The translations under genes and the position numbers were made by a program. From Teichococcus aerophilus (GTDB lineage: Bacteria > Pseudomonadota > Alphaproteobacteria > Acetobacterales > Acetobacteraceae), in contig NZ_JACTVA010000005.1 in NCBI RefSeq assembly GCF_014490485.1, positions 1 through 64,000 on the forward strand: 64,000 nt of DNA, read 5' to 3'. Positions 1 to 64,000 of this stretch are shown here, piece after piece; within the stretch, counting starts at the first letter, position 1, and each line of letters opens with the position of its first letter. A model generated the notes under the pieces. It was given only the letters and a program-made list of their open reading frames with translations. It had not been told where the DNA came from and did not search any database.

Positions 1-2
1 CT

Positions 3-38
3 GGCCGGGCCGGCAAGGCCGTGGCCGGGCGGGGCTGA
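3..38 (+). CDS. Possible 3' tail of an upstream gene (partial)
   Basis: The frame covering positions 3-38 is open to the window edge and ends in TGA at 36-38. That stop overlaps the ATG of the next gene in a TGATG arrangement. Only eleven residues are visible, so no function can be assigned. The overlap matches the stop/start overlaps throughout the following operon, which suggests that the operon continues upstream of the window. The stop could also be fortuitous. Confidence 0.3.
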   Translation, partial: GRAGKAVAGRG

Positions 39-544
39 TGGCACCGCCGGCGGCGCCGTTGGCCTGGCGCGCCGCCATTGGCCGGGCCGTGGCGCTGATG
101 GGGCTATGGGTCGTCGTCGGCGGCCTTGGCATCGCGCATCTGCTGGTGGGCGTGCCTGCCATCGCGGCGGCCACCATCGCCAGCCTGCGCCTGCTGCCAC
201 CCCAGCCGGCGCGGCCGCGCCCGTTGGCGCTCCTGGCGTTGCTGCCGCGCTTCTGCGTGCAATCGGCGCTGGCCGGCTGGCAGGTGGCGCGGCTGGCCTG
301 CCATCCGGCGCTGCCGCTGCGGCCGGGCTTCGCTCCCTTCCGAGGTAGTCTGCCGGAGGGGCTCGGCCGGGATGGCTTCCTCGCCTGGTCCAGCACGATG
401 CCGGGCACCGTGCCGGCGGGTCAGGGCGACGACGGTGCGCTGCTGGTCCATTGCCTCGACGTCCATTCCCCGCCCGCGCCGGCAATGGCGGCGGATGAGG
501 CGCGCTTCGCCCACGCATTGGGGCTGGAAGCAAAACATGGCTGA
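38..544 (+). CDS. mnhE: Mrp/Mnh-type antiporter subunit E (cluster 1)
   Basis: The 168-residue product has two hydrophobic N-terminal segments (about residues 15-50) and a soluble C-terminal half containing MPGTVPA and LLVHCLDVH. This pattern is typical of MrpE/MnhE (PF01899), a small membrane subunit of Na+(K+)/H+ antiporters, and the length is normal for the family. The ATG at 38 was chosen because it overlaps an upstream TGA and leaves a usual N-terminus, although the frame is open upstream. It overlaps mnhF by 8 bp. It is divergent from the second MnhE at 46848 and was probably not produced by recent duplication. Confidence 0.85.
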   Translation: MAPPAAPLAWRAAIGRAVALMGLWVVVGGLGIAHLLVGVPAIAAATIASLRLLPPQPARPRPLALLALLPRFCVQSALAGWQVARLACHPALPLRPGFAPFRGSLPEGLGRDGFLAWSSTMPGTVPAGQGDDGALLVHCLDVHSPPAPAMAADEARFAHALGLEAKHG

Positions 545-800
545 GTTCCTGCTCTTCATGGCCGCCTGCGTGCTGCTGTCGGTGCTGTGTGGGCTGGCAC
601 GGGTGCTGCGCGGGCCGAAGGATGCGGACCGGATGATGGCGGTGCAGCTGGTCGGCAGCGGCAGCATCGCCGCCTTGCTGCTGCTGGCATCGGCTTTGGG
701 CGACGCCGCGGCCGTCGACGTCGCACTGTGCCTGGCGCTGGTCGCGGCCTTCGCCGCGGTCGCCTTCGCGCTCGGCCTGCGGCAGGGGGCGGGGGAATGA
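537..800 (+). CDS. mnhF: Mrp/Mnh-type antiporter subunit F (cluster 1)
   Basis: The 87-residue protein is almost wholly hydrophobic, with three predicted membrane segments. The loop after the first contains RVLRGPKDADR, the MrpF signature (PF04066), which resembles RVLKGPRAQDR in the second copy at 47330. The start ATG at 537 lies inside the end of mnhE, which implies translational coupling. MrpF is a structural subunit of the multisubunit cation/proton antiporter in the inner membrane. Size and order (E-F-G) fit the family. Confidence 0.9.
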   Translation: MAEFLLFMAACVLLSVLCGLARVLRGPKDADRMMAVQLVGSGSIAALLLLASALGDAAAVDVALCLALVAAFAAVAFALGLRQGAGE

Positions 801-1090
801 GCGCGGTGCTCGACCTGTTCAGCGTTCTCGCGGTGCTGGGCGGCTGCTTCTTCTTCGTCGCCGGCACGCTGGGGCTGTTGCGCTTTCCGGACACGTTGAG
901 CCGGCTGCATGCGCTGACCAAGGCGGATAATCTCGGCCTCGGGTTGATTGTGCTGGGGCTGCTGCCGCGTGCCGGCAGCGTGCTGGGCGGCCTCAAGCTC
1001 GTGCTGGCCTGGGCGTTGGTGCTGCTGGCCGGTGCCGCCGTCTCCCAGGTCATCGCCCGGCTGGCGCGGCGGGAAGGTTCGGCGCCATGA
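797..1090 (+). CDS. mnhG: Mrp/Mnh-type antiporter subunit G (cluster 1)
   Basis: The 97-residue membrane protein has the MrpG signature (PF03334): GTLGLLRFPDTLSRLHALTKADNLG followed in parts by LGLIVLG, with three hydrophobic segments. The second MnhG in this window (47608) has the equivalent GSIGLLRLKSFYERLHAPT. The ATG overlaps the mnhF stop (ATGA). The gene is also followed by a 4-bp overlap with the DUF4040-MnhB gene. MrpG is required for assembly of the antiporter complex in characterised systems. Confidence 0.9.
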   Translation: MSAVLDLFSVLAVLGGCFFFVAGTLGLLRFPDTLSRLHALTKADNLGLGLIVLGLLPRAGSVLGGLKLVLAWALVLLAGAAVSQVIARLARREGSAP

Positions 1091-2025
1091 GTGGCGCGTG
1101 GCTGCTGGATGGCGTGCTGCTGCTGGCGGTGCCGGCCATCGCCCTGGCCTCTCTGTTGTCGCGGCGGATATTGCCGGCGCTGGCCGCCTTCGTCGCCTAT
1201 GGGTTGCTGCTGGCACTGGTGTGGATGCGCCTTGGCGCCCCCGATGTCGCGTTGACCGAGGCGGCGGTGGGCGGCGGCGTCACCGGCGTGCTGCTGATCG
1301 GCGCCGCCGCGCGGTTGCGGATGCCGGAGGCGGAGGCACCGCCCGGCTGGCCGTTGCGCCTGCTGACCGCGCTGCTCTCCCTTGGCATCACCGCCGGGCT
1401 GGCCGTGGCGGTGCTGGCCCTGCCGGAACCGGCGCCAAGCCTTGCCCCGCAGGCGGCGGCGCAACTGGCGGCCACGCAGCTCGGCAACCCCGTGGCCGGG
1501 GTGCTGCTGGCCTTCCGCGCCATCGATACGCTGCTGGAAGCCGTGGTGCTGGTTATTGCCGTCATCGGCATCTGGGGCATGGCGCCGGATGGGGCGTGGG
1601 GTGGCCGGCCGGGGCCGGAACAACTCCGGCTGGCGGAGGGCCCGGTGGTCCTTCTGGCCATGCTGCTGCCGCCCATCGGCATCGTATTCGGCATTTACCT
1701 GGCCTGGGTGGGCGCGGATGCGCCTGGCGGCGCCTTCCAGGGCGGTAGCATCCTGGCGGCGATGTGGATTCTGGCCTGGCTGGCCGGGCTGGTGCGGCCG
1801 CCCCGCATCGACAGCCTGGCCCTGCGACTGCTGGTGGTGGCCGGGCCGGCACTGTTCATGCTGGTGGGGCTGGCCGGCTTCGTCGTCGCCGACGGCTTCA
1901 TGGCGTATCCGGCAGCCTGGACCAAGCCGGTGATCCTGCTGGTGGAGGCGGCGCTGACGCTCTCCATCGCCGTGGCGCTATGCCTGCTCGTCGCCGGCTG
2001 GCCCATGCGGCGGGCGCGCGCGTGA
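1087..2025 (+). CDS. mnhB: DUF4040 (MrpA C-terminal) fused to MnhB, cluster 1
   Basis: This 312-residue membrane protein has two parts. Residues about 1-85 form a DUF4040 domain (MbhD-like, otherwise the C-terminal part of MrpA) with APDVALTEAAVGGG. Residues about 185-310 are an MnhB domain (PF04039) with GADAPGGAFQGG. The middle (about 90-175) resembles the MbhE-like linker region. No NuoL-like domain is present; that part of MrpA is encoded separately at 3805. The arrangement follows archaeal Mbh-type clusters, in which MrpA is split. The start ATG overlaps the end of mnhG by 4 bp, and the stop overlaps the GTG of mnhC. Confidence 0.85.
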   Translation: MSGAWLLDGVLLLAVPAIALASLLSRRILPALAAFVAYGLLLALVWMRLGAPDVALTEAAVGGGVTGVLLIGAAARLRMPEAEAPPGWPLRLLTALLSLGITAGLAVAVLALPEPAPSLAPQAAAQLAATQLGNPVAGVLLAFRAIDTLLEAVVLVIAVIGIWGMAPDGAWGGRPGPEQLRLAEGPVVLLAMLLPPIGIVFGIYLAWVGADAPGGAFQGGSILAAMWILAWLAGLVRPPRIDSLALRLLVVAGPALFMLVGLAGFVVADGFMAYPAAWTKPVILLVEAALTLSIAVALCLLVAGWPMRRARA

Positions 2026-2336
2026 GCACGGCCAGCGCCTATGGCCTGCTGGGCGCCGTACTCGTCGGGCTCGGCCTGTACGGGGTGGTGCTGCAGGCGG
2101 AACCGTTGCGCCGTATCCTGGCGTTCAACCTGCTGGGCGGCGGCATCTTCCTGCTGTTCGGCGTGATGGCGCGGCGGGGCGCCGGTGCCGGCTTCAGCGG
2201 CGACCCGGTACCGCAGGCCATCGTCATCACCGGCATCGTCGTCGCCTTCGCCGCGACGGCGCTGGCCGTGCACCTGTTGCTGCGGCTGCAGGTGGCGCGC
2301 GACGTGCCGGCGCCGCCGGAGGAGCCGCGGGCATGA
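2022..2336 (+). CDS. mnhC: Mrp/Mnh-type antiporter subunit C, NuoK-like (cluster 1)
   Basis: The 104-residue protein has three membrane segments and is NuoK/MrpC-like (PF00420). It contains GDPVPQAIVITGIVVAFA, which matches the family signature (DPLPQALVLTAIVI in the second copy at 44894). The start is GTG at 2022 in a GTGA overlap with the preceding stop, and the end overlaps mnhD by 4 bp. MrpC homologues carry conserved residues in the proton path shared with complex I. Confidence 0.9.
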   Translation: MSTASAYGLLGAVLVGLGLYGVVLQAEPLRRILAFNLLGGGIFLLFGVMARRGAGAGFSGDPVPQAIVITGIVVAFAATALAVHLLLRLQVARDVPAPPEEPRA

Positions 2337-3808
2337 TGCTGGGCACGACGCCCGGTGGTGGCCTGCTGGCCTTCGCCCTGGCCTTGCCGGTGCTGGCCAT
2401 GCTGCTGGCCTTCGTCGCCGGTGGGCGGCAGGCTGGCCGCATCGCCCTGGCGGCGCTGCTGGCGGGGCTGGTTCTGTCGCTCGCCGTCGCCACGGGCGTG
2501 CTGCGGGGCGGGGAGGCATTGGTCCTCACTCTGGGCGGCTGGGCGCCGCCGCTGGGCGTAGCGCTGCGGGCGGATGGGATCTCCGCCGTCATGCTGCTGA
2601 CGACCTCGGTGGTCATGGTGGGGACGGCGCTGTTCGCCTTCACCTCGTATTCCGGCGACAGGGGCGAGAGCCGGGCGTCGCTGGTGTTCTGGACGCTGCT
2701 GCTGGGCCTGTGGGGTGCGATGAACGCCGTGCTGCTGGGCAACGACCTGTTCAACCTCTACGTGGCGCTGGAATTGCTGACCTTCGCGGCGATGCCGCTG
2801 GTCTGCCTGGATGGCCGGGCGGAAACGCTGGCCGCCGCACTGCGCTACCTGTTCTTCGCGCTGCTGGGTTCGCTGCTGTACCTGCTGGGCGTGGCGCTGC
2901 TGTACGGCGCCTACGGCACGCTGGATATCGTGCTGCTCTCCCGCCTCACGCGTGCCGATGCGCCCACGCTGGTCGCGGCGGCGCTGATGACGGCGGGGCT
3001 GCTGGCGAAGACGGCACTGTTCCCGCTGCATCTGTGGCTGCCGGGCGCCCATGCCGGCGCCCCGGCCGCGGCCAGCGCCGTGCTGTCCGCCCTGGTGGTG
3101 AAGGCGCCGTTCTTCCTGGTGCTGCGGCTGTGGTTCGATGTGATGCCGGAGCTGGCGACAGGGCTGGCGCCGCAGATCCTGGCCGGGCTCGGCGCGCTGG
3201 CTATCCTGTTTGGCAGCGCGCTGGCGTTGCGGCAGGCGCGGCTGAAGCTGCTGGTGGCGTACTCCACCGTGGCGCAGATCGGCTACCTGTTCCTGATGTT
3301 CCCACTGGCCGGCGCGGCTGGGGCCACCCTGGCGGGTGCCTGGACCGGCGGCATGCTGCAGGCCGTTTCCCACGCGCTGGCCAAGGCCGCGATGTTCCTC
3401 GGCGCCGGGCTGATCGCGGAAGCGCTGGGACATGACCGGCTGCGCGACCTGGGCGGCGCCGCGCGGCTGCTGCCGATGACGGTGGTGGCTTTCGGGTTGG
3501 GCGGATTGTCCCTGATGGGCCTGCCGCCCAGCGGCGGCTTCGTGGCGAAGTGGCTGCTGCTGAATGCCGCGATTGAAACCCAGCAATGGTGGTGGGGGCT
3601 GGTGCTGCTCTCTGGCGGGTTGCTCACCGGCGGCTATGTCTTCCGCGTGCTTTCCGCCAGCATGGCCGGGCCAGCGGCTGCGGCGGTGGCCGTGGTGTCG
3701 CCGGGCCGGCAGGCGGTGGTGCTGGTGCTGGCCATCCTTTCCGTGGTGCTGGGGCTGCTGCCGCTCGCCTCCTTTGGCCTGGTGCAGATCGGGCGGTTGG
3801 CGCCATGA
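2333..3808 (+). CDS. mnhD: Mrp/Mnh-type antiporter subunit D, NuoM/N-like (cluster 1)
   Basis: The 491-residue polytopic protein belongs to the proton-conducting NuoL/M/N family (PF00361). The residues needed for proton translocation in characterised relatives are present: Glu147 in a LFNLYVALE motif (TM5), Lys226 in LLAKTALFPLH (TM7) and Lys257 in VVKAPFF (TM8). It is therefore likely an active antiporter module. The ATG at 2333 overlaps mnhC by 4 bp. An alternative ATG lies 3 bp downstream. Its length matches MrpD. Confidence 0.9.
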   Translation: MMLGTTPGGGLLAFALALPVLAMLLAFVAGGRQAGRIALAALLAGLVLSLAVATGVLRGGEALVLTLGGWAPPLGVALRADGISAVMLLTTSVVMVGTALFAFTSYSGDRGESRASLVFWTLLLGLWGAMNAVLLGNDLFNLYVALELLTFAAMPLVCLDGRAETLAAALRYLFFALLGSLLYLLGVALLYGAYGTLDIVLLSRLTRADAPTLVAAALMTAGLLAKTALFPLHLWLPGAHAGAPAAASAVLSALVVKAPFFLVLRLWFDVMPELATGLAPQILAGLGALAILFGSALALRQARLKLLVAYSTVAQIGYLFLMFPLAGAAGATLAGAWTGGMLQAVSHALAKAAMFLGAGLIAEALGHDRLRDLGGAARLLPMTVVAFGLGGLSLMGLPPSGGFVAKWLLLNAAIETQQWWWGLVLLSGGLLTGGYVFRVLSASMAGPAAAAVAVVSPGRQAVVLVLAILSVVLGLLPLASFGLVQIGRLAP

Positions 3809-5433
3809 CCGGCATGCTGCTGCTGGCGACGCCGTTACTGCCGATGGCGATGGCGATGGCCTGCGTCTCCGCCACGCTGCGGACGCGGATGATGGAGTGG
3901 CTGGTGCTGGCGCCCTTGCCGGGCCTGGCTGCCGCGTTGCTGGCCGTCGGCGGCCCACCGCTGGTGCTGGACGCCGATGGCGCCCGCTTCACGCTGGAGC
4001 TGAGCCCACCGGCCGCCATGCTGCTGGGCGCCACGGCGCTGCTGTGGAGCCTCGCTGGCGCCTATGCCGCCACCTATCTGCGGGATGATCCCGCCAAGGG
4101 GCGCTTCGCGGTGTCCTGGCTGCTGACGCTGGCCGGCAGCCTCGGCGTCTTCCTGGCGGACGACCTCGCCACCTTCTACCTCGCCTTCGCGCTGGTCAGC
4201 CTGGCCGCCTATGGGCTGGTGGTGCAGGACGGCACGAAGCGGGCGCACCGGGCCGGGGTCATCTACCTCGTCCTCGCGGTGCTGGGCGAGATCTGCCTGC
4301 TGCTGGCCTTCGCGCTGCTGCACGCGGCGACTTCGGGGGACAGCCTGGCCATCCGCGATGCCGTGGCCGCCTTGCCGACGGCGCCCGCGCGGCCGTGGAT
4401 CGTGACCTTGCTGATCCTGGGCTTCGGCTTGAAGGCCGGGTTGGTGCCGCTGCATGTCTGGCTGCCGCTGGCGCATCCGGCGGCGCCGATGCCGGCCTCG
4501 GCCGTGCTCAGCGGCGCCATCGTGAAGGCCGGCATCATTGGCCTGATCCGCTTCCTGCCCTTCGGCGAGAATCTGCCGGGCTGGGGCGAGGTGCTGGCGG
4601 CGATGGGCCTGTTCACTGCCTTCTACGGCGTTGCCATCGGCATCACCCAGGCCAATCCGAAGACCGTGTTGGCTTATTCCAGCGTCAGCCAGATGGGCGT
4701 CACCGTGGCGTTGTTGGGCCTGGCCTTGGCGGGCGGGCAGGTAGGCTGGGTCCGGCTGGCGGCCTTCTACGCGGTGCACCACGTGCTGGCGAAAGGGGCG
4801 ATGTTCCTGGCGGTCGGTGTAGTCGCCGGCTGCGGCGGGACGCGGCTGCGTTGGGTGCTGCTGCCGGTGGGGTTGCTGGTGCTGGCCTTCGGCGGCCTGC
4901 CGTTGACCGGCGGCGGCGTGGCGAAGTTGGCGGTGAAAGATGTGTTCGCCGGCCCCTGGCTCGGTGCGCTGTCCAGCCTTTCGGCCGTGGGGACCACGGT
5001 GCTGATGGTGCATTTCCTGCTGCGGTTGCAGCTCCTGGGGTCGGGACAACCGCAGGAACGACCGGCGCCGGGGCTGGTATGGCCGTTTCTGACGCTGGCG
5101 GCGGCGGCGCTGCTGGGGCCATGGGCCCTGTATCTGGGCACCGGTATCGGCAGCCTGGAAAAGGCGCTCGGGGGCGCGGAGCTGTGGGCTGGTGTTTGGC
5201 CGGTCCTGCTCGGCCTGGTGCTGGCGCTGGGCCTGCACCGGTGGGGCTGGCGGCTGCCGGCGGTGCCGGAGGGCGATGTGCTGGTGCTCACCCGCCGCGC
5301 GCCGGCTTTGCTCTCCGCCTGCGGCGACCGGCTGGAACGTGGGGAAGTTGTGCTGCGCCAGTGGCCCGTGGCGGCCTCCGCCCTGCTCGGGCTGGCGGTG
5401 CTGCTGGTGCTGGCGATGTGGCAGGCCGCGTGA
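3805..5433 (+). CDS. Second NuoL/M-like proton-conducting subunit lacking the TM5 glutamate
   Basis: The 542-residue polytopic protein is of the NuoL/MrpA/MrpD family. Lys210 (GFGLKAGLVPLH) and Lys241 (AIVKAG) are conserved. The position aligned with the essential TM5 glutamate is Ala129 (DLATFYLAFA, against DLFNLYVALE in the neighbouring MnhD). It takes the place of the N-terminal MrpA domain, with DUF4040 encoded elsewhere in the operon. The ATG overlaps the mnhD stop by 4 bp. The C-terminal 80 residues after LGLHRWGWRLP form a cytosolic/amphipathic stretch plus a last membrane helix. The family is certain, but the exact subunit role and pumping competence are not. Confidence 0.8.
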   Translation: MTGMLLLATPLLPMAMAMACVSATLRTRMMEWLVLAPLPGLAAALLAVGGPPLVLDADGARFTLELSPPAAMLLGATALLWSLAGAYAATYLRDDPAKGRFAVSWLLTLAGSLGVFLADDLATFYLAFALVSLAAYGLVVQDGTKRAHRAGVIYLVLAVLGEICLLLAFALLHAATSGDSLAIRDAVAALPTAPARPWIVTLLILGFGLKAGLVPLHVWLPLAHPAAPMPASAVLSGAIVKAGIIGLIRFLPFGENLPGWGEVLAAMGLFTAFYGVAIGITQANPKTVLAYSSVSQMGVTVALLGLALAGGQVGWVRLAAFYAVHHVLAKGAMFLAVGVVAGCGGTRLRWVLLPVGLLVLAFGGLPLTGGGVAKLAVKDVFAGPWLGALSSLSAVGTTVLMVHFLLRLQLLGSGQPQERPAPGLVWPFLTLAAAALLGPWALYLGTGIGSLEKALGGAELWAGVWPVLLGLVLALGLHRWGWRLPAVPEGDVLVLTRRAPALLSACGDRLERGEVVLRQWPVAASALLGLAVLLVLAMWQAA

Positions 5434-5453
5434 CCGCACGCGGCCGCCCGATA

Positions 5454-6671
5454 TCAGCGCCGCGACGGCAGCGCGGCTGGGGTGAAGCCCGGCGGCGCAT
5501 CCACCCACGGGTTGCCCTCCCGCGCCCGCTGGTAGCCGTGGTCGAACAGCGCGCGCATGTATTCAGTGTCGAAGGCTTCTGGGCGGTCCTGGCCGAAGGC
5601 GCCATCGATATAGGCCAGCTTGAAGCGCACGCCATCCCGCTGCGACGTCAGGAAGATGCGGACCACGTCGTTCAGCCCGCTGAAATAGATCGAGGTAGCG
5701 ATCGACCGGCGGGAAATGGCGAAGAGATGCCGGGTGGTGGTGGCCCATTCCGGGTCCATCCGCGCATTGCGGATCAGGTAGGCCGTGCGGTCCCGCCGGA
5801 TGACGCCGTCCAGCGCGCTGTAGGAGAGATCCAGCGACGCCGGGTAGAGGAACATCTGCGAGGCGGCGCCGCCATCGACATGCATTTCCTGATAACGCTG
5901 ACCATCGATCTCCACATCGGTGAATACTGGCGGGAAAGCGCCGGGGATGGAGGCCGAGGCCAGCAGGATCTTGCGGAACAGGCCGATCGCTTCCGGATGC
6001 CCGCTGGCGGCGATGGCACCGATGTTCCACACCACCGGGCGCTGCATGTCCAGATTGGTGGTGCCGATCAGCAGCAGGCGGCCACGGCGGTACTCGGCCG
6101 CGATGGCGTGCATCATATCTTCATTCACGTGACGCTCGATCAGCCGGAACAATGGCCCGGTATCCGCCAGGGAATCGCCGAACAGCAGCGCGCCGGCGAA
6201 GCGGCGCAGCAGCAGGATGTCCGGCGGTGCGACCGCGGTGAACACTTCCTTCAGCTGCGCGTCATAGGCCGGGCCGAGAAAGGCGAAGGGCGCGGTCAGC
6301 GCCCCGGCGGAGACCCCAGTCACCACCCGGAATTCCGGCCGGCGGCCCGAGGCGGTCCAGCCGACCAGCAGCCCGGCCCCGAAGGCGCCATTGTCGCCGC
6401 CGCCGGAGATGGCGAGATAGTTGGCGGGTGGCCGGTTCAGCAACTGCTCCGGCGGCAAGGTCACGGCCTCGCGCGCCGCAGCATCTTGAATTTCGCGCAA
6501 CAGGCCGCTGGACCCACGATCGATCCAGAACCGGGCATTGGGAATGCCGAGGATTTGCGCCTGTTCGCTCTGCTCCGCCGGCGGCGCGGGGAAGCGCGCC
6601 AGCGAGCAGGCGGGCAGTGCCAGTGCCACCAGCAGCAGGCATGCCCGGCGGAAACGGATTCGATGGTTCAA
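5454..6671 (-). CDS. Patatin-like phospholipase, lipoprotein
   Basis: The 405-residue product starts at a TTG (6671-6669) behind a strong GAGGAG box six bases upstream. From this start there is a lipoprotein signal ending in the lipobox LPAC, giving lipidated Cys22. The patatin domain (PF01734) shows the oxyanion motif GGGDNGAFG, the nucleophile Ser121 in GVSAG and the catalytic Asp266 in a DGG motif. It is therefore predicted to be an envelope-anchored serine acyl hydrolase acting on lipids. An in-frame ATG further upstream (6758) would bury the signal peptide and is less likely. A second, non-secreted patatin gene is divergently oriented next door. Confidence 0.9.
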   Translation of the reverse strand: MNHRIRFRRACLLLVALALPACSLARFPAPPAEQSEQAQILGIPNARFWIDRGSSGLLREIQDAAAREAVTLPPEQLLNRPPANYLAISGGGDNGAFGAGLLVGWTASGRRPEFRVVTGVSAGALTAPFAFLGPAYDAQLKEVFTAVAPPDILLLRRFAGALLFGDSLADTGPLFRLIERHVNEDMMHAIAAEYRRGRLLLIGTTNLDMQRPVVWNIGAIAASGHPEAIGLFRKILLASASIPGAFPPVFTDVEIDGQRYQEMHVDGGAASQMFLYPASLDLSYSALDGVIRRDRTAYLIRNARMDPEWATTTRHLFAISRRSIATSIYFSGLNDVVRIFLTSQRDGVRFKLAYIDGAFGQDRPEAFDTEYMRALFDHGYQRAREGNPWVDAPPGFTPAALPSRR

Positions 6672-6875
6672 CGCACTCTCCTCGGGCCGCGTGGGCGCGC
6701 TTGCACGATAGCCGCGCATGCGCTGCCGTGAACCGGCTAAACGCGCGCCGGTCCGCATTACGCCGAAAGATCATGGTGCGCTGCGGGAAGATTTGGTTTT
6801 GAATGGATCGCGCGGCATTCCCGCACGGTCAGGACCCAGCGCCCTTCAATCGCTTCATGCAGGAGTATGCATGGC

Positions 6876-7964
6876 ATGACGACACCGCCCCGTTCCCGTC
6901 CGAAGCCCGTGCCGGATGCCGCCACCACCAAACCAACGGCGCCAAGAGCAGACGGGCCGCTGCTGATCGACCTCGCCCTGCAAGGTGGTGGCTCGCATGG
7001 CGCCTTCACCTGGGGGGTGCTGGACCGCCTGCTGCAGGATAGCCGCTTCCAGATCGAGGCGATCTCCGGCACCTCCGCCGGGGCGATGAACGCGGCGGTG
7101 CTGGCGGATGGCTTTGCCGCCGGCGGTGTCGATGGCGCGCGGCAGGCGCTGGAGAATTTCTGGCGCAAGGTTTCCCGCGCGGCGGAGATGAGCCCGCTGA
7201 AGCGTGGGCCACTGGACGTACTGCTGGGCACCTGGTCGTTGGACAATTCGCCGGCCTATGTGGCGATGGACATGATGACCCGGCTGTTCTCCCCTTACGA
7301 CATGCCCTTCGCGCCGCCGAACCCCTTGAAGGAGATCCTGGCGCAGACGGTGGATTTCCAGCGGCTGGCCAGCGCGCCGGTGAAGCTGTTCATCACCGCG
7401 ACCAATGTGCGGACCGGGCGCGGCCGCGTCTTCCGCAACAACGAGTTGACGCCGGACGTGCTGCTGGCCTCCGCCTGCCTGCCGACCGTGTTCCAGGCCG
7501 TCGAGATTGAGGGCGAGGCGTATTGGGATGGCGGCTTCTCCGGCAACCCGACCATGACGCCGCTGGTGCAGGAATGCGTCTCGGACGACACCATCCTGGT
7601 CGCCATCAACCCGGTGGAACGGCCGGGCACGCCGCGCAGCGCACGCGACATCATCAACCGGCTGAACGAGGTGTCCTTCAACGCCGTGCTGCTGAAGGAG
7701 CTGCGGATGATCGCGCTGCTGCGCCAGGTGGCCGATACCGGCAATACCGAAGGCGCGCTATGGGCGGGCATGCGCATCCACTTGGTGCGCAGCGCCATGA
7801 TGACGGATCTCAGTGCCTCCTCCAAGCTCAACGCGGAGTGGAGCTTCCTGACCATGCTGCGTGACGAAGGCCGCCGCAGCGCCGACGAGTTCCTCGCCAA
7901 GCATGGCGACGCCATCGGCAAGCGCTCCACCCTGCCGATCGAACAATTGCTGGCGATGGTCTGA
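6876..7964 (+). CDS. Patatin-like phospholipase family protein, cytoplasmic type
   Basis: The 362-residue patatin-domain hydrolase has the oxyanion loop GGGSHGAFTWG, nucleophile Ser67 in GTSAG and catalytic Asp218 in a DGG motif. No signal peptide is visible; the first 28 residues are polar and proline-rich. The start at 6876 was chosen because AGGAG at 6861-6865 sits ten bases upstream; an in-frame ATG at 6867 is too close to that box. The domain resembles bacterial patatins associated with lipid or poly-hydroxyalkanoate turnover. The substrate is unknown. Confidence 0.9.
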   Translation: MTTPPRSRPKPVPDAATTKPTAPRADGPLLIDLALQGGGSHGAFTWGVLDRLLQDSRFQIEAISGTSAGAMNAAVLADGFAAGGVDGARQALENFWRKVSRAAEMSPLKRGPLDVLLGTWSLDNSPAYVAMDMMTRLFSPYDMPFAPPNPLKEILAQTVDFQRLASAPVKLFITATNVRTGRGRVFRNNELTPDVLLASACLPTVFQAVEIEGEAYWDGGFSGNPTMTPLVQECVSDDTILVAINPVERPGTPRSARDIINRLNEVSFNAVLLKELRMIALLRQVADTGNTEGALWAGMRIHLVRSAMMTDLSASSKLNAEWSFLTMLRDEGRRSADEFLAKHGDAIGKRSTLPIEQLLAMV

Positions 7965-7968
7965 GGCG

Positions 7969-9423
7969 ATGGGTCTTCTCGGCATTCTCCTCGGGCTGGC
8001 GCTGCTGGTCTGGCTGGCCTTCCGTGGCTGGAGCGTCCTGCTGCTGGCGCCGCTCGCCGCGCTGATCGCCGCCGCCTTTGCCGGTGAGCCGCTGCTGGCG
8101 CACTGGACGCAGACCTTCATGGGCAGCGCGGCACGCTTCGTGGCGCAGTTCTTTCCGTTATTCCTGCTGGGCGCCGTCTTCGGCAAGCTGATGGACGATA
8201 CCGGCTCCGTCACCGCCATCGCCGATTTCATGACGGAAAAGCTGGGTCAGAAGCGGGCCGTGCTGGCTGTGGTGCTGGCCGGCGCTTTGGTGACATACGG
8301 CGGCGTCAGCCTGTTCGTCGCGTTCTTCGTGTTGGCGCCGATGGCGCAGGCGCTGTTCCGCGCCGCCAACATCCCGCGCCGGCTGATGCCGGCGGCGATC
8401 ACCCTCGGCACCTCGACCTTCACCATGTCGGCGCTGCCGGGCACGCCGTCCATCCAGAACGCCATTCCCATGCCGTTCTTCGGCACCACGCCGTTCGCGG
8501 CGCCAGGGTTGGGCATCCTGGCCTCCGCCATCATGCTGGGCTTTGGCCTGTGGTGGCTGCAGCGGCAGGAGCGGGTGGCGCGCGCGAAGGGGGAGGGCTT
8601 CGGCCCGGACAGCCCCGTGGCCGCCGCCGCGCTGGCCGACGATACCGTGCTGCGTGAACGTGCCAGCACCGCGCGGGAATTCGACCCCGCCGAGATCCTG
8701 CACGGCCAGCACGCGCCGACGACGCCACCGATTGCCCTCGCGGTGCTGCCGCTGGCCGTGGTGGTGCTGGTGAACCTGGTGATGTCCCTGCTGGTACTGC
8801 CGCGCCTGGATGCCGGCTTCCTGGCGGAGCCGCGCTGGGGCCAGACCTCGCTGTCCGCCGTCGGCGGCGTCTGGGCCGTCGCGACAGCGCTGGCGGCGGC
8901 CATCGTCGTGCTGATCCTGGTGAATGGCCGCCGGCTGCCCAGCCTGCGGGAGACGATGGATGCCGGTGCCAATGCCTCCGGCCTGCCGGTGCTCAGCGTC
9001 GCCAGCCTGGTCGGCTTCGGCGCCGTGGTGGCGGCGCTGCCGGCCTTCGGCCTGGTGCGGGACTGGGTGCTGGGCATCGGCGGCGGGCCGCTGGTTTCGC
9101 TGGCCGTCGCCACCAACGTGCTGGCGGCGCTGACCGGCTCGGCCTCCGGCGGCCTGACCATCGCGCTGGAAGCGTTGGGGCCAACCTTCATGGCACTGGC
9201 GCGCGACACGGGGCTGGACCCGGCGCTGCTGCACCGCGTCGCCGTGATCGGCGCCGGCACGCTGGATGGGCTACCGCATAACGGCGCGGTGGTCACCATG
9301 CTGGCCGTGTGCGGCACCACCCACCGCGAGAGCTACTGGGATATCGTCATGGTGGGGATTGTCGGCGCCCTGGTGGCCCTGGCGGTAGTGATCGTGCTTG
9401 GTAGTTCCGTCGGGTCATTCTGA
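7969..9423 (+). CDS. GntP-family permease
   Basis: The 484-residue polytopic membrane protein fits the GntP (gluconate:H+ symporter) family (PF02447). It has the N-terminal PLFLLGAVFGKLM and central LGTSTFTMSALPGTPSIQN segments and the C-terminal GTLDGLPHNGAVVTML stretch. The ATG at 7969 lies 5 bp after the patatin stop, so the two genes are probably co-transcribed. The substrate is a carboxylate in known family members but cannot be set here. A bidirectional hairpin follows. Confidence 0.85.
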   Translation: MGLLGILLGLALLVWLAFRGWSVLLLAPLAALIAAAFAGEPLLAHWTQTFMGSAARFVAQFFPLFLLGAVFGKLMDDTGSVTAIADFMTEKLGQKRAVLAVVLAGALVTYGGVSLFVAFFVLAPMAQALFRAANIPRRLMPAAITLGTSTFTMSALPGTPSIQNAIPMPFFGTTPFAAPGLGILASAIMLGFGLWWLQRQERVARAKGEGFGPDSPVAAAALADDTVLRERASTAREFDPAEILHGQHAPTTPPIALAVLPLAVVVLVNLVMSLLVLPRLDAGFLAEPRWGQTSLSAVGGVWAVATALAAAIVVLILVNGRRLPSLRETMDAGANASGLPVLSVASLVGFGAVVAALPAFGLVRDWVLGIGGGPLVSLAVATNVLAALTGSASGGLTIALEALGPTFMALARDTGLDPALLHRVAVIGAGTLDGLPHNGAVVTMLAVCGTTHRESYWDIVMVGIVGALVALAVVIVLGSSVGSF

Positions 9424-9437
9424 CGGGCGTTTGGCAA

Positions 9438-9468
9438 CCCTGGCCGCCGTGTCTCGTGGCGGCCAGGG
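9438..9468. terminator. Bidirectional hairpin terminator
   Basis: A perfect 11-bp stem (CCCTGGCCGCC / GGCGGCCAGGG) with a 9-nt loop lies in the short gap between the convergent GntP permease (+) and the small exported-protein gene (-). No clear T-tract follows on either strand. Confidence 0.7.
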
Positions 9469-9486
9469 CTCAAGCGAGCGCCGTGC

Positions 9487-9831
9487 TCAGTCGTTGACGA
9501 CGAGGGTGGATTTGTTGAAGGTTGCCACCCGCACGCTGCCATCGGTGACGGCATAGGCCACGGCACCACGGCCGAAATCGAGGGCCACGATGCGGTTGGC
9601 CGGGTAGCGCAGCTGCAGGTTGTTCAGCAACATCGTCTCCAGCACCTCACGCACATTGTTGGTGCCGGTCGCACGCTGCTGCACCTCGGCGCGCTTCGCG
9701 GCGGAGAGCTCCGCCAGCTCGGCCTGCTGGAATGCCTGGGATGGCTGGGATGGCTGGGCCTGGGCCAGGCTGGCCGTCGCCATGAACAGGCCCATCGCGG
9801 CAGTGGCCAGGATTGTCGTGTGCTTGAACAT
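9487..9831 (-). CDS. Small exported protein of unknown function
   Basis: The 114-residue product begins with a Sec signal peptide (MFKHTTILATAAMGLFMATA, probable cleavage after AQA near residue 25). A Gln/Ser-rich linker follows and then a compact C-terminal domain of about 75 residues, with repeated basic/acidic pairs and FGRGAVAYAVTDGSV. The ATG at 9831 is preceded by GGAG. A longer in-frame start at 9894 would place the signal peptide internally, so I reject it. I do not recognise the family. It is likely periplasmic. Confidence 0.6.
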   Translation of the reverse strand: MFKHTTILATAAMGLFMATASLAQAQPSQPSQAFQQAELAELSAAKRAEVQQRATGTNNVREVLETMLLNNLQLRYPANRIVALDFGRGAVAYAVTDGSVRVATFNKSTLVVND

Positions 9832-10198
9832 CGTGGTTTCTCCAGGCTTCTTTGATATGAACGGAGATCGTGGGGGTTGTGGCTCTGCGGCCACGTTGCC
9901 TCCCAGCTTGCCGCTGGCGCGGCAACCTCCCGTAGCGCTGCAACCATGAAGTGCAATTCTTGCTGTTGGTATCTGCCAGTTGTCTCACCGCATGGCGCGG
10001 CGTCCCAGAATCAGATGGGTCCGCCGTGGGCGTGGGACGCTGCGCCTATTGCTGGAACGGCATGCCGATTGTAGCCGCCGGGCACAGCGGGGACGATGCT
10101 TGAGCGCGGCGGTAGCCGAACTAGCCGACAGTGCCGCGCGCGCCATAGGGCCATCGAAGCCGTGGCGACGATCCAGCAGGATAGGAGATCCGGTTCCC
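9832..10198. other. Intergenic region without recognised gene
   Basis: About 370 bp separate the divergent small exported-protein gene and the Rap1a/Tai-type gene. Short open frames here have no signal sequence, domain or convincing ribosome-binding site. It presumably carries both promoters, but I could not pick out a clear -35/-10 pair. Confidence 0.4.
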
Positions 10199-10603
10199 AT
10201 GCGGATACCACTCACTCTGTGCACGGCCATGGCCATGGCTGCCGCATGGATGCCAACGGCGCAGGCGCAGCCGGCACCAGGGCAGGTCACGACCGGTGTT
10301 CTGGCCGGCTTCTGCGGCAACTCGGCCAGCGAGGCCGAACGTGGCTTCTGCCAGGGCTTCCTGATCGGTGCGGGCCAGTACCATGTCGAGGTCTCGCGCC
10401 CCGGAGGGTCGCCGAGCGTGTTCTGCCTGCCCACGCCGGCACCGTCGCTGGAGCAGGCGCAGGCCGACTTCGTCACCTGGTCCCAGGCCCATCCGCAATA
10501 TGCGGGAGATAAGGCGATCGACGGGCTGATGCGGTGGTCCGCCAACGCCTATCCCTGCCCACCACCGCCGGCGGCGCCAACGCGCCCCCGTGCCCGCCGC
10601 TGA
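10199..10603 (+). CDS. Rap1a/Tai immunity-family exported protein
   Basis: The 134-residue product has a Sec signal peptide (to about residue 23, AQA). It is followed by the Rap1a/Tai pattern (PF18602): ERGFCQGFLIGAGQYH, FCLPTPAPSLEQAQADFV, HPQYAGDKAIDGLM and a terminal ANAYPC. Four conserved cysteines (in FCG, FCQ, FCL and YPC) suggest disulfides in the periplasm. Characterised family members (Rap1a, Tai4) neutralise type VI secretion amidase effectors, but many family members are orphans. No effector or T6SS gene is nearby. The start was chosen from GGAG about 11 bp upstream. Confidence 0.8.
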   Translation: MRIPLTLCTAMAMAAAWMPTAQAQPAPGQVTTGVLAGFCGNSASEAERGFCQGFLIGAGQYHVEVSRPGGSPSVFCLPTPAPSLEQAQADFVTWSQAHPQYAGDKAIDGLMRWSANAYPCPPPPAAPTRPRARR

Positions 10604-10619
10604 ACGGGAGATCGCGACA

Positions 10620-10889
10620 ATGCGACGCTTGATGATCCTTCCCGTGCTGCTGCTGGGCCTCAGCGGTTGCGCAGAAACCTCGCCCACGACGCAGCGCGTC
10701 GGCGGCGGTGCCGCGGCGGGCGGGCTGGCCGGGGCGGCCATTGGCTCGCTCTCCGGCAATGCCGGCTGGGGCGCGCTGATCGGTGCTGGTGTCGGCGCGG
10801 GTGGCGGCTTCCTGTACGATCAGAGCCAGCGCAGCCGCGAGGAAGCCTACCAGCGCGGCGTTCAGTCCGGCCGCCGCTCGGCGCAGTAA
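10620..10889 (+). CDS. Glycine-zipper lipoprotein
   Basis: The 89-residue product has a lipoprotein signal with lipobox LSGC (Cys17). A glycine-zipper segment rich in GxxxG repeats follows (VGGGAAAGGLAGAAIGSLSG and GALIGAGVGAGGG), then a polar, basic tail. It is an outer-membrane-type small lipoprotein of the YMGG/OmpA-like glycine-zipper class. It starts 16 bp after the Rap1a/Tai-type gene, behind GGGAGA, and is probably co-transcribed. The function is unknown; structural or envelope-stress roles are common for the class. Confidence 0.8.
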   Translation: MRRLMILPVLLLGLSGCAETSPTTQRVGGGAAAGGLAGAAIGSLSGNAGWGALIGAGVGAGGGFLYDQSQRSREEAYQRGVQSGRRSAQ

Positions 10890-10895
10890 CCGGCG

Positions 10896-10927
10896 GCACC
10901 CCGCCCGGTGCCATCCGGGCGGGGTGC
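10896..10927. terminator. Bidirectional hairpin terminator
   Basis: A perfect 13-bp stem (GCACCCCGCCCGG / CCGGGCGGGGTGC) with a 6-nt loop lies between the ends of the convergent lipoprotein and AbgT genes. There is no T-run, so this is a structural call. Confidence 0.75.
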
Positions 10928-10940
10928 GTCTGCTGGCCGG

Positions 10941-12461
10941 TCAGAAGCCCCAGGGCAGGCCCAGCAGGTACCAGGCGGCCAGCAGCAGCGTCCAGACCAC
11001 CGCCAGTACCAGCACGTAGGGCAGCATCAGCGCGATGACGGTGCCGACGCCGGCATCCTTCTGGTACTTCTGCGCGAACACCACGATCATGGCGAAATAG
11101 GCATTCAGCGGCGTGATGGCGTTCATGGGTGAATCGCCGACGCGGTAGGCGGCCAGCACGGCTTCCGGCGCCACGTTCAGCCGCATCAGCAAGGGCACGA
11201 AGACCGGGGCGAAGATGGCCCATTTCGGCACGGCGCCGGTGATGACCAGGTCCAACAGGAACACCACGAAGACGAAGCCGAGCAGCAGCCATAGCGCATC
11301 CAGCTCCGTGCGCTGCAACAGGCCGGTGAGCGAGGCGGCGGCAAGCGTGGCCAGGTTGGTGTAGTTGAGATAGGCCATGAACTGGCTGATCACCAGCAGC
11401 AGGAAGATCAGCCCGCTGAGGCTGGCGATGGCCTTGGTCGCGGCGTTGACGACATCCTGCGTGCCCCTGATGGTGCCCGCGCCCAGGCCGTAGCCGATGC
11501 CGCTGCCGAGGAAGAGCAGCGTGATAGTGACGATGAGGCTGTGCATGAATGGGGAGTCGCCCAGCAGCGCCCCGGTTTCCGGGTGCCTCAGTGGCGCGCC
11601 CGGCGGCAGCGTCATCAGAGCCAGGAACAGCAGTACCCCCACCAGCCCCAGCAGGGCGAAGCGCAATCCACGCCGTTCCTCGGCCGAGAGCGGGCCTTCG
11701 CCGGCGCCGGCCACCGGTTCGCCGTGATAGGGGCCGAGGCGTGGTTCCACCACCCGCTCCGTCACCACCGAGATCAACACGGTCAGCAACGCCACGGAGG
11801 CGATGGAGAACCACATATTGGCCGTCAGCCCGATCGAGCGCGTGGGATCCACCAGGTGGATCGCGTCGTTTGTCAGCCCGGTCAGGATACCGTCCGTCGG
11901 TACGATGAGGATATTCACCAGGAAGGCGGCAGCGACGGCGGCGAAGGCGGCGGCGAGGCCCGCCAGCGGATGCCGCCCCACGCTGGCCACGGCGGCCGCC
12001 GCCAGCGGGATCAGTACCAGGTACCCAGCATCGGCGGCGACGCTGGAGAGGATGCCGACGAAGACCAGCAGGTACATCAGCGCCCCCGGCGGCGCGATGA
12101 TCACCAGCTTGCGGATCAGCGCACGGACCAGACCGGCTTCCTCGGCGATGCCGACGCCGATCATGGCGACGATGATGACGCCCACCGCCTCGAACGCCAT
12201 GAAGTTGCGGACGACGCCGGTATACATGAAGCGCATGCCGTCGGCGGTCAGCAGGCTGCGCGCCGCGGTCGTCGCGGTCTCGACCGCATGGGTCTCAGGG
12301 TCGATGTAGCGGTAGGACAGGCCGGCACCCGCCATCGCCAGCAGGTGCGACAGCACGATCAGGATGGCGTTGAGCAGGACGAAGATGACCACCGGGTGCG
12401 GAACCCGGTTGCCGATCCGTTCGACCATGTCGAGAAGGGTCCGCGTCCTGTCTGCAGCCAT
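10941..12461 (-). CDS. AbgT-family transporter
   Basis: The 506-residue polytopic protein starts with the typical AbgT N-terminus ERIGNRVPHPVVIFVLL (PF03806). It also carries FVGILSSVAADAGYLVLIPLAA, VGDSPMNAITPLNAYF and GAVPKWAIFAPVFVPLLM, all characteristic of the family. Known members import p-aminobenzoyl-glutamate or export sulfonamide-type drugs using proton energy. The ATG at 12461 was chosen over an upstream in-frame ATG at 12545, which would add an unrelated polar leader. The upstream gene is divergent. Confidence 0.9.
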   Translation of the reverse strand: MAADRTRTLLDMVERIGNRVPHPVVIFVLLNAILIVLSHLLAMAGAGLSYRYIDPETHAVETATTAARSLLTADGMRFMYTGVVRNFMAFEAVGVIIVAMIGVGIAEEAGLVRALIRKLVIIAPPGALMYLLVFVGILSSVAADAGYLVLIPLAAAAVASVGRHPLAGLAAAFAAVAAAFLVNILIVPTDGILTGLTNDAIHLVDPTRSIGLTANMWFSIASVALLTVLISVVTERVVEPRLGPYHGEPVAGAGEGPLSAEERRGLRFALLGLVGVLLFLALMTLPPGAPLRHPETGALLGDSPFMHSLIVTITLLFLGSGIGYGLGAGTIRGTQDVVNAATKAIASLSGLIFLLLVISQFMAYLNYTNLATLAAASLTGLLQRTELDALWLLLGFVFVVFLLDLVITGAVPKWAIFAPVFVPLLMRLNVAPEAVLAAYRVGDSPMNAITPLNAYFAMIVVFAQKYQKDAGVGTVIALMLPYVLVLAVVWTLLLAAWYLLGLPWGF

Positions 12462-12766
12462 GCGGAGTTTCTCAATATCCGGGTCGTGCCGCTCTGCCGG
12501 CGGCTCGGCGAAGGCCTTTCCGCGGTGCGCACACCCGGCCGCCATGATGGCAGGCTACGCGCCTCGCCTGTCGCTGGCATGGGCGCAGCGTCCCACCGCA
12601 TAGGCCATCGGTCCCGCATGTTGGCCGCAGGGGCATGACGGGTGTTTGAAACCCGGCGGAACGGCCGTAAACTCACTGAGGTTTTCATGAACGATATGTG
12701 CGCCGGCCGCTTGCCTCCGCGCCGCGCATAGGGGCAGACCGCGATGCATCCTGAACTGTCCCCTCC
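12462..12766. other. Divergent intergenic region, no gene recognised
   Basis: About 305 bp lie between the divergent AbgT and AI-2E-family genes. It contains TTTCATGAACGATATG and other less G+C-rich stretches near 12650-12700 that could hold promoters. No clear operator or RNA was identified. Confidence 0.35.
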
Positions 12767-13810
12767 ATGAGGCTCGGCGGCATTTTCCCAGTCCTGCTCA
12801 GCCTCGGCGCCGGCGTGCTGGTCCTGGCCGGGCTGCACGTCGCCGCGCCGATCCTGGCGCCCGTCACCTTCGCGCTGTTTACCATCGCCCTGGTGCTGCC
12901 ACTGCAGCAGGTGCTGGAACGGCGCCTGCCGCGTGCGCTCGCCATGCTGCTCACCATCCTCGCCACGGTGGCCGTGGTGGGGCTGCTGGGTAGCATGGTG
13001 GTCTGGGGGCTGACGCGGGTCGGCCACTGGCTGGTGCAGAACAGCAGCAATATCCTCGCCCTGTACGCGGCCACCACCAGCATGCTGGATGCGCGCGGGC
13101 TGGATTCCGCCGCGATGCTGGCGCAGCAATTCGATGTCTCGCTGCTGCTGCGGACGGCGCGCAGCCTGGCCGGCTACCTGCAAGGCTTCGTCAGCTTCAT
13201 CGCCCTGATGGTGGTGTTCATCGTGCTCGGGTTGCTGGAAGTCGATCTCACCGTCCGGAAGCTCGCCGGTATCGGCAAGGCGGGGGAGGGGAAGGCGGTG
13301 CTGCAGGTGGCCCGCAACCTGGCCTGGAAGTTCCAGCGCTACATGCTGGTCCGCACCGCCATGAGCGTCGCCACGGGCATCTGCGTCTTCCTGTTCGCCT
13401 GGCTGTTCGGGTTGGAGCTGGCGCTGGAATGGGGGGTGCTGGCCTTCGTGCTGAACTACATCCCCTTCATCGGCCCGCTGATCGCCACCGCCTTGCCCAC
13501 CCTGCTGGCGCTGGTGCAGTTCGGCTCGGTGATGACGGCGCTGTCGGTGCTCGTCGGGCTGAACGTCATCCAGAACATCATCGGCAGCTATGTGGAGCCA
13601 CGGACGGCGGGTGCCGCGCTTGCGGTCTCGCCGTTCATCGTGCTGCTCTCGGTCTTCTTCTGGAGCTTCCTGTGGGGCGTCGCCGGTGCCTTCATCGGCG
13701 TGCCCATCGTCATTGCCCTGTTGACTGGCTTCGATGCGCATCCGCGCACGCGCTGGGTGGCGGTGCTGCTCTCGGGCTCCGTGCGGCCGGAGGCCAGCCA
13801 TGAGGCGTAG
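12767..13810 (+). CDS. AI-2E family transporter (PerM/UPF0118)
   Basis: The 347-residue membrane protein has the family architecture (PF01594). It has two N-terminal helices, a large soluble loop (about residues 70-135), and a C-terminal bundle with the signature NYIPFIGPLIA and IGSYVEPR. Family members include the AI-2 exporter TqsA, and others act as Na+/H+ antiporters or permeases of unknown substrate. The final 11 bp overlap the start of the alpha/beta hydrolase gene, so the two proteins are probably translationally coupled. Confidence 0.85.
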   Translation: MRLGGIFPVLLSLGAGVLVLAGLHVAAPILAPVTFALFTIALVLPLQQVLERRLPRALAMLLTILATVAVVGLLGSMVVWGLTRVGHWLVQNSSNILALYAATTSMLDARGLDSAAMLAQQFDVSLLLRTARSLAGYLQGFVSFIALMVVFIVLGLLEVDLTVRKLAGIGKAGEGKAVLQVARNLAWKFQRYMLVRTAMSVATGICVFLFAWLFGLELALEWGVLAFVLNYIPFIGPLIATALPTLLALVQFGSVMTALSVLVGLNVIQNIIGSYVEPRTAGAALAVSPFIVLLSVFFWSFLWGVAGAFIGVPIVIALLTGFDAHPRTRWVAVLLSGSVRPEASHEA

Positions 13811-15251
13811 CCTGACCCGCTGGACCAAACGGCTGATCCTCGTCCTCGCCGTCGTCGCCGCCACCCTGTTCGTGGTGCGGGTAGTGGACAGCCAGCGCGG
13901 CCCGCCGCTGGAGCTCTGGCATACCTTCGTGCCGGAGGACCTGCAGGCCGACGCCATCGACAAGCTCGACTGGAACGGCTGGATGGCGGCCGAGGCGCGG
14001 CTGTTCGACCAGGTGCGACGCGAGGTGACCGACCGGCTGGACGATGAGGAACGCCGCGCGGACAACCGCTACTTCGCCGGCAGCCCGATCAACCCCAGCC
14101 ATTTCGAGCAGGATTGGAACCGGTCCTACGTCATGGAGCCGGACGGCGCCCCGCGCGGCGCCGTGGTGCTGCTGCATGGCCTGACGGATGCGCCCTACAG
14201 CCTGCGCCATGTCGCGCGGCAGTACCGCGCCCAAGGCTTCGTCGCCATCGGCCTGCGGATTCCGGCCCACGGCACCGTGCCGGCCGCGTTGACCGACACG
14301 GTGTGGGAAGACTGGCTGGCCGCCACCCGCCTCGCAGTGCGGGAAGCCCGCCGGCGCATCGGCCCGCAGCAGCCACTGCATGTCGTCGGCTTTTCCAATG
14401 GCGGGGCGCTGGCGATGAAATACGCGCTGGACGCGATCGAGAACCCGTCGCTGCCACGGCCGGACCGGCTGGTGCTGATCTCGCCGATGATCGGCATCAC
14501 CGCCTTCGCCCGCTTTGCCGGGCTGGCCGCGCTGCCGGCCATCCTGCCCTCCTTCGCCAAGGCGGCCTGGCTGAGCCGGGTGCCCGAGTTCATCCCGTTC
14601 AAGTACAACTCCTTCCCGGTGAATGGCGCGCGCCAGTCCCACAGGCTGACCGTCTCGCTGCAGGCGCAGTTGCAGCGGATGGCGCAGGCGGGACAGCTTG
14701 CCACGCTGGCGCCGGTGCAGACGTTCCAGTCGGTGCTGGACTTCACCGTCAGCACCCGCGCGGTGATCAGTGCGCTCTACAACCTCCTCCCCACCAATGG
14801 CAGCGAGCTGGTGCTGTTCGACCGCAACCAGAACACCCGTCTCGGCCCCATGCTGCGCCCGGCGACGGACCTGCTGCTGGACCGCATCGTGCCGCCCGCG
14901 CCGCGCAACTGGCGCCTCTCCATCATTGCCAATACCGGCCCGGATAGCGCAGACATGGTGGAGCGGGTGACGCCAGCAGGCGAGACGACGGAGAGCGTGA
15001 AGCCGCTGCCGGGAATGGCCTACCCCCGCGACGTCTTCTCCCTCTCCCACGTTGCGCTGCCGTTCCCGCCAGGTGATTCCCTCTACGGGATCGAGCCCAA
15101 CCCGGCCGAGGAATTTGGCGTCAGCCTGGGCGCCGTGGCGGCACGCGGGGAAGTGGGCGTCCTGGTCCTCAGCCCAGCGTCCCTGCTTCGCATCTCCTGG
15201 AATCCGTTCTACGGCTTCCTGATGGAGCGGGTGGGCGCGGGCATTCCTTGA
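13800..15251 (+). CDS. Membrane-anchored alpha/beta hydrolase
   Basis: The 483-residue product has an N-terminal hydrophobic anchor (residues about 12-28). An alpha/beta-hydrolase core (serine aminopeptidase S33-like) begins at GAVVLLHGLTDAPYS. The nucleophile is Ser199 in GFSNGG. A candidate acid lies in NTGPDSAD and a candidate histidine in SLSHVALPF. The body is therefore probably periplasmic. The ATG lies inside the end of the AI-2E-family gene (11-bp overlap), which implies a shared role. The substrate is unknown. Confidence 0.8.
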   Translation: MRRSLTRWTKRLILVLAVVAATLFVVRVVDSQRGPPLELWHTFVPEDLQADAIDKLDWNGWMAAEARLFDQVRREVTDRLDDEERRADNRYFAGSPINPSHFEQDWNRSYVMEPDGAPRGAVVLLHGLTDAPYSLRHVARQYRAQGFVAIGLRIPAHGTVPAALTDTVWEDWLAATRLAVREARRRIGPQQPLHVVGFSNGGALAMKYALDAIENPSLPRPDRLVLISPMIGITAFARFAGLAALPAILPSFAKAAWLSRVPEFIPFKYNSFPVNGARQSHRLTVSLQAQLQRMAQAGQLATLAPVQTFQSVLDFTVSTRAVISALYNLLPTNGSELVLFDRNQNTRLGPMLRPATDLLLDRIVPPAPRNWRLSIIANTGPDSADMVERVTPAGETTESVKPLPGMAYPRDVFSLSHVALPFPPGDSLYGIEPNPAEEFGVSLGAVAARGEVGVLVLSPASLLRISWNPFYGFLMERVGAGIP

Positions 15252-15326
15252 GGTTCTTGGCCGTCGCTGGGCCCGTCGATTGCTTCACGATGCGACGGGT
15301 GCGCTGAGGAGCGAGGTGGAGGAAGG

Positions 15327-15370
15327 CCGGGGAAGGAATTCCCCGGACCCCATCTTTCGTTTGTGAGTTT
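15327..15370 (+). terminator. Dispersed hairpin-terminator family, arm 1
   Basis: The stem CCGGGGAA / TTCCCCGG closes a GGAA loop (15327-15346). It is followed by the family flank ACCCCATCTTTCGTTTGTGA. It lies about 75 bp past the hydrolase stop. This is the only arm without a facing partner of the same sequence. Confidence 0.75.
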
Positions 15371-15645
15371 TGCAGGACTGCCAGATTGACAGGTCAGCTC
15401 TTAGCGGACTTGTGCCAGCTGCGGGCCGGGTTTGGTTTTAGTGTTCGATAGCGAGCTTGATGTGCCTGGCAGTGGAGATGGGGGCATTGATGCCAACCTA
15501 TGCTGGACCCCAACGCCGGGCATTGTTGTTCAACAGCCTTACTGAGCATGCAGCCCAGCCGACACGCTGGGTGCCGGTGAATCTTTCATAAGCAACCGTC
15601 TACCAGCCTGACCTCCCCCATGTAGGAAACCCCCGAGATGGGTTT

Positions 15646-15701
15646 CCAAAGGCCCCAGGCCTTTGGCGGGGAGAGCTTGAGAGGGGCGGCGCCCCTCTCA
15701 A
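15646..15701. repeat. Two tandem perfect hairpins
   Basis: The first hairpin has a 9-bp stem, CCAAAGGCC / GGCCTTTGG, with loop CCA (15646-15666). The second has an 11-bp stem, TTGAGAGGGGC / GCCCCTCTCAA, with loop GGC (15677-15701). They sit directly downstream of the minus-strand binding-protein stop. They may act as a terminator or REP-type element. No T-tract follows. Confidence 0.6.
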
Positions 15702-15716
15702 ACCACCAGGAAAGTC

Positions 15717-17321
15717 TCAGTTCTTCTCAATATTCCAGAACACCATGACCGGGGCGTTCAGCAGGCCATGGACATTGGCGCGACGGGCATAGGGCTGGTC
15801 GTACTGCCCCAGCACCCGGTAGGGCTGCACTTCGGCCAGCCGGCGATGCAGCGCTTCGGTGGCCAGCTTGCGGGCGGCCTCGTCCGGTGCATCCACCACG
15901 GCGTTGCGCAGCCGCTCGGACTCTTCGTCGCACGGCCAGCCGATCCAGGCGCGGTCGCAGGACATGTTGGTGCCCAAGTTGGTCAGTGGCGACTGCATGG
16001 TGGGGCCGGAGGAGGTGGTGATGAAGATGTTCCAGCCGCCCTGCGCCACCGGCTCCCGCTTCCGCACCCGGGCCACCGCGGTGCCCCAGTCGGCGAAGTC
16101 GGCTTCCACGTTCATGCCAATCTGCCGCAGGGCGGAGACCGCGACTTCCGCCATCCGGCCGATGGGGGCGATTTCGCTGGTGGTGTTGATCACCACGCGC
16201 TCGCCGCGATAGCCGCTTTCAGCCAGCAGGCGGCGGGCGGTGTCCAGGTTGGGGCGGGCATAGCCCTCGGCGCCGGCCTCAGTGCCGTTGGGGCTGCCGC
16301 AGATGAAGTAGGACTGGCAGCGCGCCCACCATTGCTCGTCGCCGAAGGCAGCGGCCATGAAGTCGGCCTGGTCGGTCGCATAGGCCAGGGCCAGGCGGGC
16401 GCGCGGGTCATTGAAGGGCGGCAGCAGGTGGTTGGGCCGCAGCACCGCCTGGTTGGAAAGGTTGGTCGGCCGCTCCACCCGGATGTCCCGGTTGCGGGCG
16501 ACGGTGGGGATCAGATCCTGCGCCGGCTGTTCCCAGATGTCGATCTCGCCGGTCTGCAGCGCCGCCGCCGCCGTGGCGGGGTCCGGCATGATGATCCATT
16601 CCACCCGGTCCAGCTTCACGACGCGGCCGCCGGCCAGGCCGTCCGCCGGCTCGGCGCGGGGCTGGTAGTCGGGGTTGCGGTCGTAGACGATTCGGGCGCC
16701 GCTCTGCCAGTCGGCGCGGTTGAAACGGAAGGGGCCGCTGCCGATGGTCTGCGTCACCGCCGTCGTCGGGTCGGTCCGCGCATCGCTCTCCCGCATGATG
16801 GCGGGGATCTGGCCGATGGCGGAGCCCAGCGCGAAGGGCACCAGCGCGAAGGGGCGTTGCAGGCGCAGGGTGAAGCTGCGGTCGTCCGTCACCTCCAGCG
16901 CCGCCATGTATTCCTTCAGCTTGCCGCCCACCACGTCCCGCGCCATCCACCGGTGCAGGGAGGCGACGACGTCGCGCGAGGTGACCGGCTGGCCGTCATG
17001 GAAGCGCAGGCCCGGCCGCAGCGTGAAGCTCCAGCTCAGGCCATCCGGCGCCGTGGTGTAGTGTTCCACCATCTGCGGCTTGGGCTGCAGGTTGGAATCC
17101 CAGGCAAACAGCGTCTCGTAGATCGCCATGCCATGCATGCGGGTGATGACGATCGAGGCGAAGACCGGGTCCAGCGTCTTCAGATCCGCGTGCGGCGCCA
17201 CCCGCAGCACGCGGGGGGAAGCGGTCTGGGCCTGCGCGCCGGGGCCGCTGAGGGCCAGCGCCAGCACCGGTGCCAGGGACGTCGCGGCGAGACATCGCCG
17301 CGCGAGACGGGAAAGGCGCAT
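15717..17321 (-). CDS. Family-5 (peptide/opine-type) ABC solute-binding protein
   Basis: The 534-residue exported binding protein has a signal peptide ending near AQAQ (residue about 32). An SBP_bac_5 domain (PF00496) follows, with DLKTLDPVFAS, LRPGLRFHDGQPVTSRDVV and GSGPFRF. The ATG at 17321 gives a normal signal; an in-frame ATG at 17360 would lengthen it unnaturally. No permease or ATPase genes are nearby. A clear paralogue (similar motifs GSGPF, RNPDYxPRAEPADGLAGG, EIDxWE, EPVAQGGWN) is encoded divergently at 17814. Confidence 0.9.
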   Translation of the reverse strand: MRLSRLARRCLAATSLAPVLALALSGPGAQAQTASPRVLRVAPHADLKTLDPVFASIVITRMHGMAIYETLFAWDSNLQPKPQMVEHYTTAPDGLSWSFTLRPGLRFHDGQPVTSRDVVASLHRWMARDVVGGKLKEYMAALEVTDDRSFTLRLQRPFALVPFALGSAIGQIPAIMRESDARTDPTTAVTQTIGSGPFRFNRADWQSGARIVYDRNPDYQPRAEPADGLAGGRVVKLDRVEWIIMPDPATAAAALQTGEIDIWEQPAQDLIPTVARNRDIRVERPTNLSNQAVLRPNHLLPPFNDPRARLALAYATDQADFMAAAFGDEQWWARCQSYFICGSPNGTEAGAEGYARPNLDTARRLLAESGYRGERVVINTTSEIAPIGRMAEVAVSALRQIGMNVEADFADWGTAVARVRKREPVAQGGWNIFITTSSGPTMQSPLTNLGTNMSCDRAWIGWPCDEESERLRNAVVDAPDEAARKLATEALHRRLAEVQPYRVLGQYDQPYARRANVHGLLNAPVMVFWNIEKN

Positions 17322-17813
17322 GGGGCAAACGGTCCTTCGTCCGGGATTCGCGAAGCGCAACGATACGAGGTTGCGGGGGCGTGACTAGGGCGGATCGGTT
17401 CTTCGCCTTTATTCCGGGATCAGGCGGCCCTGGCGGCGATTCAGCGAGGTGGAGCCCTCTCAAGCGCTGCCCACCAAGGCCCTGAGGCCTTCAGGAACCG
17501 ACTTGGGTCGCGGAGACCAGACACGCTTCGCGTTCGAAGGGACTGTTTCGAAAGCAATGATGCACGAAACGCTGCGACGCTAGGGTAGGGAGAGGCGCCG
17601 GTGAGGTGGCACCGCGTCGCCCTGGGACGGCGCCCTCCATCCTGAACAGAGGCCGCCAGGTGAGCTGCCCGACTGGCTTTCAGAAACCAGCGCGAGCGGG
17701 ACCGAGCCATGCACGGAAGCGCCTTGCCCTCTCGATTAGACATGTCAAATTAGTCGCCAGAACAGGCTTTGGCGCAAGCTTGAGCCGCAAAATATCCGGA
17801 GGACATTCCGATC
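17322..17813. other. Divergent intergenic region between paralogous binding proteins
   Basis: This 492-bp region has no supportable gene; a 100-codon minus-strand frame at 17441-17743 lacks any recognisable domain or start context. It holds the palindromic site at 17736-17749 and a good ribosome-binding site (GGAGGA at 17799-17804) for the plus-strand gene. Confidence 0.45.
17736..17749. promoter_or_regulatory. Candidate operator, near-perfect palindrome around GACATGTC
   Basis: TTAGACATGTCAAA is palindromic except for one pair and lies about 65 bp upstream of the binding-protein ATG. The same 14-mer occurs in the opposite orientation at 33138-33151, upstream of the alcohol dehydrogenase. 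A shared regulator is an inference. Confidence 0.35.
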
Positions 17814-19430
17814 ATGTCGAAACAGCGTGTGGGCCGCCTGGCCCGCACCGCCGCGCGGGTGGCCTTCGCCGCCATGCTGCTGGGTGCGACCTTCCTCACC
17901 ACTGCCGCGCCGGCCCAGGCGGAGACCACGCTGCGGATTGTCCTGCGGAACGATCTGGCGACGATCGACCCGGTGGCCTCCACGGCGACCTTCGCCCGCA
18001 ACCACGGCTTCCTGATCTACGACCAGCTCTATGCGCTGGATTCCAAGGGCGAGCCGCAACGCCAGATGGTGGCGTCGGAAGAGGTCTCGGCTGATGGGCG
18101 CCAGTGGCGCTTCACGCTACGCGATGGCCTGCGCTTCCATGACGGCAACCCGGTGCGCGCGGCCGATGCCGTGGCCTCCATCCGCCGCTGGGCGCAGCGG
18201 GACGTGGTCGGCCGCGCGCTGGCCGCCGCCATCGGCAAGATGGAAGTGGTAGACGACAAGACTTTCACCATCGAGCTCGCACGCCCCTTCGCCCTGGTGA
18301 AGCAGGCCCTGGCCCGCCCGACCGCCAGCGCGCTCTTCATCATGCCGGAATCGGTGGCCCAGACGCCGCCAACCGAGCAACTGACCAACCCGGTCGGCTC
18401 CGGCCCCTTCATCTTCCGACGTGACCAGTGGCGGGTGGGGGACCGTGCCGTCTATGCCCGCAACCCCGACTACGTGCCGCGCGCGGAGCCGGCCGATGGC
18501 CTGGCCGGCGGCAAGATTGCCGGGGTGGACCGGATCGAGTGGATGTCCATCCCCGACCCGGCGACCGCAATGGGCGCGCTGAGCTCCGGCGAGATCGATT
18601 TCTGGGAGCTGCCCCCGGCGGATCTGATCCCGTCGCTGGAGCGGATGCGCAATGTCCGCATGGCGGCGATCGACCCGGTCGGTTCCCAGGTCTGGCTACG
18701 CATCAACCAGCAGCAGCCGCCGTTCAATGATCCGCGTGCGCGCCAGGCCCTGCTGCATGCCATCAACCAGCGGGACGTGCTGGATGCCGCCGGCGTCACC
18801 GCGGAAGACCGTGTCGAGCGCTGCAACGCCTTCTTCTACTGTGGCACGCCGCTGCAGACGGATGCGGGCGTCGAGCGCATGGAACTGCCGGATCTGCAGG
18901 CCGGCCGCAACCTGCTGCGCCAGTCCGGCTATGATGGGCGTCCGGTGGTGTTCCTGGATGCGGCCGATCTCTACACCAACCATGCGGCGACGCTGGTACT
19001 GTCCGAAGCCTTCCGCTCCATCGGCGTGAACGTGGACATGGTGACCACCGACTTCGCGACCCTGACCGCACGCCGCAACAAGCGGGAGCCGGTGGCCCAG
19101 GGTGGCTGGAACCTGTTCGTCACCGTCGGCAACGTGCTGGATGGCGGCGACCCGCTTTCCAGCCTCTACCTGGCCTCGCCCTGCGAGGGTGGCCTGGCCG
19201 GCTGGCCCTGCGATCCGAAGCTGGAGGAGCTGCGCCGCGCCTGGTACCAGGAGCAGGACGCCGCCAAGCGCCGCGCCCTGGTGGATGACATCCAGCGCCA
19301 GGCGTACCAGAGCCTGCCCTATATTCCGGCCGGGCAGTTCCGCACCCGCGCGGCCTTCCGCACCAACCTGCAGGGCATCCGCCCGACCACGGTGCCGGTG
19401 TTCTGGGGCATCACCAAGCAGGAGAATTGA
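17814..19430 (+). CDS. Family-5 ABC solute-binding protein, paralogue of the 15717 gene
   Basis: The 538-residue exported binding protein has a signal peptide ending at AQA (residue about 35) and an SBP_bac_5 domain with LRNDLATIDPVAST, LRDGLRFHDGNPV and GSGPFIF. It shares many blocks with the divergent gene at 15717, including RNPDYVPRAEPADGLAGGK and KREPVAQGGWN. It is therefore a duplication product. GGAGGA ten bases upstream fixes the ATG. A LysR regulator follows in the same direction 59 bp later. No transporter membrane genes are present, so it must use a remote permease or act as a sensor. Confidence 0.9.
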   Translation: MSKQRVGRLARTAARVAFAAMLLGATFLTTAAPAQAETTLRIVLRNDLATIDPVASTATFARNHGFLIYDQLYALDSKGEPQRQMVASEEVSADGRQWRFTLRDGLRFHDGNPVRAADAVASIRRWAQRDVVGRALAAAIGKMEVVDDKTFTIELARPFALVKQALARPTASALFIMPESVAQTPPTEQLTNPVGSGPFIFRRDQWRVGDRAVYARNPDYVPRAEPADGLAGGKIAGVDRIEWMSIPDPATAMGALSSGEIDFWELPPADLIPSLERMRNVRMAAIDPVGSQVWLRINQQQPPFNDPRARQALLHAINQRDVLDAAGVTAEDRVERCNAFFYCGTPLQTDAGVERMELPDLQAGRNLLRQSGYDGRPVVFLDAADLYTNHAATLVLSEAFRSIGVNVDMVTTDFATLTARRNKREPVAQGGWNLFVTVGNVLDGGDPLSSLYLASPCEGGLAGWPCDPKLEELRRAWYQEQDAAKRRALVDDIQRQAYQSLPYIPAGQFRTRAAFRTNLQGIRPTTVPVFWGITKQEN

Positions 19431-19489
19431 CGCAGCAGCGTTCTCTGTTGCCGAACGCTGAAGGGGACGGCTAGCATCGCGTGGACCGG

Positions 19490-20407
19490 ATGAGTGGCCC
19501 ACCGATGCACCCCCCTGACCTGCGCAGCCTGACGCTGTTCCTCTCGGTGTTCGAGCTGCGGAACGTCACCAAGGCCGCCGCGCGCCACCATACCGTGCCA
19601 TCCTCGGTCACCAAGCGGATCCAGGACCTCGAACAGCAATACGGCGTCACGCTGTTCGAGCGGCGGGCGCGGGGCGTACTGCCCACCGACGCCGCCGAGC
19701 ATCTGGCCCGGCATGCGCGGGAGGTGCTGCTGGCGCTGGACCGCTCGGCGGCGGCGATGAGTGAGTTCGCCCAGGGTGCCCGGGGCCAGGTGCATGTCGC
19801 GGCCAGCGCCTCTATCCTGATGGGCAGGCTGGCCAGCCGCATTGCCAGCTTCATTGCCGCACATCCCGCCATCCGCCTCAGCCTGGCGGAGGAGATGACG
19901 CATGCCGGTCTCTCCGCCGTGCTGGATGGCCGGGCCGACCTCGCCTTCATCTCCGGTGCTGCCGAGGTGCCGCCAGGGTTGCAGGCCACGCCCTACCCGG
20001 GCGACCGGCTGATGGTACTGGTGCCGCCCGGCCATGCCCTGTGGGGCCGTAGCCAGGTCGGGTTCGCCGAGACGCTGGACTTTCCCCATCTCGGCATCGG
20101 CACGATGAGCAGCGTGTCCCTGCAACTGGGACGGCAGGCCGAGGCGCTGGGCCGCGCCATCGACACACGGCTGCGGGTCTCCACGGCCGACGTGGCGCGG
20201 CAACTGGTGGCGCACGGCCTGGGCATCGCCATCCTGCCGGACGGCATGACCCAGCCGTTCGAGGCGGTGCTGGGCATCCGCGGCATCCCGCTCTCCGACC
20301 CCTGGGCCGAGCGGCAGGCCCGCATCTGCTACCGGGAGGCGGCAGGGCTGACCGTGGCCGCGCGCCTGTTCCTGGCCCACGCGACGCAACCCGCAGCCGC
20401 CCCCTGA
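19490..20407 (+). CDS. LysR-family transcriptional regulator
   Basis: The roughly 305-residue product has an N-terminal winged helix-turn-helix (DLRSLTLFLSVFELRNVTKAAARHHT, with the recognition helix around VPSSVTKRIQDLEQQYGVTLF). A LysR effector-binding domain from about residue 95 contains the hinge region and LVAHGLGIAILPDG. It probably controls the upstream family-5 binding protein or an unlinked operon. The start is uncertain: GTG 19481, ATG 19490 and ATG 19505 are all in frame. I chose 19490. Confidence 0.85.
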   Translation: MSGPPMHPPDLRSLTLFLSVFELRNVTKAAARHHTVPSSVTKRIQDLEQQYGVTLFERRARGVLPTDAAEHLARHAREVLLALDRSAAAMSEFAQGARGQVHVAASASILMGRLASRIASFIAAHPAIRLSLAEEMTHAGLSAVLDGRADLAFISGAAEVPPGLQATPYPGDRLMVLVPPGHALWGRSQVGFAETLDFPHLGIGTMSSVSLQLGRQAEALGRAIDTRLRVSTADVARQLVAHGLGIAILPDGMTQPFEAVLGIRGIPLSDPWAERQARICYREAAGLTVAARLFLAHATQPAAAP

Positions 20408-20612
20408 CCGGCCAGAGGGTGATGGCGGGAGGCGGGACCGCCGAAAAGCCTGGTCCACGCGATCAGACAGAGACGCGGAGCATGGGCTGCGGAGAACGAT
20501 AACCCATCATGGTCCAGCGTTTCCGTACCGAGAACGCAGGCCTTCCCACTCTGAAATGGCGCGCCGGCGTCGTCCGCCCGATGACGCATGGAGCGGCAAG
20601 GGAACAGGGCGG

Positions 20613-22160
20613 ATGAGCGGGCAGGCGGCAGGGTATTCCGAGGCGCAGATCAGGCTGGCCGTCTGGGGTGTCTCGGTCGGCGTGTTCCTCTCGGCCCTGG
20701 ACCAGACCATCGTGGTGCCGGCGGTCCCGGCCATCGCGGCGACGCTGGGGCAGGCGGGCGGCGATATCGCCTGGATCATCGCGGCCTACCTGCTGGCGGC
20801 GACGGCGGCCACGCCGGTTATCGGCAAGCTCAGCGACCTGCATGGGCGGCGCCGCGTGCTTCTGGCCTCCATCGTGGTCTTCACCATAGCCTCGGTGCTC
20901 TGCGCCGTGGCGCAGACGCTGTGGCAGCTGGTCGGGTTCCGCGCCCTTCAGGGCATCGGCGGGGCCGGACTGATGGTGATGGCGCATGCCACGTTGGGGG
21001 ACATGGTGCCGCCGCGGGAGCGCGGGCGCTACCAGGTCTATCTCAGCGGCATGTGGGGCATTGCCAGCATCGCCGGGCCGCTGGGCGGTGGGCTGCTGAC
21101 CGAATGGGTGTCCTGGCGTATGATCTTCTGGGTCAATCTGCCGCTCGGCATCCTGGCATTGCTGCTGTGCCAGCGGGCATTGCGGGTGCTGCCGGCGCGG
21201 CGTGCGGCCGGTGCGCGCATCGACGCGGCGGGCTGCGTGCTGATGACGCTGGCGGTGCTGGCTTGGCTGATTTGGCTGGGGCGGGCCGGGGCGATGCATC
21301 CACTGACTTCGGCGCCGATGCTGGGGCTGGCGGGCGCCGGCGTCCTGCTGCTGGCGGCGCTGGCGTGGCAGGCACGGCGGGCGGCGGACCCGCTGGTGCC
21401 ACCGCGCCTGTTGTGGGACCGCGTGCTGGCCACCGGCTTCGCCCTCTCCTTCGCCAATGCGGTGCTGACTTTCGCCGCGATGTTCCTGCTGCCGCTGTGG
21501 TTCCAGATGGTCCGGCAGGCGGGCGCGACGATGGCGGGCGTGATGCTGGTGCCCTTCCTGCTGGGCTTCGTGATGTTCAGCTTCATCGGCGGCACCGTGG
21601 CGCGCTGGCTGGGCCGGGTGCGGCTGCTGATGGTGGTGGCGATGCTGCTCTGCGCGGCGGGGCTGGCCGGGTTGGCGGCGATGGGGGCGGCGACCGGCAC
21701 GGCGCCGGTGGCCTTGTGCATGGTGCTGCTGGGCGCGGGTATCGGGCTGGTGCAGCCGGCTATCACCGTGGCCATCATGAACGCAGCGGAACCGCGCGAT
21801 ATCGGCGTGGCCAGCAGCACCATGCTGCTCTGCCGCTCGCTCGGCGGCGCCTTCGGGGCGGCCTGCGCCAGCGCGGTGTTGCTGGGCCACTTGCTGGCAA
21901 CATGGCCGGGCGGGGCGGCGGCGGCCCCGCATGGCGAGGCAGCGCTGTCTGGCCTGGCCGCCTTGTCGCAGGGCGAAGGTGCCGCCGCCCTGGCGATGCG
22001 GGACATGCTGACGGGCAATTTCTCCTTCGCCTTCCTTGCCTGCGCCGGGTTGGCGGCGGCGGCGGCGCTGCTGGCCGCGAGCATTCCCGATCGTCCGCTG
22101 CGCGCCGCGCTGCCGGCTCAGCCGGCGCCGGTCTCCACCGGCATGCCCAACAACAGGTAG
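20613..22160 (+). CDS. DHA2-family MFS drug exporter (EmrB/QacA type)
   Basis: The 515-residue, 14-TM-type major facilitator has LSALDQTIVVPAVPAIAATLG in TM1, the motif GKLSDLHGRRRVLL after TM2 and antiporter motif C-like IAGPLGGGLLTEWVSWRMIFWVNLPLG. These are hallmarks of DHA2 drug:H+ antiporters. No HlyD/EmrA partner is adjacent. The ATG at 20613 follows GGGCGG; an in-frame ATG at 20556 would add 19 arginine-rich residues. Its last 43 bp overlap, tail to tail, the minus-strand AtuA-companion gene. Confidence 0.9.
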   Translation: MSGQAAGYSEAQIRLAVWGVSVGVFLSALDQTIVVPAVPAIAATLGQAGGDIAWIIAAYLLAATAATPVIGKLSDLHGRRRVLLASIVVFTIASVLCAVAQTLWQLVGFRALQGIGGAGLMVMAHATLGDMVPPRERGRYQVYLSGMWGIASIAGPLGGGLLTEWVSWRMIFWVNLPLGILALLLCQRALRVLPARRAAGARIDAAGCVLMTLAVLAWLIWLGRAGAMHPLTSAPMLGLAGAGVLLLAALAWQARRAADPLVPPRLLWDRVLATGFALSFANAVLTFAAMFLLPLWFQMVRQAGATMAGVMLVPFLLGFVMFSFIGGTVARWLGRVRLLMVVAMLLCAAGLAGLAAMGAATGTAPVALCMVLLGAGIGLVQPAITVAIMNAAEPRDIGVASSTMLLCRSLGGAFGAACASAVLLGHLLATWPGGAAAAPHGEAALSGLAALSQGEGAAALAMRDMLTGNFSFAFLACAGLAAAAALLAASIPDRPLRAALPAQPAPVSTGMPNNR

Positions 22161-22441
22161 GACAGGGTCTTGCCGTGCCCATCCAGGTTCAGCGCACCGT
22201 TGACGCCGCCTTGCAGCACGTCCTCGATGACGAAGTTGAAGGCCCGCAGGCCGGGCAGGTCATGCCGCCGCACGGCAGTGGCCCCGCGATGCGCGAACAG
22301 TGCCAGCACCCGGGCTTCCGTCACTTCCCGCGCCAGCAGCGGCCAGTCTTGCTCCCGATGGGCGACGAGGGCCAGGTTCAACCGGTTGCCTTTATCGCCG
22401 GCCCGGGCATGCGCCAGGCGGTGCAGCGGGACGGTGCTCAT
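22118..22441 (-). CDS. AtuA companion protein (AtuA-related C-terminal domain)
   Basis: The 107-residue protein has LHRLAHARAGDKGNRLNLALVAH and ends with TLSYLLLGMPVE. This is the pattern of the small domain that accompanies or is fused to AtuA/DUF1446 proteins (PF23544-type). The ATG overlaps the stop of the AtuA gene by 4 bp (ATGA), so the two chains are made together. The 3' end overlaps the convergent MFS gene by 43 bp. The biochemical role of this domain is not established. Confidence 0.8.
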   Translation of the reverse strand: MSTVPLHRLAHARAGDKGNRLNLALVAHREQDWPLLAREVTEARVLALFAHRGATAVRRHDLPGLRAFNFVIEDVLQGGVNGALNLDGHGKTLSYLLLGMPVETGAG

Positions 22442-23850
22442 GCCGCATCCTCCAGCGAGAGCAAGGTGACGCGCGGCGCCAGGCGGCCGCGAGGCACGAG
22501 GAAGGAGAGAGTGCGGATACGGTCGGTGACGCGGGTGCGGACGCCGCCGCCGCCCGCCGGGCCGCAGCAATAGAGCGATAGCACCTCCCGCGCCGCCCGC
22601 TCCGCCGCCGCGCGGCTGTCGCTGGCGAAGGCGAGGCGCAGGCGGATATCCTGCGGCACTTCGGCATCCACGGACGCGAATCCATCGTCCTTGTCGTCGC
22701 CGCCAAAGACGCTGACGACGCCGATCAGGTCCAGCCGGGATTTCCCGTCCAGGCCCAGCAGCCGCAGCCGCTCCAGCAACGTGCGGCCGGCCAGTTCGGC
22801 ACGGGCGCGGGCATTGGGGCCGGCATAGGAGATCTCGCCCTCGCCCAGCCAGCCGCCGGGCAGGCTGACCGTCGCCTTCAGTCGCTCCGGCCGCGCCCGT
22901 CCCCGGGCGCCGTGCAGGCGCACGCGATCCGGCGCTTCCTCGGTGATCGTCACGCCAGTGATGTCCATCACCACATCCGGCGTCAGGTAGGCGCCTGGGT
23001 CGTGCAGTTCGTACAGCAATTGCTCGGTCACGCTGCGCCGGTCCACCCGGCCGCCGGTGCCGGCGGGCTTGGTGATCAGCACCGCGCCATCCGCACCGAT
23101 CTCGGCGATAGGAAAGCCCAGCGTCGCCATGCCCAGCGCGTCGTCCGGGATATCCTTGATGCCAGGATCGGCAAAGTAGCCGCCCGTGACCTGGGAGCCG
23201 CATTCCAGCAGATGACCTGCCATGGTGCCGGCGGCCAGCCGGTCCCAATCCGCCTCGTCCCAGCCGAAATGCGCCAGCATCGGCCCCAGCGCCAAGGCGG
23301 GGTCGGAGCAGCGGCCGGTGATCACCACCTCGGCGCCCTGGCGCAACGCCTCGGCGATCGGCGCGGCGCCGAGATAGACATTGGCGGCGATGACCCGGTC
23401 CGGTTCCAGCACCGCGCCGGCATCGCCTTCCCACGGGTCCAGGTCGTCCAGTGCGTCGGTGCCGCGGATGTCGTCGCCTTCCACCACGCCGATGCGCAGG
23501 CCGGTCAAGCCCAGCTGCCGCGCCAGGCCCAGCACCGCGTGCGCGGCCGCACGCGGGTTGGCGGCGCCGCCATTGGTGACGATGGGGATACCGGCGGCGA
23601 CGCAACGCTGCAGGATGGGGCTCAGCAATTCCAGCAGGGCGGGCTCGTAGCCGGCCTCCGGCTTCTGCCGCCGTTCCCGCTGCGCCAGCGCCAGGGTGCG
23701 TTCGCCCAGCACTTCCAGCATCAGCGCGGCGGGGCCACCCGCGGCGATCAATGCGTCAGCCACCGGCCCCGGCGCATCCAGCCGGTCGCCGGAAAAGCCG
23801 GAGCCGCAGCCGATGCGCAGCAGGGCGGTAGGATCGGAACCTAGCGGCAT
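22438..23850 (-). CDS. Acyclic terpene utilisation AtuA family protein (DUF1446)
   Basis: The 470-residue protein matches the AtuA/DUF1446 family (PF07287): IGCGSGFSGDRLDAP at the start, PIVTNGGAANP, VVITGRCSDPALALGPML, HLLECGSQVTGGYFADPG and LYCCGPAGGGG. AtuA is needed for growth on citronellol-type terpenes in Pseudomonas, but many homologues sit in other carboxylate/acyl-CoA clusters and the reaction is unknown. The ATG at 23850 follows GGAG. It is probably co-transcribed with the Bug receptor 46 bp upstream, which points to a role in catabolising an imported organic acid. Confidence 0.85.
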   Translation of the reverse strand: MPLGSDPTALLRIGCGSGFSGDRLDAPGPVADALIAAGGPAALMLEVLGERTLALAQRERRQKPEAGYEPALLELLSPILQRCVAAGIPIVTNGGAANPRAAAHAVLGLARQLGLTGLRIGVVEGDDIRGTDALDDLDPWEGDAGAVLEPDRVIAANVYLGAAPIAEALRQGAEVVITGRCSDPALALGPMLAHFGWDEADWDRLAAGTMAGHLLECGSQVTGGYFADPGIKDIPDDALGMATLGFPIAEIGADGAVLITKPAGTGGRVDRRSVTEQLLYELHDPGAYLTPDVVMDITGVTITEEAPDRVRLHGARGRARPERLKATVSLPGGWLGEGEISYAGPNARARAELAGRTLLERLRLLGLDGKSRLDLIGVVSVFGGDDKDDGFASVDAEVPQDIRLRLAFASDSRAAAERAAREVLSLYCCGPAGGGGVRTRVTDRIRTLSFLVPRGRLAPRVTLLSLEDAA

Positions 23851-23896
23851 GGTCACTCCAGAGCTGTGCCAAGGCGGAATAGTCAGTGGCGGTGCG

Positions 23897-24892
23897 TCAA
23901 TCCGCCTTGGCGCCGGAGACGCGGACGACCTCGCGCCACTTGGCGATGTCGGATTCCAGCCAGGGGCGGAACTCATCCGGCGGCATGGCGACGGGCAGCA
24001 GGCCCTGGTTGCGCAGTTGTTCCTGCAGGTCGGGCGCGAACAGCGCTTCTCTCAAAGCGGTGTAGACGCGGTCGCGGATCGGCGCGGGCAACTTGGCCGG
24101 CGCGAACAGACCGTGCCAGGCGGAGACATCGAAATCATCGATACCCTGCTCGATGGCCGTCGGCACGTCCGGCACCATATCCAGCCGCTTGGCCGAAGTG
24201 GCGGCCAGCGCCTTTAGCTTGCCGTCCCGCACGAAAGGCAGCACCGCCGTCACCTGATAGATCGTCATCGGTACGGTGCCGGAGATGACGTCCGTCACCG
24301 CCTGCGCACCACTGCGATAGGGCACGTGCACCAGCGGCGCGCCGGTCTTCAGCTTCAGCAACTCCCCCGCCAGATGGCTGGACGTACCGTTGCCGGCCGA
24401 GGCGTAGCTGACGCCGTTGCGCTGCTGCTTGGCCCAGGCGATAAATTCCGGCAGCGTCTTCGCCGGCACGCTGGGGGAGACGACCAAAAGGTTCGGCGCT
24501 TCGGTCACCAGGGTGATGGGCGTGAAGTCGCGCAGCACATCGTAGGGCATCTGCGGCATCAGCGACACGTTCACCGAATGCGAGGCGATGCTGCCGAGGC
24601 AAAGATTGTAGCCATCCGGCGCGGATTTCGCGATGGCGTCGCTGCCGACCACGCCGCCGGCACCGGCGCGGTTCTCCACCACGATAGGCTGGCCCAGGCT
24701 CTGCGACATGCGCGGCGTCAGCAGCCGGGCGACGATGTCGGTGCTGGTGCCGGCGCCGAAGGGCACGATGATGCGGATGGTACGGTTCGGCCAGCCATCT
24801 TGCGCCCGGGCAGGGCGCAGGGCGGGCAGGGCCAGCCCGCTGGCGGCCAGGCCACCGAGCAGGCGGCGGCGTGTGGGCAGGATGCGCGTCAT
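23897..24892 (-). CDS. Bug-family tripartite tricarboxylate receptor (module i)
   Basis: The 331-residue periplasmic receptor (PF03401) has a Tat-like twin-arginine leader (TRRRLLGGLAASG) and cleavage near ARA-QD. Family motifs are IRIIVPFGAGTSTDIVARLL, VVENRAGAGGVVG and YDVLRDFTPITLV. Bug receptors bind carboxylates and feed TctA/TctB membrane pairs, which are absent here. The gene heads the operon with the AtuA pair and is divergent from a LysR regulator at 25020, which probably controls it. Confidence 0.9.
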   Translation of the reverse strand: MTRILPTRRRLLGGLAASGLALPALRPARAQDGWPNRTIRIIVPFGAGTSTDIVARLLTPRMSQSLGQPIVVENRAGAGGVVGSDAIAKSAPDGYNLCLGSIASHSVNVSLMPQMPYDVLRDFTPITLVTEAPNLLVVSPSVPAKTLPEFIAWAKQQRNGVSYASAGNGTSSHLAGELLKLKTGAPLVHVPYRSGAQAVTDVISGTVPMTIYQVTAVLPFVRDGKLKALAATSAKRLDMVPDVPTAIEQGIDDFDVSAWHGLFAPAKLPAPIRDRVYTALREALFAPDLQEQLRNQGLLPVAMPPDEFRPWLESDIAKWREVVRVSGAKAD

Positions 24893-24959
24893 GGGCGGTT
24901 TCCTCGGCCTGTTTCCATTCTACGGGCCTGCTTCCGGGCGGCCCTGTTGGCGGTAATGG

Positions 24960-25019
24960 AGCGCGGGCAGGGGCCATCAGGCAATTGATATATTTATGGG
25001 CCAGTCATAGCATTTCCTG
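24960..25019. promoter_or_regulatory. Divergent promoter region with A+T-rich core
   Basis: The 127-bp gap between the Bug and LysR genes has an A+T-rich core (CAATTGATATATTTATG near 24982-24998). This could hold a LysR-type T-N11-A site and overlapping promoters. The LysR ATG at 25020 has no visible Shine-Dalgarno sequence, so a leaderless transcript is possible. Confidence 0.35.
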
Positions 25020-25925
25020 ATGAGTCTCTCCCTGCGGCAACTGCGCGCCTTCGCCATGGCCATGGAAACCGGCAGCTTCGGCCGCGCGGCCGCCCGCCTG
25101 CATCTCTCCCAGCCGGCGCTGACGGTACAGATCCGCACGCTAGAGGAAACGTTGGGGCTGACCTTGTTCGACCGCTCCGCCCGCGGCGTGCGCCCCACCG
25201 AAGCCGGGCGGACGCTGGCGCAATCCTTCGCCCGCATCCTGGAGGAACTGGACCAGGTGGTCGCCGGGGCGCGGGAGCAGGCGGCGCGGCGTTCCGGCAC
25301 CGTGCATCTGGCGGTGCTGCCCTCGGTCGCCGCCACGGTGTTGCCTGTGGCTCTCGCCCGGCTGCGGCAGGCGCACCCCGCCATCCGCGTACTGGTGCGG
25401 GATGCGGTGGCCCGGCGCGTCAGCGAGATGCTGAAAGCCGGCGAGGCGGAACTGGGCATCGGCACCTTGCCCGGCCCGGACCCCGAGCTGACCGCCGAAA
25501 CCCTCTTCGAGGACGAGCTGGTGGCCGTGCTGCCGCCCGGCCATGCACTGGCCCGCCGCAAGAAGCTGACCCCGGCCATCCTGGCGGCGGAGCCCTTGGT
25601 GCTGACCGAACCCGGCAGCAGCGTCCGCCAGCTGGCCGAGCGTGCCTTCGCCGAGGCCGGGCTGGTGCTGCGCCCGGCCTACGAGGCCACCTACATGAGC
25701 ACCGCCGTGGCGCTGGTCCGCGCCGGGCTAGGCGTCGGCGTGCTGCCCGCCACGGCTTTGGACCTGCAACTGGCGCCGCTGCTGGAATTGCGGCCGATCC
25801 CGGTTCCCTCCATGCGCCGCCATATCCTGCTGCTGGCGCGCCGCAACAGCAGCCTCTCCCCGGCTGCGGAGGCGCTGGCGGAGGTGTTGCGGGCGACGGT
25901 GGTGGTGATGCCGAAGGTGGGGTAG
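25020..25925 (+). CDS. LysR-family regulator of the AtuA/Bug operon (inferred)
   Basis: The 301-residue LysR regulator has a helix-turn-helix at SLRQLRAFAMAMETGSFGRAAARLHLSQPALTVQIRTLEE (in two parts) and an effector domain from about residue 90 with GLGVGVLPATAL. It is divergent from the Bug-AtuA operon, the classical layout for control of the neighbour. It is most similar in style to the GltC/CynR-like group. The ligand is probably the acid bound by the Bug receptor; this is an inference from position. Confidence 0.9.
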   Translation: MSLSLRQLRAFAMAMETGSFGRAAARLHLSQPALTVQIRTLEETLGLTLFDRSARGVRPTEAGRTLAQSFARILEELDQVVAGAREQAARRSGTVHLAVLPSVAATVLPVALARLRQAHPAIRVLVRDAVARRVSEMLKAGEAELGIGTLPGPDPELTAETLFEDELVAVLPPGHALARRKKLTPAILAAEPLVLTEPGSSVRQLAERAFAEAGLVLRPAYEATYMSTAVALVRAGLGVGVLPATALDLQLAPLLELRPIPVPSMRRHILLLARRNSSLSPAAEALAEVLRATVVVMPKVG

Positions 25926-25940
25926 GGCAGAGAAGGAAGG

Positions 25941-25984
25941 TTGGGGAAGGAATTCCCCAAACCCCTTCTTTTTTTGCGAGTTTG
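25941..25984 (+). terminator. Dispersed hairpin-terminator family, arm 2
   Basis: The stem TTGGGGAA / TTCCCCAA closes a GGAA loop (25941-25960). It is followed by ACCCCTTCTTTTTTTGCGAG, a real T-tract. The outer pairs are T-A here and C-G in arm 1, a compensatory change. It lies 15 bp after the LysR stop. Confidence 0.85.
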
Positions 25985-26099
25985 GTCGCGGCAAGCGATC
26001 GAGCAGAACACCGATGTGCCACGCATTACGGTCTTCGCGCGCAGCGCAGTCGAAGACCTACAGCAGGGCTACCGGTGCCCCGATCAGCAAGCCAAAACA

Positions 26100-26142
26100 C
26101 CGCAAAAGGAAGGAGGGGGTTTGGGGGAATTCACTCCCCCAA
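26100..26142 (-). terminator. Dispersed hairpin-terminator family, arm 3
   Basis: Read on the minus strand, the stem TTGGGGGA / TCCCCCAA (26121-26142) encloses GTGAAT and is followed by ACCCCCTCCTTCCTTTTGCG. It lies 20 bp past the Bug receptor stop (26162) and faces arm 2. Confidence 0.8.
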
Positions 26143-26161
26143 CCTTTCCTGCGCTCCCCAA

Positions 26162-27130
26162 TCAGTCCGCGTACTGGCCCGCCTCCTGGATGATTGGCCG
26201 CCAGCGTGCGACCTCCTCCGCCAGGAAGCGGCGGTGATAGGCGGGGGTGACGCGGTCCTCGGCGGCGGGCTGGGTGACCAGTTCGCCAAAGCGGGCCAGC
26301 AGACGTTCCTCCTTCAGTGCGGCGCGGATGGAGGCGGAGAGGCGTTCCTGGATCTCCACCGGCGTGTTGGCGGGGGCATAGAGGCCGTGCCAGGTGCTCA
26401 TCACCAGCTCGGGCACCCCGGCCTCGGTGGTGGTGGGCAGTTCCAGGCCGCGGACGCGGTCCGGCAGCGTGGCCGCGTAGGCCTTGACGCGGCCGTCGCG
26501 TATGAAGGGCGCGGTGTTGGTGGCCTGGTCGCAGAACACATCGATGCGTCCTGCCATCATGTCGGTGATGGCGGGGGCGCTGCCACGGAATACCACCGTG
26601 GTCAGGTTCTTGCCCACCGCGCGCTGCAGCAGCATGCCGCAGAGTTGGTTGGCGCCGCCAAGGCCAGAATGGGCCAGGGTCAACTTGTCACCCTGGCGGC
26701 GGAGCTCGGCCATGAAGCCGGCGAGGTCGGTGGCCGGGAAGTCGGGCCGTGCCACCAGCGTCATCGCCGCGTCGGAGACGAGGCCGAGCGGCGCGAAGCT
26801 GCGCTCCACATCATAGGGCAGGCTGCGGTAGAGGGTGGCGGTGGTGGCGTGGCCGATATGGTGCATCAGCAACGTCGTGCCATCCGGCCGCGCCTGCGCC
26901 ACCCGTGCGGCGGCGATGGTGCCGCCGGCGCCGGTGACATTCTCGACCACCACGGCGACGCCGAGCTGCTTGGCCATGCCTTCCGCCACCAGGCGGCTAA
27001 TGACGTCGGTGGGGCCACCCGCCGTGAAGGGCACGGTGATGGTGATGGGGCGGCTGGGGAAATCCTGGGCCAGTGCCGGGGCGGTGAGCAAGGCGGCCCC
27101 GGCGGCCAGCAGGCTGCGGCGATGGATCAT
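26162..27130 (-). CDS. Bug-family tripartite tricarboxylate receptor (module ii)
   Basis: The 322-residue periplasmic receptor has leader MIHRRSLLAAGAALLTAPALA and family motifs ITITVPFTAGGPTDVISRL, VVENVTGAGGTIAA and the C-terminal WHGLYAPANTP. The ATG at 27130 is preceded by GGGAGGAAAG, which excludes a start at 27181. It lies downstream of the tartrate dehydrogenase gene on the same strand (gap 93 bp). This suggests that the ligand is tartrate or a related hydroxy-dicarboxylate. No TctA/TctB genes are present. Confidence 0.9.
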   Translation of the reverse strand: MIHRRSLLAAGAALLTAPALAQDFPSRPITITVPFTAGGPTDVISRLVAEGMAKQLGVAVVVENVTGAGGTIAAARVAQARPDGTTLLMHHIGHATTATLYRSLPYDVERSFAPLGLVSDAAMTLVARPDFPATDLAGFMAELRRQGDKLTLAHSGLGGANQLCGMLLQRAVGKNLTTVVFRGSAPAITDMMAGRIDVFCDQATNTAPFIRDGRVKAYAATLPDRVRGLELPTTTEAGVPELVMSTWHGLYAPANTPVEIQERLSASIRAALKEERLLARFGELVTQPAAEDRVTPAYHRRFLAEEVARWRPIIQEAGQYAD

Positions 27131-27223
27131 GGTCTTTCCTCCCTGGATGCGCGGCGGTTTCTCCGCCGTCGCCGTGAGCATGACTGGTCGAAAGCCTCGC
27201 GGTCGCCCGCCTGTGCCGCGCGG

Positions 27224-28297
27224 CTACAGGTTGGCGCTGTGGATGGCGTCGCAGACCGCCTCCGTCACCTCCTTCGTGGTCGCCTTGCCGCCGAGATCGG
27301 GCGTCAGCAGGCCGGAGGCGGTGACGCGCTCCACTGCCGCCATCAGCCGCGCGGCGGCCTCGGGCTCGCCCAGATGTTCCAGCATCTGCGCCCCGGTCCA
27401 GAAGGTGGCAACGGGGTTGGCAATGCCCTTGCCGGCGATGTCGAAGGCCGAGCCGTGGATCGGCTCGAACATCGAGGGGAAGCGCCGTTCGGGGTCCACG
27501 TTGCCGGTCGGCGCCACGCCCAGGCTGCCGGCCAGCGCGGCGGCGAGGTCCGACAGAATATCGGCGTGCAGGTTGGTGGCGACGATGGTGTCCAGACTCT
27601 GCGGCTTCAGCACCATCCGCATCGTCATCGCGTCCACCAGCATTTTGTCCCAGGTGACGTCGGGGAATTCCTTCGCGACCTCGGCCGCGATCTCGTCCCA
27701 CATCACCATGCCGAAGCGCTGGGCGTTGGATTTGGTGACGACGGTGAGGAACTTGCGCGGCCGCGCCTGGGCCAAGCGGAAGGCGTAGCGCATGATGCGG
27801 GTGACGCCGACGCGGGTGAAGATGCTGACCTCGGTGGCCACTTCCTCTGGCAGGCCCTTATGGGCGCGGCCGCCATGGCCGGAATACTCGCCCTCGGAAT
27901 TCTCCCGTACAATCACCCAGTCCAGATCCCCGGGGCCGACGCCGGCCAGGGGCGAGGTCACGCCAGGCAGGATCTTGGTCGGCCGCACATTGGCGTACTG
28001 GTCGAACCCCTGGCAGATCGGCAGGCGCAGGCCCCAGAGGGTGATGTGGTCCGGCACGTCCGGCGCGCCGACGGCGCCGAAATAGATAGCGTCGAACGCC
28101 TTCAGCCGTTCCAGCCCGTCCTCCGGCATCATGGCGCCGGTCTTCCGGTAATAGTCGGAGCCCCAGGGGAATTCCTCGACATGCAGCTTGAAGCTGCCCA
28201 TGCGGCGTTCCAGCACCGAAAGCGCCTGCAGGCCGGCGGCAATGACTTCGGGCCCGATGCCGTCGGCCGGAATGGCTGCGATGCTGTATTCGCGCAT
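27224..28297 (-). CDS. ttuC: Tartrate dehydrogenase/decarboxylase
   Basis: The 357-residue member of the isocitrate/isopropylmalate dehydrogenase family (PF00180) has IAAIPADGIGPEVI, FGAVGAPDVPDHITLWGLRLPICQGFDQYANVRP, VIVRENSEGEYSGHGG and FEPIHGSAFDIAGKGIANP. The LWGLRLPICQ/ANVRP loop is typical of TtuC/YeaU rather than LeuB. The enzyme oxidises or decarboxylates tartrate or D-malate using NAD+ and a divalent metal in the cytoplasm. It is divergent from a LysR gene, as in other ttuC loci. Confidence 0.9.
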   Translation of the reverse strand: MREYSIAAIPADGIGPEVIAAGLQALSVLERRMGSFKLHVEEFPWGSDYYRKTGAMMPEDGLERLKAFDAIYFGAVGAPDVPDHITLWGLRLPICQGFDQYANVRPTKILPGVTSPLAGVGPGDLDWVIVRENSEGEYSGHGGRAHKGLPEEVATEVSIFTRVGVTRIMRYAFRLAQARPRKFLTVVTKSNAQRFGMVMWDEIAAEVAKEFPDVTWDKMLVDAMTMRMVLKPQSLDTIVATNLHADILSDLAAALAGSLGVAPTGNVDPERRFPSMFEPIHGSAFDIAGKGIANPVATFWTGAQMLEHLGEPEAAARLMAAVERVTASGLLTPDLGGKATTKEVTEAVCDAIHSANL

Positions 28298-28365
28298 GGC
28301 GAACTCCTCCGTTTCTCGTTGCGGGCCAGCCTAGATCGGTTGGGGCGTCGGGGGTGCATCCAAAA

Positions 28366-28388
28366 GATTATGCAAAATATTGCTTCAA
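28366..28388. promoter_or_regulatory. Candidate LysR operator between ttuC and its regulator
   Basis: An A+T-rich partial palindrome, GATTATGCAAAATATTGCTT, with inner GCAA/TTGC half-sites lies in the 145-bp divergent gap. Its composition contrasts with the surrounding G+C-rich DNA, and the location suits LysR autoregulation. Confidence 0.45.
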
Positions 28389-28442
28389 TCCCGGCCGCAG
28401 CGCAGGGTGCACGGAGCGCCGGCACGGCGGCGGGAGGTGCTT

Positions 28443-29357
28443 TTGGAACTGAAGCAGTTGCGCTGTTTCCTGGCCGTGGCCGAGGAGCTGAACTTTGGCC
28501 GGGCAGCGCACCGGCTGAATATGCTGCCGACGGCGCTCGGCCGGCAGGTGCGGCTACTGGAGGAGGAACTGGGCGCGCCGTTGTTTGAGCGCACCACAAG
28601 GCAGGTTGCCGCTACCTCTGCCGGGCTGGCATTGCTGCCGGAGGCGCGCGGCATCCTGGAGCGTGCGGCCGCTGCCGTACAAAAAGTGCGCGCCCTGGCG
28701 CCCGTGGCGGATAACGCATTGCGGATCGGCGCCATCGATAGCGCGGCGGCGGGCCTGTTGCCGGATCTGCTCTATGCCTTCCGCCGCCTTCAGCCGTCGG
28801 TGGTGACGCGGCTGGTGGAAGCACGGTCGGTGCAGATCCTGCCGCTGCTGCTCGCCGGCAAGCTGGAACTGGGCTTCATCCGACCGCCGCAGCCGCAGGA
28901 GGGGCTGCGCTTCGAGTGGCTGTTGCAGGAGAAGCCCGTGGTGGCCCTACCCAGCGGCCATCCGCTGGCGCGGCACCGCCGGCTGCGGCTGGCTGATCTT
29001 GCCGGCCTGCCGCTGGTGCTGCCGCCCCGCGCCACCCGCCCGCACAGCCACGGCGTGGTGACGCGCCTGTTCGCCCTGCTGGGCGAGGCGCCGCTGGTCG
29101 CGCAGGAAGCCGAGGAGAAGCAGACCATGATCGGCCTGGTGGCCGCCGGGATCGGCTTGGCACTGTTGCCGGAATGGGCGGCGCGGATGCGCGTGCCCGG
29201 CGCCGTGTACCGCCCCTTGGACCTGCCGGATGGCACCCGGCTGCCGGAATGGTCCCTGGGCGCGGCGTGGATGGAGAACCGGCCGAGCGCGGCGCGGGAC
29301 CAGTTCCTGGAGATCCTCCGCCATCCCTGGCGCGCCGGGGCTGACGCGGTGATGTGA
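28443..29357 (+). CDS. LysR-family regulator of the tartrate module (inferred)
   Basis: The 304-residue LysR protein begins at TTG 28443, preceded by GGGAGG. This places the usual ELKQLRCFLAVAEELNFGRAA N-terminus right at the start (an in-frame ATG at 28380 adds 21 odd residues). The recognition helix is near MLPTALGRQVRLLEEELG. The effector domain spans residues about 90-300 and contains GLVAAGIGLALLPEW. It is divergent from ttuC and convergent with the SLC13 carrier. Confidence 0.85.
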   Translation: MELKQLRCFLAVAEELNFGRAAHRLNMLPTALGRQVRLLEEELGAPLFERTTRQVAATSAGLALLPEARGILERAAAAVQKVRALAPVADNALRIGAIDSAAAGLLPDLLYAFRRLQPSVVTRLVEARSVQILPLLLAGKLELGFIRPPQPQEGLRFEWLLQEKPVVALPSGHPLARHRRLRLADLAGLPLVLPPRATRPHSHGVVTRLFALLGEAPLVAQEAEEKQTMIGLVAAGIGLALLPEWAARMRVPGAVYRPLDLPDGTRLPEWSLGAAWMENRPSAARDQFLEILRHPWRAGADAVM

Positions 29358-29401
29358 GCCAAATGGGGAAACGTGCCGCACCGGCCTCGCCGCCGGCGCG
29401 G

Positions 29402-31234
29402 TCAGCGCAGGGGCAGCAGCCAGGACACCAGCACGACGCTGACGAGCATCACCAGCACCGTGAAGGGCACGCCGACCCGCACGAAGTCGCCGAACCGGTA
29501 GCGCCCCGGGCCCAGCACCAGCGTGTTCACCGGGGAGGAAATCGGCGTCATGAAGGCCGAGGAGGCAGCCAGGGCGACGATCATGGCGAAAGGGTAGGGC
29601 GACATGCCCAACTCCCGCGCCGTGGCAATGGCGATCGGCGCCATCAGCACGGCCGTGGCGGTGTTGGAGATGAACAGGCCGATCACTGCCGTCGCGGTGA
29701 ACAGGCTGGCCAGCAGCACCGCCGGGCCGGCGCCGCCAGCCAGCCGCACCAGCGCTTCCGCCGCCAGGGCGACGCCGCCGGTGCGCTGCAGGGCAACGGC
29801 GAAGGGCAGCATGCCGACGATCAGCACGATGCTCTGCCAGTGGATCGAGCGGTAGGCGCCGTCCAGATCGATGCAGCCCAGCGCCACCATCAGGAGGCAG
29901 CCGATCAGCGCGGCCTGCACATGCGGGACCAGGCCGGTCACCATCAGCAGCACCACCACGGCCAGGCTGAGCAGGGCCTGCGGTGCCCGGTCCGCGGCCG
30001 GCGGCGGTTCCTCCAGGTCGGCCGGCTGGTTCAGCAGCAGGAAGTCGGGCCTGCCTTGCTGGGACCGGCGCAGTTCCTTCCAAGGGCCGACCAGCAGCAG
30101 GCTATCACCGGCTTGCAGCCGTTCCTGCAGGAAGTCTCGGTCGAACCGGTGCAGGCCGCGGCGCAGGCCGATGACGGTCAGGCCGCGGCGGGACCGCAAG
30201 CCGGCTTCCAGCACCGACTTGCCGCGAAGGCCGGAGCCAGGGGTGACCAGCACCTCCACCAGCCCCACGGCCCTGGGGCGGCTGGCCGGGTCCAGCCCCG
30301 CCAGCGGCATCGGCGTCAGCCCAATCGGGGCGCAGAGCGCCTGCAGCGCCGTTTCCCCCGCCTGCAGATCGACCAGCAGGCGGTCCCCTGGCTGCAGCAC
30401 GAGATCGTCCGAGGGGTCGAGCAGATCGGCCCCGAAGCGCAGGCTGCGTTCCACGGCCATCACGTTCAGCCCGTGCCGGGCGCGCAACCGCAGCGCCTTC
30501 AGGCTGCGGCCAGCCAGCGGCGAGCCGGCGGCCAGGCGCAGGCGGTGCGTGCGCCCGTCCAGCCCGTAATCCTCCACCAGTTCCTGGAAGGTCGGGTGGC
30601 CCGTGCCGGCCGGGTCCTCGGCCATCGGCGCGGCCAGCCAGTGGCGGACCAGCAGCATGTACAGAATGCCGAGCAGCAGCACCGGCAGCCCGAAGGGCGT
30701 GAAGCTGAAGAAACCGAAGCCCGCCAGCCCTTCCCGCTGCAACTCGCTGTGCACGACGAGGTTGGGCGCGGTCGCCACCAGGGTCAGCATGCCGCTGATC
30801 AGCGCGGCGAAGCAGAGCGGCATCATCAACTGGCCTGGGGCGATGCGCAGGCGGGCGCAGATGCGCAGCACCACCGGGATGAAAATGGCGACGACGCCGG
30901 TGGAACTCATCACCGAACCCAGCGCCGCGACAATAAGCATCAGCATCACCAGCAGCCGGGCGCTGCTGCCGCCCGCCCGGGCCACAAGCCCATCGCCCAG
31001 TCGGCGGGCGATGCCGGTGCGGACCAGGCCTTCCCCCAGCACGAACAGCGCGGCGATCATGATGACGCTGGGGTCGCTGAACCCGGCCAGGGCCTCCGGC
31101 ACCGTCAGGATGCCGGTCAACGGCAATGCCAGCAGCACCAGCATGCCGACGCCGTCGGAGCGGGGCCGGTTCAGCACGAACATCGCGATCGCCAGACCCA
31201 GCAGGCCCAGCACGATGGCGAGGTCGGTATTCAC
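29402..31234 (-). CDS. SLC13/DASS-type permease with two RCK-C (TrkA-C) domains
   Basis: The 610-residue protein has an N-terminal membrane half (residues about 1-200) with MSSTGVVAIFIPVV, a soluble centre and a C-terminal membrane half with FISNTATAVLMAPIAIA and MTPISSPVNTLVLGPG. The duplicated S-(S/N)-(T)-(G/A)-V motifs are those of the anion/dicarboxylate:Na+ family. The centre (about 215-400) carries two TrkA-C/RCK-C-like domains (LPAGSPLAGRSLKALRLR-like and GSGLRGKSVLEAGLRSR). Substrates in the family are sulfate or dicarboxylates. Proximity to the ttuC module makes tartrate or malate a reasonable guess, but no operon link is visible. Confidence 0.85.
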   Translation of the reverse strand: MNTDLAIVLGLLGLAIAMFVLNRPRSDGVGMLVLLALPLTGILTVPEALAGFSDPSVIMIAALFVLGEGLVRTGIARRLGDGLVARAGGSSARLLVMLMLIVAALGSVMSSTGVVAIFIPVVLRICARLRIAPGQLMMPLCFAALISGMLTLVATAPNLVVHSELQREGLAGFGFFSFTPFGLPVLLLGILYMLLVRHWLAAPMAEDPAGTGHPTFQELVEDYGLDGRTHRLRLAAGSPLAGRSLKALRLRARHGLNVMAVERSLRFGADLLDPSDDLVLQPGDRLLVDLQAGETALQALCAPIGLTPMPLAGLDPASRPRAVGLVEVLVTPGSGLRGKSVLEAGLRSRRGLTVIGLRRGLHRFDRDFLQERLQAGDSLLLVGPWKELRRSQQGRPDFLLLNQPADLEEPPPAADRAPQALLSLAVVVLLMVTGLVPHVQAALIGCLLMVALGCIDLDGAYRSIHWQSIVLIVGMLPFAVALQRTGGVALAAEALVRLAGGAGPAVLLASLFTATAVIGLFISNTATAVLMAPIAIATARELGMSPYPFAMIVALAASSAFMTPISSPVNTLVLGPGRYRFGDFVRVGVPFTVLVMLVSVVLVSWLLPLR

Positions 31235-31464
31235 ACGGGGCGCCAGGGTGAGGGGGCGAAGGGCGCCATGGGAACCTCTGCTCGATGCGCGGCGCCGATG
31301 ACCGGCACCGCGCGGGATGGCGCGTCACGGGCTGCCGGCAGGCCGACCCGATGTTCATACCACGGCCCGGCAAGGAATCGCCGTGCCGGTTACGGCCATT
31401 GTCTGCGCCGCGTCGCGGGGCTTATCTCATGGCTGTTCATAACAAGAATTCCGGGGAACGCGCC

Positions 31465-32229
31465 ATGGCCTCCAACCCGTTCAACCTGTCCGGCCGCCGG
31501 GCATTGATCACCGGCGCCGGCCAGGGCATCGGGCTGGCGCTCGCCCGCGCCCTGGCGGAGGCCGGTGCGGCCGTGGTGCTGAACGGGCGGGACGCCGGCA
31601 AGCTGGAACGCGCCGCATCCCTGCTGCGCACGGGCGGCTACAGCGCCGAGATCGCCGCCTTCGACGTGACGGACCCGGAGGCGGTCCGCGCCGGTATCGC
31701 CGCCGTCACGGCACAGGGGGACATCGATATCCTCATCAACAACGCCGGCATCCAGCGCCGCGCGCCGCTGCAGGATTTCCCCGAGGACACCTGGGACGAG
31801 TTGATGCGGACCAACCTCGATGCGGTGTTCTACGTGGCCAAGTCCGTCGCGCGGCACATGATCCCGCGCGGGCGCGGCAAGATCGTCAATATCTGCTCGG
31901 TGCAGAGCGAGCTGGGGCGGCCCGGCATCGCACCCTACGCCGCCAGCAAGGGCGCGGTGCGGATGCTGACGCGCGGTATGTGCGCCGACTGGGCGCGGCA
32001 CGGCCTGCAGGTCAACGGCCTGGCGCCCGGCTACTTCGAGACGGAGATGAACCGTGCGCTGGTCGAGAACCCCGAGTTCTCCGCCTGGCTGTGCAACCGC
32101 ACCCCGGCTGGTCGCTGGGGCCGGGTGGAGGAACTGGGCGGTGCGGCCGTGTTCCTGGCCTCGGACGCGTCGTCTTTCGTCAACGGGCAGGTCGTCTTCG
32201 TCGATGGCGGCATGACGGCGGTGGTCTGA
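31465..32229 (+). CDS. SDR oxidoreductase, gluconate 5-dehydrogenase-like
   Basis: The 254-residue classical short-chain dehydrogenase has cofactor loop GAGQGIG (residues about 17-23), NNAG, catalytic Ser in NICSVQSELGR and YAASKGAVRM with the Tyr-Lys pair. The closest recognisable subgroup is gluconate 5-dehydrogenase/2-deoxy-D-gluconate 3-dehydrogenase (FxLSGRRALITGAGQGIG and the GRWGRVEELGGAAVFLAS tail). It probably acts on a sugar acid with NAD(P). The ATG at 31465 was chosen for its fit to the family N-terminus; in-frame upstream ATGs exist. Confidence 0.85.
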   Translation: MASNPFNLSGRRALITGAGQGIGLALARALAEAGAAVVLNGRDAGKLERAASLLRTGGYSAEIAAFDVTDPEAVRAGIAAVTAQGDIDILINNAGIQRRAPLQDFPEDTWDELMRTNLDAVFYVAKSVARHMIPRGRGKIVNICSVQSELGRPGIAPYAASKGAVRMLTRGMCADWARHGLQVNGLAPGYFETEMNRALVENPEFSAWLCNRTPAGRWGRVEELGGAAVFLASDASSFVNGQVVFVDGGMTAVV

Positions 32230-32347
32230 CGGACCCTGAATTTTGACTCCGTAACGATTATCCGCGACGCTGCGTGACAGGCATCCAGGCGTGGAAGGGC
32301 GGGCGATGACAAGGGGCTTGGGCGTTGCCGCCACGGCAGGGGCCTAG

Positions 32348-33109
32348 ATGGGCGCCCTGCTGGTTGGGCTGCTGGTGACCGCCTGCGTCTTCGCGGGCGG
32401 GGTGCTGGGGCTCAACCTGCACCGATTGTTGCCACGGCATCACCTGACGAAGGAGACGCAGGACGTCATCCGCCTGGGCAGCAGCACCATCTCGGTGCTG
32501 GCGTCGCTGGTATTCGGCCTGCTGATCGCCACGGCCAAGACGACCTACGACACGGCGGACCGCGAGCTGCGCGCCTATGCGGCCGATCTCAGCCTGCTGG
32601 ACCGGGCCCTGCGGCATGGCGGCCCGGACGCGGCGGCGCCGAGGGAATTGCTGCGCCAATCCACAGCCAGGACCATCCAGGATCTTTGGCCTGCCAGCGA
32701 CGCCAGTTCCGCCGGGCTGGACGATGCCTCCGCCAGCGTGATGCTGGAGCAGACGGCCGAGGCCATTCGCGGCCTGACGGCCACCACCACCGAACAACGC
32801 TGGGCGCAGGAAGAGGCGATGCAGATCGCGACATCGCTGCTGCGGCAACGGTGGTTGTTGATCGAGCAGGCGGGGCCCAGCGTGCGGCCATTCATCCTGG
32901 CCGTGCTGGTGTCCTGGACCGTGGCGATCTTCATCAGCCTGGGGCTCAACGCGCCGCGCAACGGCACGGTCGTGGCCAGCCTGCTGATCTGCGCGTTCAT
33001 CATCGGCGGCGCGGTGTTCCTGATCCTGGAGATGGACAATCCGTTCGACGGGGTGATGTCGATCTCGGAGCGCTCGATGTTGAATGCGCTGGGCCAGATG
33101 GAACGCTAG
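32348..33109 (+). CDS. DUF4239 (bestrophin-like) membrane protein
   Basis: The 253-residue protein has two N-terminal membrane segments, a polar middle (about 75-175) and two C-terminal membrane segments ending in EMDNPFDGVMSIS. The patterns VLASLVFGLLIATAKTTYDT and LEMDNPFDG are those of DUF4239 proteins (PF14023). The function is unknown, and the bestrophin resemblance suggests but does not prove a channel role. The gene stands alone, 118 bp after the SDR gene. Confidence 0.8.
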   Translation: MGALLVGLLVTACVFAGGVLGLNLHRLLPRHHLTKETQDVIRLGSSTISVLASLVFGLLIATAKTTYDTADRELRAYAADLSLLDRALRHGGPDAAAPRELLRQSTARTIQDLWPASDASSAGLDDASASVMLEQTAEAIRGLTATTTEQRWAQEEAMQIATSLLRQRWLLIEQAGPSVRPFILAVLVSWTVAIFISLGLNAPRNGTVVASLLICAFIIGGAVFLILEMDNPFDGVMSISERSMLNALGQMER

Positions 33110-33137
33110 CGCGGGCTGCGGCAGCTGCTCGCGGCGG

Positions 33138-33151
33138 TTTGACATGTCTAA
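33138..33151. promoter_or_regulatory. Candidate operator, same 14-mer as at 17736
   Basis: TTTGACATGTCTAA is the reverse complement of the site at 17736-17749. It lies about 240 bp upstream of the alcohol dehydrogenase ATG in otherwise gene-free DNA. Confidence 0.3.
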
Positions 33152-33388
33152 CAATCTCTCCATACTCGAACCCGAGGCGACGGCGGGACCGGTTGCTACG
33201 AAGGGGTGGGGAATGGCCATCGCGGGCTGACGTGGCCAGGTGGCAGGCAGGCGCCGACAGCCACGCGTTTGGGGATAGGCGACCTCGAGCACCATCTGGC
33301 AGGATCGGCCTTGATGGCGCCGCGGTTGCCCGGCTGGCCGCCGGCATCGGGGCGCGCATCCCTGAGAAAAATCCGGGAGGAAGCAAGA

Positions 33389-34453
33389 ATGCACGCATGG
33401 GCCATGGTCGATTACGGCCAACCGCTGGAGCAGATCGAGAAGCCGACGCCGGTGCCGCAGGGCACCGAGGTTCTGGTGGAAGTCTCCCATTGCGGCGTCT
33501 GCCATTCCGACCTCCATGCCTGGGATGGCTACTACCAGCTGGCGGGCGGCAAGCGCCTGCATTCGCGCGACCGCGGCGTGAAGCTGCCATTGGCGCTGGG
33601 CCACGAGATCTTCGGCCGCGTCGTCGGCATGGGGCCCGATGCCGAGGGTGTCGCCGTCGGAGACAAACGCATCGTCTATCCCTGGGTCGGTTGCGGACAT
33701 TGCAATCGCTGCCTGGATGAACGCGACAATATGTGCCTGGACGTACGGCCGCTGGGCATTCGGCAGGATGGCGGCTTCGGCAGCCATGTGCTGGTGCCGC
33801 ATCCGCGCCATCTGGTCGATCCCGGCAACCTGGACCCGGCCCTGGCCGCGACCTATGCGTGTTCCGGCATCACCGTCTACTCGGCCATCCGCAAGCTGAT
33901 GCCGTTGCCGCCGACGACGCCGATCGTCGTGGTCGGCGCCGGCGGGCTGGGATTGTCCGCGATCACGGTGCTGCGGGCGTTGGGGCATGAGGCGATCATC
34001 GCCGTCGATACCGATGCGCGGAAGCTGGAGGCTGCACGCACCGCCGGCGCCAGCGACGTCGTCGATGCCTCCGCGCCGGATGTGACGCAGCGTCTGGTGG
34101 CGGCCGCCGGTGGGCCACTGGAAGCGGTGATCGACCTGGTGAATGCGTCCAGCACCGCGCGCTTCGTCTATGACGCGCTGGGCAAAGGCGGCACCGCCGT
34201 GCAGGTCGGCCTGTTCGGCGGCGAGTTGACTATCGACCTGCCGCTGATGGCGATGCGCGAGCTGGCGCTGCGCGGCAGCTATGTCGGGTCGCCCAAGGAT
34301 CTGCGCGAGCTGGTGGCGCTGGCGCAAGCCAACAAGCTGGCCAGCCTGCCGATTACCGTCATGCCGCAATCCAGCGCCAACGAGGCGTTGCAGCGCCTGA
34401 AGGATGGCCAGGTGATCGGCCGCCTGGTGTTGCGCGCGGACGCGGTGGCCTAG
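33389..34453 (+). CDS. Zinc-dependent alcohol dehydrogenase (MDR family)
   Basis: The 354-residue medium-chain dehydrogenase has catalytic zinc ligands in HCGVCHSD and GHE. The structural zinc cysteines are in VGCGHCNRCLDERDNMC. The Rossmann motif VVVGAGGLG is followed by an acidic residue in AVDTDARK, which favours NAD+. GGGAGGAAG nine bases upstream fixes the ATG. It acts in the cytoplasm on primary alcohols or aldehydes; the substrate is not determined. The neighbours do not form an obvious operon. Confidence 0.9.
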   Translation: MHAWAMVDYGQPLEQIEKPTPVPQGTEVLVEVSHCGVCHSDLHAWDGYYQLAGGKRLHSRDRGVKLPLALGHEIFGRVVGMGPDAEGVAVGDKRIVYPWVGCGHCNRCLDERDNMCLDVRPLGIRQDGGFGSHVLVPHPRHLVDPGNLDPALAATYACSGITVYSAIRKLMPLPPTTPIVVVGAGGLGLSAITVLRALGHEAIIAVDTDARKLEAARTAGASDVVDASAPDVTQRLVAAAGGPLEAVIDLVNASSTARFVYDALGKGGTAVQVGLFGGELTIDLPLMAMRELALRGSYVGSPKDLRELVALAQANKLASLPITVMPQSSANEALQRLKDGQVIGRLVLRADAVA

Positions 34454-34652
34454 AGCCCGATGCGTCCACGCACCACGCTCCATTGTTTGTTCGATCGTGT
34501 GACTCGGGCTTCTCGGTGATTCCACCTCAAGCCATCACGCTCTAGCGCGGGCGCGCACCGCCTTCGGTGCGCACAGGCCCGATCATTGCTGCTCCCCGTC
34601 CGGTTCGGCCGGGGAGGTTTCCACGCGGCGCAAGACTCAGACAAGGATATGG

Positions 34653-36266
34653 ATGATGGCTATGGGATTGATACCGCGCCGCGAGAGCTTCGCGTCCTTC
34701 CTGCGGCGTGGCTGCGCCGTGGCGATCTGTGGCCTGGCGGCGGCCGGTGCCGCCCAGGCGCAGCCCACCCTGACCATCGCTGCGATGACCTCGCCCAGCG
34801 CGCTGGACCCGCATTACCACTCGACGAACAACAACAACATGGCGTTGTTCCAGATCTTCGAACCGCTGATCCGGGAGGCCAATGACGGCAGCCTTTCCCC
34901 CGCCCTGGCGGAATCGTGGAAGGTCGTCGGCGATACGACGTGGGAGATCAAGCTGCGGAGCGGCGCTCGCTTCCACGACGGTACGCCGTTCGAGGCCGAG
35001 GACATCGCCTTCACGCTGAACCGCCTGGCCAATGTGCCGAACAGCCCCGGCCCGTTCACGCCCTATGCCCGCAGCATCCGGGAGGTGGAGATCGTCGATC
35101 CCACCACCGTCCGCGTGCACACGCACCAGCCCAACCCTTACCTGGATTACGACCTGACGCGGGTGATGATCCTCTCCCGCAAGATCCACGCGGAGGCCAC
35201 GACCGCGCTGTTCAACAACGGCAAACTGGCCATCGGCACCGGCCCCTACCGCTATGTCGGCTTTATCCTGAATGAGCGGCTCAGCATCACCGCCAACCCG
35301 GAATACTGGGGCGAGAAGCCGGAATGGTCGCGGGTGGAAACGCGCTATGTCAGCAATGCCGGCGCCCGCACCGCCGCCCTGCTCTCCGGCGAGGTCGATC
35401 TGATCGACGGCGTGCCGGTGCATGACGTGACGCGCCTGCAGGGCGAGCCGAATGTCCGCATCTTCGGCACCGACAGCTACGGCACCGCCTATCTGTTCCC
35501 CGATGCGGGGCGTGACCAGGTGCCCTACATAACCGACAAGCAAGGCAAGCCGCTTCCCACCAACCCGCTGCGTGACCGCCGGGTGCGGGAGGCGCTCTCC
35601 CTCTCGGTCAACCGCGCTGGCATCGTCGAGCGGCTGCTGGTGGGGCAGGGGACGCCGGCGGACCAGTTCGCGCCGCCCGCGGTGGCCGACCGTGCGCCAG
35701 GCATGCCGCCGCTGGCCTATGACATCGCCGCCGCCCGCAAGCTGCTGGCCGAGGCCGGCTACCCCAACGGGTTCCGCATGACCATCCATGGCCCGAACGG
35801 CTTTTTTGCCAGCGACGGCGAGGTGCTGCAGGCCCTGGCCCAGGGCTTCAACCGCATCGGCGTGGACACTCAGGTGGAGATCCTGCCGCCGGCCAACTTC
35901 TTCACCCGCGCCACCAACCGCGATTTCGCGCTGTTCATGACCACTTACACCTCCAACCTCGCCTCCAACACGCTGCGGCAGGTGGCGGCGACGCGGGACC
36001 CGGCCACCGGTTCGGGCCCCTTCAACCGGCAGCACTATTCCAACCCTGCGCTGGATGCGCCGTTGAGCGAGGCCCTGCGCACCATGGACCCCGGCCGGCG
36101 GCAGGAGCTGACCACCCAGGCGATGCAGCAGCTGGTGCAGGACAAGGGCATCATCCCGGTGTTCTACCTGCGGGTGAACTGGGCCGGCCGCAGCGACCGG
36201 CTGACCTATGAGCCGAGCCCGAATTGGTACACCCAGGCGCAGTTCGCCCATCCGGTCGCCCGGTAG
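34653..36266 (+). CDS. Family-5 ABC solute-binding protein (third copy)
   Basis: The 537-residue exported binding protein has a signal peptide ending near AAQAQ (residue about 36). Its SBP_bac_5 domain has TSPSALDPHYHSTNNN, LRSGARFHDGTPFEAEDIAF and IGTGPYRY. It differs clearly from the pair at 15717/17814 and is closer in style to dipeptide or opine receptors. In-frame ATGs at 34653, 34656 and 34662 make the exact start uncertain. No ABC permease or ATPase gene is adjacent. Confidence 0.9.
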   Translation: MMAMGLIPRRESFASFLRRGCAVAICGLAAAGAAQAQPTLTIAAMTSPSALDPHYHSTNNNNMALFQIFEPLIREANDGSLSPALAESWKVVGDTTWEIKLRSGARFHDGTPFEAEDIAFTLNRLANVPNSPGPFTPYARSIREVEIVDPTTVRVHTHQPNPYLDYDLTRVMILSRKIHAEATTALFNNGKLAIGTGPYRYVGFILNERLSITANPEYWGEKPEWSRVETRYVSNAGARTAALLSGEVDLIDGVPVHDVTRLQGEPNVRIFGTDSYGTAYLFPDAGRDQVPYITDKQGKPLPTNPLRDRRVREALSLSVNRAGIVERLLVGQGTPADQFAPPAVADRAPGMPPLAYDIAAARKLLAEAGYPNGFRMTIHGPNGFFASDGEVLQALAQGFNRIGVDTQVEILPPANFFTRATNRDFALFMTTYTSNLASNTLRQVAATRDPATGSGPFNRQHYSNPALDAPLSEALRTMDPGRRQELTTQAMQQLVQDKGIIPVFYLRVNWAGRSDRLTYEPSPNWYTQAQFAHPVAR

Positions 36267-36413
36267 GGCCGAAGGGCGGCGCGCCGGGGCGGGTCAGTCC
36301 TGGGCGCGCCGTCCCGGCACCGTTCGGGCCGCATTCATCGGCGCGCCCCGACCTGCCGCTTGCGGTGGGCGCTGGCTGCTTCTAAGTCCGTGCTGGTTCC
36401 TGGGAGAATGGCG

Positions 36414-37487
36414 ATGCGGATCCTCGTCACCGGCGGTGCCGGCTTCATTGGATCCGCCTTGGTACGCCGATTGGTGCTGCAAGAGCGCGCCGAGGCCGTA
36501 CTGGTGGTGGACAAGCTGACCTATGCCGGGGAGCGGCGCAGCCTCCGGGACTGCGAGGGCCGGCCCGGCTTCGCCTTCCTACAGGCCGACATCGCCGAGG
36601 CCGGGCCAATGCGGCAGGTGATGGCGGAGTTCCGCCCGGATGCGGTGATGCACCTGGCGGCCGAGAGCCACGTGGACCGCTCCATTGCCGGGGCCGCGCC
36701 GTTCATCCATACGAACGTCGTCGGCACCTTCGCGCTGCTGGAGGCGGCACGGGCCTACTGGACCGGGCTGGCCTCTGCGGCGCGACAGGATTTCCGCTTC
36801 CTGCATATCTCGACGGACGAGGTCTTCGGCTCGCTGGGCCCGGAGGGTTATTTCACCGAGACGACGCCCTACGCGCCCCGTTCGCCCTATTCCGCCAGCA
36901 AGGCGGGCTCTGACCATCTGGTGGCGGCGTGGCACGAGACCTATGGCCTGCCGACGCTGGTGACCAATTGCTCCAACAATTACGGCCCGTACCACTTCCC
37001 CGAGAAGCTGATCCCGCTGGTCATCCTCAACGCGCTGGAGGGCAAGAACCTCCCGGTCTACGGCCAGGGCGAGAATATCCGCGACTGGCTGTTCGTGGAG
37101 GACCACGTCACCGCGCTGCTGACCGTGCTGCGTGGCGGCCGGCCGGGCCAGACCTACAATGTCGGCGGCAGAGCAGAGCGACGGAACATCGAGGTGGTGC
37201 AGGATATCTGCGACAGCCTGGACCGCCTGCGGCCCGATCCGGCCGGCCCGCGCCGGCGGCTGATCCATTTCGTCGCTGACCGGCCCGGGCACGACCAGCG
37301 CTACGCCATCGATGCCTCCAAGCTGCAGGCCGAGTTGGGCTGGCAGCCGGCGGAGAGCTTCGCCACGGGCTTGGAGAAGACCATTGCCTGGTACCTGGAC
37401 AATGCGTGGTGGTGGCAGCCGCTGCGCAACCGCGTCTATGGCGGTGAGCGGCTGGGCCTGCTGCCCGCGCAGGAGAAGACGCCGTGA
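36414..37487 (+). CDS. rfbB: dTDP-glucose 4,6-dehydratase
   Basis: The 357-residue extended SDR has GGAGFIGS at the N-terminus, [22 protein letters not shown] (Thr-Asp-Glu catalytic set) and [12 protein letters not shown] (Tyr-Lys). [15 protein letters not shown] and [12 protein letters not shown] complete the RfbB pattern. It converts dTDP-glucose to dTDP-4-keto-6-deoxyglucose with bound NAD+, the second step of dTDP-deoxysugar synthesis. The ATG at 36414 was preferred because GGGAGA (36402-36407) is six bases upstream; ATG 36408 is too close. It overlaps rfbA by 4 bp. Confidence 0.95.
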
Positions 37488-38371
37488 AGGGTATCGTCCT
37501 CGCCGGTGGGTCCGGCACCCGGTTGCATCCGGCCACCCTGGCAGTGAACAAGCAATTGCTGCCGGTCTACGACAAGCCGATGGTGTACTACCCCATCTCG
37601 GTGCTGATGCTGGCCGGCATCCGCGAGATCCTGATCATCACCTCGCCCGAATTCCTCGACATGTACAAGCGGCTGCTGGGTGACGGCAGCGCCTATGGCA
37701 TCGAGTTCAGCTACGCCGCGCAGCCGAAGCCGGAGGGATTGGCGCAGGCCTTCATCATCGGGCGCGATTTCGTCGGCGGTGATTCCGTGGCCCTGGTGCT
37801 GGGCGATAACATCTTCTACGGCGACAGCCTGCCGCAGCTGATGCGCACGGCGGCGGAACGGACAACCGGCGCCACGGTGTTCGCTTACCGCGTCGATGAC
37901 CCGGAACGCTACGGCGTGGTGGAATTCGACGCCGGCGGCCGCGCCATCTCGATTGTCGAGAAGCCGAAGGAACCGCGGTCCAACTGGTCCGTCACCGGCC
38001 TGTATTTCTACGACAACCAGGTCCTCGACATCGCCGAGCAGGTGACGCCCTCAGCGCGCGGGGAGCTGGAGATCACCGACGTCAACCTGCGCTACCTGGA
38101 GAAGGGCGAGCTGCATGTCGAGCAGCTTGGCCGTGGTTATGCGTGGCTGGATACCGGCACGCATGAATCGCTGCTGGACGCGGGGGAGTTCGTGCGCACC
38201 ATCCAGCAGCGCCAGGGCCTGCCGATCGCCTGCCTGGAGGAAATCGCCTTCATCAACGGCTTTATTGATGTCGACCAGCTGCGCGTGCGCGGGGAACTGT
38301 TCGGCAAGACATCCTATGGCCGATACCTGCTCTCGATGGTGCGGGATCATGAGGCGGGGCTGCCGCGCTAG
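37484..38371 (+). CDS. rfbA: Glucose-1-phosphate thymidylyltransferase
   Basis: The 295-residue nucleotidyltransferase has the pyrophosphorylase motif [45 protein letters not shown] and [10 protein letters not shown]. It makes dTDP-glucose, the substrate of the preceding RfbB. The start is GTG 37484 in a GTGA overlap with the rfbB stop. The two further rhamnose-pathway genes (rfbC, rfbD) are not in the window, so the end product is unknown. Confidence 0.95.
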
Positions 38372-38393
38372 GTTTGCTGATGCGGGAAGAAAG

Positions 38394-38437
38394 CCGGGGA
38401 AGGAATTCTCCCGGCCCCTTCTTTTCCTGCGCGTTTT
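38394..38437 (+). terminator. Dispersed hairpin-terminator family, arm 4
   Basis: The stem CCGGGGAA pairs with TTCTCCCGG (one bulged base) around GGAA (38394-38414). The flank CCCCTTCTTTTCCTGCGCGT follows. It lies 23 bp after the rfbA stop. Confidence 0.8.
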
Positions 38438-38565
38438 GGTTGTGGCCATTCGCCGCTGGGCGTAACCGCATGTCGAAAAGCGGGTCCGTAGGGGCCAAAC
38501 TCCGCTTCCAAAGCCTGTGAACTTCATCACGGCGCACCACCCCCCGCCCTGCGGCAGATCCTGGA

Positions 38566-38606
38566 CTCGCAGAAGAAATGAAGGGTCCGGGGAGTTCCTT
38601 CCCCGG
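38566..38606 (-). repeat. Dispersed hairpin-terminator family, arm 5 (no minus-strand gene)
   Basis: On the minus strand, CCGGGGAA-GGAA-CTCCCCGG (38587-38606) is followed by the family flank with ACCCTTCATTTCTTCTGCGA. No minus-strand gene ends nearby, so this arm cannot serve a local transcript. That is evidence for repeat-like dispersal. Confidence 0.7.
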
Positions 38607-38705
38607 CCTTTTCCCAGGCCCGCTCGCCTTGGCACCCATGTCCCGATCCGTCACACTGATGACCGCCCGGGGCACCAAGACCCCGCGCTGTGGGATGAGA
38701 GAAGA

Positions 38706-39911
38706 ATGCTGCCGCTGTGGGCCAGTGCTTTGGCCGCGACGTTGATCGTTCAGACTGTCAGTTCGTTCTCCAACATGGCGATACCGCTGCTGGGGCCGCT
38801 GCTGATGGCGCGGCTGGGCCTGCCGCCGGAAAGCATCGGCTATGTCTCGGCCCTGTCTGCCTTGGGCATCTGCTGGTTCCTGGCGTGCGGCGGGCCGATG
38901 CTGCTGCATTTCGGGCCCGTCCGAACCTTGCAACTGGGATTGGTCATCACCGCCCTGGGGCTGCTGACGCTGTCGCAGCCGCTGGGGCTGCTCAGCCTGC
39001 TGGGCGCGCTCGCTATTGGCTTCGGCGCGGGGCCGAACACGCCGGCGGGCAGCCAGATCCTCATTCGCGCCGCGCCGCCACGGCATCGCACCCTGATCTT
39101 CTCCATCAAACAGGCGGGCGTGCCGCTGGGCGGGGCGCTGGCCGGGCTGGTCATCGCGCCCCTGGTGCTGGCACAGGGTCTCTCGGTCGCATTATGGGCT
39201 GTCATTGGCGTGACGCTGGTGACGATCCTGGTGGTTTGGCCATTCCGGCGCCGGCTGGATGGGCAGGGGCATGGCCGCCACCCCGGCTGGCACCGCTCCC
39301 TGCTCTCGTGGTCCACCATGGTGCGCTCGGTCGGCACCTTGCGGGCGCATCCGTCGCTACCGTTGCTGGCGGCGCTGGGGGCGTCCTTCTCCGTCATGCA
39401 GGCCTGCCTGATGGCTTTCACCGCGACCTATGTGGTGACGCAGCATGGCGCGTCGCTGGCGGAGGCGGGCAGGGTGGTTGCGGCCATGCACACCGCCAGC
39501 ATGGTCGGCCGCATCAGCATGGGCTGGGCAGCAGACCGCATTGGCGGCGCCATGCGGCACCTGGCCGTCCAGGCCGTCGCATCCGCCCTGGCAGTGTGCC
39601 TGCTCATGGGCACCAGCGGGCTTGGCCCTTGGGCGCTGTATGGCAGCGCCGCGCTGGTCGGCTTCGTCGCCATCGGCTGGAACGGCGTGCACATCGCCGA
39701 GCTGGCGCGGGTGGCGCCGTTGGAACTGGTCAGTGACGTGACCTCCGCCGCCAGCCTGTTCGGCTTCATGGGCTCCATCCTGGGCCCGCTGGCCTTCGCG
39801 CTGCTGGTGGGCTGGTCGGGCAGCTATGCGGTGGCCTTCCTGGCCGTGGCGGCGCAGCTGGCGGGGTTCGGGCTGGCAACCATGCTGTTCCTGCGGCGCA
39901 GCCCTGCCTGA
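38706..39911 (+). CDS. MFS transporter (CynX/NimT-like)
   Basis: The 401-residue, 12-TM-type major facilitator has GFGAGPNTPAGSQILIRAAPPRHR in the first half, which lies before IKQAGVPLGGALAGLVIAP. RISMGWAADRIGGAMRHL (motif A-like loop) lies in the second half. This pattern resembles small-anion or drug members such as CynX/NimT rather than sugar porters. GAGAGAAG precedes the ATG at 38706. The substrate is unknown. Confidence 0.8.
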   Translation: MLPLWASALAATLIVQTVSSFSNMAIPLLGPLLMARLGLPPESIGYVSALSALGICWFLACGGPMLLHFGPVRTLQLGLVITALGLLTLSQPLGLLSLLGALAIGFGAGPNTPAGSQILIRAAPPRHRTLIFSIKQAGVPLGGALAGLVIAPLVLAQGLSVALWAVIGVTLVTILVVWPFRRRLDGQGHGRHPGWHRSLLSWSTMVRSVGTLRAHPSLPLLAALGASFSVMQACLMAFTATYVVTQHGASLAEAGRVVAAMHTASMVGRISMGWAADRIGGAMRHLAVQAVASALAVCLLMGTSGLGPWALYGSAALVGFVAIGWNGVHIAELARVAPLELVSDVTSAASLFGFMGSILGPLAFALLVGWSGSYAVAFLAVAAQLAGFGLATMLFLRRSPA

Positions 39912-39982
39912 ACTCGACGAACCGGGTCCGCCGCGCCATGTGTGCCGCGGCCCGGCTCAAGCCGCCGGGCGCAGGAGAGCGC

Positions 39983-41026
39983 ATGGCACGACATCTGGAA
40001 ATGGGGCTGGATAGTTTTGGCGACGTGACCGCCGGTGCGGACGGGCAGTTGTTGCCGCACGCCCAGGTGCTGCGCAACGTGGTCGAGGAAGCGGTGCTGG
40101 CGGACCAGGTGGGCATCGACTTCATCGGCCTCGGCGAACACCACCGCGACGATTTCGCCGTCTCGGCGCCCGAAGTGCTTTTGGCGGCCATCGCCGGGCG
40201 CACCAGCCGCATCCGGCTGGGTTCGGCCGTGACGGTATTGAGTTCGGACGACCCGGTGCGGGTGTTCCAACGCTTCTCCACGCTCGATGCGGCCTCCAGC
40301 GGCCGGGCGGAAGTCATCCTCGGGCGCGGCTCCTTTACGGAATCCTTCCCGCTGTTCGGCTACGCGCTGGAAGATTATGAGGCGCTGTTCGAGGAGAAGC
40401 TGGACCTGTTCGCGGCGCTGCTGGGTCAGGGGAAGGTGACCTGGCAGGGCGGGACCCGCGCGCCGCTGACCGGGCAGGAGGTGTTCCCGCCAGTGGAGCA
40501 TGCACCGCTGAAGACCTGGGTAGGAGTGGGCGGCAGCCCGAAATCCGTCATCCGCGCCGCGCATTACGGCCTGCCGCTGATGCTGGCGATCATTGGCGGG
40601 GAGCCGGCGCGGTTCCGCCCCTTCGTCGACCTGTACCACAAGGCGCTGGCGCAGTTCGGCAAGGCGGAGCAGCCGGTGGGCGTGCATTCCCATGGCCATG
40701 TGGCGCCGACCGATGCGCAGGCGCGGGAGGAGTTGTGGCCGCACTACAAGCGCGGCCGGGACCGCATCGGCGCCGAGCGCGGCTGGCCGCCGGCCACCGA
40801 GGCGGATTTCGAGCGGGAGATCGCGACCGGCTCGCTCTACCTGGGCGCGCCGGAGACGGTGGCCCGGAAAATCGCCGCGACGGCACGGCTGCTGGATCTG
40901 TCGCGCTTCGACATGAAGTACAGCGCCGGCACCCTGCCGCATGCGACGATGATGCGCAGCATCGAACTATATGGGCGCGAGGTGATCCCGCGGGTGCGGG
41001 CGCTGCTGGCTGAAGGCCAGGAATAA
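39983..41026 (+). CDS. LLM-class flavin-dependent oxidoreductase
   Basis: The 347-residue bacterial-luciferase-like protein (PF00296) has LEMGLDSFGDV, VGIDFIGLGEHHRDDFAVSAPEVLLAAIAGRT (two contiguous blocks) and GRGSFTESFPLFG. A C-terminal STYLG-type motif (SLYLGAPETVARKI) is also present. It resembles the Atu2307/SP_0267 subgroup. It uses reduced FMN supplied by a partner reductase; the substrate is not known. AGGAG precedes the ATG at 39983. It follows the MFS gene by 71 bp, so the two may be co-transcribed. Confidence 0.85.
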   Translation: MARHLEMGLDSFGDVTAGADGQLLPHAQVLRNVVEEAVLADQVGIDFIGLGEHHRDDFAVSAPEVLLAAIAGRTSRIRLGSAVTVLSSDDPVRVFQRFSTLDAASSGRAEVILGRGSFTESFPLFGYALEDYEALFEEKLDLFAALLGQGKVTWQGGTRAPLTGQEVFPPVEHAPLKTWVGVGGSPKSVIRAAHYGLPLMLAIIGGEPARFRPFVDLYHKALAQFGKAEQPVGVHSHGHVAPTDAQAREELWPHYKRGRDRIGAERGWPPATEADFEREIATGSLYLGAPETVARKIAATARLLDLSRFDMKYSAGTLPHATMMRSIELYGREVIPRVRALLAEGQE

Positions 41027-41373
41027 ACGGTGAGTAGAAGGCCAGGAAAATCCGGGTCTTCATACTTGATCCGATGAAATTCTCCCTCGTTCGCGTGAAA
41101 TAATTTGGCTTGTCGTGACTATTTTAGAGATATTCATACCATGTACTCGGCACTGCGTCTTATCGATCTAAAAAGCCAGCATCATTCCAAATCTGTACTT
41201 GCGGTTTTGGCTCAACGTCGTTATGCTCTAACGGAAATTTAATCTGTGCCGGGGGCGGCTTCTTGGCCGACCTCGTTGTTCAGGGGGGGGGTGGCGCGGT
41301 CTCCGGGCCTGTGGCCACTCTTCTGCCTGGTCAGTGCCATGCCCGTTTGGGCCGGTGGCTCTTGGAGACGTAC
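41027..41373. other. Intergenic region with an A+T-rich island and a G9 run
   Basis: Bases about 41070-41245 are strikingly A+T-rich compared with everything around. A G9 run (41283-41291) follows. A 33-codon frame at 41141-41242 is open but has no ribosome-binding site or family resemblance. The region may carry the ptsN/mrp promoter or a remnant of foreign DNA. Confidence 0.45.
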
Positions 41374-41856
41374 ATGCCGATTGCCGACCTGTTCCCCGCC
41401 GCAGAAGGCATCCTCAGCCTGACGCCCGCCAACAAGACCGAGTTGCTGGAGCTCGTCTCGGCCGCGGCGGCCGCGAGGATGGGACGCAGCAAGGATGAGG
41501 TGTTGGACGCATTGCAGGCGCGGGAGAGGTTGGGCTCCACCGCGCTTGGGCGCGGCGTGGCCATGCCGCATACCCGCATGGCGGGCATGGACAAGCCCGT
41601 CGCCATCCTGGCCCGCCTGACCCGCGCCATCGAGTTCGATGCCCGGGATGGCGAGCCGGTGGACCTGGTCTTCACCGTGCTGTGGCCGGAAGACGCGTCC
41701 GAGGGCTTCCTGCCTGCCCTCTCCAATATCTGCCGGGTGCTGCGGGACAACCAGTTGCCCCGCCAGCTGCGCCAGGCGCGCTCGGCCGACGAGGCGCTGG
41801 CCATGTTGCGGGCGGCCGACCACACCGCCCCCGACGCGCGGCCGGAGGAGGACTAG
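41374..41856 (+). CDS. ptsN: PTS EIIA-Ntr-type regulatory protein
   Basis: The 160-residue EIIA (PF00359) has the phosphorylatable His66 in GVAMPHTRM, the N-terminal DLFPAAEGILSL and the usual length for PtsN. EIIA-Ntr is phosphorylated by NPr/EI-Ntr and regulates K+ transport and nitrogen/carbon balance. Location just upstream of an Mrp-type K+/Na+:H+ antiporter operon (161 bp) fits that link but does not prove it. The ATG at 41374 follows TTGGAG; a longer TTG start at 41263 would place a G9 tract in the coding region. Confidence 0.85.
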   Translation: MPIADLFPAAEGILSLTPANKTELLELVSAAAAARMGRSKDEVLDALQARERLGSTALGRGVAMPHTRMAGMDKPVAILARLTRAIEFDARDGEPVDLVFTVLWPEDASEGFLPALSNICRVLRDNQLPRQLRQARSADEALAMLRAADHTAPDARPEED

Positions 41857-42017
41857 CCACCCACCCGCGCCCGGCAGCGGGGCGCAGTTTGCTGGAGCAT
41901 GGCCCTGCCGCGGTTGCGGCCGTGCTCCCCGTCTCGGTCTGATCGCATGACGGACGCCGCCCGGTGACGCCACCGCCGGCGAACATGCACTAAGCGACAA
42001 GGAGAGCCCGGCGCCCG

Positions 42018-44894
42018 ATGCCTGACGCCCTTTACCTCTCGGCCGCAATCGGCTTGCCGTATCTAGGCGCCCTCGTCGCCGCGCTGCTCCCCGCCAATGC
42101 CCGTAACCTCGAAGCCTGGCTGGCGGGCGGCGTCGCGCTGCTCTCCCTCGTCATGGTCTGGGTCGGTTACGCGGAAGTCGCCGCCGGCGGCGTGCCGCGC
42201 TTCGAGGTGCCTTGGGCGCCGGAGCTCGGGCTGAACCTGGTGCTGCGGATGGATGGCCTCGCCTCGGTCTTCGCCGCGATGGTCACGGGCATCGGCTTCC
42301 TGGTGGTGCTCTACGCCCGCTACTACATGTCGCCAGAAGACCCCATCCCGCGCTTCTTCGCCTTCCTGCTGGCCTTCATGGGCTCGATGATGGGGCTGGT
42401 GCTGTCCGGCAACCTGATCCAGATGGTGTTCTTCTGGGAGCTGACGAGCCTCTTCTCCTTCCTGCTGATCGGCTACTGGCAGCATTCCTCGGCAGCCAGG
42501 GATGGCGCCCGCATGGCGCTGACAGTCACCGCCAGCGGCGGCCTGGCGCTGTTCGCCGGTGTGCTGCTGCTAGGCCATATCGCCGGCAGCTACGACCTGG
42601 ACCAGGTGCTGGCGGCGGGCGACATTATCCGCGACCACCCGCTGTATCTGCCGACGCTGATCCTGATCCTGCTCGGCGCCCTGACCAAGAGCGCGCAGTT
42701 CCCGTTCCACTTCTGGCTGCCGCATGCGATGGCGGCGCCGACCCCGGTCTCGGCCTACCTTCACTCCGCCACGCTGGTGAAGGCGGGCATCTTCCTGATG
42801 GCACGGCTGTGGCCGGTCATGGCCGGCACCGATGCCTGGTTCTGGATCCTCGCCACCTCGGGCATGATTACTTTGCTCGTAGGGGCTTACGTCGCGATCT
42901 TCCAGCATGACCTGAAGGGCTTGCTGGCCTATTCGACCATCAGCCATCTCGGCCTGATCACACTGCTGCTGAGCCTGAACAGCCCGCTGGCGATGGTGGC
43001 CGCCATCTTTCACACCATGAACCACGCCACCTTCAAGGCGTCCCTGTTCATGGCGACCGGCATCATCGACCATGAGACCGGCACGCGGGATATCCGAAGG
43101 CTCTCCGGCCTCAATACCTCGATGCCCTTCACCGCCCGGCTGGCGATGGTGGCCGCCGCCGCCATGGCCGGCGTGCCGCTGCTGAACGGCTTCATCTCCA
43201 AGGAGATGTTCTTCACCGAGGCGCTGACCGCCTCCACCTCGCCGACCCTGATGCACAGCCTGCTGCCCCTGGGCGCCACGATCGCGGGCGTGTTCGCCGT
43301 CACCTACTCGCTGCGCTTCATCCACGGTGCCTTCTTCGGCCCGGAAGCCAGGGACCTGCCGCGCACGCCGCATGAGCCGCCGCAATGGATGCGCCTGCCG
43401 GTGGAAGTGCTGGTCTTCGGCTGCATGATCGTCGGCGTGCTGCCGGCGGCCACCATCGGGCCATTCCTGGACGTCGCCGTGCGCTCCGTGCTGGGCGATG
43501 CGACACCGGAATACAGCCTGGCGGTCTGGCACGGCGTCAACCTGCCGCTGGTGATGAGCCTGATCGCGCTGGCCGGCGGCGTGGTGCTGTACCTGCTGCT
43601 GCAACGGCACCTGACGGCTGGGGTGGACGGCACCCCGCTGCTGCGCGGCCTGGATGGCCGCCGCATCTTTGACCGGGTGATGGTCTTCCTCTCCTGGCGG
43701 CTGGCGCGGACGCTGGAGCGGCTGCTGGGCACCAGCGGGCTGCAGATGCAGCTGCGGCTGATGGTCTGCGTCGCCTTTGCTGCCGCCATCCTGGCCCTGC
43801 TGCCCTATGAGCTGGAGCCGGGTAGCGTGACGATGACGGGGGTTGACCCGGTGGTGGCGGTGATGTGGCTGGTCGGTTCGGCCTGCGCCATCGGCGCGGC
43901 CTACCAGGCCAAGTACCACCGGCTGGCGGCGCTGATCCTGCTGGGCGGCGCCGGACTGATCACCTGCATGACCTTCATCTGGTTCTCCGCACCCGACCTG
44001 GCGTTGACCCAGCTGCTGGTGGAGGTGGTGACGACCGTGCTGCTGCTGCTCGGTCTGCGCTGGTTGCCGAAGCGGATCGAGCAGGCAGGCGCCAGCACCA
44101 TTCCGGCCCGGCTGCGCCGCTACCGCGACCTTGCCATCGCCATCCTGGCCGGCGCGGGGCTGACGGCGCTGTCCTACGCCACCATGACCCGCGTCTCGCC
44201 CGAGGGCATTGCCCGCCACTTCCTGGAGCGCGCCTATACCGAGGGCGGCGGCACCAACGTGGTGAACGTGATTCTGGTCGATTTCCGCGGCTTCGACACA
44301 CTGGGTGAGATCGTCGTCGTCGGCATCGTGGCGCTGACGGTGTTCGCGCTGTTGCGCCGCTTCCGCCCGGCACCGGAGAGCATTGGCGTGCCGGACCAGC
44401 AGCATGGCAAGGGCCAGGACTGGCTGCAGATCCCCGCGGTGATCATGCGGCTGATGTTCCCGGTCATCGGCGTCGTCGCGCTGTATCTGTTGCTGCGCGG
44501 ACATGACCTGCCGGGCGGTGGCTTCGCGGCGGGGCTGATGGCCTCCATCGCCATCCTGCTGCAATACATGGCCGGCGGCACGCGCTGGGTGGAGGACCAT
44601 CTGCGCGTGCACCCGCTGCGCTGGATGGGCACCGGGCTACTGCTGGCGGCGGGTACGGGCGTCGGCGCCATTGTGGTCGGCAAGCCGTTCCTGACCTCCT
44701 ACTTCGCCTATGCCGATCTCGGCTGGCTGGGGAAGCTGCCGGTGGCCAGCGCGCTGCTGTTCGACCTCGGCGTGTTCGGGCTGGTCTTCGGGGCGACGGT
44801 GCTGATCCTGATTGCCATCGCGCACCAGTCGGTGCGCAGCCAGCGGGCGGCGCCAACGCCGCCACCCAGTGCCGCCAAGGGGGGATATGACTGA
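42018..44894 (+). CDS. mnhA: Mrp antiporter subunit A-B fusion (PhaAB type, cluster 2)
   Basis: The 958-residue protein combines several modules. There is a NuoL-like domain (about 1-500) with Glu141 in VFFWELTSLFSF and Lys224 in ALTKSAQFPFHFWLPHAM, and DUF4040 (about 620-690) with WFSAPDLALTQLLVEVV. An MbhE-like segment and an MnhB domain (about 800-940) with RGHDLPGGGFAAGL follow. It is therefore MrpA fused to MrpB, as in PhaAB of Sinorhizobium. It is the principal proton/cation channel subunit in the inner membrane. GGAGAG precedes the ATG. It overlaps mnhC by one base. Confidence 0.95.
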   Translation: MPDALYLSAAIGLPYLGALVAALLPANARNLEAWLAGGVALLSLVMVWVGYAEVAAGGVPRFEVPWAPELGLNLVLRMDGLASVFAAMVTGIGFLVVLYARYYMSPEDPIPRFFAFLLAFMGSMMGLVLSGNLIQMVFFWELTSLFSFLLIGYWQHSSAARDGARMALTVTASGGLALFAGVLLLGHIAGSYDLDQVLAAGDIIRDHPLYLPTLILILLGALTKSAQFPFHFWLPHAMAAPTPVSAYLHSATLVKAGIFLMARLWPVMAGTDAWFWILATSGMITLLVGAYVAIFQHDLKGLLAYSTISHLGLITLLLSLNSPLAMVAAIFHTMNHATFKASLFMATGIIDHETGTRDIRRLSGLNTSMPFTARLAMVAAAAMAGVPLLNGFISKEMFFTEALTASTSPTLMHSLLPLGATIAGVFAVTYSLRFIHGAFFGPEARDLPRTPHEPPQWMRLPVEVLVFGCMIVGVLPAATIGPFLDVAVRSVLGDATPEYSLAVWHGVNLPLVMSLIALAGGVVLYLLLQRHLTAGVDGTPLLRGLDGRRIFDRVMVFLSWRLARTLERLLGTSGLQMQLRLMVCVAFAAAILALLPYELEPGSVTMTGVDPVVAVMWLVGSACAIGAAYQAKYHRLAALILLGGAGLITCMTFIWFSAPDLALTQLLVEVVTTVLLLLGLRWLPKRIEQAGASTIPARLRRYRDLAIAILAGAGLTALSYATMTRVSPEGIARHFLERAYTEGGGTNVVNVILVDFRGFDTLGEIVVVGIVALTVFALLRRFRPAPESIGVPDQQHGKGQDWLQIPAVIMRLMFPVIGVVALYLLLRGHDLPGGGFAAGLMASIAILLQYMAGGTRWVEDHLRVHPLRWMGTGLLLAAGTGVGAIVVGKPFLTSYFAYADLGWLGKLPVASALLFDLGVFGLVFGATVLILIAIAHQSVRSQRAAPTPPPSAAKGGYD

Positions 44895-45238
44895 TGGAAC
44901 TGATTCTCGCCCTGGCCATCGGCGTCCTGGGGGGTTCCGGCGTGTGGCTGCTGATGCGGCCGCGCACCTTCCAGCTGATCATCGGCCTCTCGCTGCTCTC
45001 CTACGCGGTGAACCTGTTCATCTTCAGCATGGGGCGCTTTCCGGTGGGGGCCCCGCCGGTGCTGGCGCCCGGCACTTCCGGCGACCCGGCCGTGTTCGCC
45101 GACCCGCTGCCGCAGGCCTTGGTGCTGACCGCTATCGTCATCGGCTTCGCCACCACGGCGCTGTTCCTCGTCGTCATGCTCGCCGCGCGCGGCCTGACCG
45201 GCGGTGACCATGTGGACGGCAAGGGGCGCGGCTCGTGA
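44894..45238 (+). CDS. mnhC: Mrp antiporter subunit C (cluster 2)
   Basis: The 114-residue NuoK-like protein has three membrane segments, FQLIIGLSLLSYAVNLFIF and DPLPQALVLTAIVIGFATTA. It starts in a TGATG junction with the AB subunit and overlaps mnhD by 4 bp (GTGA). It is a typical MrpC/PhaC in length and motif. Confidence 0.95.
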   Translation: MELILALAIGVLGGSGVWLLMRPRTFQLIIGLSLLSYAVNLFIFSMGRFPVGAPPVLAPGTSGDPAVFADPLPQALVLTAIVIGFATTALFLVVMLAARGLTGGDHVDGKGRGS

Positions 45239-46851
45239 ACGGCTGGATGCAACATCTGGGCATCGCCTCCATCATCCTGCCATTGCTGGTGGGCGCGATC
45301 ATGATCCCGCTGGAGGACCAGAAGGGCCATTGGCGCGCGGCGCTCGGCATCACTTCCACCGTCCTGCTGTTGGCCATCGCCATCACCCTGGCCTGGCAGG
45401 CGCATCTGGGCGGCGGCGGGGAGGGGCTGGTCAGCGTCTATCGCCTGGGCAACTGGCCGGCGATCTTCGGCATCGTTCTGGTGGTGGACCGGCTCTCAGC
45501 GCTGATGCTGGTGTTGACGGCGGTGCTGGGGCTTTCGTCCCTGGTGTTCTCGCTGGCACGCTGGCAGCGCATGGGCGCGCATTTCCACGCGTTGTTCCAG
45601 TTCCAGCTGATGGGGCTGAACGGCGCCTTCCTGACCGGCGACCTGTTCAACCTGTTCGTGTTCTTCGAGGTGCTGCTGGCGGCCTCCTACGGCCTGGCGC
45701 TCCACGGCTCGGGCGTCGCGCGGGTCAAGGCGGGGCTGCACTACATCGCCATCAACCTGGCGGCGTCGCTGCTGTTCCTGATTGGCGTCAGCATGATCTA
45801 CGGCGTGGCCGGCACGCTGAACATGGCCGACCTCGCCGCCCGCATCCCGGAGATCCCGCTGGAGAACCGACCGTTGCTGGAGGCAGGGGCCGGCATCCTC
45901 GGCCTGGCCTTCCTGGTCAAGGCGGGCATGTGGCCGCTGGGCTTCTGGCTGCCGCGCACCTACTCCGCCGTCAGCCCACCGGCGGCCGCCATCTTCTCCA
46001 TGATGAGCAAGGTCGGCGTCTACGCCATTCTGCGGCTCTCCCTGCTGCTGTTCAGCAACGATGCGGGGGATTCCGTCGGCTTCGGTGGCACCTGGATCCT
46101 GGCCGGCGGCATTCTGACCATCGGCTTCGGCGCCGTCAGCGTGCTGGCGACGCAGGATCTGTCCCGGCTGGCCGGGGCGAGCGTGCTGATCTCCTCCGGC
46201 ACGCTGCTGGCGGCCGTGGGGGCGGAGCAGGTGGCGGTGACCAGCGGGGCGCTGTTCTACCTGGCGACCTCCGCGCTCTCGATCGGCGCGCTGTTCCTGT
46301 TGATCGAGTTGCTGGAGCGCGGCCGTGATGTCGGCGCCGACGTGCTGGCGGTGACCCTGGAAGCCTTCGGCGACGGCGATGACGACGACGATGACGAAAC
46401 CGATGAGATCGGCGTCGCCATCCCGGCCACCATGGCGGTGCTGGGCCTCAGCTTCCTGTGCTGCGCGCTGCTGCTGGCCGGGTTGCCGCCGCTGTCCGGC
46501 TTCGTCGCCAAGTTCGCCATGCTGAGCGGCATCCTGAACCCCGAGGGTCTGGGCGGCCGCGTCGCCTCCGTCTCCCCGGGCGGGTGGGCGCTGCTGGTGG
46601 CGCTGGTGCTCTCCGGCCTCGCCACGGTGCTGGCGATGACCCGCGCCGGTATCCGCAGCCTCTGGGCCACCTCCAGCCGTTCCGTCCCCCGCGTCGGCGT
46701 CATCGAGATCGCGCCGGTGCTGCTGTTGCTGTCGCTCTGCGTCGGCATGACAATCGGGGCCGGGCCGATGCTGCGCTACACCCACGCAGCGGCCGAGGCG
46801 CTGCACGCGCCCCGCGACTACATCCGCAACGTGATCGGGCAGAACCCATGA
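45235..46851 (+). CDS. mnhD: Mrp antiporter subunit D (cluster 2)
   Basis: The 538-residue NuoM-like protein has Glu145 in LFNLFVFFE (TM5) and Lys229 in FLVKAGMWPLGFWLP (TM7), so it is predicted to be proton-conducting. An acidic insertion (GDGDDDDDDETDE, residues about 378-390) sits in a loop between two membrane helices. The start GTG overlaps mnhC, and the stop overlaps mnhE. It differs from the cluster 1 MnhD in length (538 against 491 residues), mostly because of this loop. Confidence 0.95.
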   Translation: MNGWMQHLGIASIILPLLVGAIMIPLEDQKGHWRAALGITSTVLLLAIAITLAWQAHLGGGGEGLVSVYRLGNWPAIFGIVLVVDRLSALMLVLTAVLGLSSLVFSLARWQRMGAHFHALFQFQLMGLNGAFLTGDLFNLFVFFEVLLAASYGLALHGSGVARVKAGLHYIAINLAASLLFLIGVSMIYGVAGTLNMADLAARIPEIPLENRPLLEAGAGILGLAFLVKAGMWPLGFWLPRTYSAVSPPAAAIFSMMSKVGVYAILRLSLLLFSNDAGDSVGFGGTWILAGGILTIGFGAVSVLATQDLSRLAGASVLISSGTLLAAVGAEQVAVTSGALFYLATSALSIGALFLLIELLERGRDVGADVLAVTLEAFGDGDDDDDDETDEIGVAIPATMAVLGLSFLCCALLLAGLPPLSGFVAKFAMLSGILNPEGLGGRVASVSPGGWALLVALVLSGLATVLAMTRAGIRSLWATSSRSVPRVGVIEIAPVLLLLSLCVGMTIGAGPMLRYTHAAAEALHAPRDYIRNVIGQNP

Positions 46852-47333
46852 GGCGGCTGTTTCCCCACCCCCTCATGTCGATCGCGCTGTTCGCCATGTG
46901 GATGTTGCTGAACGAGACCGTCGCCCCGGGACCGGCGCTGGTCGGGCTGGTGCTGGCCGTGGCGGCCGGCTGGGTGATGACGTCCCTGCGCCCGACCCGC
47001 AGCCGCATCCGCCGGCCGGGTGTGATCCTGCGGCTGGCCTTGCATGTCATCGTGGATATCGCCCGTTCCAACCTCGCGGTCGCGCAGGTCATCCTGCGGC
47101 CGCGCAAGGACCGGCGGCAGGGCTTCCTGCGCGTGCAACTGGCGCTGCGGGACGAGAACGCGCTGGCGGCGCTGGCCTGCATCCTGACCGCGACGCCGGG
47201 CACCGCCTGGGTGGAATACGACACGGAAACAGGCTGGCTGCTGCTGCATGTGCTGGACCTGATCGACGAGGACAGCTGGATCAGCATCATCAAGCAGCGC
47301 TACGAGCAACCGCTGATGGAGATCTTCCAATGA
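46848..47333 (+). CDS. mnhE: Mrp antiporter subunit E (cluster 2)
   Basis: The 161-residue MrpE protein has an N-terminal double membrane segment (LFAMWMLLNETVAPGPALVGLVLA). Its soluble half contains ILTATPGTAWVEYD and LLLHVLDLIDEDSW. ATPGT and the HVLD motif are family hallmarks. It overlaps both neighbours by 4 bp. It is more canonical than the cluster 1 copy at 38. Confidence 0.95.
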   Translation: MRRLFPHPLMSIALFAMWMLLNETVAPGPALVGLVLAVAAGWVMTSLRPTRSRIRRPGVILRLALHVIVDIARSNLAVAQVILRPRKDRRQGFLRVQLALRDENALAALACILTATPGTAWVEYDTETGWLLLHVLDLIDEDSWISIIKQRYEQPLMEIFQ

Positions 47334-47611
47334 CCGTCGCGCTGCTGACCTGGTCGCTCCTCGCCGCGCAATTGATGCTGGGCGCTGCCATGCTCTGCGC
47401 CACCTACCGCGTGCTGAAGGGGCCGCGGGCGCAGGACCGGGTACTGGGTCTCGATACGCTCTACGTCAACGGCATGCTGATGCTGCTGACCTTCGGCATC
47501 CGGTCCGGCACCACGCTGTATTTCGAGGCGGCGCTGGTCATTGCCCTGCTGGGCTTTGTCAGCACGGCGGCGCTCGCCAAGTTCCTGATGCGGGGCGAGG
47601 TGATCGAATGA
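47330..47611 (+). CDS. mnhF: Mrp antiporter subunit F (cluster 2)
   Basis: The 93-residue membrane protein has the MrpF loop RVLKGPRAQDRVLGLDTLY and three hydrophobic segments. The ATG overlaps the mnhE stop by 4 bp, and the TGA overlaps the mnhG ATG. Confidence 0.95.
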   Translation: MTVALLTWSLLAAQLMLGAAMLCATYRVLKGPRAQDRVLGLDTLYVNGMLMLLTFGIRSGTTLYFEAALVIALLGFVSTAALAKFLMRGEVIE

Positions 47612-47970
47612 ACCACGCCGCCGACCTGCCGCTCTGGGCGGCCATTCCCGTGGCGCTGCTGCTGCTGCTCGGCTCCGGGCTGGCGCTGACCGGTTCCATC
47701 GGCCTGCTGCGGCTGAAGAGCTTCTACGAGCGCCTGCATGCGCCGACCATCGGCACTTCCTACGGCATCTTCTGCGTGCTGCTGGCCTCGGTGATCTTTT
47801 TCACCGTGATGCAGAGCCGGTTGGTGATGCATGAGGTGCTGATTGGCATCTTTGTCGTCGTCACCACGCCGGTGACGCTGATGCTGCTGGGCCGCGCCGC
47901 GCTGCACCGTGACCGGTTGGAGGGGAAGGACCCGACCCATCCGGTGGAGCAGCGCGAGGCTGCGGAGTAA
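47608..47970 (+). CDS. mnhG: Mrp antiporter subunit G (cluster 2)
   Basis: The 120-residue MrpG protein has TGSIGLLRLKSFYERLHAPT and a following helix pair, with a polar C-terminal tail of about 25 residues. It is the last gene of the classical six-gene order AB-C-D-E-F-G and is followed 7 bp later by a family hairpin terminator. Confidence 0.95.
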   Translation: MNHAADLPLWAAIPVALLLLLGSGLALTGSIGLLRLKSFYERLHAPTIGTSYGIFCVLLASVIFFTVMQSRLVMHEVLIGIFVVVTTPVTLMLLGRAALHRDRLEGKDPTHPVEQREAAE

Positions 47971-47976
47971 GGACGG

Positions 47977-48022
47977 CCGGGGGAAGGAATTCCCCCGGAC
48001 CCCCATCTTTTGTTTGCGAGCT
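47977..48022 (+). terminator. Dispersed hairpin-terminator family, arm 6
   Basis: The 9-bp stem CCGGGGGAA / TTCCCCCGG closes a GGAA loop (47977-47998). The flank ACCCCCATCTTTTGTTTGCG follows. It lies directly after the mnhG stop. Confidence 0.9.
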
Positions 48023-48176
48023 TGGAGTACGACTGAGACGGGTTGACGCTACGGGGCGTGAGCTACGCGACAGAGATTTGGCTGCGTTACTTACGCAATC
48101 CCCGCTTATAGACGCGGCATGGTGCCCATCGGCTGGTCCACTCGTCCAAGCCTCATCCGAAGCCGCACTCCAAACA

Positions 48177-48219
48177 CCGCGAAAGGAAGATGGGGGTTTG
48201 GGGGAATTCCTTCCCCCAA
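48177..48219 (-). terminator. Dispersed hairpin-terminator family, arm 7
   Basis: On the minus strand, the 9-bp stem TTGGGGGAA / TTCCCCCAA closes a GGAA loop (48198-48219) with flank ACCCCCATCTTCCTTTCGCG. It lies 14 bp after the stop of the amino-acid binding protein and faces arm 6. Confidence 0.85.
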
Positions 48220-48232
48220 CCTGACTGTCCTC

Positions 48233-49261
48233 TCAGCGCATCGGCAGTGGGTAGTGCAGGCCTCCCCGCGTCCACAGCTCGTTCGGGCCGCGCGCCAGGC
48301 CAATCGGGGTGTTGGGGCCCATATGGCGGTCATAGATCTCGGCGTAGTTGCCGACGGCCTTGACCACATTCACCACCCAGGCCGGGTCCACCTTCAGCGC
48401 CTGGCCCAGTTCTGGCGAGACGCCCAGCAGGCGGCGCGTGTCCGGGTTGGTGCTCTCCCGGCGCATCTGGTCGGCATTGGCGGCGGTGACGCCGCGCTCC
48501 TCGGCTTCCATCAGCGCGTTGACGTACCAGCGCACCAGGTCGAACCACTCGTCGTCGCCACGGCGCACATAGGGGCCGTAGGGTTCCTTGGAGAAGCGCT
48601 CGGACAGGATGGTCCAATCGGCGGGCGCCTGCAGGGAGGAGCGGCCGGCGGCGAGCTGCGAGGCATCGGTGCCGAAGGCATCGCAACGGCCGGACTGCAG
48701 CGCGGCGAAGGCCTGGTCGGTGCGCTCGAACAGGATGGGGGTGAAGGTCATGTTGTGCGTGCGGAAGTAATCCGCCGTCACCAGCTCGTTGGTGGTGCCG
48801 GAGACGAGGCAGATGGTGGCGCCGCCCATCTCCGACGCCTTGGTGATGCTTGCATTGGCGCGGACCATGAAGCCGTGCCCGTCATAGAAGTACGGCGTGA
48901 TGGCGCGCAGGCCGAGCGTGACGTCGCGCATCATGGTGTGGGTGCTGGTGCGGAACAGCACGTCGATCTCGCCCGAGCTGAGGGCGGTGAAGCGGGTGGA
49001 CGAACTCAGCGACTGGAAACGCACCTTGCTGGCGTCGTTGAACAAGGCGACGGCCAGGCCGCGGCAGAGATCGGCATCCAGGCCCTGCCAGACGCCGCGC
49101 GCATCGGGGATGGCGAAGCCGGCGATGCCGGTATGGATGCCGCAGACGAGCTGCCCGCGCGCCCGTATGGCGTCCAGCGTTGCACCGGCGCGGGCTGGCG
49201 CCGCCAGGGTCAAGAGGGTGGCCATGGCGGCCACGGTCGCCAGCATTGCACGCTTCAGCAT
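48233..49261 (-). CDS. Amino-acid ABC transporter substrate-binding protein (AapJ/BztA type)
   Basis: The 342-residue exported SBP_bac_3 protein has a signal peptide ending near ARA (residue about 25), then LDAIRARGQLVCGIHTGIAGFAIPDARG. It also has GLDADLCRGLAVALF and TYDGxGFM-like YFYDGHGFMVR. This is the pattern of general L-amino-acid receptors AapJ/BztA. GGGAAGG precedes the ATG at 49261. The usual aapQMP genes do not follow. A MocR-type regulator is divergent. Confidence 0.9.
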   Translation of the reverse strand: MLKRAMLATVAAMATLLTLAAPARAGATLDAIRARGQLVCGIHTGIAGFAIPDARGVWQGLDADLCRGLAVALFNDASKVRFQSLSSSTRFTALSSGEIDVLFRTSTHTMMRDVTLGLRAITPYFYDGHGFMVRANASITKASEMGGATICLVSGTTNELVTADYFRTHNMTFTPILFERTDQAFAALQSGRCDAFGTDASQLAAGRSSLQAPADWTILSERFSKEPYGPYVRRGDDEWFDLVRWYVNALMEAEERGVTAANADQMRRESTNPDTRRLLGVSPELGQALKVDPAWVVNVVKAVGNYAEIYDRHMGPNTPIGLARGPNELWTRGGLHYPLPMR

Positions 49262-49489
49262 GAATTCGCCTTCCCGGATTTTTTCTACCGCCCAGGGTGC
49301 GAAGCCGGAACGACGCAAGTCAAGCCGCTTGGCCGCGCCGATGCGTGCCGCCGCACCGGCAGCCGCGCAAAGCCCGGGCATTCGGGGCGCCTTTGCCCAA
49401 GATCGGGTCGCCAGCCATGCCGCTGCTTGCGCCACGGTGCCGGATGGCGGAGGTATGGGCGCAGCAATGTCACGGCCGGGAAGCGAGCA

Positions 49490-50872
49490 ATGAGCGACGG
49501 CACGGCACCGGGCTGGACCCCGGCGATCGAGCGGGGGCAGGGGCCGCTCTACCTGGCCATCGCCGACCGGATCGACGCCGACATCGCCGCTGGCAGGTTG
49601 GCGGCAGGCGCGCGGCTGCCACCGCAGCGGGTGCTGGCGGACCTGCTGGGCATCGACTTTACCACCGTCAGCCGTGCCTATGCCGAGGCCGCGCGGCGCG
49701 GGCTGGTGCGCAGCCGGGTGGGGCAGGGCACCTTCGTCCGCCCGCCGCTGGCGACCGCCACGCCCGGCGGCGTCGACCTCAGCATGAACCTGCCGCCGCG
49801 CTTCGAGGATGCCGCATTGGAACGGCGCCTGGCGCAGTCCGCTGGGCTGCTGGAGGAATCCGGCGGGCTGGACCTGCTATTGCGCTACCAGGAGCCGGGC
49901 GGCGCGCTGGCCGACCGGGAAGCGGGCGTCCAATGGCTGGCCGGGCGCGTCCCTGGCTTGGTGGCGGAGCGGGTGGTGGTGTGCCCGGGCGCGCAGGGGG
50001 CGCTGGCCGCCACGCTCGGCCTGCTGGCGGCGCCGGGGGAGACCATCCTGGCCGAGGCGCTGACCTATCCGGGCTTCCGCAGCCTGGCGGCGCAGTTGCG
50101 GTTGCGCGTGGCTGGCGTTGCGATGGACGCCGAAGGGATCGTGCCCGATGCCCTCGATGCCGCCTGCCAAGCGGTATCGCCGAAGGCGCTGTATTGCACG
50201 CCGGTGTTGCAAAACCCGACCACCGCGACGATGTCGCTGGCCCGGCGGCAGCAGATCGTCGCGATTGCCCGGCGCCATGGGGCGCCGATCATCGAGGATG
50301 ACGCTTACGGCTTGTTGCCCCGTGCGGCGCCGCCCGCCCTCGCGGCGTTGGCGCCGGAGCTGGTCTACTACATCGGCGGGCTGGCCAAGGTGCTCTCCCC
50401 AGCCTTGCGGATCGCCTATCTGGCGGCGCCGGATGCCCGCCAGGCGCAGCGCGTGGCCGCAGGCATCCGCGCCACGGCGGCCATGGCGTCGCCGCTGACG
50501 GCCGCGCTGGCCACGCGATGGATTGGCGATGGCACCGCGCTCACGGTGCTGGGCGCCATCCGCGCGGAGACCGCCGCGCGTCGTGCATTGGCCGCGCAGT
50601 ATCTGCCGGAATTCGCCGCAAGGTCGCAGCCGGACAGTTTCCATCTGTGGCTGGCCCTGCCGCCGGCCTGGACGCGGGCCGACCTGGCCGGAAGGCTGCG
50701 CACCATGGGCATCGGCGTGGTGGTCAGCGATGCCTTCGCGGTAACATCGGCACCCGAAGCAGTACGCATCGGCTTGGGCGCCGCGCGCACGCGGCGGGAA
50801 CTGGCAATCGGGTTGCAGGCCATCGCGGACCTGCTGTCGCAGCCGCCGGCGCTGTCCTCCACCGTGGTGTGA
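49490..50872 (+). CDS. MocR-type GntR/aminotransferase regulator
   Basis: The 460-residue protein has an N-terminal GntR winged helix (residues about 15-85; PLYLAIADRIDADIAAGRLAAG and YAEAARRGLVRSRVGQGTFV). An aminotransferase class I/II domain follows, with PGAQGALAATLGLL, the PLP-facing D in EDDAYG, and the Schiff-base lysine in GGLAKVLSPALRIAYL. MocR proteins sense PLP or amino compounds and usually control the divergent gene, here an amino-acid receptor. The ATG is preceded by GGGAAGCGAG. Confidence 0.9.
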   Translation: MSDGTAPGWTPAIERGQGPLYLAIADRIDADIAAGRLAAGARLPPQRVLADLLGIDFTTVSRAYAEAARRGLVRSRVGQGTFVRPPLATATPGGVDLSMNLPPRFEDAALERRLAQSAGLLEESGGLDLLLRYQEPGGALADREAGVQWLAGRVPGLVAERVVVCPGAQGALAATLGLLAAPGETILAEALTYPGFRSLAAQLRLRVAGVAMDAEGIVPDALDAACQAVSPKALYCTPVLQNPTTATMSLARRQQIVAIARRHGAPIIEDDAYGLLPRAAPPALAALAPELVYYIGGLAKVLSPALRIAYLAAPDARQAQRVAAGIRATAAMASPLTAALATRWIGDGTALTVLGAIRAETAARRALAAQYLPEFAARSQPDSFHLWLALPPAWTRADLAGRLRTMGIGVVVSDAFAVTSAPEAVRIGLGAARTRRELAIGLQAIADLLSQPPALSSTVV

Positions 50873-50911
50873 CGGCAAGTCTGAGGCCTGTCGACGCTTG
50901 GAGAAGGAAAG

Positions 50912-50957
50912 CCAGGGGAAGGAATTCCCCTGGAACCCCATCTTTCTTCTGCAGGTT
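50912..50957 (+). terminator. Dispersed hairpin-terminator family, arm 8
   Basis: The 9-bp stem CCAGGGGAA / TTCCCCTGG closes a GGAA loop (50912-50933). The flank AACCCCATCTTTCTTCTGCA follows. The A-T third pair is a further compensatory change compared with arms 1 and 2. Confidence 0.85.
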
Positions 50958-51095
50958 TGAGTTTGTGCTGACGGACTGAGAGGGTGGCGCAATCGGGTGT
51001 TTCAAAGCCACGCGGACGGAACTGTCAGTTGGAGAAGCCATGATGATTTGCGCTCACGGCCTGGACTGAGCGCAATCCGCGAAAGCCGCCCAGAA

Positions 51096-51135
51096 CCGCA
51101 GAAAAAAGAAGGGGCTTGGGGATCTCATTCCCCAA
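51096..51135 (-). terminator. Dispersed hairpin-terminator family, arm 9
   Basis: On the minus strand, TTGGGGA / TCCCCAA (51116-51135) has a six-base loop ATGAGA and the flank GCCCCTTCTTTTTTCTGCGG. It lies 38 bp past the end of the siderophore operon and faces arm 8. Confidence 0.8.
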
Positions 51136-51172
51136 CCCTCCGTTTTGCCGCAACGCCTAATGCCGATCCTCC

Positions 51173-52258
51173 CTACTCGGCGCTTCCCTTGCCGGCACCC
51201 TCCTCGACGCCCTGGCGCCAATAGGCGGCGGCGCGGAAATGGCCGCGGGGCAGGCCACGTTCCTGGCCCCAATGGGTGCGCAGGGCGACGGCCGTCTGCG
51301 CTTCGCAGGCGGCCCAGGCGGAGAGTTCGGGCTCCTCCGGCCAGGGAGCGTTGCGGACGGCTTCGAGGAGGGCGGCGCCGTAGGGGCGGCCGTCGCGGTG
51401 CAGCCAGCGCACCGGCAGGCCGGGCGGGTGGTGCAGCGGCTGTTCCTCCAGCCGGTCTGCCACCTCGATGAAGGCAAGGCCACGGGCGTCGGCAGGCATG
51501 GCTTCCAGGGCGCGGGCAATGACCGGCAGGGCGGTCTCGTCGCCTGCGATGAGCGTCCAGCCACGCAGCGGCACCTGGCCGCCGCCGGGGCCGGAGACGC
51601 CCAGCCAATCGCCGGGCTTCGCATGGGCGGCGAAGCGAGAGCCGGGGCTGGCATCGCCATGCAGGACGAAATCGATCTCCATCTCGCCCGCCGCCAGGTC
51701 GATGCGGCGGATGGTGTAGGTACGGCGGGTCAGGCTGCAGTCGTCGAACACCGGCTGGCCGCTGGGGCTGAGCCGGGGCCAGACGGGTTCCGCATCGCCC
51801 TGGCCAGGCGTGGGGATGAGCAGCTTCACATGCATCATCTCGGCATCGAAGCGGCCGAGGTCGTCGCCCCCCAGCGTCACGCGGCGCATGCGCGGGGTGA
51901 CGTCCGCCACCTGCTTCACGCGGGTGACGCGGAAATTATGCGGGCGGGCATCGGCGGTCGCGGCGCCATCGCCGGCCCAGACGATGCCGAGGTTTTCGCC
52001 AGGGACAAAACTGTCTAGATGGCCGGCGACGACGACCTGGGCATCCTCCAGCCGGTCGGCGTCGATGGCCTCGATCCGCATCGCGATGGCACCGGGTTCC
52101 AACCGCAGCCGGGCAACGCCGCCTGGGAAGGCGATGCGGCTGTCCTCCACCGGGCCATCTACCTCCAACCCGTGCTCCAGCATGTGCTCGCGGAACCTGG
52201 CGATCAAGTGGGCAGGCTCGGCGGTGCTGGCGCGGGCTTCGGCGATCAGGGTGCTCAA
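51173..52258 (-). CDS. Siderophore-interacting protein with DUF2218 domain
   Basis: The 361-residue product has an N-terminal DUF2218 domain (about 1-95; HMLEHGLEVDGPVEDSRIAFPGG in parts). A SIP FAD-binding ferric reductase domain (about 105-350) has RRYT-like SLTRRTYTIRRIDL, FVLHGDASPGSRFAAHAKPGD and GDETALPVIARALE. Such proteins reduce ferric siderophores in the cytoplasm to release iron. It is the last gene of the iron-uptake operon, 14 bp after the binding protein gene. Confidence 0.9.
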   Translation of the reverse strand: MSTLIAEARASTAEPAHLIARFREHMLEHGLEVDGPVEDSRIAFPGGVARLRLEPGAIAMRIEAIDADRLEDAQVVVAGHLDSFVPGENLGIVWAGDGAATADARPHNFRVTRVKQVADVTPRMRRVTLGGDDLGRFDAEMMHVKLLIPTPGQGDAEPVWPRLSPSGQPVFDDCSLTRRTYTIRRIDLAAGEMEIDFVLHGDASPGSRFAAHAKPGDWLGVSGPGGGQVPLRGWTLIAGDETALPVIARALEAMPADARGLAFIEVADRLEEQPLHHPPGLPVRWLHRDGRPYGAALLEAVRNAPWPEEPELSAWAACEAQTAVALRTHWGQERGLPRGHFRAAAYWRQGVEEGAGKGSAE

Positions 52259-52272
52259 GGGGTCGTCCTTCG

Positions 52273-53373
52273 TCAGAATGCGCCGGCGGGCAGGTCGGCC
52301 CAGTGCGGCCCGGCCATCGGAATCGCGAGGAAGCGGTCGTTCAGGCCCGCCAGGGTGGTGCCGGGGTCGAGATCCCCGCAGCGTTCGGGGTGGAACCAGC
52401 GTGCCAGCGCCTGCAGCATCACGATATGCGCGGGGGTGTCGTTGAAGCCGTGCCAGATGGTATGGGCACGCCCGGCCTTCACCGCCGGCAGCACGTCCAG
52501 CTGGCTGCGCCGGAGCACGGCCACCAGTTCCCGCTGCGCGGCCTCCAGTGTAACGCCGTTGCCGAGCGGAATGCCGCCCCTGCCGGCATAAGGGCCGCCC
52601 GTGGCCACGTAGATGGCCGGGTCCTGCGTGATGACGCTTTCCAGCGACACGTCGCCGATGGCGCCCAGGATCAGGTCGGCGCCGATATTATGGCCGCCGG
52701 CGAAGCGGATCATCGAATCGAAGGCGCCCTGGCCGGGGGAAGCGCAACAGGCGGTGCCGCCGGCATGGGCGTGGATGAACACCTTGGGCCGTGCCGCGCC
52801 GATGCCTTTCAGGCGATCGGCGATGGTATCGCGATGCGCGACGTAAAAGGCGTCGAAGGCAGCGGCCCGGTCCTCCCGCCCCATCACCTTGCCCAGGACG
52901 TCCATGCTGCGGCGTGTGTGCTTCATCGGGTCGTAGAAGAAGTCGATGGCGACGACGGGGATGCCCATGTCGGCCAGGCGCTCGGCCAGCCCGTCGCGCA
53001 GCACGCCGAGCCCGGCGACGACGATATCCGGTTGGCTGTCCAGCAGCTTCTCCAGCGACAGTCCGTCAGCCTGGCCGCGCAGGACGATGGGGATGGCGTC
53101 GGCGCGTGGGAAGCGGGCGCGGACCGTGGCGTAGTCTGGCGGGTTCATCCGCCGCAGGTCGTCGCCCCAGCCAGTGACCAGAGAGACCGGGTCCGGATGC
53201 AGCAGGCCCATGGCGAGCACATGCCGCGCCTGGGTCAACACGATGCGCCGGGCCGGGCGGGGGAGCGTGACTTCACGCCCCAGCACATCGACGATGCGGA
53301 CAGGGGCCTGTGCCGCGGCCAGCCTTGGGGCCGCCAGCAGCGGCAGAGCGCTGAGAAGGCTACGGCGATTCAT
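52273..53373 (-). CDS. Iron-siderophore ABC transporter binding protein (FecB/BtuF fold)
   Basis: The 366-residue periplasmic-binding protein (PF01497) has signal MNRRSLLSALPLLAAPRLAAAQ and then VRIVDVLGREVTLPRPARRIVL, LEKLLDSQPDIVVAGL and VIAIDFF-like VVAIDFFYDP. It is predicted to deliver ferric siderophore to an ABC importer. No FecC/FecD permease or ATPase is in the operon. Two adjacent cysteines (GGTACCASPG, near residue 210) are unusual for the family and may bind ligand or form a disulfide. Confidence 0.85.
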   Translation of the reverse strand: MNRRSLLSALPLLAAPRLAAAQAPVRIVDVLGREVTLPRPARRIVLTQARHVLAMGLLHPDPVSLVTGWGDDLRRMNPPDYATVRARFPRADAIPIVLRGQADGLSLEKLLDSQPDIVVAGLGVLRDGLAERLADMGIPVVAIDFFYDPMKHTRRSMDVLGKVMGREDRAAAFDAFYVAHRDTIADRLKGIGAARPKVFIHAHAGGTACCASPGQGAFDSMIRFAGGHNIGADLILGAIGDVSLESVITQDPAIYVATGGPYAGRGGIPLGNGVTLEAAQRELVAVLRRSQLDVLPAVKAGRAHTIWHGFNDTPAHIVMLQALARWFHPERCGDLDPGTTLAGLNDRFLAIPMAGPHWADLPAGAF

Positions 53374-53452
53374 GCGGCGGCTTCCGGTGGTTGGACGCGG
53401 TCCATCCGCGCCGGTCGCGTGGCGCGGATGGGCAGATGACCGCCCGGGATGC

Positions 53453-55666
53453 TTACCAGCGGGCGCGGACCGAGCCGAGCACGACGCGGCCGGTGCCGTA
53501 GTAGCAGGCGGTCAGCGAGGAGCAGCTGGCGATGTAGTCCTTGTCCTCGATGTTCTGCGCATTCACGGCGACTTCCAGACCACGCGCGCTTTCGAAGCGG
53601 GCGCCGAGGTCGTAGCGGATGGCGGCATCGAACAGCGTGACGGCATCGACCTTGAAGGTATTGATGTCGTTGCCGTAGGTGGAGCCGACATAGCGCACGC
53701 CGCCGCCAAACTGCAGGCCGCGCAGCGGGCCCTCGAGGAAGCGGTAATTGGCCCAGCCGCTGGCCATGTGGTTCGGCACCTGCGGCACGCGGTTGCCGCT
53801 GACACCGGCGTTGTTGGAGCTGGTGATCTCCGCATCGATGTAGGAATAGGCGCCGAGCAGGTCGAGCCCGTCGGTCAGGCTGGCGCGGCCTTCCAGCTCG
53901 ATGCCGCGCGAGCGGATCTCGCCCTGCGGGACGCTGTAGGTGGTGTAGAGCGGGTCCTGCGTCAGCACGTTCTGCTGGCGGATCTGGTAGGCGGCCAGTT
54001 GGATGAAGCTGTTCATGCCCTGCGGCTGGTACTTGATGCCGACCTCGAACTGCTCGCCCGTCGTGGGCGAGAAAGTGCCGCTGCCGCGCTGCGGCGCCGC
54101 CGTGCCGGTGTTGGGCAGGAACGAGGTGGAGTAGCTGGCATAAGGCGCCAGGCCGTTGTCGAACAGGTACAGCGCGCCGGCGCGCCAGGTGACCTTGTCG
54201 TCGAACTGCGAGGATTGCGCGGCGTTGGCGCCGCTGGCCTGGTGGGTGGTGGTGCCGATATCGGCGCGGTCATAGCGGACGCCGACATTGAAGCGGAAGC
54301 GATCCAGCGCGATCTGGTCCTGCGCGTAGAAGCCGACCTGGTCGATTTCCTGGTTCGTCAGCCCGGCGGGGGTGGTCGAGATCGTGGGAATGACCTGGTA
54401 GTAGCTGGGCGCATAGACATCGAGGCTCGGCGCGGTGCCGAGGCCCTGGCGCGCGCGGGCCGAGGTGCGCTGCCAGTCGACGCCGAACAGCGCGGTGTGC
54501 TCCAGCGGGCCGGTCGTGAAGGTAGCCTGCGCCTGATTGTCCAACGCATAGGCGTTGGCGTGGTCCGACACATAGGTGGAGCCACGCGTGCCGGTGCGGC
54601 CATTCACGCCGCGGACGGAGATGACGTTCACCTCGGCATCGATATGCGAGTAGCGGAAGTTCTGCCGCACGGTCCAGATGTCGCTCAGCCGGTGCTCGAA
54701 CTGGTAGCCGATCGAGGCCTGGGTGCGGGTGAAGCGGTTGAAGTTGGGGTCGCCGCCCTGGAAGTTGCGCGGGATGCGGCCGAACTGGCTGGGCAGCACG
54801 GTGCCTACCGCCGGCACGAAGTTGTAGAAGCCGCCTTCCGGATCGTACTGGTAGGAGGCGAGGACGGTGAGGCTTGTGTCCTCGTCCGGCCGCCAGGTCA
54901 GCGCGGGGGCGATGGCAATCCGCTCCTCCCGCGCGAAGTCGTATTGGGTGTCCGAAGTGCGGGCGATGCCGGTGAGGCGATAGAGGAACTTGCCGTCCTC
55001 GGTGGCCGGGCCGGTGAAGTCGAAGGCCGTCTGCAGCAAGGCGTTGGAGCCGGCCTCAATCCGCACCTCGTTGGAGGCAACGGGGCTGGGGCGGCGGCTG
55101 ACCAGGTTGACGAGGCCGCCGGCGCCGGTCTGGCCGTACAGCACGGAGGCCGGGCCGCGCAGTACCTCGATCCGCTCCATCAGCCAGGGATCGGTGTTGG
55201 GCACGCCAAAATACAGGCCGCGGCCCTGGCGCAGGCCATCGAGGAAGTTGACAAAGGCGGCGCTGGTGCCCTGGCCGCCGAAGCCACGGACGAAGACGCT
55301 GTCGTAGCGCGCGGAGGGGCGTACCTCGCCCAGCACGCCGGCGGTGTAGCGCAGGGCCTGGGAGACGCTAAGCGCCGCCTGGTCGTCGATCTGGCTGCGG
55401 GTGACAACGCCGACGGACTGCGGAGCCTCGATCAGCGGCGTGTCGGTCTTGGAACCGGTGGTGGTGACGGGGGCGACGTAGCCCGGCACGCTCTCCCACG
55501 CCCGCCAGGCGGTTGCCTGCACGTTCACCTCGGGCAGCACCACCGCCGCCGGATCCGCGGCGCCAGCCTGCGCCGGAACAGGCGTTTGTGCGCCGGCCGG
55601 CAGCGCGAAGGCGAGTGCGGCGGCCGAGGCGAGGAGGAGGTGGCGCGAGGAGAGAGGGCGGTTCAT
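53453..55666 (-). CDS. TonB-dependent siderophore receptor
   Basis: The 737-residue outer-membrane receptor has a signal peptide (ending near AGAQ, residue about 27). The plug domain (about 75-180) has IEAPQSVGVVTRSQIDDQ, LRYTAGVLGEVRPSARYDS and VLYGQTGAGGLVNLVSRRP. A 22-strand-type barrel ends in a C-terminal aromatic (VRARW). The APQSV...PG pattern is that of the FhuA/FoxA/FpvA class for hydroxamate-type siderophores. It is the first gene of the operon with FecB-type and SIP genes, and a perfect palindrome lies 39 bp upstream. Confidence 0.95.
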   Translation of the reverse strand: MNRPLSSRHLLLASAAALAFALPAGAQTPVPAQAGAADPAAVVLPEVNVQATAWRAWESVPGYVAPVTTTGSKTDTPLIEAPQSVGVVTRSQIDDQAALSVSQALRYTAGVLGEVRPSARYDSVFVRGFGGQGTSAAFVNFLDGLRQGRGLYFGVPNTDPWLMERIEVLRGPASVLYGQTGAGGLVNLVSRRPSPVASNEVRIEAGSNALLQTAFDFTGPATEDGKFLYRLTGIARTSDTQYDFAREERIAIAPALTWRPDEDTSLTVLASYQYDPEGGFYNFVPAVGTVLPSQFGRIPRNFQGGDPNFNRFTRTQASIGYQFEHRLSDIWTVRQNFRYSHIDAEVNVISVRGVNGRTGTRGSTYVSDHANAYALDNQAQATFTTGPLEHTALFGVDWQRTSARARQGLGTAPSLDVYAPSYYQVIPTISTTPAGLTNQEIDQVGFYAQDQIALDRFRFNVGVRYDRADIGTTTHQASGANAAQSSQFDDKVTWRAGALYLFDNGLAPYASYSTSFLPNTGTAAPQRGSGTFSPTTGEQFEVGIKYQPQGMNSFIQLAAYQIRQQNVLTQDPLYTTYSVPQGEIRSRGIELEGRASLTDGLDLLGAYSYIDAEITSSNNAGVSGNRVPQVPNHMASGWANYRFLEGPLRGLQFGGGVRYVGSTYGNDINTFKVDAVTLFDAAIRYDLGARFESARGLEVAVNAQNIEDKDYIASCSSLTACYYGTGRVVLGSVRARW

Positions 55667-55704
55667 GTCAGGCTTCCGCTGCGGAGATAGCCTGTTGTGC
55701 CGTA

Positions 55705-55723
55705 ATTGCGACTAAGTCGCAAT
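55705..55723. promoter_or_regulatory. Perfect 9-1-9 palindrome, probable Fur-family box
   Basis: ATTGCGACTAAGTCGCAAT is a perfect inverted repeat centred on A55714. Its 9-1-9 geometry and TGCG...CGCA arms match Fur-type boxes described in alphaproteobacteria. It lies 39 bp upstream of the TonB receptor ATG and about 175 bp upstream of the divergent aldehyde dehydrogenase. The assignment to Fur rather than another iron regulator is an inference. Confidence 0.75.
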
Positions 55724-55897
55724 ACGATCCAGGCAATCTGGCCACAGGTGTGGCAAGAGTGCATCACCTGTCCGATCGCGCCTCGGAGGACCAAGGTGGC
55801 CGGGCGGGGGCTGGTGGCGGCCCGGCGAAGCGGATACTGCACCAGCCATGCGCCGGCCCGGCCGGCATGCGTCCAGGGATTCAAAGGAGCACACGCG

Positions 55898-57352
55898 ATG
55901 GATGTCGTCACGTTCGACACGCGGCAGAACCTGATCGGTGGGGAGTGGCGCCAGGCTTCGGGGCGGGAGACGATGCCGCTGCTGAACCCGTCCGACGGGC
56001 AGCGCCTGGCGGATATCGCCCGTAGCGACGCCGCCGATATCGACCAGGCCGTGGCTGCGGCGCGCGAGGCGCGGCGGGGCCCCTGGGGCCGGATGACGGC
56101 GACCGAGCGTGGGCGCCTGCTGACCACCATGGGCCGCCTGGTGCTGGAGCGGGTGGACGAGCTGGCGCGGATGGAAGCGCTGGATGTCGGCAAGCCGCTG
56201 AAGCAGGCGCGCGCCGATGCCGTGGCGCTGGCCCGCTACCTGGAATTCTACGGCGGTGCCGCCGACAAGGTGCATGGCGAGACCATTCCGTACCTGGATG
56301 GCTACACCGTGCTCTCCATCTACGAGCCGGTGGGCGTGACGGGGCATATCGTGCCCTGGAACTATCCGATGCAGATCATCGGCCGCAGCGTCACCGCCTC
56401 CCTCGCCATGGGCAATGCGGTGGTGATCAAGCCGGCTGAGGAAGCCTGCCTGACCGCGCTGGCCTATGCCCGCATCGCCGAGGAAGCCGGCTTCCCGGCC
56501 GGCGCCGTCAACATCGTCTCCGGCACCGGGGAGGAAGCGGGCGCGGCGCTGGCGGCGCATCCCGGCATCAACCACATCTCCTTCACCGGCTCCGTCGTGG
56601 TCGGCGGGTTGGTGCAGGCGGCGGCGGCGAAGAACGCGGTGCCGGTGACGCTGGAGCTGGGCGGCAAGTCGCCGCAGATCGTCTTCGACGATGCGGACCT
56701 GGAAGCGGCGCTGCCGTTCCTCGTCAATGCGGGCATCCAGAATGCCGGCCAGACCTGTTCGGCGGCGTCACGCATCCTGGTGCAGCGCGGTGTGCATGAC
56801 CGCGTGCTGAAGGCGATGGCCGAGCGCTACACGGCGCTGCGCGTCGGCCCGGCGATGTCGGATCTCGACATGGGGCCCCTCGTCTCCGCCCGGCAGCAGG
56901 AGATCGTGCGCGGCTATATCGACGGCGCGCGGCAGGATGGGCTGGAAGTGGCAGCGCAGGGCAGCATCGGCAAGGATGTGCCTGGGGGTGGCTACTACGT
57001 GCCACCGACCCTGGTCTCCCGCGCCACCAGCGACAGCCGGCTGGCGCAGGAGGAGATCTTCGGCCCCGTGCAGGTCGTCATTCCGTTCGAGGACGAGGCG
57101 GATGCGCTGCGCATCGCCAACGGCACCGATTACGGACTGGTGGCGGGCGTCTGGACCGCCGATGGCGGCCGGCAGATGCGGATGGCGCGGGGCATCGAGA
57201 CCGGGCAGGTCTTCATCAACAACTACGGCGCCGGCGGCGGCGTGGAACTGCCCTTCGGCGGCGTGAAGCGCTCCGGCCACGGACGGGAGAAGGGGTTCGA
57301 GGCGCTGTATGGGTTTGCCTCGCTCAAGACCATCGCCATCCGGCACGGCTAG
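55898..57352 (+). CDS. NAD(P)-dependent aldehyde dehydrogenase
   Basis: The 484-residue ALDH (PF00171) has catalytic Cys287 in NAGQTCSAASR and general base Glu253 in LELGGKSPQ, at the usual spacing of 34. IVPWNYPMQIIGRS and FGGVKRSGHGREKG complete the pattern. It oxidises an aldehyde to the acid in the cytoplasm, and the betaine/4-aminobutyraldehyde-type subgroup is plausible but unproved. AAAGGAG precedes the ATG at 55898. It is divergent from the siderophore operon, so the palindrome at 55705 could affect it too. Confidence 0.9.
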   Translation: MDVVTFDTRQNLIGGEWRQASGRETMPLLNPSDGQRLADIARSDAADIDQAVAAAREARRGPWGRMTATERGRLLTTMGRLVLERVDELARMEALDVGKPLKQARADAVALARYLEFYGGAADKVHGETIPYLDGYTVLSIYEPVGVTGHIVPWNYPMQIIGRSVTASLAMGNAVVIKPAEEACLTALAYARIAEEAGFPAGAVNIVSGTGEEAGAALAAHPGINHISFTGSVVVGGLVQAAAAKNAVPVTLELGGKSPQIVFDDADLEAALPFLVNAGIQNAGQTCSAASRILVQRGVHDRVLKAMAERYTALRVGPAMSDLDMGPLVSARQQEIVRGYIDGARQDGLEVAAQGSIGKDVPGGGYYVPPTLVSRATSDSRLAQEEIFGPVQVVIPFEDEADALRIANGTDYGLVAGVWTADGGRQMRMARGIETGQVFINNYGAGGGVELPFGGVKRSGHGREKGFEALYGFASLKTIAIRHG

Positions 57353-57364
57353 AAGCAACGCAGG

Positions 57365-57393
57365 AAGGCCGGGAAGCTCTATCCCGGCCTTTT
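57365..57393 (+). terminator. Intrinsic terminator of the aldehyde dehydrogenase gene
   Basis: A 10-bp stem, AAGGCCGGGA / TCCCGGCCTT, with loop AGCTCTA is followed by TT. It lies 12 bp after the stop. It has the family's position but not its GGAA loop. Confidence 0.8.
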
Positions 57394-57534
57394 CCGGTCA
57401 TTCGCTTCAAGCTGCGAAGTATGTTCCAGGCTTCGCAGCTTTCAACAACGACGTTGCGGAACGGCATATTTCCGCCCGAGGCACATCCGTACCGTGGCAC
57501 CGGGCCAGCCCAATCCTTCCGGCGGCCTTCTTAA

Positions 57535-57574
57535 CGCGCAAAAAGAAGAGGGGCCCGGGGAATTCCTTCCACGG
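57535..57574 (-). terminator. Dispersed hairpin-terminator family, arm 10
   Basis: On the minus strand, CCGTGGAA-GGAA-TTCCCCGG (57555-57574, one mismatch) is followed by GCCCCTCTTCTTTTTGCGCG, the family flank with a T-tract. It lies 22 bp after the AEC carrier stop. Confidence 0.8.
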
Positions 57575-57596
57575 CCTTAGCCTGCTGACCGGGGGC

Positions 57597-58526
57597 CTAC
57601 AGGCCCGACACTGCCATCAGCACCGCCAGCACCAGCGGGATGGCGGCGGTGGCCAGCACAGTCTGGGTGGCGGTGATACCGGCCATCAGAGGCGCGTCGC
57701 CGCCCAGTTGCCGCGCCAGGATGTAGGCGGAGGACGCGGTAGGCATCGCCTGGAACAGCAGGGCGGTGAGTAGGGCAGGGCCGCTCAGACCCAGCGCGGA
57801 GGCAGCCAGCAGGGTCGCCGCCGGCATCAGCAGGAACTTGACGGCTGATGACGTCACGACCGGGCCGAGCCAGGACCGCGCCGTGCCGAAATCCAGCGCC
57901 GCCCCGACGCAGAGCAGGCCGAGCGGCAGCGACGCTGCACCCAGGGCGCGGATGGCCGGTTCCAACCCGGACGGCAGGCCGAGCCCGGTGGCCTGCAGGG
58001 CGATGCCGATGGCGCAGGCCAGTACCAGCGGGTTGGTGAGGATCTGCCGGACGATGCCGCGCGCGCTGAGCCTGGCGCTGCCGAAGCGGGCGAAGACCAG
58101 GACACAGAGGATATTGACCGTCGGCACGATGGCGGCGTTGCAGATGGCGGCCAGGGCGATGCCCTGCGCACCGAACAGCCCGGCGGCGACGGTGACGCCG
58201 ACATAGTTGTTGAAGCGGATGCCGCCTTGAAAGACGGAGGTGAAGGCGGGGCCGTCGATCCGCATCAAGGGCCGGGCGGCGACCACCAGGGCCGCCACCA
58301 CCAGGGTCGCGCTGACTAGCACGCCTACCAGGCTCCAAACCGGTAGGTCCTGCAACCGGGCGGTGGCCAACCCGTGCAGGAACAGGGATGGCAACAGCAC
58401 GAAGTAGCCCAGCCGTTCCGCCTGCGGCCAGAAGGCCTGTTGCAGGAAGGCGCGGCGGCGCAGCCAGTAGCCGAGGGCGATCAGCAGGATGACCGGCAGC
58501 AGCGCCAGCAGGATGGCGCCGGTCAT
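57597..58526 (-). CDS. AEC (auxin efflux carrier) family transporter
   Basis: The 309-residue protein has ten predicted membrane segments in two halves. The signatures are GYWLRRRAFL, PSLFLHGLA, RFNNYVGVTVAAGLFG and QAMPTASSAYILARQLGGD. AEC-family bacterial members carry malate, malonate or other carboxylates. The upstream Asp/Glu racemase-family gene on the same strand (gap 171 bp) could be co-transcribed. Confidence 0.85.
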   Translation of the reverse strand: MTGAILLALLPVILLIALGYWLRRRAFLQQAFWPQAERLGYFVLLPSLFLHGLATARLQDLPVWSLVGVLVSATLVVAALVVAARPLMRIDGPAFTSVFQGGIRFNNYVGVTVAAGLFGAQGIALAAICNAAIVPTVNILCVLVFARFGSARLSARGIVRQILTNPLVLACAIGIALQATGLGLPSGLEPAIRALGAASLPLGLLCVGAALDFGTARSWLGPVVTSSAVKFLLMPAATLLAASALGLSGPALLTALLFQAMPTASSAYILARQLGGDAPLMAGITATQTVLATAAIPLVLAVLMAVSGL

Positions 58527-58697
58527 GGCACGGGCGCGATGTTGGCGGCGGTGTAGGGCAGAGGCGTTTCAGGCGGCATGCGAGATCCGGCAGAGAGGCG
58601 GCCGGCAGGTTAGGCGCGGCGGCGGAAAACGACAGGGGCTTTCCGCACGTGGCGGCCGGCGGCGGCGGGGCAGCCCTGCCGCTGCCCGGCTATGTTC

Positions 58698-59354
58698 CTA
58701 GGCGCCGATCAGCGCCCGCATGCTGTCCACCGCCGCTTCGGGCGCGGTCAGCACCGGCACGCCGACGGCGGCGCGCACCGCCTGGGCGGCGCGGGAGGTG
58801 GAGAAATGCGCGAGCATCAGCACGTCCTGGTCGGCAAGGTCGGGTGCCTGGGCCGCCACGAGGCGGTTATGCGTCTCGGCATCGCCCTGGCGCAGGGCGG
58901 CCATCGCATCCGGCACCAGCACGGTCTTCAGCGTGGCGGGGTGGCCTTCGCGGCTGACGAACTCGTCGAATTCGTCGGTCATGGTGCCGATGGCGGGGGC
59001 GAAGGTGGCCAGCATGCCGATGCGCCGGCCCTGGGCGAGGGCGGCCTGGAACATCGCCTCGTTCGGCTTCAGCACGGGGACCGGCAGGCTGGCGGCCAGT
59101 TGCTCGATCGCCGGGCCGAAGGCCGAGCAGGTGACCAGGATGCCGTCGGCGCCCATGCGGTGGCCATAGCGCCCGAACTCGACGAAGCGGTCGATCATGC
59201 GGTCGGACAGGTCGGTCTCCCGCGCGCGGTCGATGCTCAGGCCGTCATCCAGCAGGTTGACGATCTCGGCCTCCGGCCAGCGGGCGGCGAAGGCGGCCTG
59301 GATGGGCGCCATGGCGACCGGCGTGGCGTGCAGCAGGACGATGCGGCAGGGCAT
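58698..59354 (-). CDS. Aspartate/glutamate racemase-family protein with one catalytic cysteine
   Basis: The 218-residue protein of the Asp/Glu/hydantoin racemase superfamily (PF01177) has the first catalytic Cys in GILVTCSAFGPAI. The second motif, usually GC-rich in Cys, reads MLAHFSTSRA with no cysteine. Such single-Cys members include decarboxylase-like enzymes and non-racemising isomerases, so racemase activity is doubtful. It may handle a carboxylic acid related to the nearby 2-hydroxyacid module. No paralogue is present. Confidence 0.75.
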   Translation of the reverse strand: MPCRIVLLHATPVAMAPIQAAFAARWPEAEIVNLLDDGLSIDRARETDLSDRMIDRFVEFGRYGHRMGADGILVTCSAFGPAIEQLAASLPVPVLKPNEAMFQAALAQGRRIGMLATFAPAIGTMTDEFDEFVSREGHPATLKTVLVPDAMAALRQGDAETHNRLVAAQAPDLADQDVLMLAHFSTSRAAQAVRAAVGVPVLTAPEAAVDSMRALIGA

Positions 59355-59399
59355 TCTGGCACCTCAAGGGTTGGTGGCGCGGCGATCTTGCAACCGCTT

Positions 59400-60506
59400 T
59401 CAGGCGTTGTCCATGCTGGGCCGGGGTGGGGCGGTGCTGCCGCGGACAATGAGTTCGGCGGCGATCTCGGTCAGGCGCACGACGGAGCGGCCTGCCATGC
59501 GGGCCAGCAGATGCTCCGCCGCCACCTGGCCGATTTCGGCGGCGTGGATTCGGATGGTGGTCAGGGCGGGGGTGAGGAAGGCGGCGTAATCCGCATCGTT
59601 GAAGCCGATGAGAGACAGGTCGCCGGGGATGGCAACGCCACGGGACTGCGCCTCGATCATCACGCCGAAGCCGAGTTGGTCTGTGCCGCAGATGATGGCG
59701 GTGGGCGGCGGCGTGGATTGGCTGAGGATCTGCCGCAGCGCGTCCCGCCCGGCGGCGATGCCGTGCGACGTTTCCACGTCATGCGCGGGATTGATCGTCA
59801 GGCCGCGTGCGGCGAGGGCGTGAACGATGCCGGCGACGCGGGCGCCCGAGCGGTCGTTATCCTTGCGGATGCCGGTGATGACGCCGATGCGGCGGTGGCC
59901 GAGATCCAGCAGATACTGCGCCGCCCGCCCGGCCGCGGCCAGGTTGTCGAAGCCGACGCAGGGGCGGGCGGCGGAGAGGGTGAAGGTCTGCACGGTGGGG
60001 ATGCGCTGGCGAGCGATGCGCTCCAGCAACGCCGGGCGGTGCAGGTCCCCCACCAGCAGCAAGCCGTCGATGCCGCGTTCGAGCAGGAAGCTGGCCTCCT
60101 GCCATTCATTGTCCAGGTCGTAGCCGGCATTGGTGAGGATGAGGGTATAGCCGTCCCGCCGCAGCCGTTCCTGGAAGCTGGAGAGGGTGCGGAGGAAGCC
60201 CTCATTCTCGATATTCGGCACCACGGCGCCCACCGCCATGAAGCGGCGCATGGAGAGCGCCCGGGCGGCGCCATTGGCAACGAAGCCCAGCTCTTCCGCT
60301 GCCTTGAGCACGGCATCCCGCTTATCTGCCCGCACCGCCGCCGTGCCGTTGAAGACGCGGGAGACGGTGGAGGTGGAGACGCCGGCAAGACGGGCGACGT
60401 CCCGCGCCACGGGGAAGCGGTCTTCCAGGCTGCCTTCTTCCGGCGGCGGGCTGGGCGGCAAGGGCGGTCTCCTCCGCCGGTTCCGGGCGTGGGTTGAGGC
60501 TGGCAT
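59400..60506 (-). CDS. LacI-family transcriptional regulator
   Basis: The roughly 368-residue regulator has a helix-turn-helix/hinge at VARDVARLAGVSTSTVSRVFNG and ELGFVANGAARALSM. A periplasmic-binding-protein-like effector domain has AVVPNIENEGF, GIDGLLLVGD, GVITGIRKDN and FNDADYAAFLTPALTTI. The 35-residue proline/arginine-rich N-terminus is unusual for LacI proteins, so the true start may lie further in. ATG 60551 is rejected because it would place the operator at 60519-60536 inside the gene. It probably controls the divergent 2-hydroxyacid dehydrogenase operon. Confidence 0.9.
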   Translation of the reverse strand: MPASTHARNRRRRPPLPPSPPPEEGSLEDRFPVARDVARLAGVSTSTVSRVFNGTAAVRADKRDAVLKAAEELGFVANGAARALSMRRFMAVGAVVPNIENEGFLRTLSSFQERLRRDGYTLILTNAGYDLDNEWQEASFLLERGIDGLLLVGDLHRPALLERIARQRIPTVQTFTLSAARPCVGFDNLAAAGRAAQYLLDLGHRRIGVITGIRKDNDRSGARVAGIVHALAARGLTINPAHDVETSHGIAAGRDALRQILSQSTPPPTAIICGTDQLGFGVMIEAQSRGVAIPGDLSLIGFNDADYAAFLTPALTTIRIHAAEIGQVAAEHLLARMAGRSVVRLTEIAAELIVRGSTAPPRPSMDNA

Positions 60507-60518
60507 GGCCGGCCGGGC

Positions 60519-60536
60519 TATGATAGCGGTTTCATA
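60519..60536. promoter_or_regulatory. LacI-type operator between divergent genes
   Basis: TATGATAGCGGTTTCATA is an 18-bp imperfect palindrome (six of eight pairs) around a central CG, the hallmark of LacI-family sites. It lies 13 bp from the regulator ATG and 27 bp from the dehydrogenase ATG. Confidence 0.65.
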
Positions 60537-60562
60537 ATGGCCGCCATTCAAGAAGCAAGGCC

Positions 60563-61648
60563 ATGTTGGAGAGCCGTCCGCCGATGCCAGACGCCCGCAA
60601 AACCGTCGTGAAGTTCAATTTCTGGCAGGACCCGGCCATGGCCGAGCGGTTCGCCCTGGAAGACGACATCGACTTCCTGACCTGCGACGTCGCCGGCGCG
60701 GCGGAGGAGTCCTGGGCGAAGCTGGCGGGCGCGCATGTCTACCACATCTCTTCCACCAAGGATGAACTGCCCCGGCCGTGGTTCGCCGAGGCGCCGCTGC
60801 TGGAGCGCTGCCCCCGCCTGCTGTGCATCTCGGCCACCGGGGCGGGCTACGACACGGTGGACGTGGCCGCCTGCACGGCGGCTGGGGTGCTGGTGGTGAA
60901 CCAGTCGGGCGCCAACGCGGCCGCCGTGGCGGAACACACGCTCGGCATGATGCTCGATATCGGCAAGAAGCTGAGCCTGAGCGACCGGCTGCTGCGGCGG
61001 GAGCGCGGCTTTGCGCGCGAGGATCTGATGGGCCGGGAAATTGGCGGCAAAGTGCTGGGGCTGATCGGGCTGGGCCATGTGGGACGCCGGGTCGCCGCCC
61101 TGGCCAAGGCCTTCGGCATGACGGTGCTGGCGCATGATCCGTATCTTGATGACGCGGAGATCGCCCGCCGCGATGCGCGCGCCGTGTCGCTCGAGGAGTT
61201 GCTGGAGACGGCGGATTTTGTCTCCGTGCACTGCCCGCGGGACCAGCGCACGCTGCGGATGATGAATGCGGAGACCTTCGCGCGGATGAAGCGGGGCGCG
61301 GTGTTCCTGAACACGGCGCGCGGCGGCATCCATGATGAGGCAGCGCTGCAAGAGGCACTGAGCAGCGGCCAGCTTGCCGGTGCCGGGCTGGATGTCTGGG
61401 ATATCGAGCCGCCGCCGCTGGACCACCCGTTGCTGCGGCAGGAGAATGTCGTCGCGACCTATCACACCGCCGGCGTCACTGTGGAGGCGCGCCGTTGCAT
61501 GGCCAGCTTTGCGGCGGAGCAGATCATCACCGTGTTGCAAGGCGGCATGCCGCCACGCCTGATCAACCCGGAAGCCTGGCCGGCCTATCGCCAGCGCTTC
61601 CAGGCCGTGATGGGGCGGCCCGTCGCGGCGGAGCCTTTACCCGCCTAG
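60563..61648 (+). CDS. D-isomer-specific 2-hydroxyacid dehydrogenase
   Basis: The 361-residue NAD-dependent enzyme has the Rossmann motif GLIGLGHVGRRVA. The catalytic Arg lies in NTARGGIHDE, Glu in GLDVWDIEPP and His in YHTAGVTVEA. It reduces or oxidises a 2-keto/2-hydroxy acid in the cytoplasm. The start may be ATG 60563 or ATG 60584. It is the first gene of a probable operon with the Bug receptor (gap 45 bp) and lies opposite the LacI regulator, which suggests catabolism of a hydroxy acid or keto-acid. Confidence 0.9.
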   Translation: MLESRPPMPDARKTVVKFNFWQDPAMAERFALEDDIDFLTCDVAGAAEESWAKLAGAHVYHISSTKDELPRPWFAEAPLLERCPRLLCISATGAGYDTVDVAACTAAGVLVVNQSGANAAAVAEHTLGMMLDIGKKLSLSDRLLRRERGFAREDLMGREIGGKVLGLIGLGHVGRRVAALAKAFGMTVLAHDPYLDDAEIARRDARAVSLEELLETADFVSVHCPRDQRTLRMMNAETFARMKRGAVFLNTARGGIHDEAALQEALSSGQLAGAGLDVWDIEPPPLDHPLLRQENVVATYHTAGVTVEARRCMASFAAEQIITVLQGGMPPRLINPEAWPAYRQRFQAVMGRPVAAEPLPA

Positions 61649-61693
61649 TTCCAGATACCGTCCAAGAATCTTCCAAGACAAACAAAAAGGCCA

Positions 61694-62668
61694 ATGAGCA
61701 TGAGCATGAAACGCCGGGCTTTTGTCGCGACTTCCCTGGCCACGCTGGCCGCGCCCGCACTGGCGCAGAGTTCCGAATGGCCGCGTGAGCGGCCGATCCA
61801 GGTCATCGTTCCGTTCCCGCCCGGGGGCGGCGTGGACCAGATGGCGCGGCTGGTGATGCCGCATGTGCAGAAGCAATTGCCGGACCTGCGCTACGTGGTG
61901 GACAACCGCCCCGGCGCCGCCAGCCAGCTGGGGCTGGAGCTACTGTATGGCGCCCGGCCGGATGGTTACACCATCGGCGCGGTGGTGATGCCGACGCTGC
62001 TGAGCATGGCGCTGGAGCGCAGTGTTCGTTACGACGCCAAGCAGTTCACCTTCCTGGCCAATGTCGTCGATGATCCCGGCGGGCTCTGGGTGATCAAGGA
62101 ATCGCGGGTCAAGACCCTGGCCGAGCTCATTGAGAAGGGGAAGTCGGATCGGGGTGCGGTGTCCATCGGCACGACCGGGGTGGGCTCGGATGACCACCTG
62201 ATGATCGCGGCGCTTTCCCAGGCCACCGGCGCGCAGTTCAACCACGTGCCCTTCAACGGCTTCGCACCGTTGCAGACCGCGGTGCTGGGCGGCCATGTCG
62301 ATATCGGTTGCTTCAACATGAGCGAGGGCCTGCCGGGCTTGCGCGATGGCCGCCTGCGGTGCCTCGGCCTTGCTTCCGCGCAGCGCCTGCCGGTGGTGCA
62401 CGATGTGCCGACCTTCAACGAGCAGGGCTTCCAGCTTCAGGCCGGTTCGCAGCGCGGCATCATTGGCCCGCCCGGCCTGCCGGACGATATCAGGAACCGG
62501 CTGGTCGGCGCCTTCGAAGCAGCGCTTGCTTCCGCCGCCTTCAAGGCCGAGGCGGAGCGGGTGGACATGCCGATTTCGGCCAAGGTGGGCGATGCCTACC
62601 GGCAATCGGTGTTCGCCACCGAGGGCCAGTTGCAGCAGATGTGGGAACGCAGCCCCTGGCGTGACTAA
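61694..62668 (+). CDS. Bug-family tripartite tricarboxylate receptor (module iii)
   Basis: The 324-residue periplasmic receptor has leader MKRRAFVATSLATLAAPALAQ. The family motifs are IQVIVPFPPGGGVDQMARLV, VVDNRPGAASQLG and YDAKQFTFLANVV. Three in-frame ATGs (61694, 61700, 61706) are possible starts. It lies in the operon of the 2-hydroxyacid dehydrogenase, so the ligand is probably a hydroxy or keto acid. TctA/TctB are absent. Confidence 0.9.
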   Translation: MSMSMKRRAFVATSLATLAAPALAQSSEWPRERPIQVIVPFPPGGGVDQMARLVMPHVQKQLPDLRYVVDNRPGAASQLGLELLYGARPDGYTIGAVVMPTLLSMALERSVRYDAKQFTFLANVVDDPGGLWVIKESRVKTLAELIEKGKSDRGAVSIGTTGVGSDDHLMIAALSQATGAQFNHVPFNGFAPLQTAVLGGHVDIGCFNMSEGLPGLRDGRLRCLGLASAQRLPVVHDVPTFNEQGFQLQAGSQRGIIGPPGLPDDIRNRLVGAFEAALASAAFKAEAERVDMPISAKVGDAYRQSVFATEGQLQQMWERSPWRD

Positions 62669-62678
62669 GACATGAGCA

Positions 62679-62699
62679 GGGACCGCCGCCGGCGGTCCC
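62679..62699. terminator. Perfect hairpin between receptor genes
   Basis: A 9-bp stem, GGGACCGCC / GGCGGTCCC, with loop GCC starts 10 bp after the Bug receptor stop. There is no T-run. It could attenuate read-through into the ModA-like gene. Confidence 0.6.
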
Positions 62700-62766
62700 C
62701 GCCCAGGCCTTCAGCCGCCACAGCCATGCGGCTTGCATCCCTTTCCCGGAACAATGGATATCAGCG

Positions 62767-63477
62767 ATGCACACAGAGACCTCGGGCCACGGCCTGCACA
62801 TCATGTCCGGCCTTGCGGTCCGGGCAGCGTTCGACAGCGTGATCGTGCCCAGCTTCGAGGCCCGTACCGGCACCAAGCTGCGCGTGGACTGGCTGCCGAC
62901 GACGCTGATCATGGAGAAGGTGCCGGCGGGCGAGGGTGCCGATATCCTGGTGCTGGTGAAGGCGGCGATGGACAAGCTGGTGGAGCAGGGCTTCATCGAT
63001 GCGTCCAGCCGCTTGGAACTGGTGCATTCGCGCGTCGGGCTAGCCGTACGCGCGGGGGCGCCACGGCCGGATATCTCCAGCCTCGAGGCCTTCAAGGCGG
63101 CGTTGCTGAATGCGCGGTCCGTCGTCTATTCGCGCGCCGGCGCCAGCGGGATCCACTTCGAGCAGGTGGTGGAGAAGCTGGGCATTGCCGAGGCGGTGCG
63201 GGCGCGTGCCACGGTCATCCCCGCCGGCTTCACCGCCGAGAAGCTGGTGAGCGGCGAGGCCGACCTGGCCGTGCAGCAGATCAGTGAATTGATGGTGGTG
63301 CCGGGGATCGAGATTGTCGGCGCCTTTCCAGACGAAGTGCAGACGGTGACGTCGTTCTCCGCAGCGCTGATGCGCAACGCCCCGAATGCGGAGGCCGGCG
63401 CCCGCTTCCTGGCGACCTTGCAGACGCCGGAAGCGGTGCAGGCCTATCTGGCGGGCGGGGTAGAGCCGGCTTTCTGA
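62767..63477 (+). CDS. ModA-like substrate-binding protein without visible signal peptide
   Basis: The 236-residue protein matches the SBP_bac_11/ModA-like fold: LHIMSGLAVRAAFDSVIVPSFEARTG, ADILVLVKAAMDKLVEQG, SSRLELVHSRVGLAVRAG and a terminal VQAYLAGGVEPAF. The N-terminus MHTETSGHG is polar, and the frame upstream to 62710 gives no hydrophobic leader. The protein therefore looks cytoplasmic or uses an unusual export route. Family members bind molybdate or small organic ligands. A short hairpin separates it from the Bug gene. Confidence 0.75.
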   Translation: MHTETSGHGLHIMSGLAVRAAFDSVIVPSFEARTGTKLRVDWLPTTLIMEKVPAGEGADILVLVKAAMDKLVEQGFIDASSRLELVHSRVGLAVRAGAPRPDISSLEAFKAALLNARSVVYSRAGASGIHFEQVVEKLGIAEAVRARATVIPAGFTAEKLVSGEADLAVQQISELMVVPGIEIVGAFPDEVQTVTSFSAALMRNAPNAEAGARFLATLQTPEAVQAYLAGGVEPAF

Positions 63478-63483
63478 GGCTGG

Positions 63484-63540
63484 CTTTGCAGCCGCTTTGA
63501 CGGCCCGAGGGCGCCGCCGCCGATGGCGCGGCTTCCCCTG
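63484..63540. terminator. Imperfect long hairpin between convergent genes
   Basis: GACGGCCC (63499-63506) and GGGCCGTC (63540-63547) are inverted copies in the gap after the ModA-like gene, with further partial pairing inside. This is a weak call. Confidence 0.35.
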
Positions 63541-63614
63541 GGCCGTCGGTTGAAATGCAGAAATCGAACGGCGTGGTTGTTCTGTCCACGCCCCCTTTGC
63601 GGCAAGGCAGATCT

Positions 63615-64000
63615 TTAGCCGAGTTCGGCACCCAGGCGCTGGCCATAGGCGGCGATGGCCGCACCGGCTGGCCTGCGTTCCCGGTCATAAGCCGCCAGCG
63701 CCTGCTCCAGCGGCAGGTCGCGCAGGTGGCGGCGCAGCGCCAACGCGTCGCCGGCCGCCTTGGCCACGCCCATCGCGGTATGCGGCCGCACGACGAAGGC
63801 GGCATCGCCCAGCAGGGCCAGGGGGCCGGTGGCCATGCGCGGAGCCTCGTAATCGAAAATGGCCTGGACAAAGGGGGCCTGTTCCGCTGCCACCGCGGCG
63901 GCGAAGTCAGGGGGCAGAAGACGCTGTGCATCCACCTGCAGCCCGGCCGCCCTTTGCGCCGGCATCTGCCCTGGCGCCAGGGAGAAGGGATGCGTGCGGC
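63615..64000 (-). CDS. FAD-dependent monooxygenase, 3' part (truncated by the window edge)
   Basis: The frame is open from the window edge to the TGA at 63615, giving about 128 C-terminal residues. PLALLGDAAFVVRPHTAMGVAKAAGDALALRRHL is the FAD-binding GD motif region of flavoprotein hydroxylases. THPFSLAPGQMPA, RLLPPDF and FVQAIFDYEAPRMA resemble 2,6-dihydroxypyridine 3-hydroxylase-like enzymes. It would hydroxylate an aromatic or heteroaromatic with NAD(P)H. The start codon is outside the window; an internal ATG at 63965 is not the start. Confidence 0.75.
   Translation of the reverse strand, partial: RTHPFSLAPGQMPAQRAAGLQVDAQRLLPPDFAAAVAAEQAPFVQAIFDYEAPRMATGPLALLGDAAFVVRPHTAMGVAKAAGDALALRRHLRDLPLEQALAAYDRERRPAGAAIAAYGQRLGAELG

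Follow-up and report, generated by a model that had tools for sequence, protein, structure and literature searches.

Hundreds of gene ends in a Roseomonas-type genome carry a hairpin followed by a mirror-image tail that covaries with it, as if selected for a putative three-stranded fold. We analyzed 64,000 nt of Teichococcus aerophilus (the window; GCF_014490485.1, NZ_JACTVA010000005.1, positions 1 to 64,000, forward strand), its source genome (G000), and relatives, among them G001, G006, G007, and G016. About 1.17 of the 5.66 Mb of G000 were examined at the sequence level, and genes were called with a caller written for the present analysis rather than taken from the annotation.

Hairpin arms at gene ends

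The original prediction listed ten hairpins in the window. All ten are present, with the compensated changes at the closing pairs that it described. Each hairpin and its tail form what we call an arm. The tail is conserved as predicted, but its supposed single orientation is not: five copies (26121, 38587, 48198, 51116, and 57555) are on the minus strand with tails pointing left, so that 25941/26121, 38394/38587, 47977/48198, and 50912/51116 form tail-to-tail pairs. All ten belong to type A, for which we give the length of the stem G-run and of the tail C-run. The plus-strand arm at 25941–25983 (hairpin 25941–25960; both runs 4) is paired with the minus-strand arm at 26095–26142 (hairpin 26121–26142; both runs 5) between convergent genes. 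The plus-strand arm at 38394–38437 (imperfect hairpin 38394–38414; both runs 4) is paired with 38563–38606 on the minus strand (hairpin 38587–38606), where a G-run of 4 precedes a C-run of 3, which breaks the run rule; our caller places this pair between codirectional genes. Located 3' of the mrp operon, the plus-strand arm at 47977–48023 (hairpin 47977–47998) is paired with 48174–48219 on the minus strand (hairpin 48198–48219), with all runs of length 5. The arms at 50912–50958 (plus; hairpin 50912–50933) and 51092–51135 (minus; hairpin 51116–51135) have runs of 4 throughout, and the intervening 50959–51091 groups with a 33-member family of pair interiors.

The arm at 15327–15371 (plus; hairpin 15327–15346, tail ACCCCATCTTTCG..., both runs 4) has a convergent partner of a second class at 15667–15699 on the minus strand. 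The hairpin of this partner (GAGAGGGGC/GCCCCTCTC, 15679–15699) differs in sequence from that at 15327 and has an exact mirror tail, CTCTCCCCG, at 15667–15675. The minus-strand arm at 57531–57574 (hairpin 57555–57574) has a G-run interrupted by T and a C-run of 4; a type A partner was looked for and not found, and nearby, at about 57367–57393, there is an ordinary hairpin with TTTT after it. Folding by itself is not striking for the window arms: with flanks included, 25941 has a z of −5.3 and the other nine range from −2.3 to +0.9.

Scanning the whole of G000 with up to two mismatches gave 565 forward and 558 reverse matches, some palindromic copies being counted once per strand (of 137 matches, 6 pairs coincide), versus 0 and 2 for the reversed pattern. 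The predicted excess of copies is therefore real. The loop is NGAA, its first base being G in 58%, A in 24%, T in 15%, and C in 2% of 137 matches, so the GNRA tetraloop first proposed is not the conserved feature. Conservation beyond the hairpin and T-tract, also anticipated, comprises the C-run, a T-run that begins about 8 nt downstream of the stem, and, weakly, CTGcGAGTTT, and it extends across the genus. Terminator-like placement was likewise borne out: none of 131 arms falls within a called gene, and 76 of 98 same-strand arms start 6–58 nt past a stop codon. These 131 arms form 55 tail-to-tail pairs, and plus–minus pairs occupy 28 of the 118 convergent junctions, 23 of the 494 codirectional ones, and 1 of the 113 divergent ones.

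The hairpin is present in 16 of 17 genus genomes, and the type B pattern matched 16 of 58 genomes, all within the genus. Among 150 genomes of the family (3 of the genus), a narrow second-class pattern matched G000 only, and 80 loci from other taxa (7–19 kb each, 1.4 Mb in total) contained no exact mirror tail. No Rfam family scored above its gathering threshold in the window, and the sole match in 11 loci was an SRP RNA in another part of L187; near the elements, Clostridiales-2 reached at best 23.8 bits, far short of its gathering score of 58.6. A literature search found no published description of the mirror-tailed gene ends of this genus.

The tail is a mirror image of the stem

The tail reads as the mirror image of the 3' strand of its hairpin, i.e., the parallel complement of the purine strand. 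For type A arms of G000, tail C-run and stem G-run lengths of 4/4, 4/5, 5/4, and 5/5 occur 79, 5, 3, and 16 times, and the runs are equal in 95 of 126 arms and break this rule in 31, with the qualification that arm copies are related, so that rows of all covariation counts are not independent. In relatives, the counts are 27, 0, 4, and 59, with equality in 87 of 101 arms; the relatives sets used here and in the second-class, base-wise, and purine-rich-hairpin tests are loci pooled from several searches, and those of the base-wise test and part of the run-length and second-class tests include a few G000 loci and some overlapping loci.

In the second hairpin class, T or C in the tail tracks A or G in the stem. 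Nine distinct purine strands scored 5.44 of 6 in mirror register versus 4.09 when permuted (0 of 20,000 permutations as good), whereas the direct-repeat control gave no signal (3.22 versus 3.34 permuted). Base-wise A–T/G–C association was found at positions −3 to −6 (p = 0.009, 8e-8, 2e-4, and 2e-5; 40 combinations) and not at −7 (p = 0.23; 40 combinations). Exact informative 7-mers were in mirror rather than direct register in 11 versus 1 cases in G000 and 47 versus 2 in genus loci. Other results count against the mirror. When all purine-rich hairpins are taken together, the direct-repeat control also exceeds its permutations, with a z of 2.5 versus 5.5 for the mirror in G000 and of 6.1 versus 7.5 in relatives. 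For AGGGGG stems, 13 of 20 rows show A rather than T in the tail. A search of 31 variant type A arms for changes on both stem strands yielded only two that are fully paired, with mirror tails matching at 9/10 (C35) and about 4/6 (C46) positions.

Two other roles for the tail were rejected. An outer helix of upstream purines and tail had a duplex energy of −9.21 versus −9.29 permuted (137 of 200 permutations as good; 177 arms); the 25941 copy folds as a 22-bp bulged stem. Pairing of partner tails with each other fared no better, with a similarity of 8.98 within pairs and 9.61 between them (72 pairs). The new point is the tail, which mirrors the stem, is not an outer stem, and is not matched within pairs. 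The original prediction, partly supported overall, had missed this covarying mirror, the tail-to-tail pairing, and the common interior module; the mirror is a more specific reason for a conserved tail than the bound factor it had suggested.

Each arm can be read as three consecutive segments of one strand in the mirror register of an intrastrand-triplex sequence: a purine strand, which in type A is GGGG(G)AA; its Watson–Crick partner TTCCCC(C); and, after a short linker, the tail. The tail, CCCC(C)WT and then a T-run, mirrors the second segment and may act as a third strand in the stem's major groove, in the pyrimidine motif on the arm strand and in the purine motif on its DNA complement. The mirror would be maintained because the tail can act in this way. 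On transcription or opening, the fold would stall or release RNA polymerase at the gene end, and the arm would thus be an orientation-tolerant terminator or roadblock, with pairs serving convergent genes; many pairs in G000 also enclose a copied interior module. As an overall explanation, covering putative fold and function, we assign a triplex-capable gene-end terminator or roadblock a probability of about 0.45. It is doubtful, though conceivable, that this is the lineage's standard gene-end device, in which several classes would share one plan with a selected third-strand tail and the fold would stop RNA polymerase from either side at hundreds of gene ends. Two points weigh against our reading: the C+·G–C triads involved favor acid pH, and RNA does not allow purine-motif triplexes (PMC4666352).

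Triplex motifs, passengers, and terminators

By analogy, the arm layout is that of bacterial intrastrand triplex motifs, namely BoxC, PIT elements, and TM_ECO, as described by Holder et al. (2015; PMC4666352). Like these, arms are G/C-rich, with three same-strand segments making a stem and third strand, and, like TM_ECO, they are dispersed, intergenic, variable in number among close relatives, and sometimes in close inverted pairs (5 cases for TM_ECO in MG1655). They differ in sequence, since by inspection they do not fit the quoted TM_ECO/BoxC consensus CCCTCNCCC-N3-6-GGGNGAGGG-N3-GGGNGAGGG, and in class, TM_ECO being class II and arms III on their own strand and I on the complement. Arms have about a thousand pattern matches, whereas TM_ECO has 23 copies in MG1655 and at most 143 per genome. 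Furthermore, arms have several stem sequences with their own mirror tails, a T-run, and an interior module. According to the same source, such motifs form stable triplexes in vitro, and no function was found. It also reports, which counts against our reading, that PIT/BoxC elements were inactive as terminators in previous studies and that DMS footprinting in cells gave no support for stable triplexes. Rhodospirillum photometricum is named there as having many G/C triplex motifs.

Arms might be passengers of the BoxC/PIT kind, triplex-capable repeats that persist and spread without a transcription role, are linked to rearrangement, and are tolerated at gene ends because insertions are least harmful there; we regard this as a less probable but serious alternative. 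It fits the wide variation in copy number in the genus (0 to 465 forward matches), the lack of an arm at the mrp 3' end in 12 of 12 relatives whose loci extend that far, and contig C13, where gene order differs at two elements whose flanking genes abut in G006, G001, and G007 (about 46–63 bp apart). Divergent-junction avoidance is equally expected of a passive passenger, and rearrangement is greater at TM_ECO loci than at controls (PMC4666352). Against it, arms lie just after stop codons, whereas TM_ECO follows no orientation or distance rule (PMC4666352), and the T-run and further tail are conserved past the mirror.

Arms also resemble intrinsic (Rho-independent) terminators in their stable hairpin just past the stop, downstream T-run, and use between convergent genes. 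Had ordinary terminators multiplied as a few copied subfamilies (4-4-4 and 5-5-5), their tails would match through descent rather than structure. In G000, the C-run is followed by ATC in nearly all 5-G arms and by either TTC or ATC in 4-G arms, and a few arms have a T-run directly adjoining the same hairpin (L278:973 in G016). This origin is nevertheless improbable. The T-run of arms is set apart from the stem rather than following it directly, and stem, loop, and tail are genus-conserved; both run lengths are matched in G000, G007, G016, and 12 more genomes, one of them of another genus; and the mirror recurs in the second class on different sequences, a pattern that a single tail cannot produce by descent. 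A simple terminator scan of 45001–64000, which also counts against our own terminator reading, found 4 sites where shuffled sequence predicts 7.5, and the sole arm among them was read from its opposite side.

The pyrimidine tail could instead fold over the hairpin in the mRNA (class III) and shield the 3' end from exonucleases. Segment order and the T-rich tail suit an RNA-compatible pyrimidine-motif triplex (PMC4666352), and at convergent junctions of G000 the arm nearest the stop is correctly oriented in 68 of 68 convergent arms. At codirectional junctions of G016, however, 7 arms run with the gene and 10 against it, so many transcripts would bear the purine version. We consider such a cap quite unlikely.

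Composite pairs and significance

Pairs are often composite: 33 of 55 interiors belong to a single homologous module, hairpins in many module-bearing pairs are mostly spaced near 215 bp, and arms have been exchanged between species with the interior retained. Two hairpins of the same pair resemble each other slightly more than hairpins of different pairs do (6 of 2000 permutations did as well). REP, BIME, and REPIN elements are extragenic palindromes in inverted pairs with hundreds of copies, associated with RayT, and arms share all but the last of these traits. The original prediction of a copied REP-like element holds as to copying and is not supported as to the REP/RayT system: PF01797 (Y1, RayT-type transposase) had 0 matches in G000, where the prediction had proposed looking for a RayT gene, while control genomes were positive, and 17 genus genomes gave one partial match (55 aa, E 3.7e-4). 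MITEs, alphaproteobacterial RIME, and Caulobacter CIR are short composite intergenic repeats with inverted ends, as arm pairs are, although the two inverted arms of a pair are not matched; arms differ in also occurring singly and in being swapped around a retained interior. A REPIN- or MITE-like mobile element with arms as transposase-recognized terminal repeats is very improbable despite the preferred spacing of the inverted arms (200–219 bp in 24 of 55 pairs), the common interior, and species-specific copy number, given that the search, confined to the Y1 family, found no transposase in G000, target-site duplication did not exceed the mismatched-pair control, tails are no better matched within a pair than between pairs, in G016 the arm stands singly and keeps the same tail (31 of 33, in stretches selected around known matches, where arm density carries no meaning), and, among 40 scored of 270 interior candidates in G000, only the query itself was >93% identical.

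The roughly one thousand gene-end matches, with mirror covariation across species, offer natural variants for addressing whether intrastrand triplex motifs form or act in bacteria. Conserved tails after hairpins merit a check for mirror symmetry, as tools for antiparallel-pair covariation overlook mirrors. If the arms are indeed the lineage's standard gene-end device, they would represent a type of terminator in which a third-strand tail replaces the adjacent U-tract, and their mirror-register covariation would be comparative evidence that intrastrand triplexes matter in living cells.

Copies, pairing and interior of the hairpin family

All ten hairpins predicted in the window are present (starts at 15327, 25941, 26121, 38394, 38587, 47977, 48198, 50912, 51116 and 57555), with a GGGG(G)AA stem and a 3′ tail of a C-run and then a T-run (type A arms). 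The original prediction gave every tail the same orientation, but five of the ten copies lie on the minus strand, and read this way the copies are arms of tail-to-tail pairs. The expected excess of copies is borne out across the Teichococcus aerophilus genome (5.66 Mb, 140 contigs), where the core GGGGAANGAATTCCCC has 565 + 558 matches with at most two mismatches, against 0 + 2 for the reversed pattern. Plus-then-minus order accounts for 76 of 169 intervals between neighboring arms in 1.166 Mb, and 73 of these 76 span no more than 400 bp. The first 856 kb contain 131 arms, forming 55 pairs (24 with a spacing of 200–219 bp) and 21 singles.

Each canonical type A core (e.g., window 25941–25960) includes GAATTC, the EcoRI recognition sequence, and EcoRI sites are thus clustered at gene ends in this genome. 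Runs of N occur inside or beside repeats at three loci of one relative, G006 (L180, L197, L205), and near 18,150 on the T. aerophilus contig C13, where the run adjoins a tandem GAGCCTT-type repeat; these runs may be gaps in the assembly or masking, and repeat copies may be undercounted owing to them.

One homologous cluster takes in 33 of the 55 pair interiors (the DNA between paired arms), and the other 22 cluster with nothing. This module (e.g., window 50959–51091) contains a long palindrome of its own and a flank that is conserved, and it lies in either orientation; many members show CGCCGGAGGTC-nnn-GACCTCCGGCG, then ACTG..GGTTCAGCC. Among up to 40 candidates scored per genome, a 131-nt interior query had matches in at least 9 of the 17 genomes of the genus. 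In G013, G001, G002, G015, and G003 this interior lies between different hairpins, of type B, such as GGGGTGACAGTGTCACCCC, accompanied by outer purine/pyrimidine hairpins. The element plan is conserved across species though end sequences differ.

Placement at gene ends and variation among genomes

Genes were predicted with a purpose-written codon-usage caller. None of the 131 T. aerophilus arms falls within a called gene, and plus-minus pairs occupy 28 of the 118 junctions between convergent genes, against 23 of 494 where the genes are codirectional and 1 of 113 where they diverge. Arms downstream of a same-strand gene start 6–58 nt past the stop in 76 of 98 cases. Within the window, the plus/minus pairs 25941/26121, 47977/48198, and 50912/51116 occupy convergent junctions and 38394/38587, also plus/minus, a codirectional one; arm 15327 is opposite a different-sequence hairpin (15679–15699) and arm 57555 opposite an ordinary hairpin with TTTT. 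The relative G016 has 15 convergent and 17 codirectional arms, none divergent and one in a called gene; its codirectional arms follow the gene's orientation in 7 cases and oppose it in 10. Divergent junctions hold two arms in G007. Mixed orientation at codirectional junctions leans toward action that would be DNA-level or bidirectional.

The same-genus comparison set comprised 16 genomes. Forward hairpin matches (at most one mismatch) range from 0 to 465 per genus genome, and outside the genus more than two matches per strand were found in one genus only (7 and 10, G027). The mrp antiporter A subunit in the window best matches Roseomonas rosea (83%), which points to Roseomonas as the most likely genus. 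The arm is absent from the mrp operon 3′ end in all 12 relatives whose loci extend that far, which are not strict empty sites because the following gene differs there. At L140 (G005) the hairpin that ends the operon is rich in A/T and has long runs of T and of A (TTCTTTTTTGGAAAAAAGAA...), unlike the G/C-rich arms.

Genes flanking two C13 elements (108475–108711 and 115170–115404) are joined differently in relatives, whose gene order is broken at both. The genes ending at C13 query positions 8281 and 15135 are about 46–63 bp apart in G006, G001, and G007, leaving no room for an element. Several element-free junctions nearby are retained, and two breaks are too few for a test; the breaks agree with the instability described for TM_ECO loci in PMC4666352. 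The arm is no fixture of each locus.

Relation of the tail to the hairpin

From its sequence, the type A tail fits a mirror image of the hairpin's 3′ strand. Stem G-run and tail C-run are equal in 95 of 126 T. aerophilus arms [(4,4) 79, (4,5) 5, (5,4) 3, (5,5) 16] and 87 of 101 in relatives, one other genus included [(4,4) 27, (4,5) 0, (5,4) 4, (5,5) 59]; by eye, eight of the ten window arms obey this rule, the exceptions being 38587 and 57555. The tail is not merely part of a long inverted repeat, since most G016 arms are single and carry this tail too (31 of 33, in stretches picked around matches).

Simpler accounts of the tail do not hold: upstream/tail pairing lacks copy-specific covariation, the two tails of a pair do not match each other, and the T-run is not directly adjacent to the stem.

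Because G-runs are equal in mirror and direct-repeat registers, we sought mixed-purine hairpins. In the part of the T. aerophilus genome that was scanned, seven places, one at window 15667–15699, carry a second class in which CTCTCCCCG comes after a GAGAGGGGC hairpin. Stem and tail vary together in relatives (GAAGGGG/CTTCCCC, GAAAGGG/CTTTCCC, GGAGGGG/CCTCCCC, AGAGGG/TCTCCC, GGAGAGGG/CCTCTCCC, GGGGAGGG/CCCCTCCC). Anchored at the C-run end, 40 unique combinations associate tail T with stem A and tail C with stem G; the p values are 0.009, 8e-8, 2e-4 and 2e-5 at positions −3 to −6, and there is no association at −7 (p 0.23). Taking a single majority tail for each of the 9 distinct purine strands (56 rows) gives a mirror score of 5.44 of 6 vs. 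4.09 permuted, equalled in 0 of 20,000 permutations; the direct repeat gave no signal. Exact informative 7-mers favor mirror over direct by 11 to 1 in T. aerophilus and 47 to 2 in genus loci.

Some observations weaken this reading. When all purine-rich hairpins are taken together, the direct-repeat control too lies above its own permutations (z 7.5 mirror and 6.1 direct in relatives outside type A; 5.5 and 2.5 in T. aerophilus), with strong matches mainly mirror vs. direct at 20 vs. 6 and 7 vs. 2, respectively. Among the 20 rows of AGGGGG, the most frequent second-class stem, 13 have A instead of T as outermost tail base; the lone GAAGGG row misfits. Rows are not independent, since the copies are related. 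A plain terminator scan of window 45001–64000 found fewer sites than expected and flagged one arm, read from the other side.

Possible function

An intramolecular triplex calls for the symmetry of a mirror repeat; a stem in RNA or a protein site bound by a dimer does not. In the scheme of PMC4666352 the arm strand falls by sequence into class III and the complementary strand into class I; we place the arms beside the BoxC/PIT/TM_ECO motifs, as a variant that differs from them in sequence, class, copy number and location. Gene-end position argues for a candidate role in ending transcription; in published work, PIT elements lacked terminator activity.

That the arms are BoxC-like passengers is the strongest alternative, though an unlikely one. 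Ordinary terminators with subfamilies are less probable still, an RNA 3′-end cap is improbable, and a transposase-driven element very improbable.

With a probability of roughly 0.45, we prefer to read the arm as a putative terminator or roadblock acting at gene ends, in which a third strand would be the reason for the tail.
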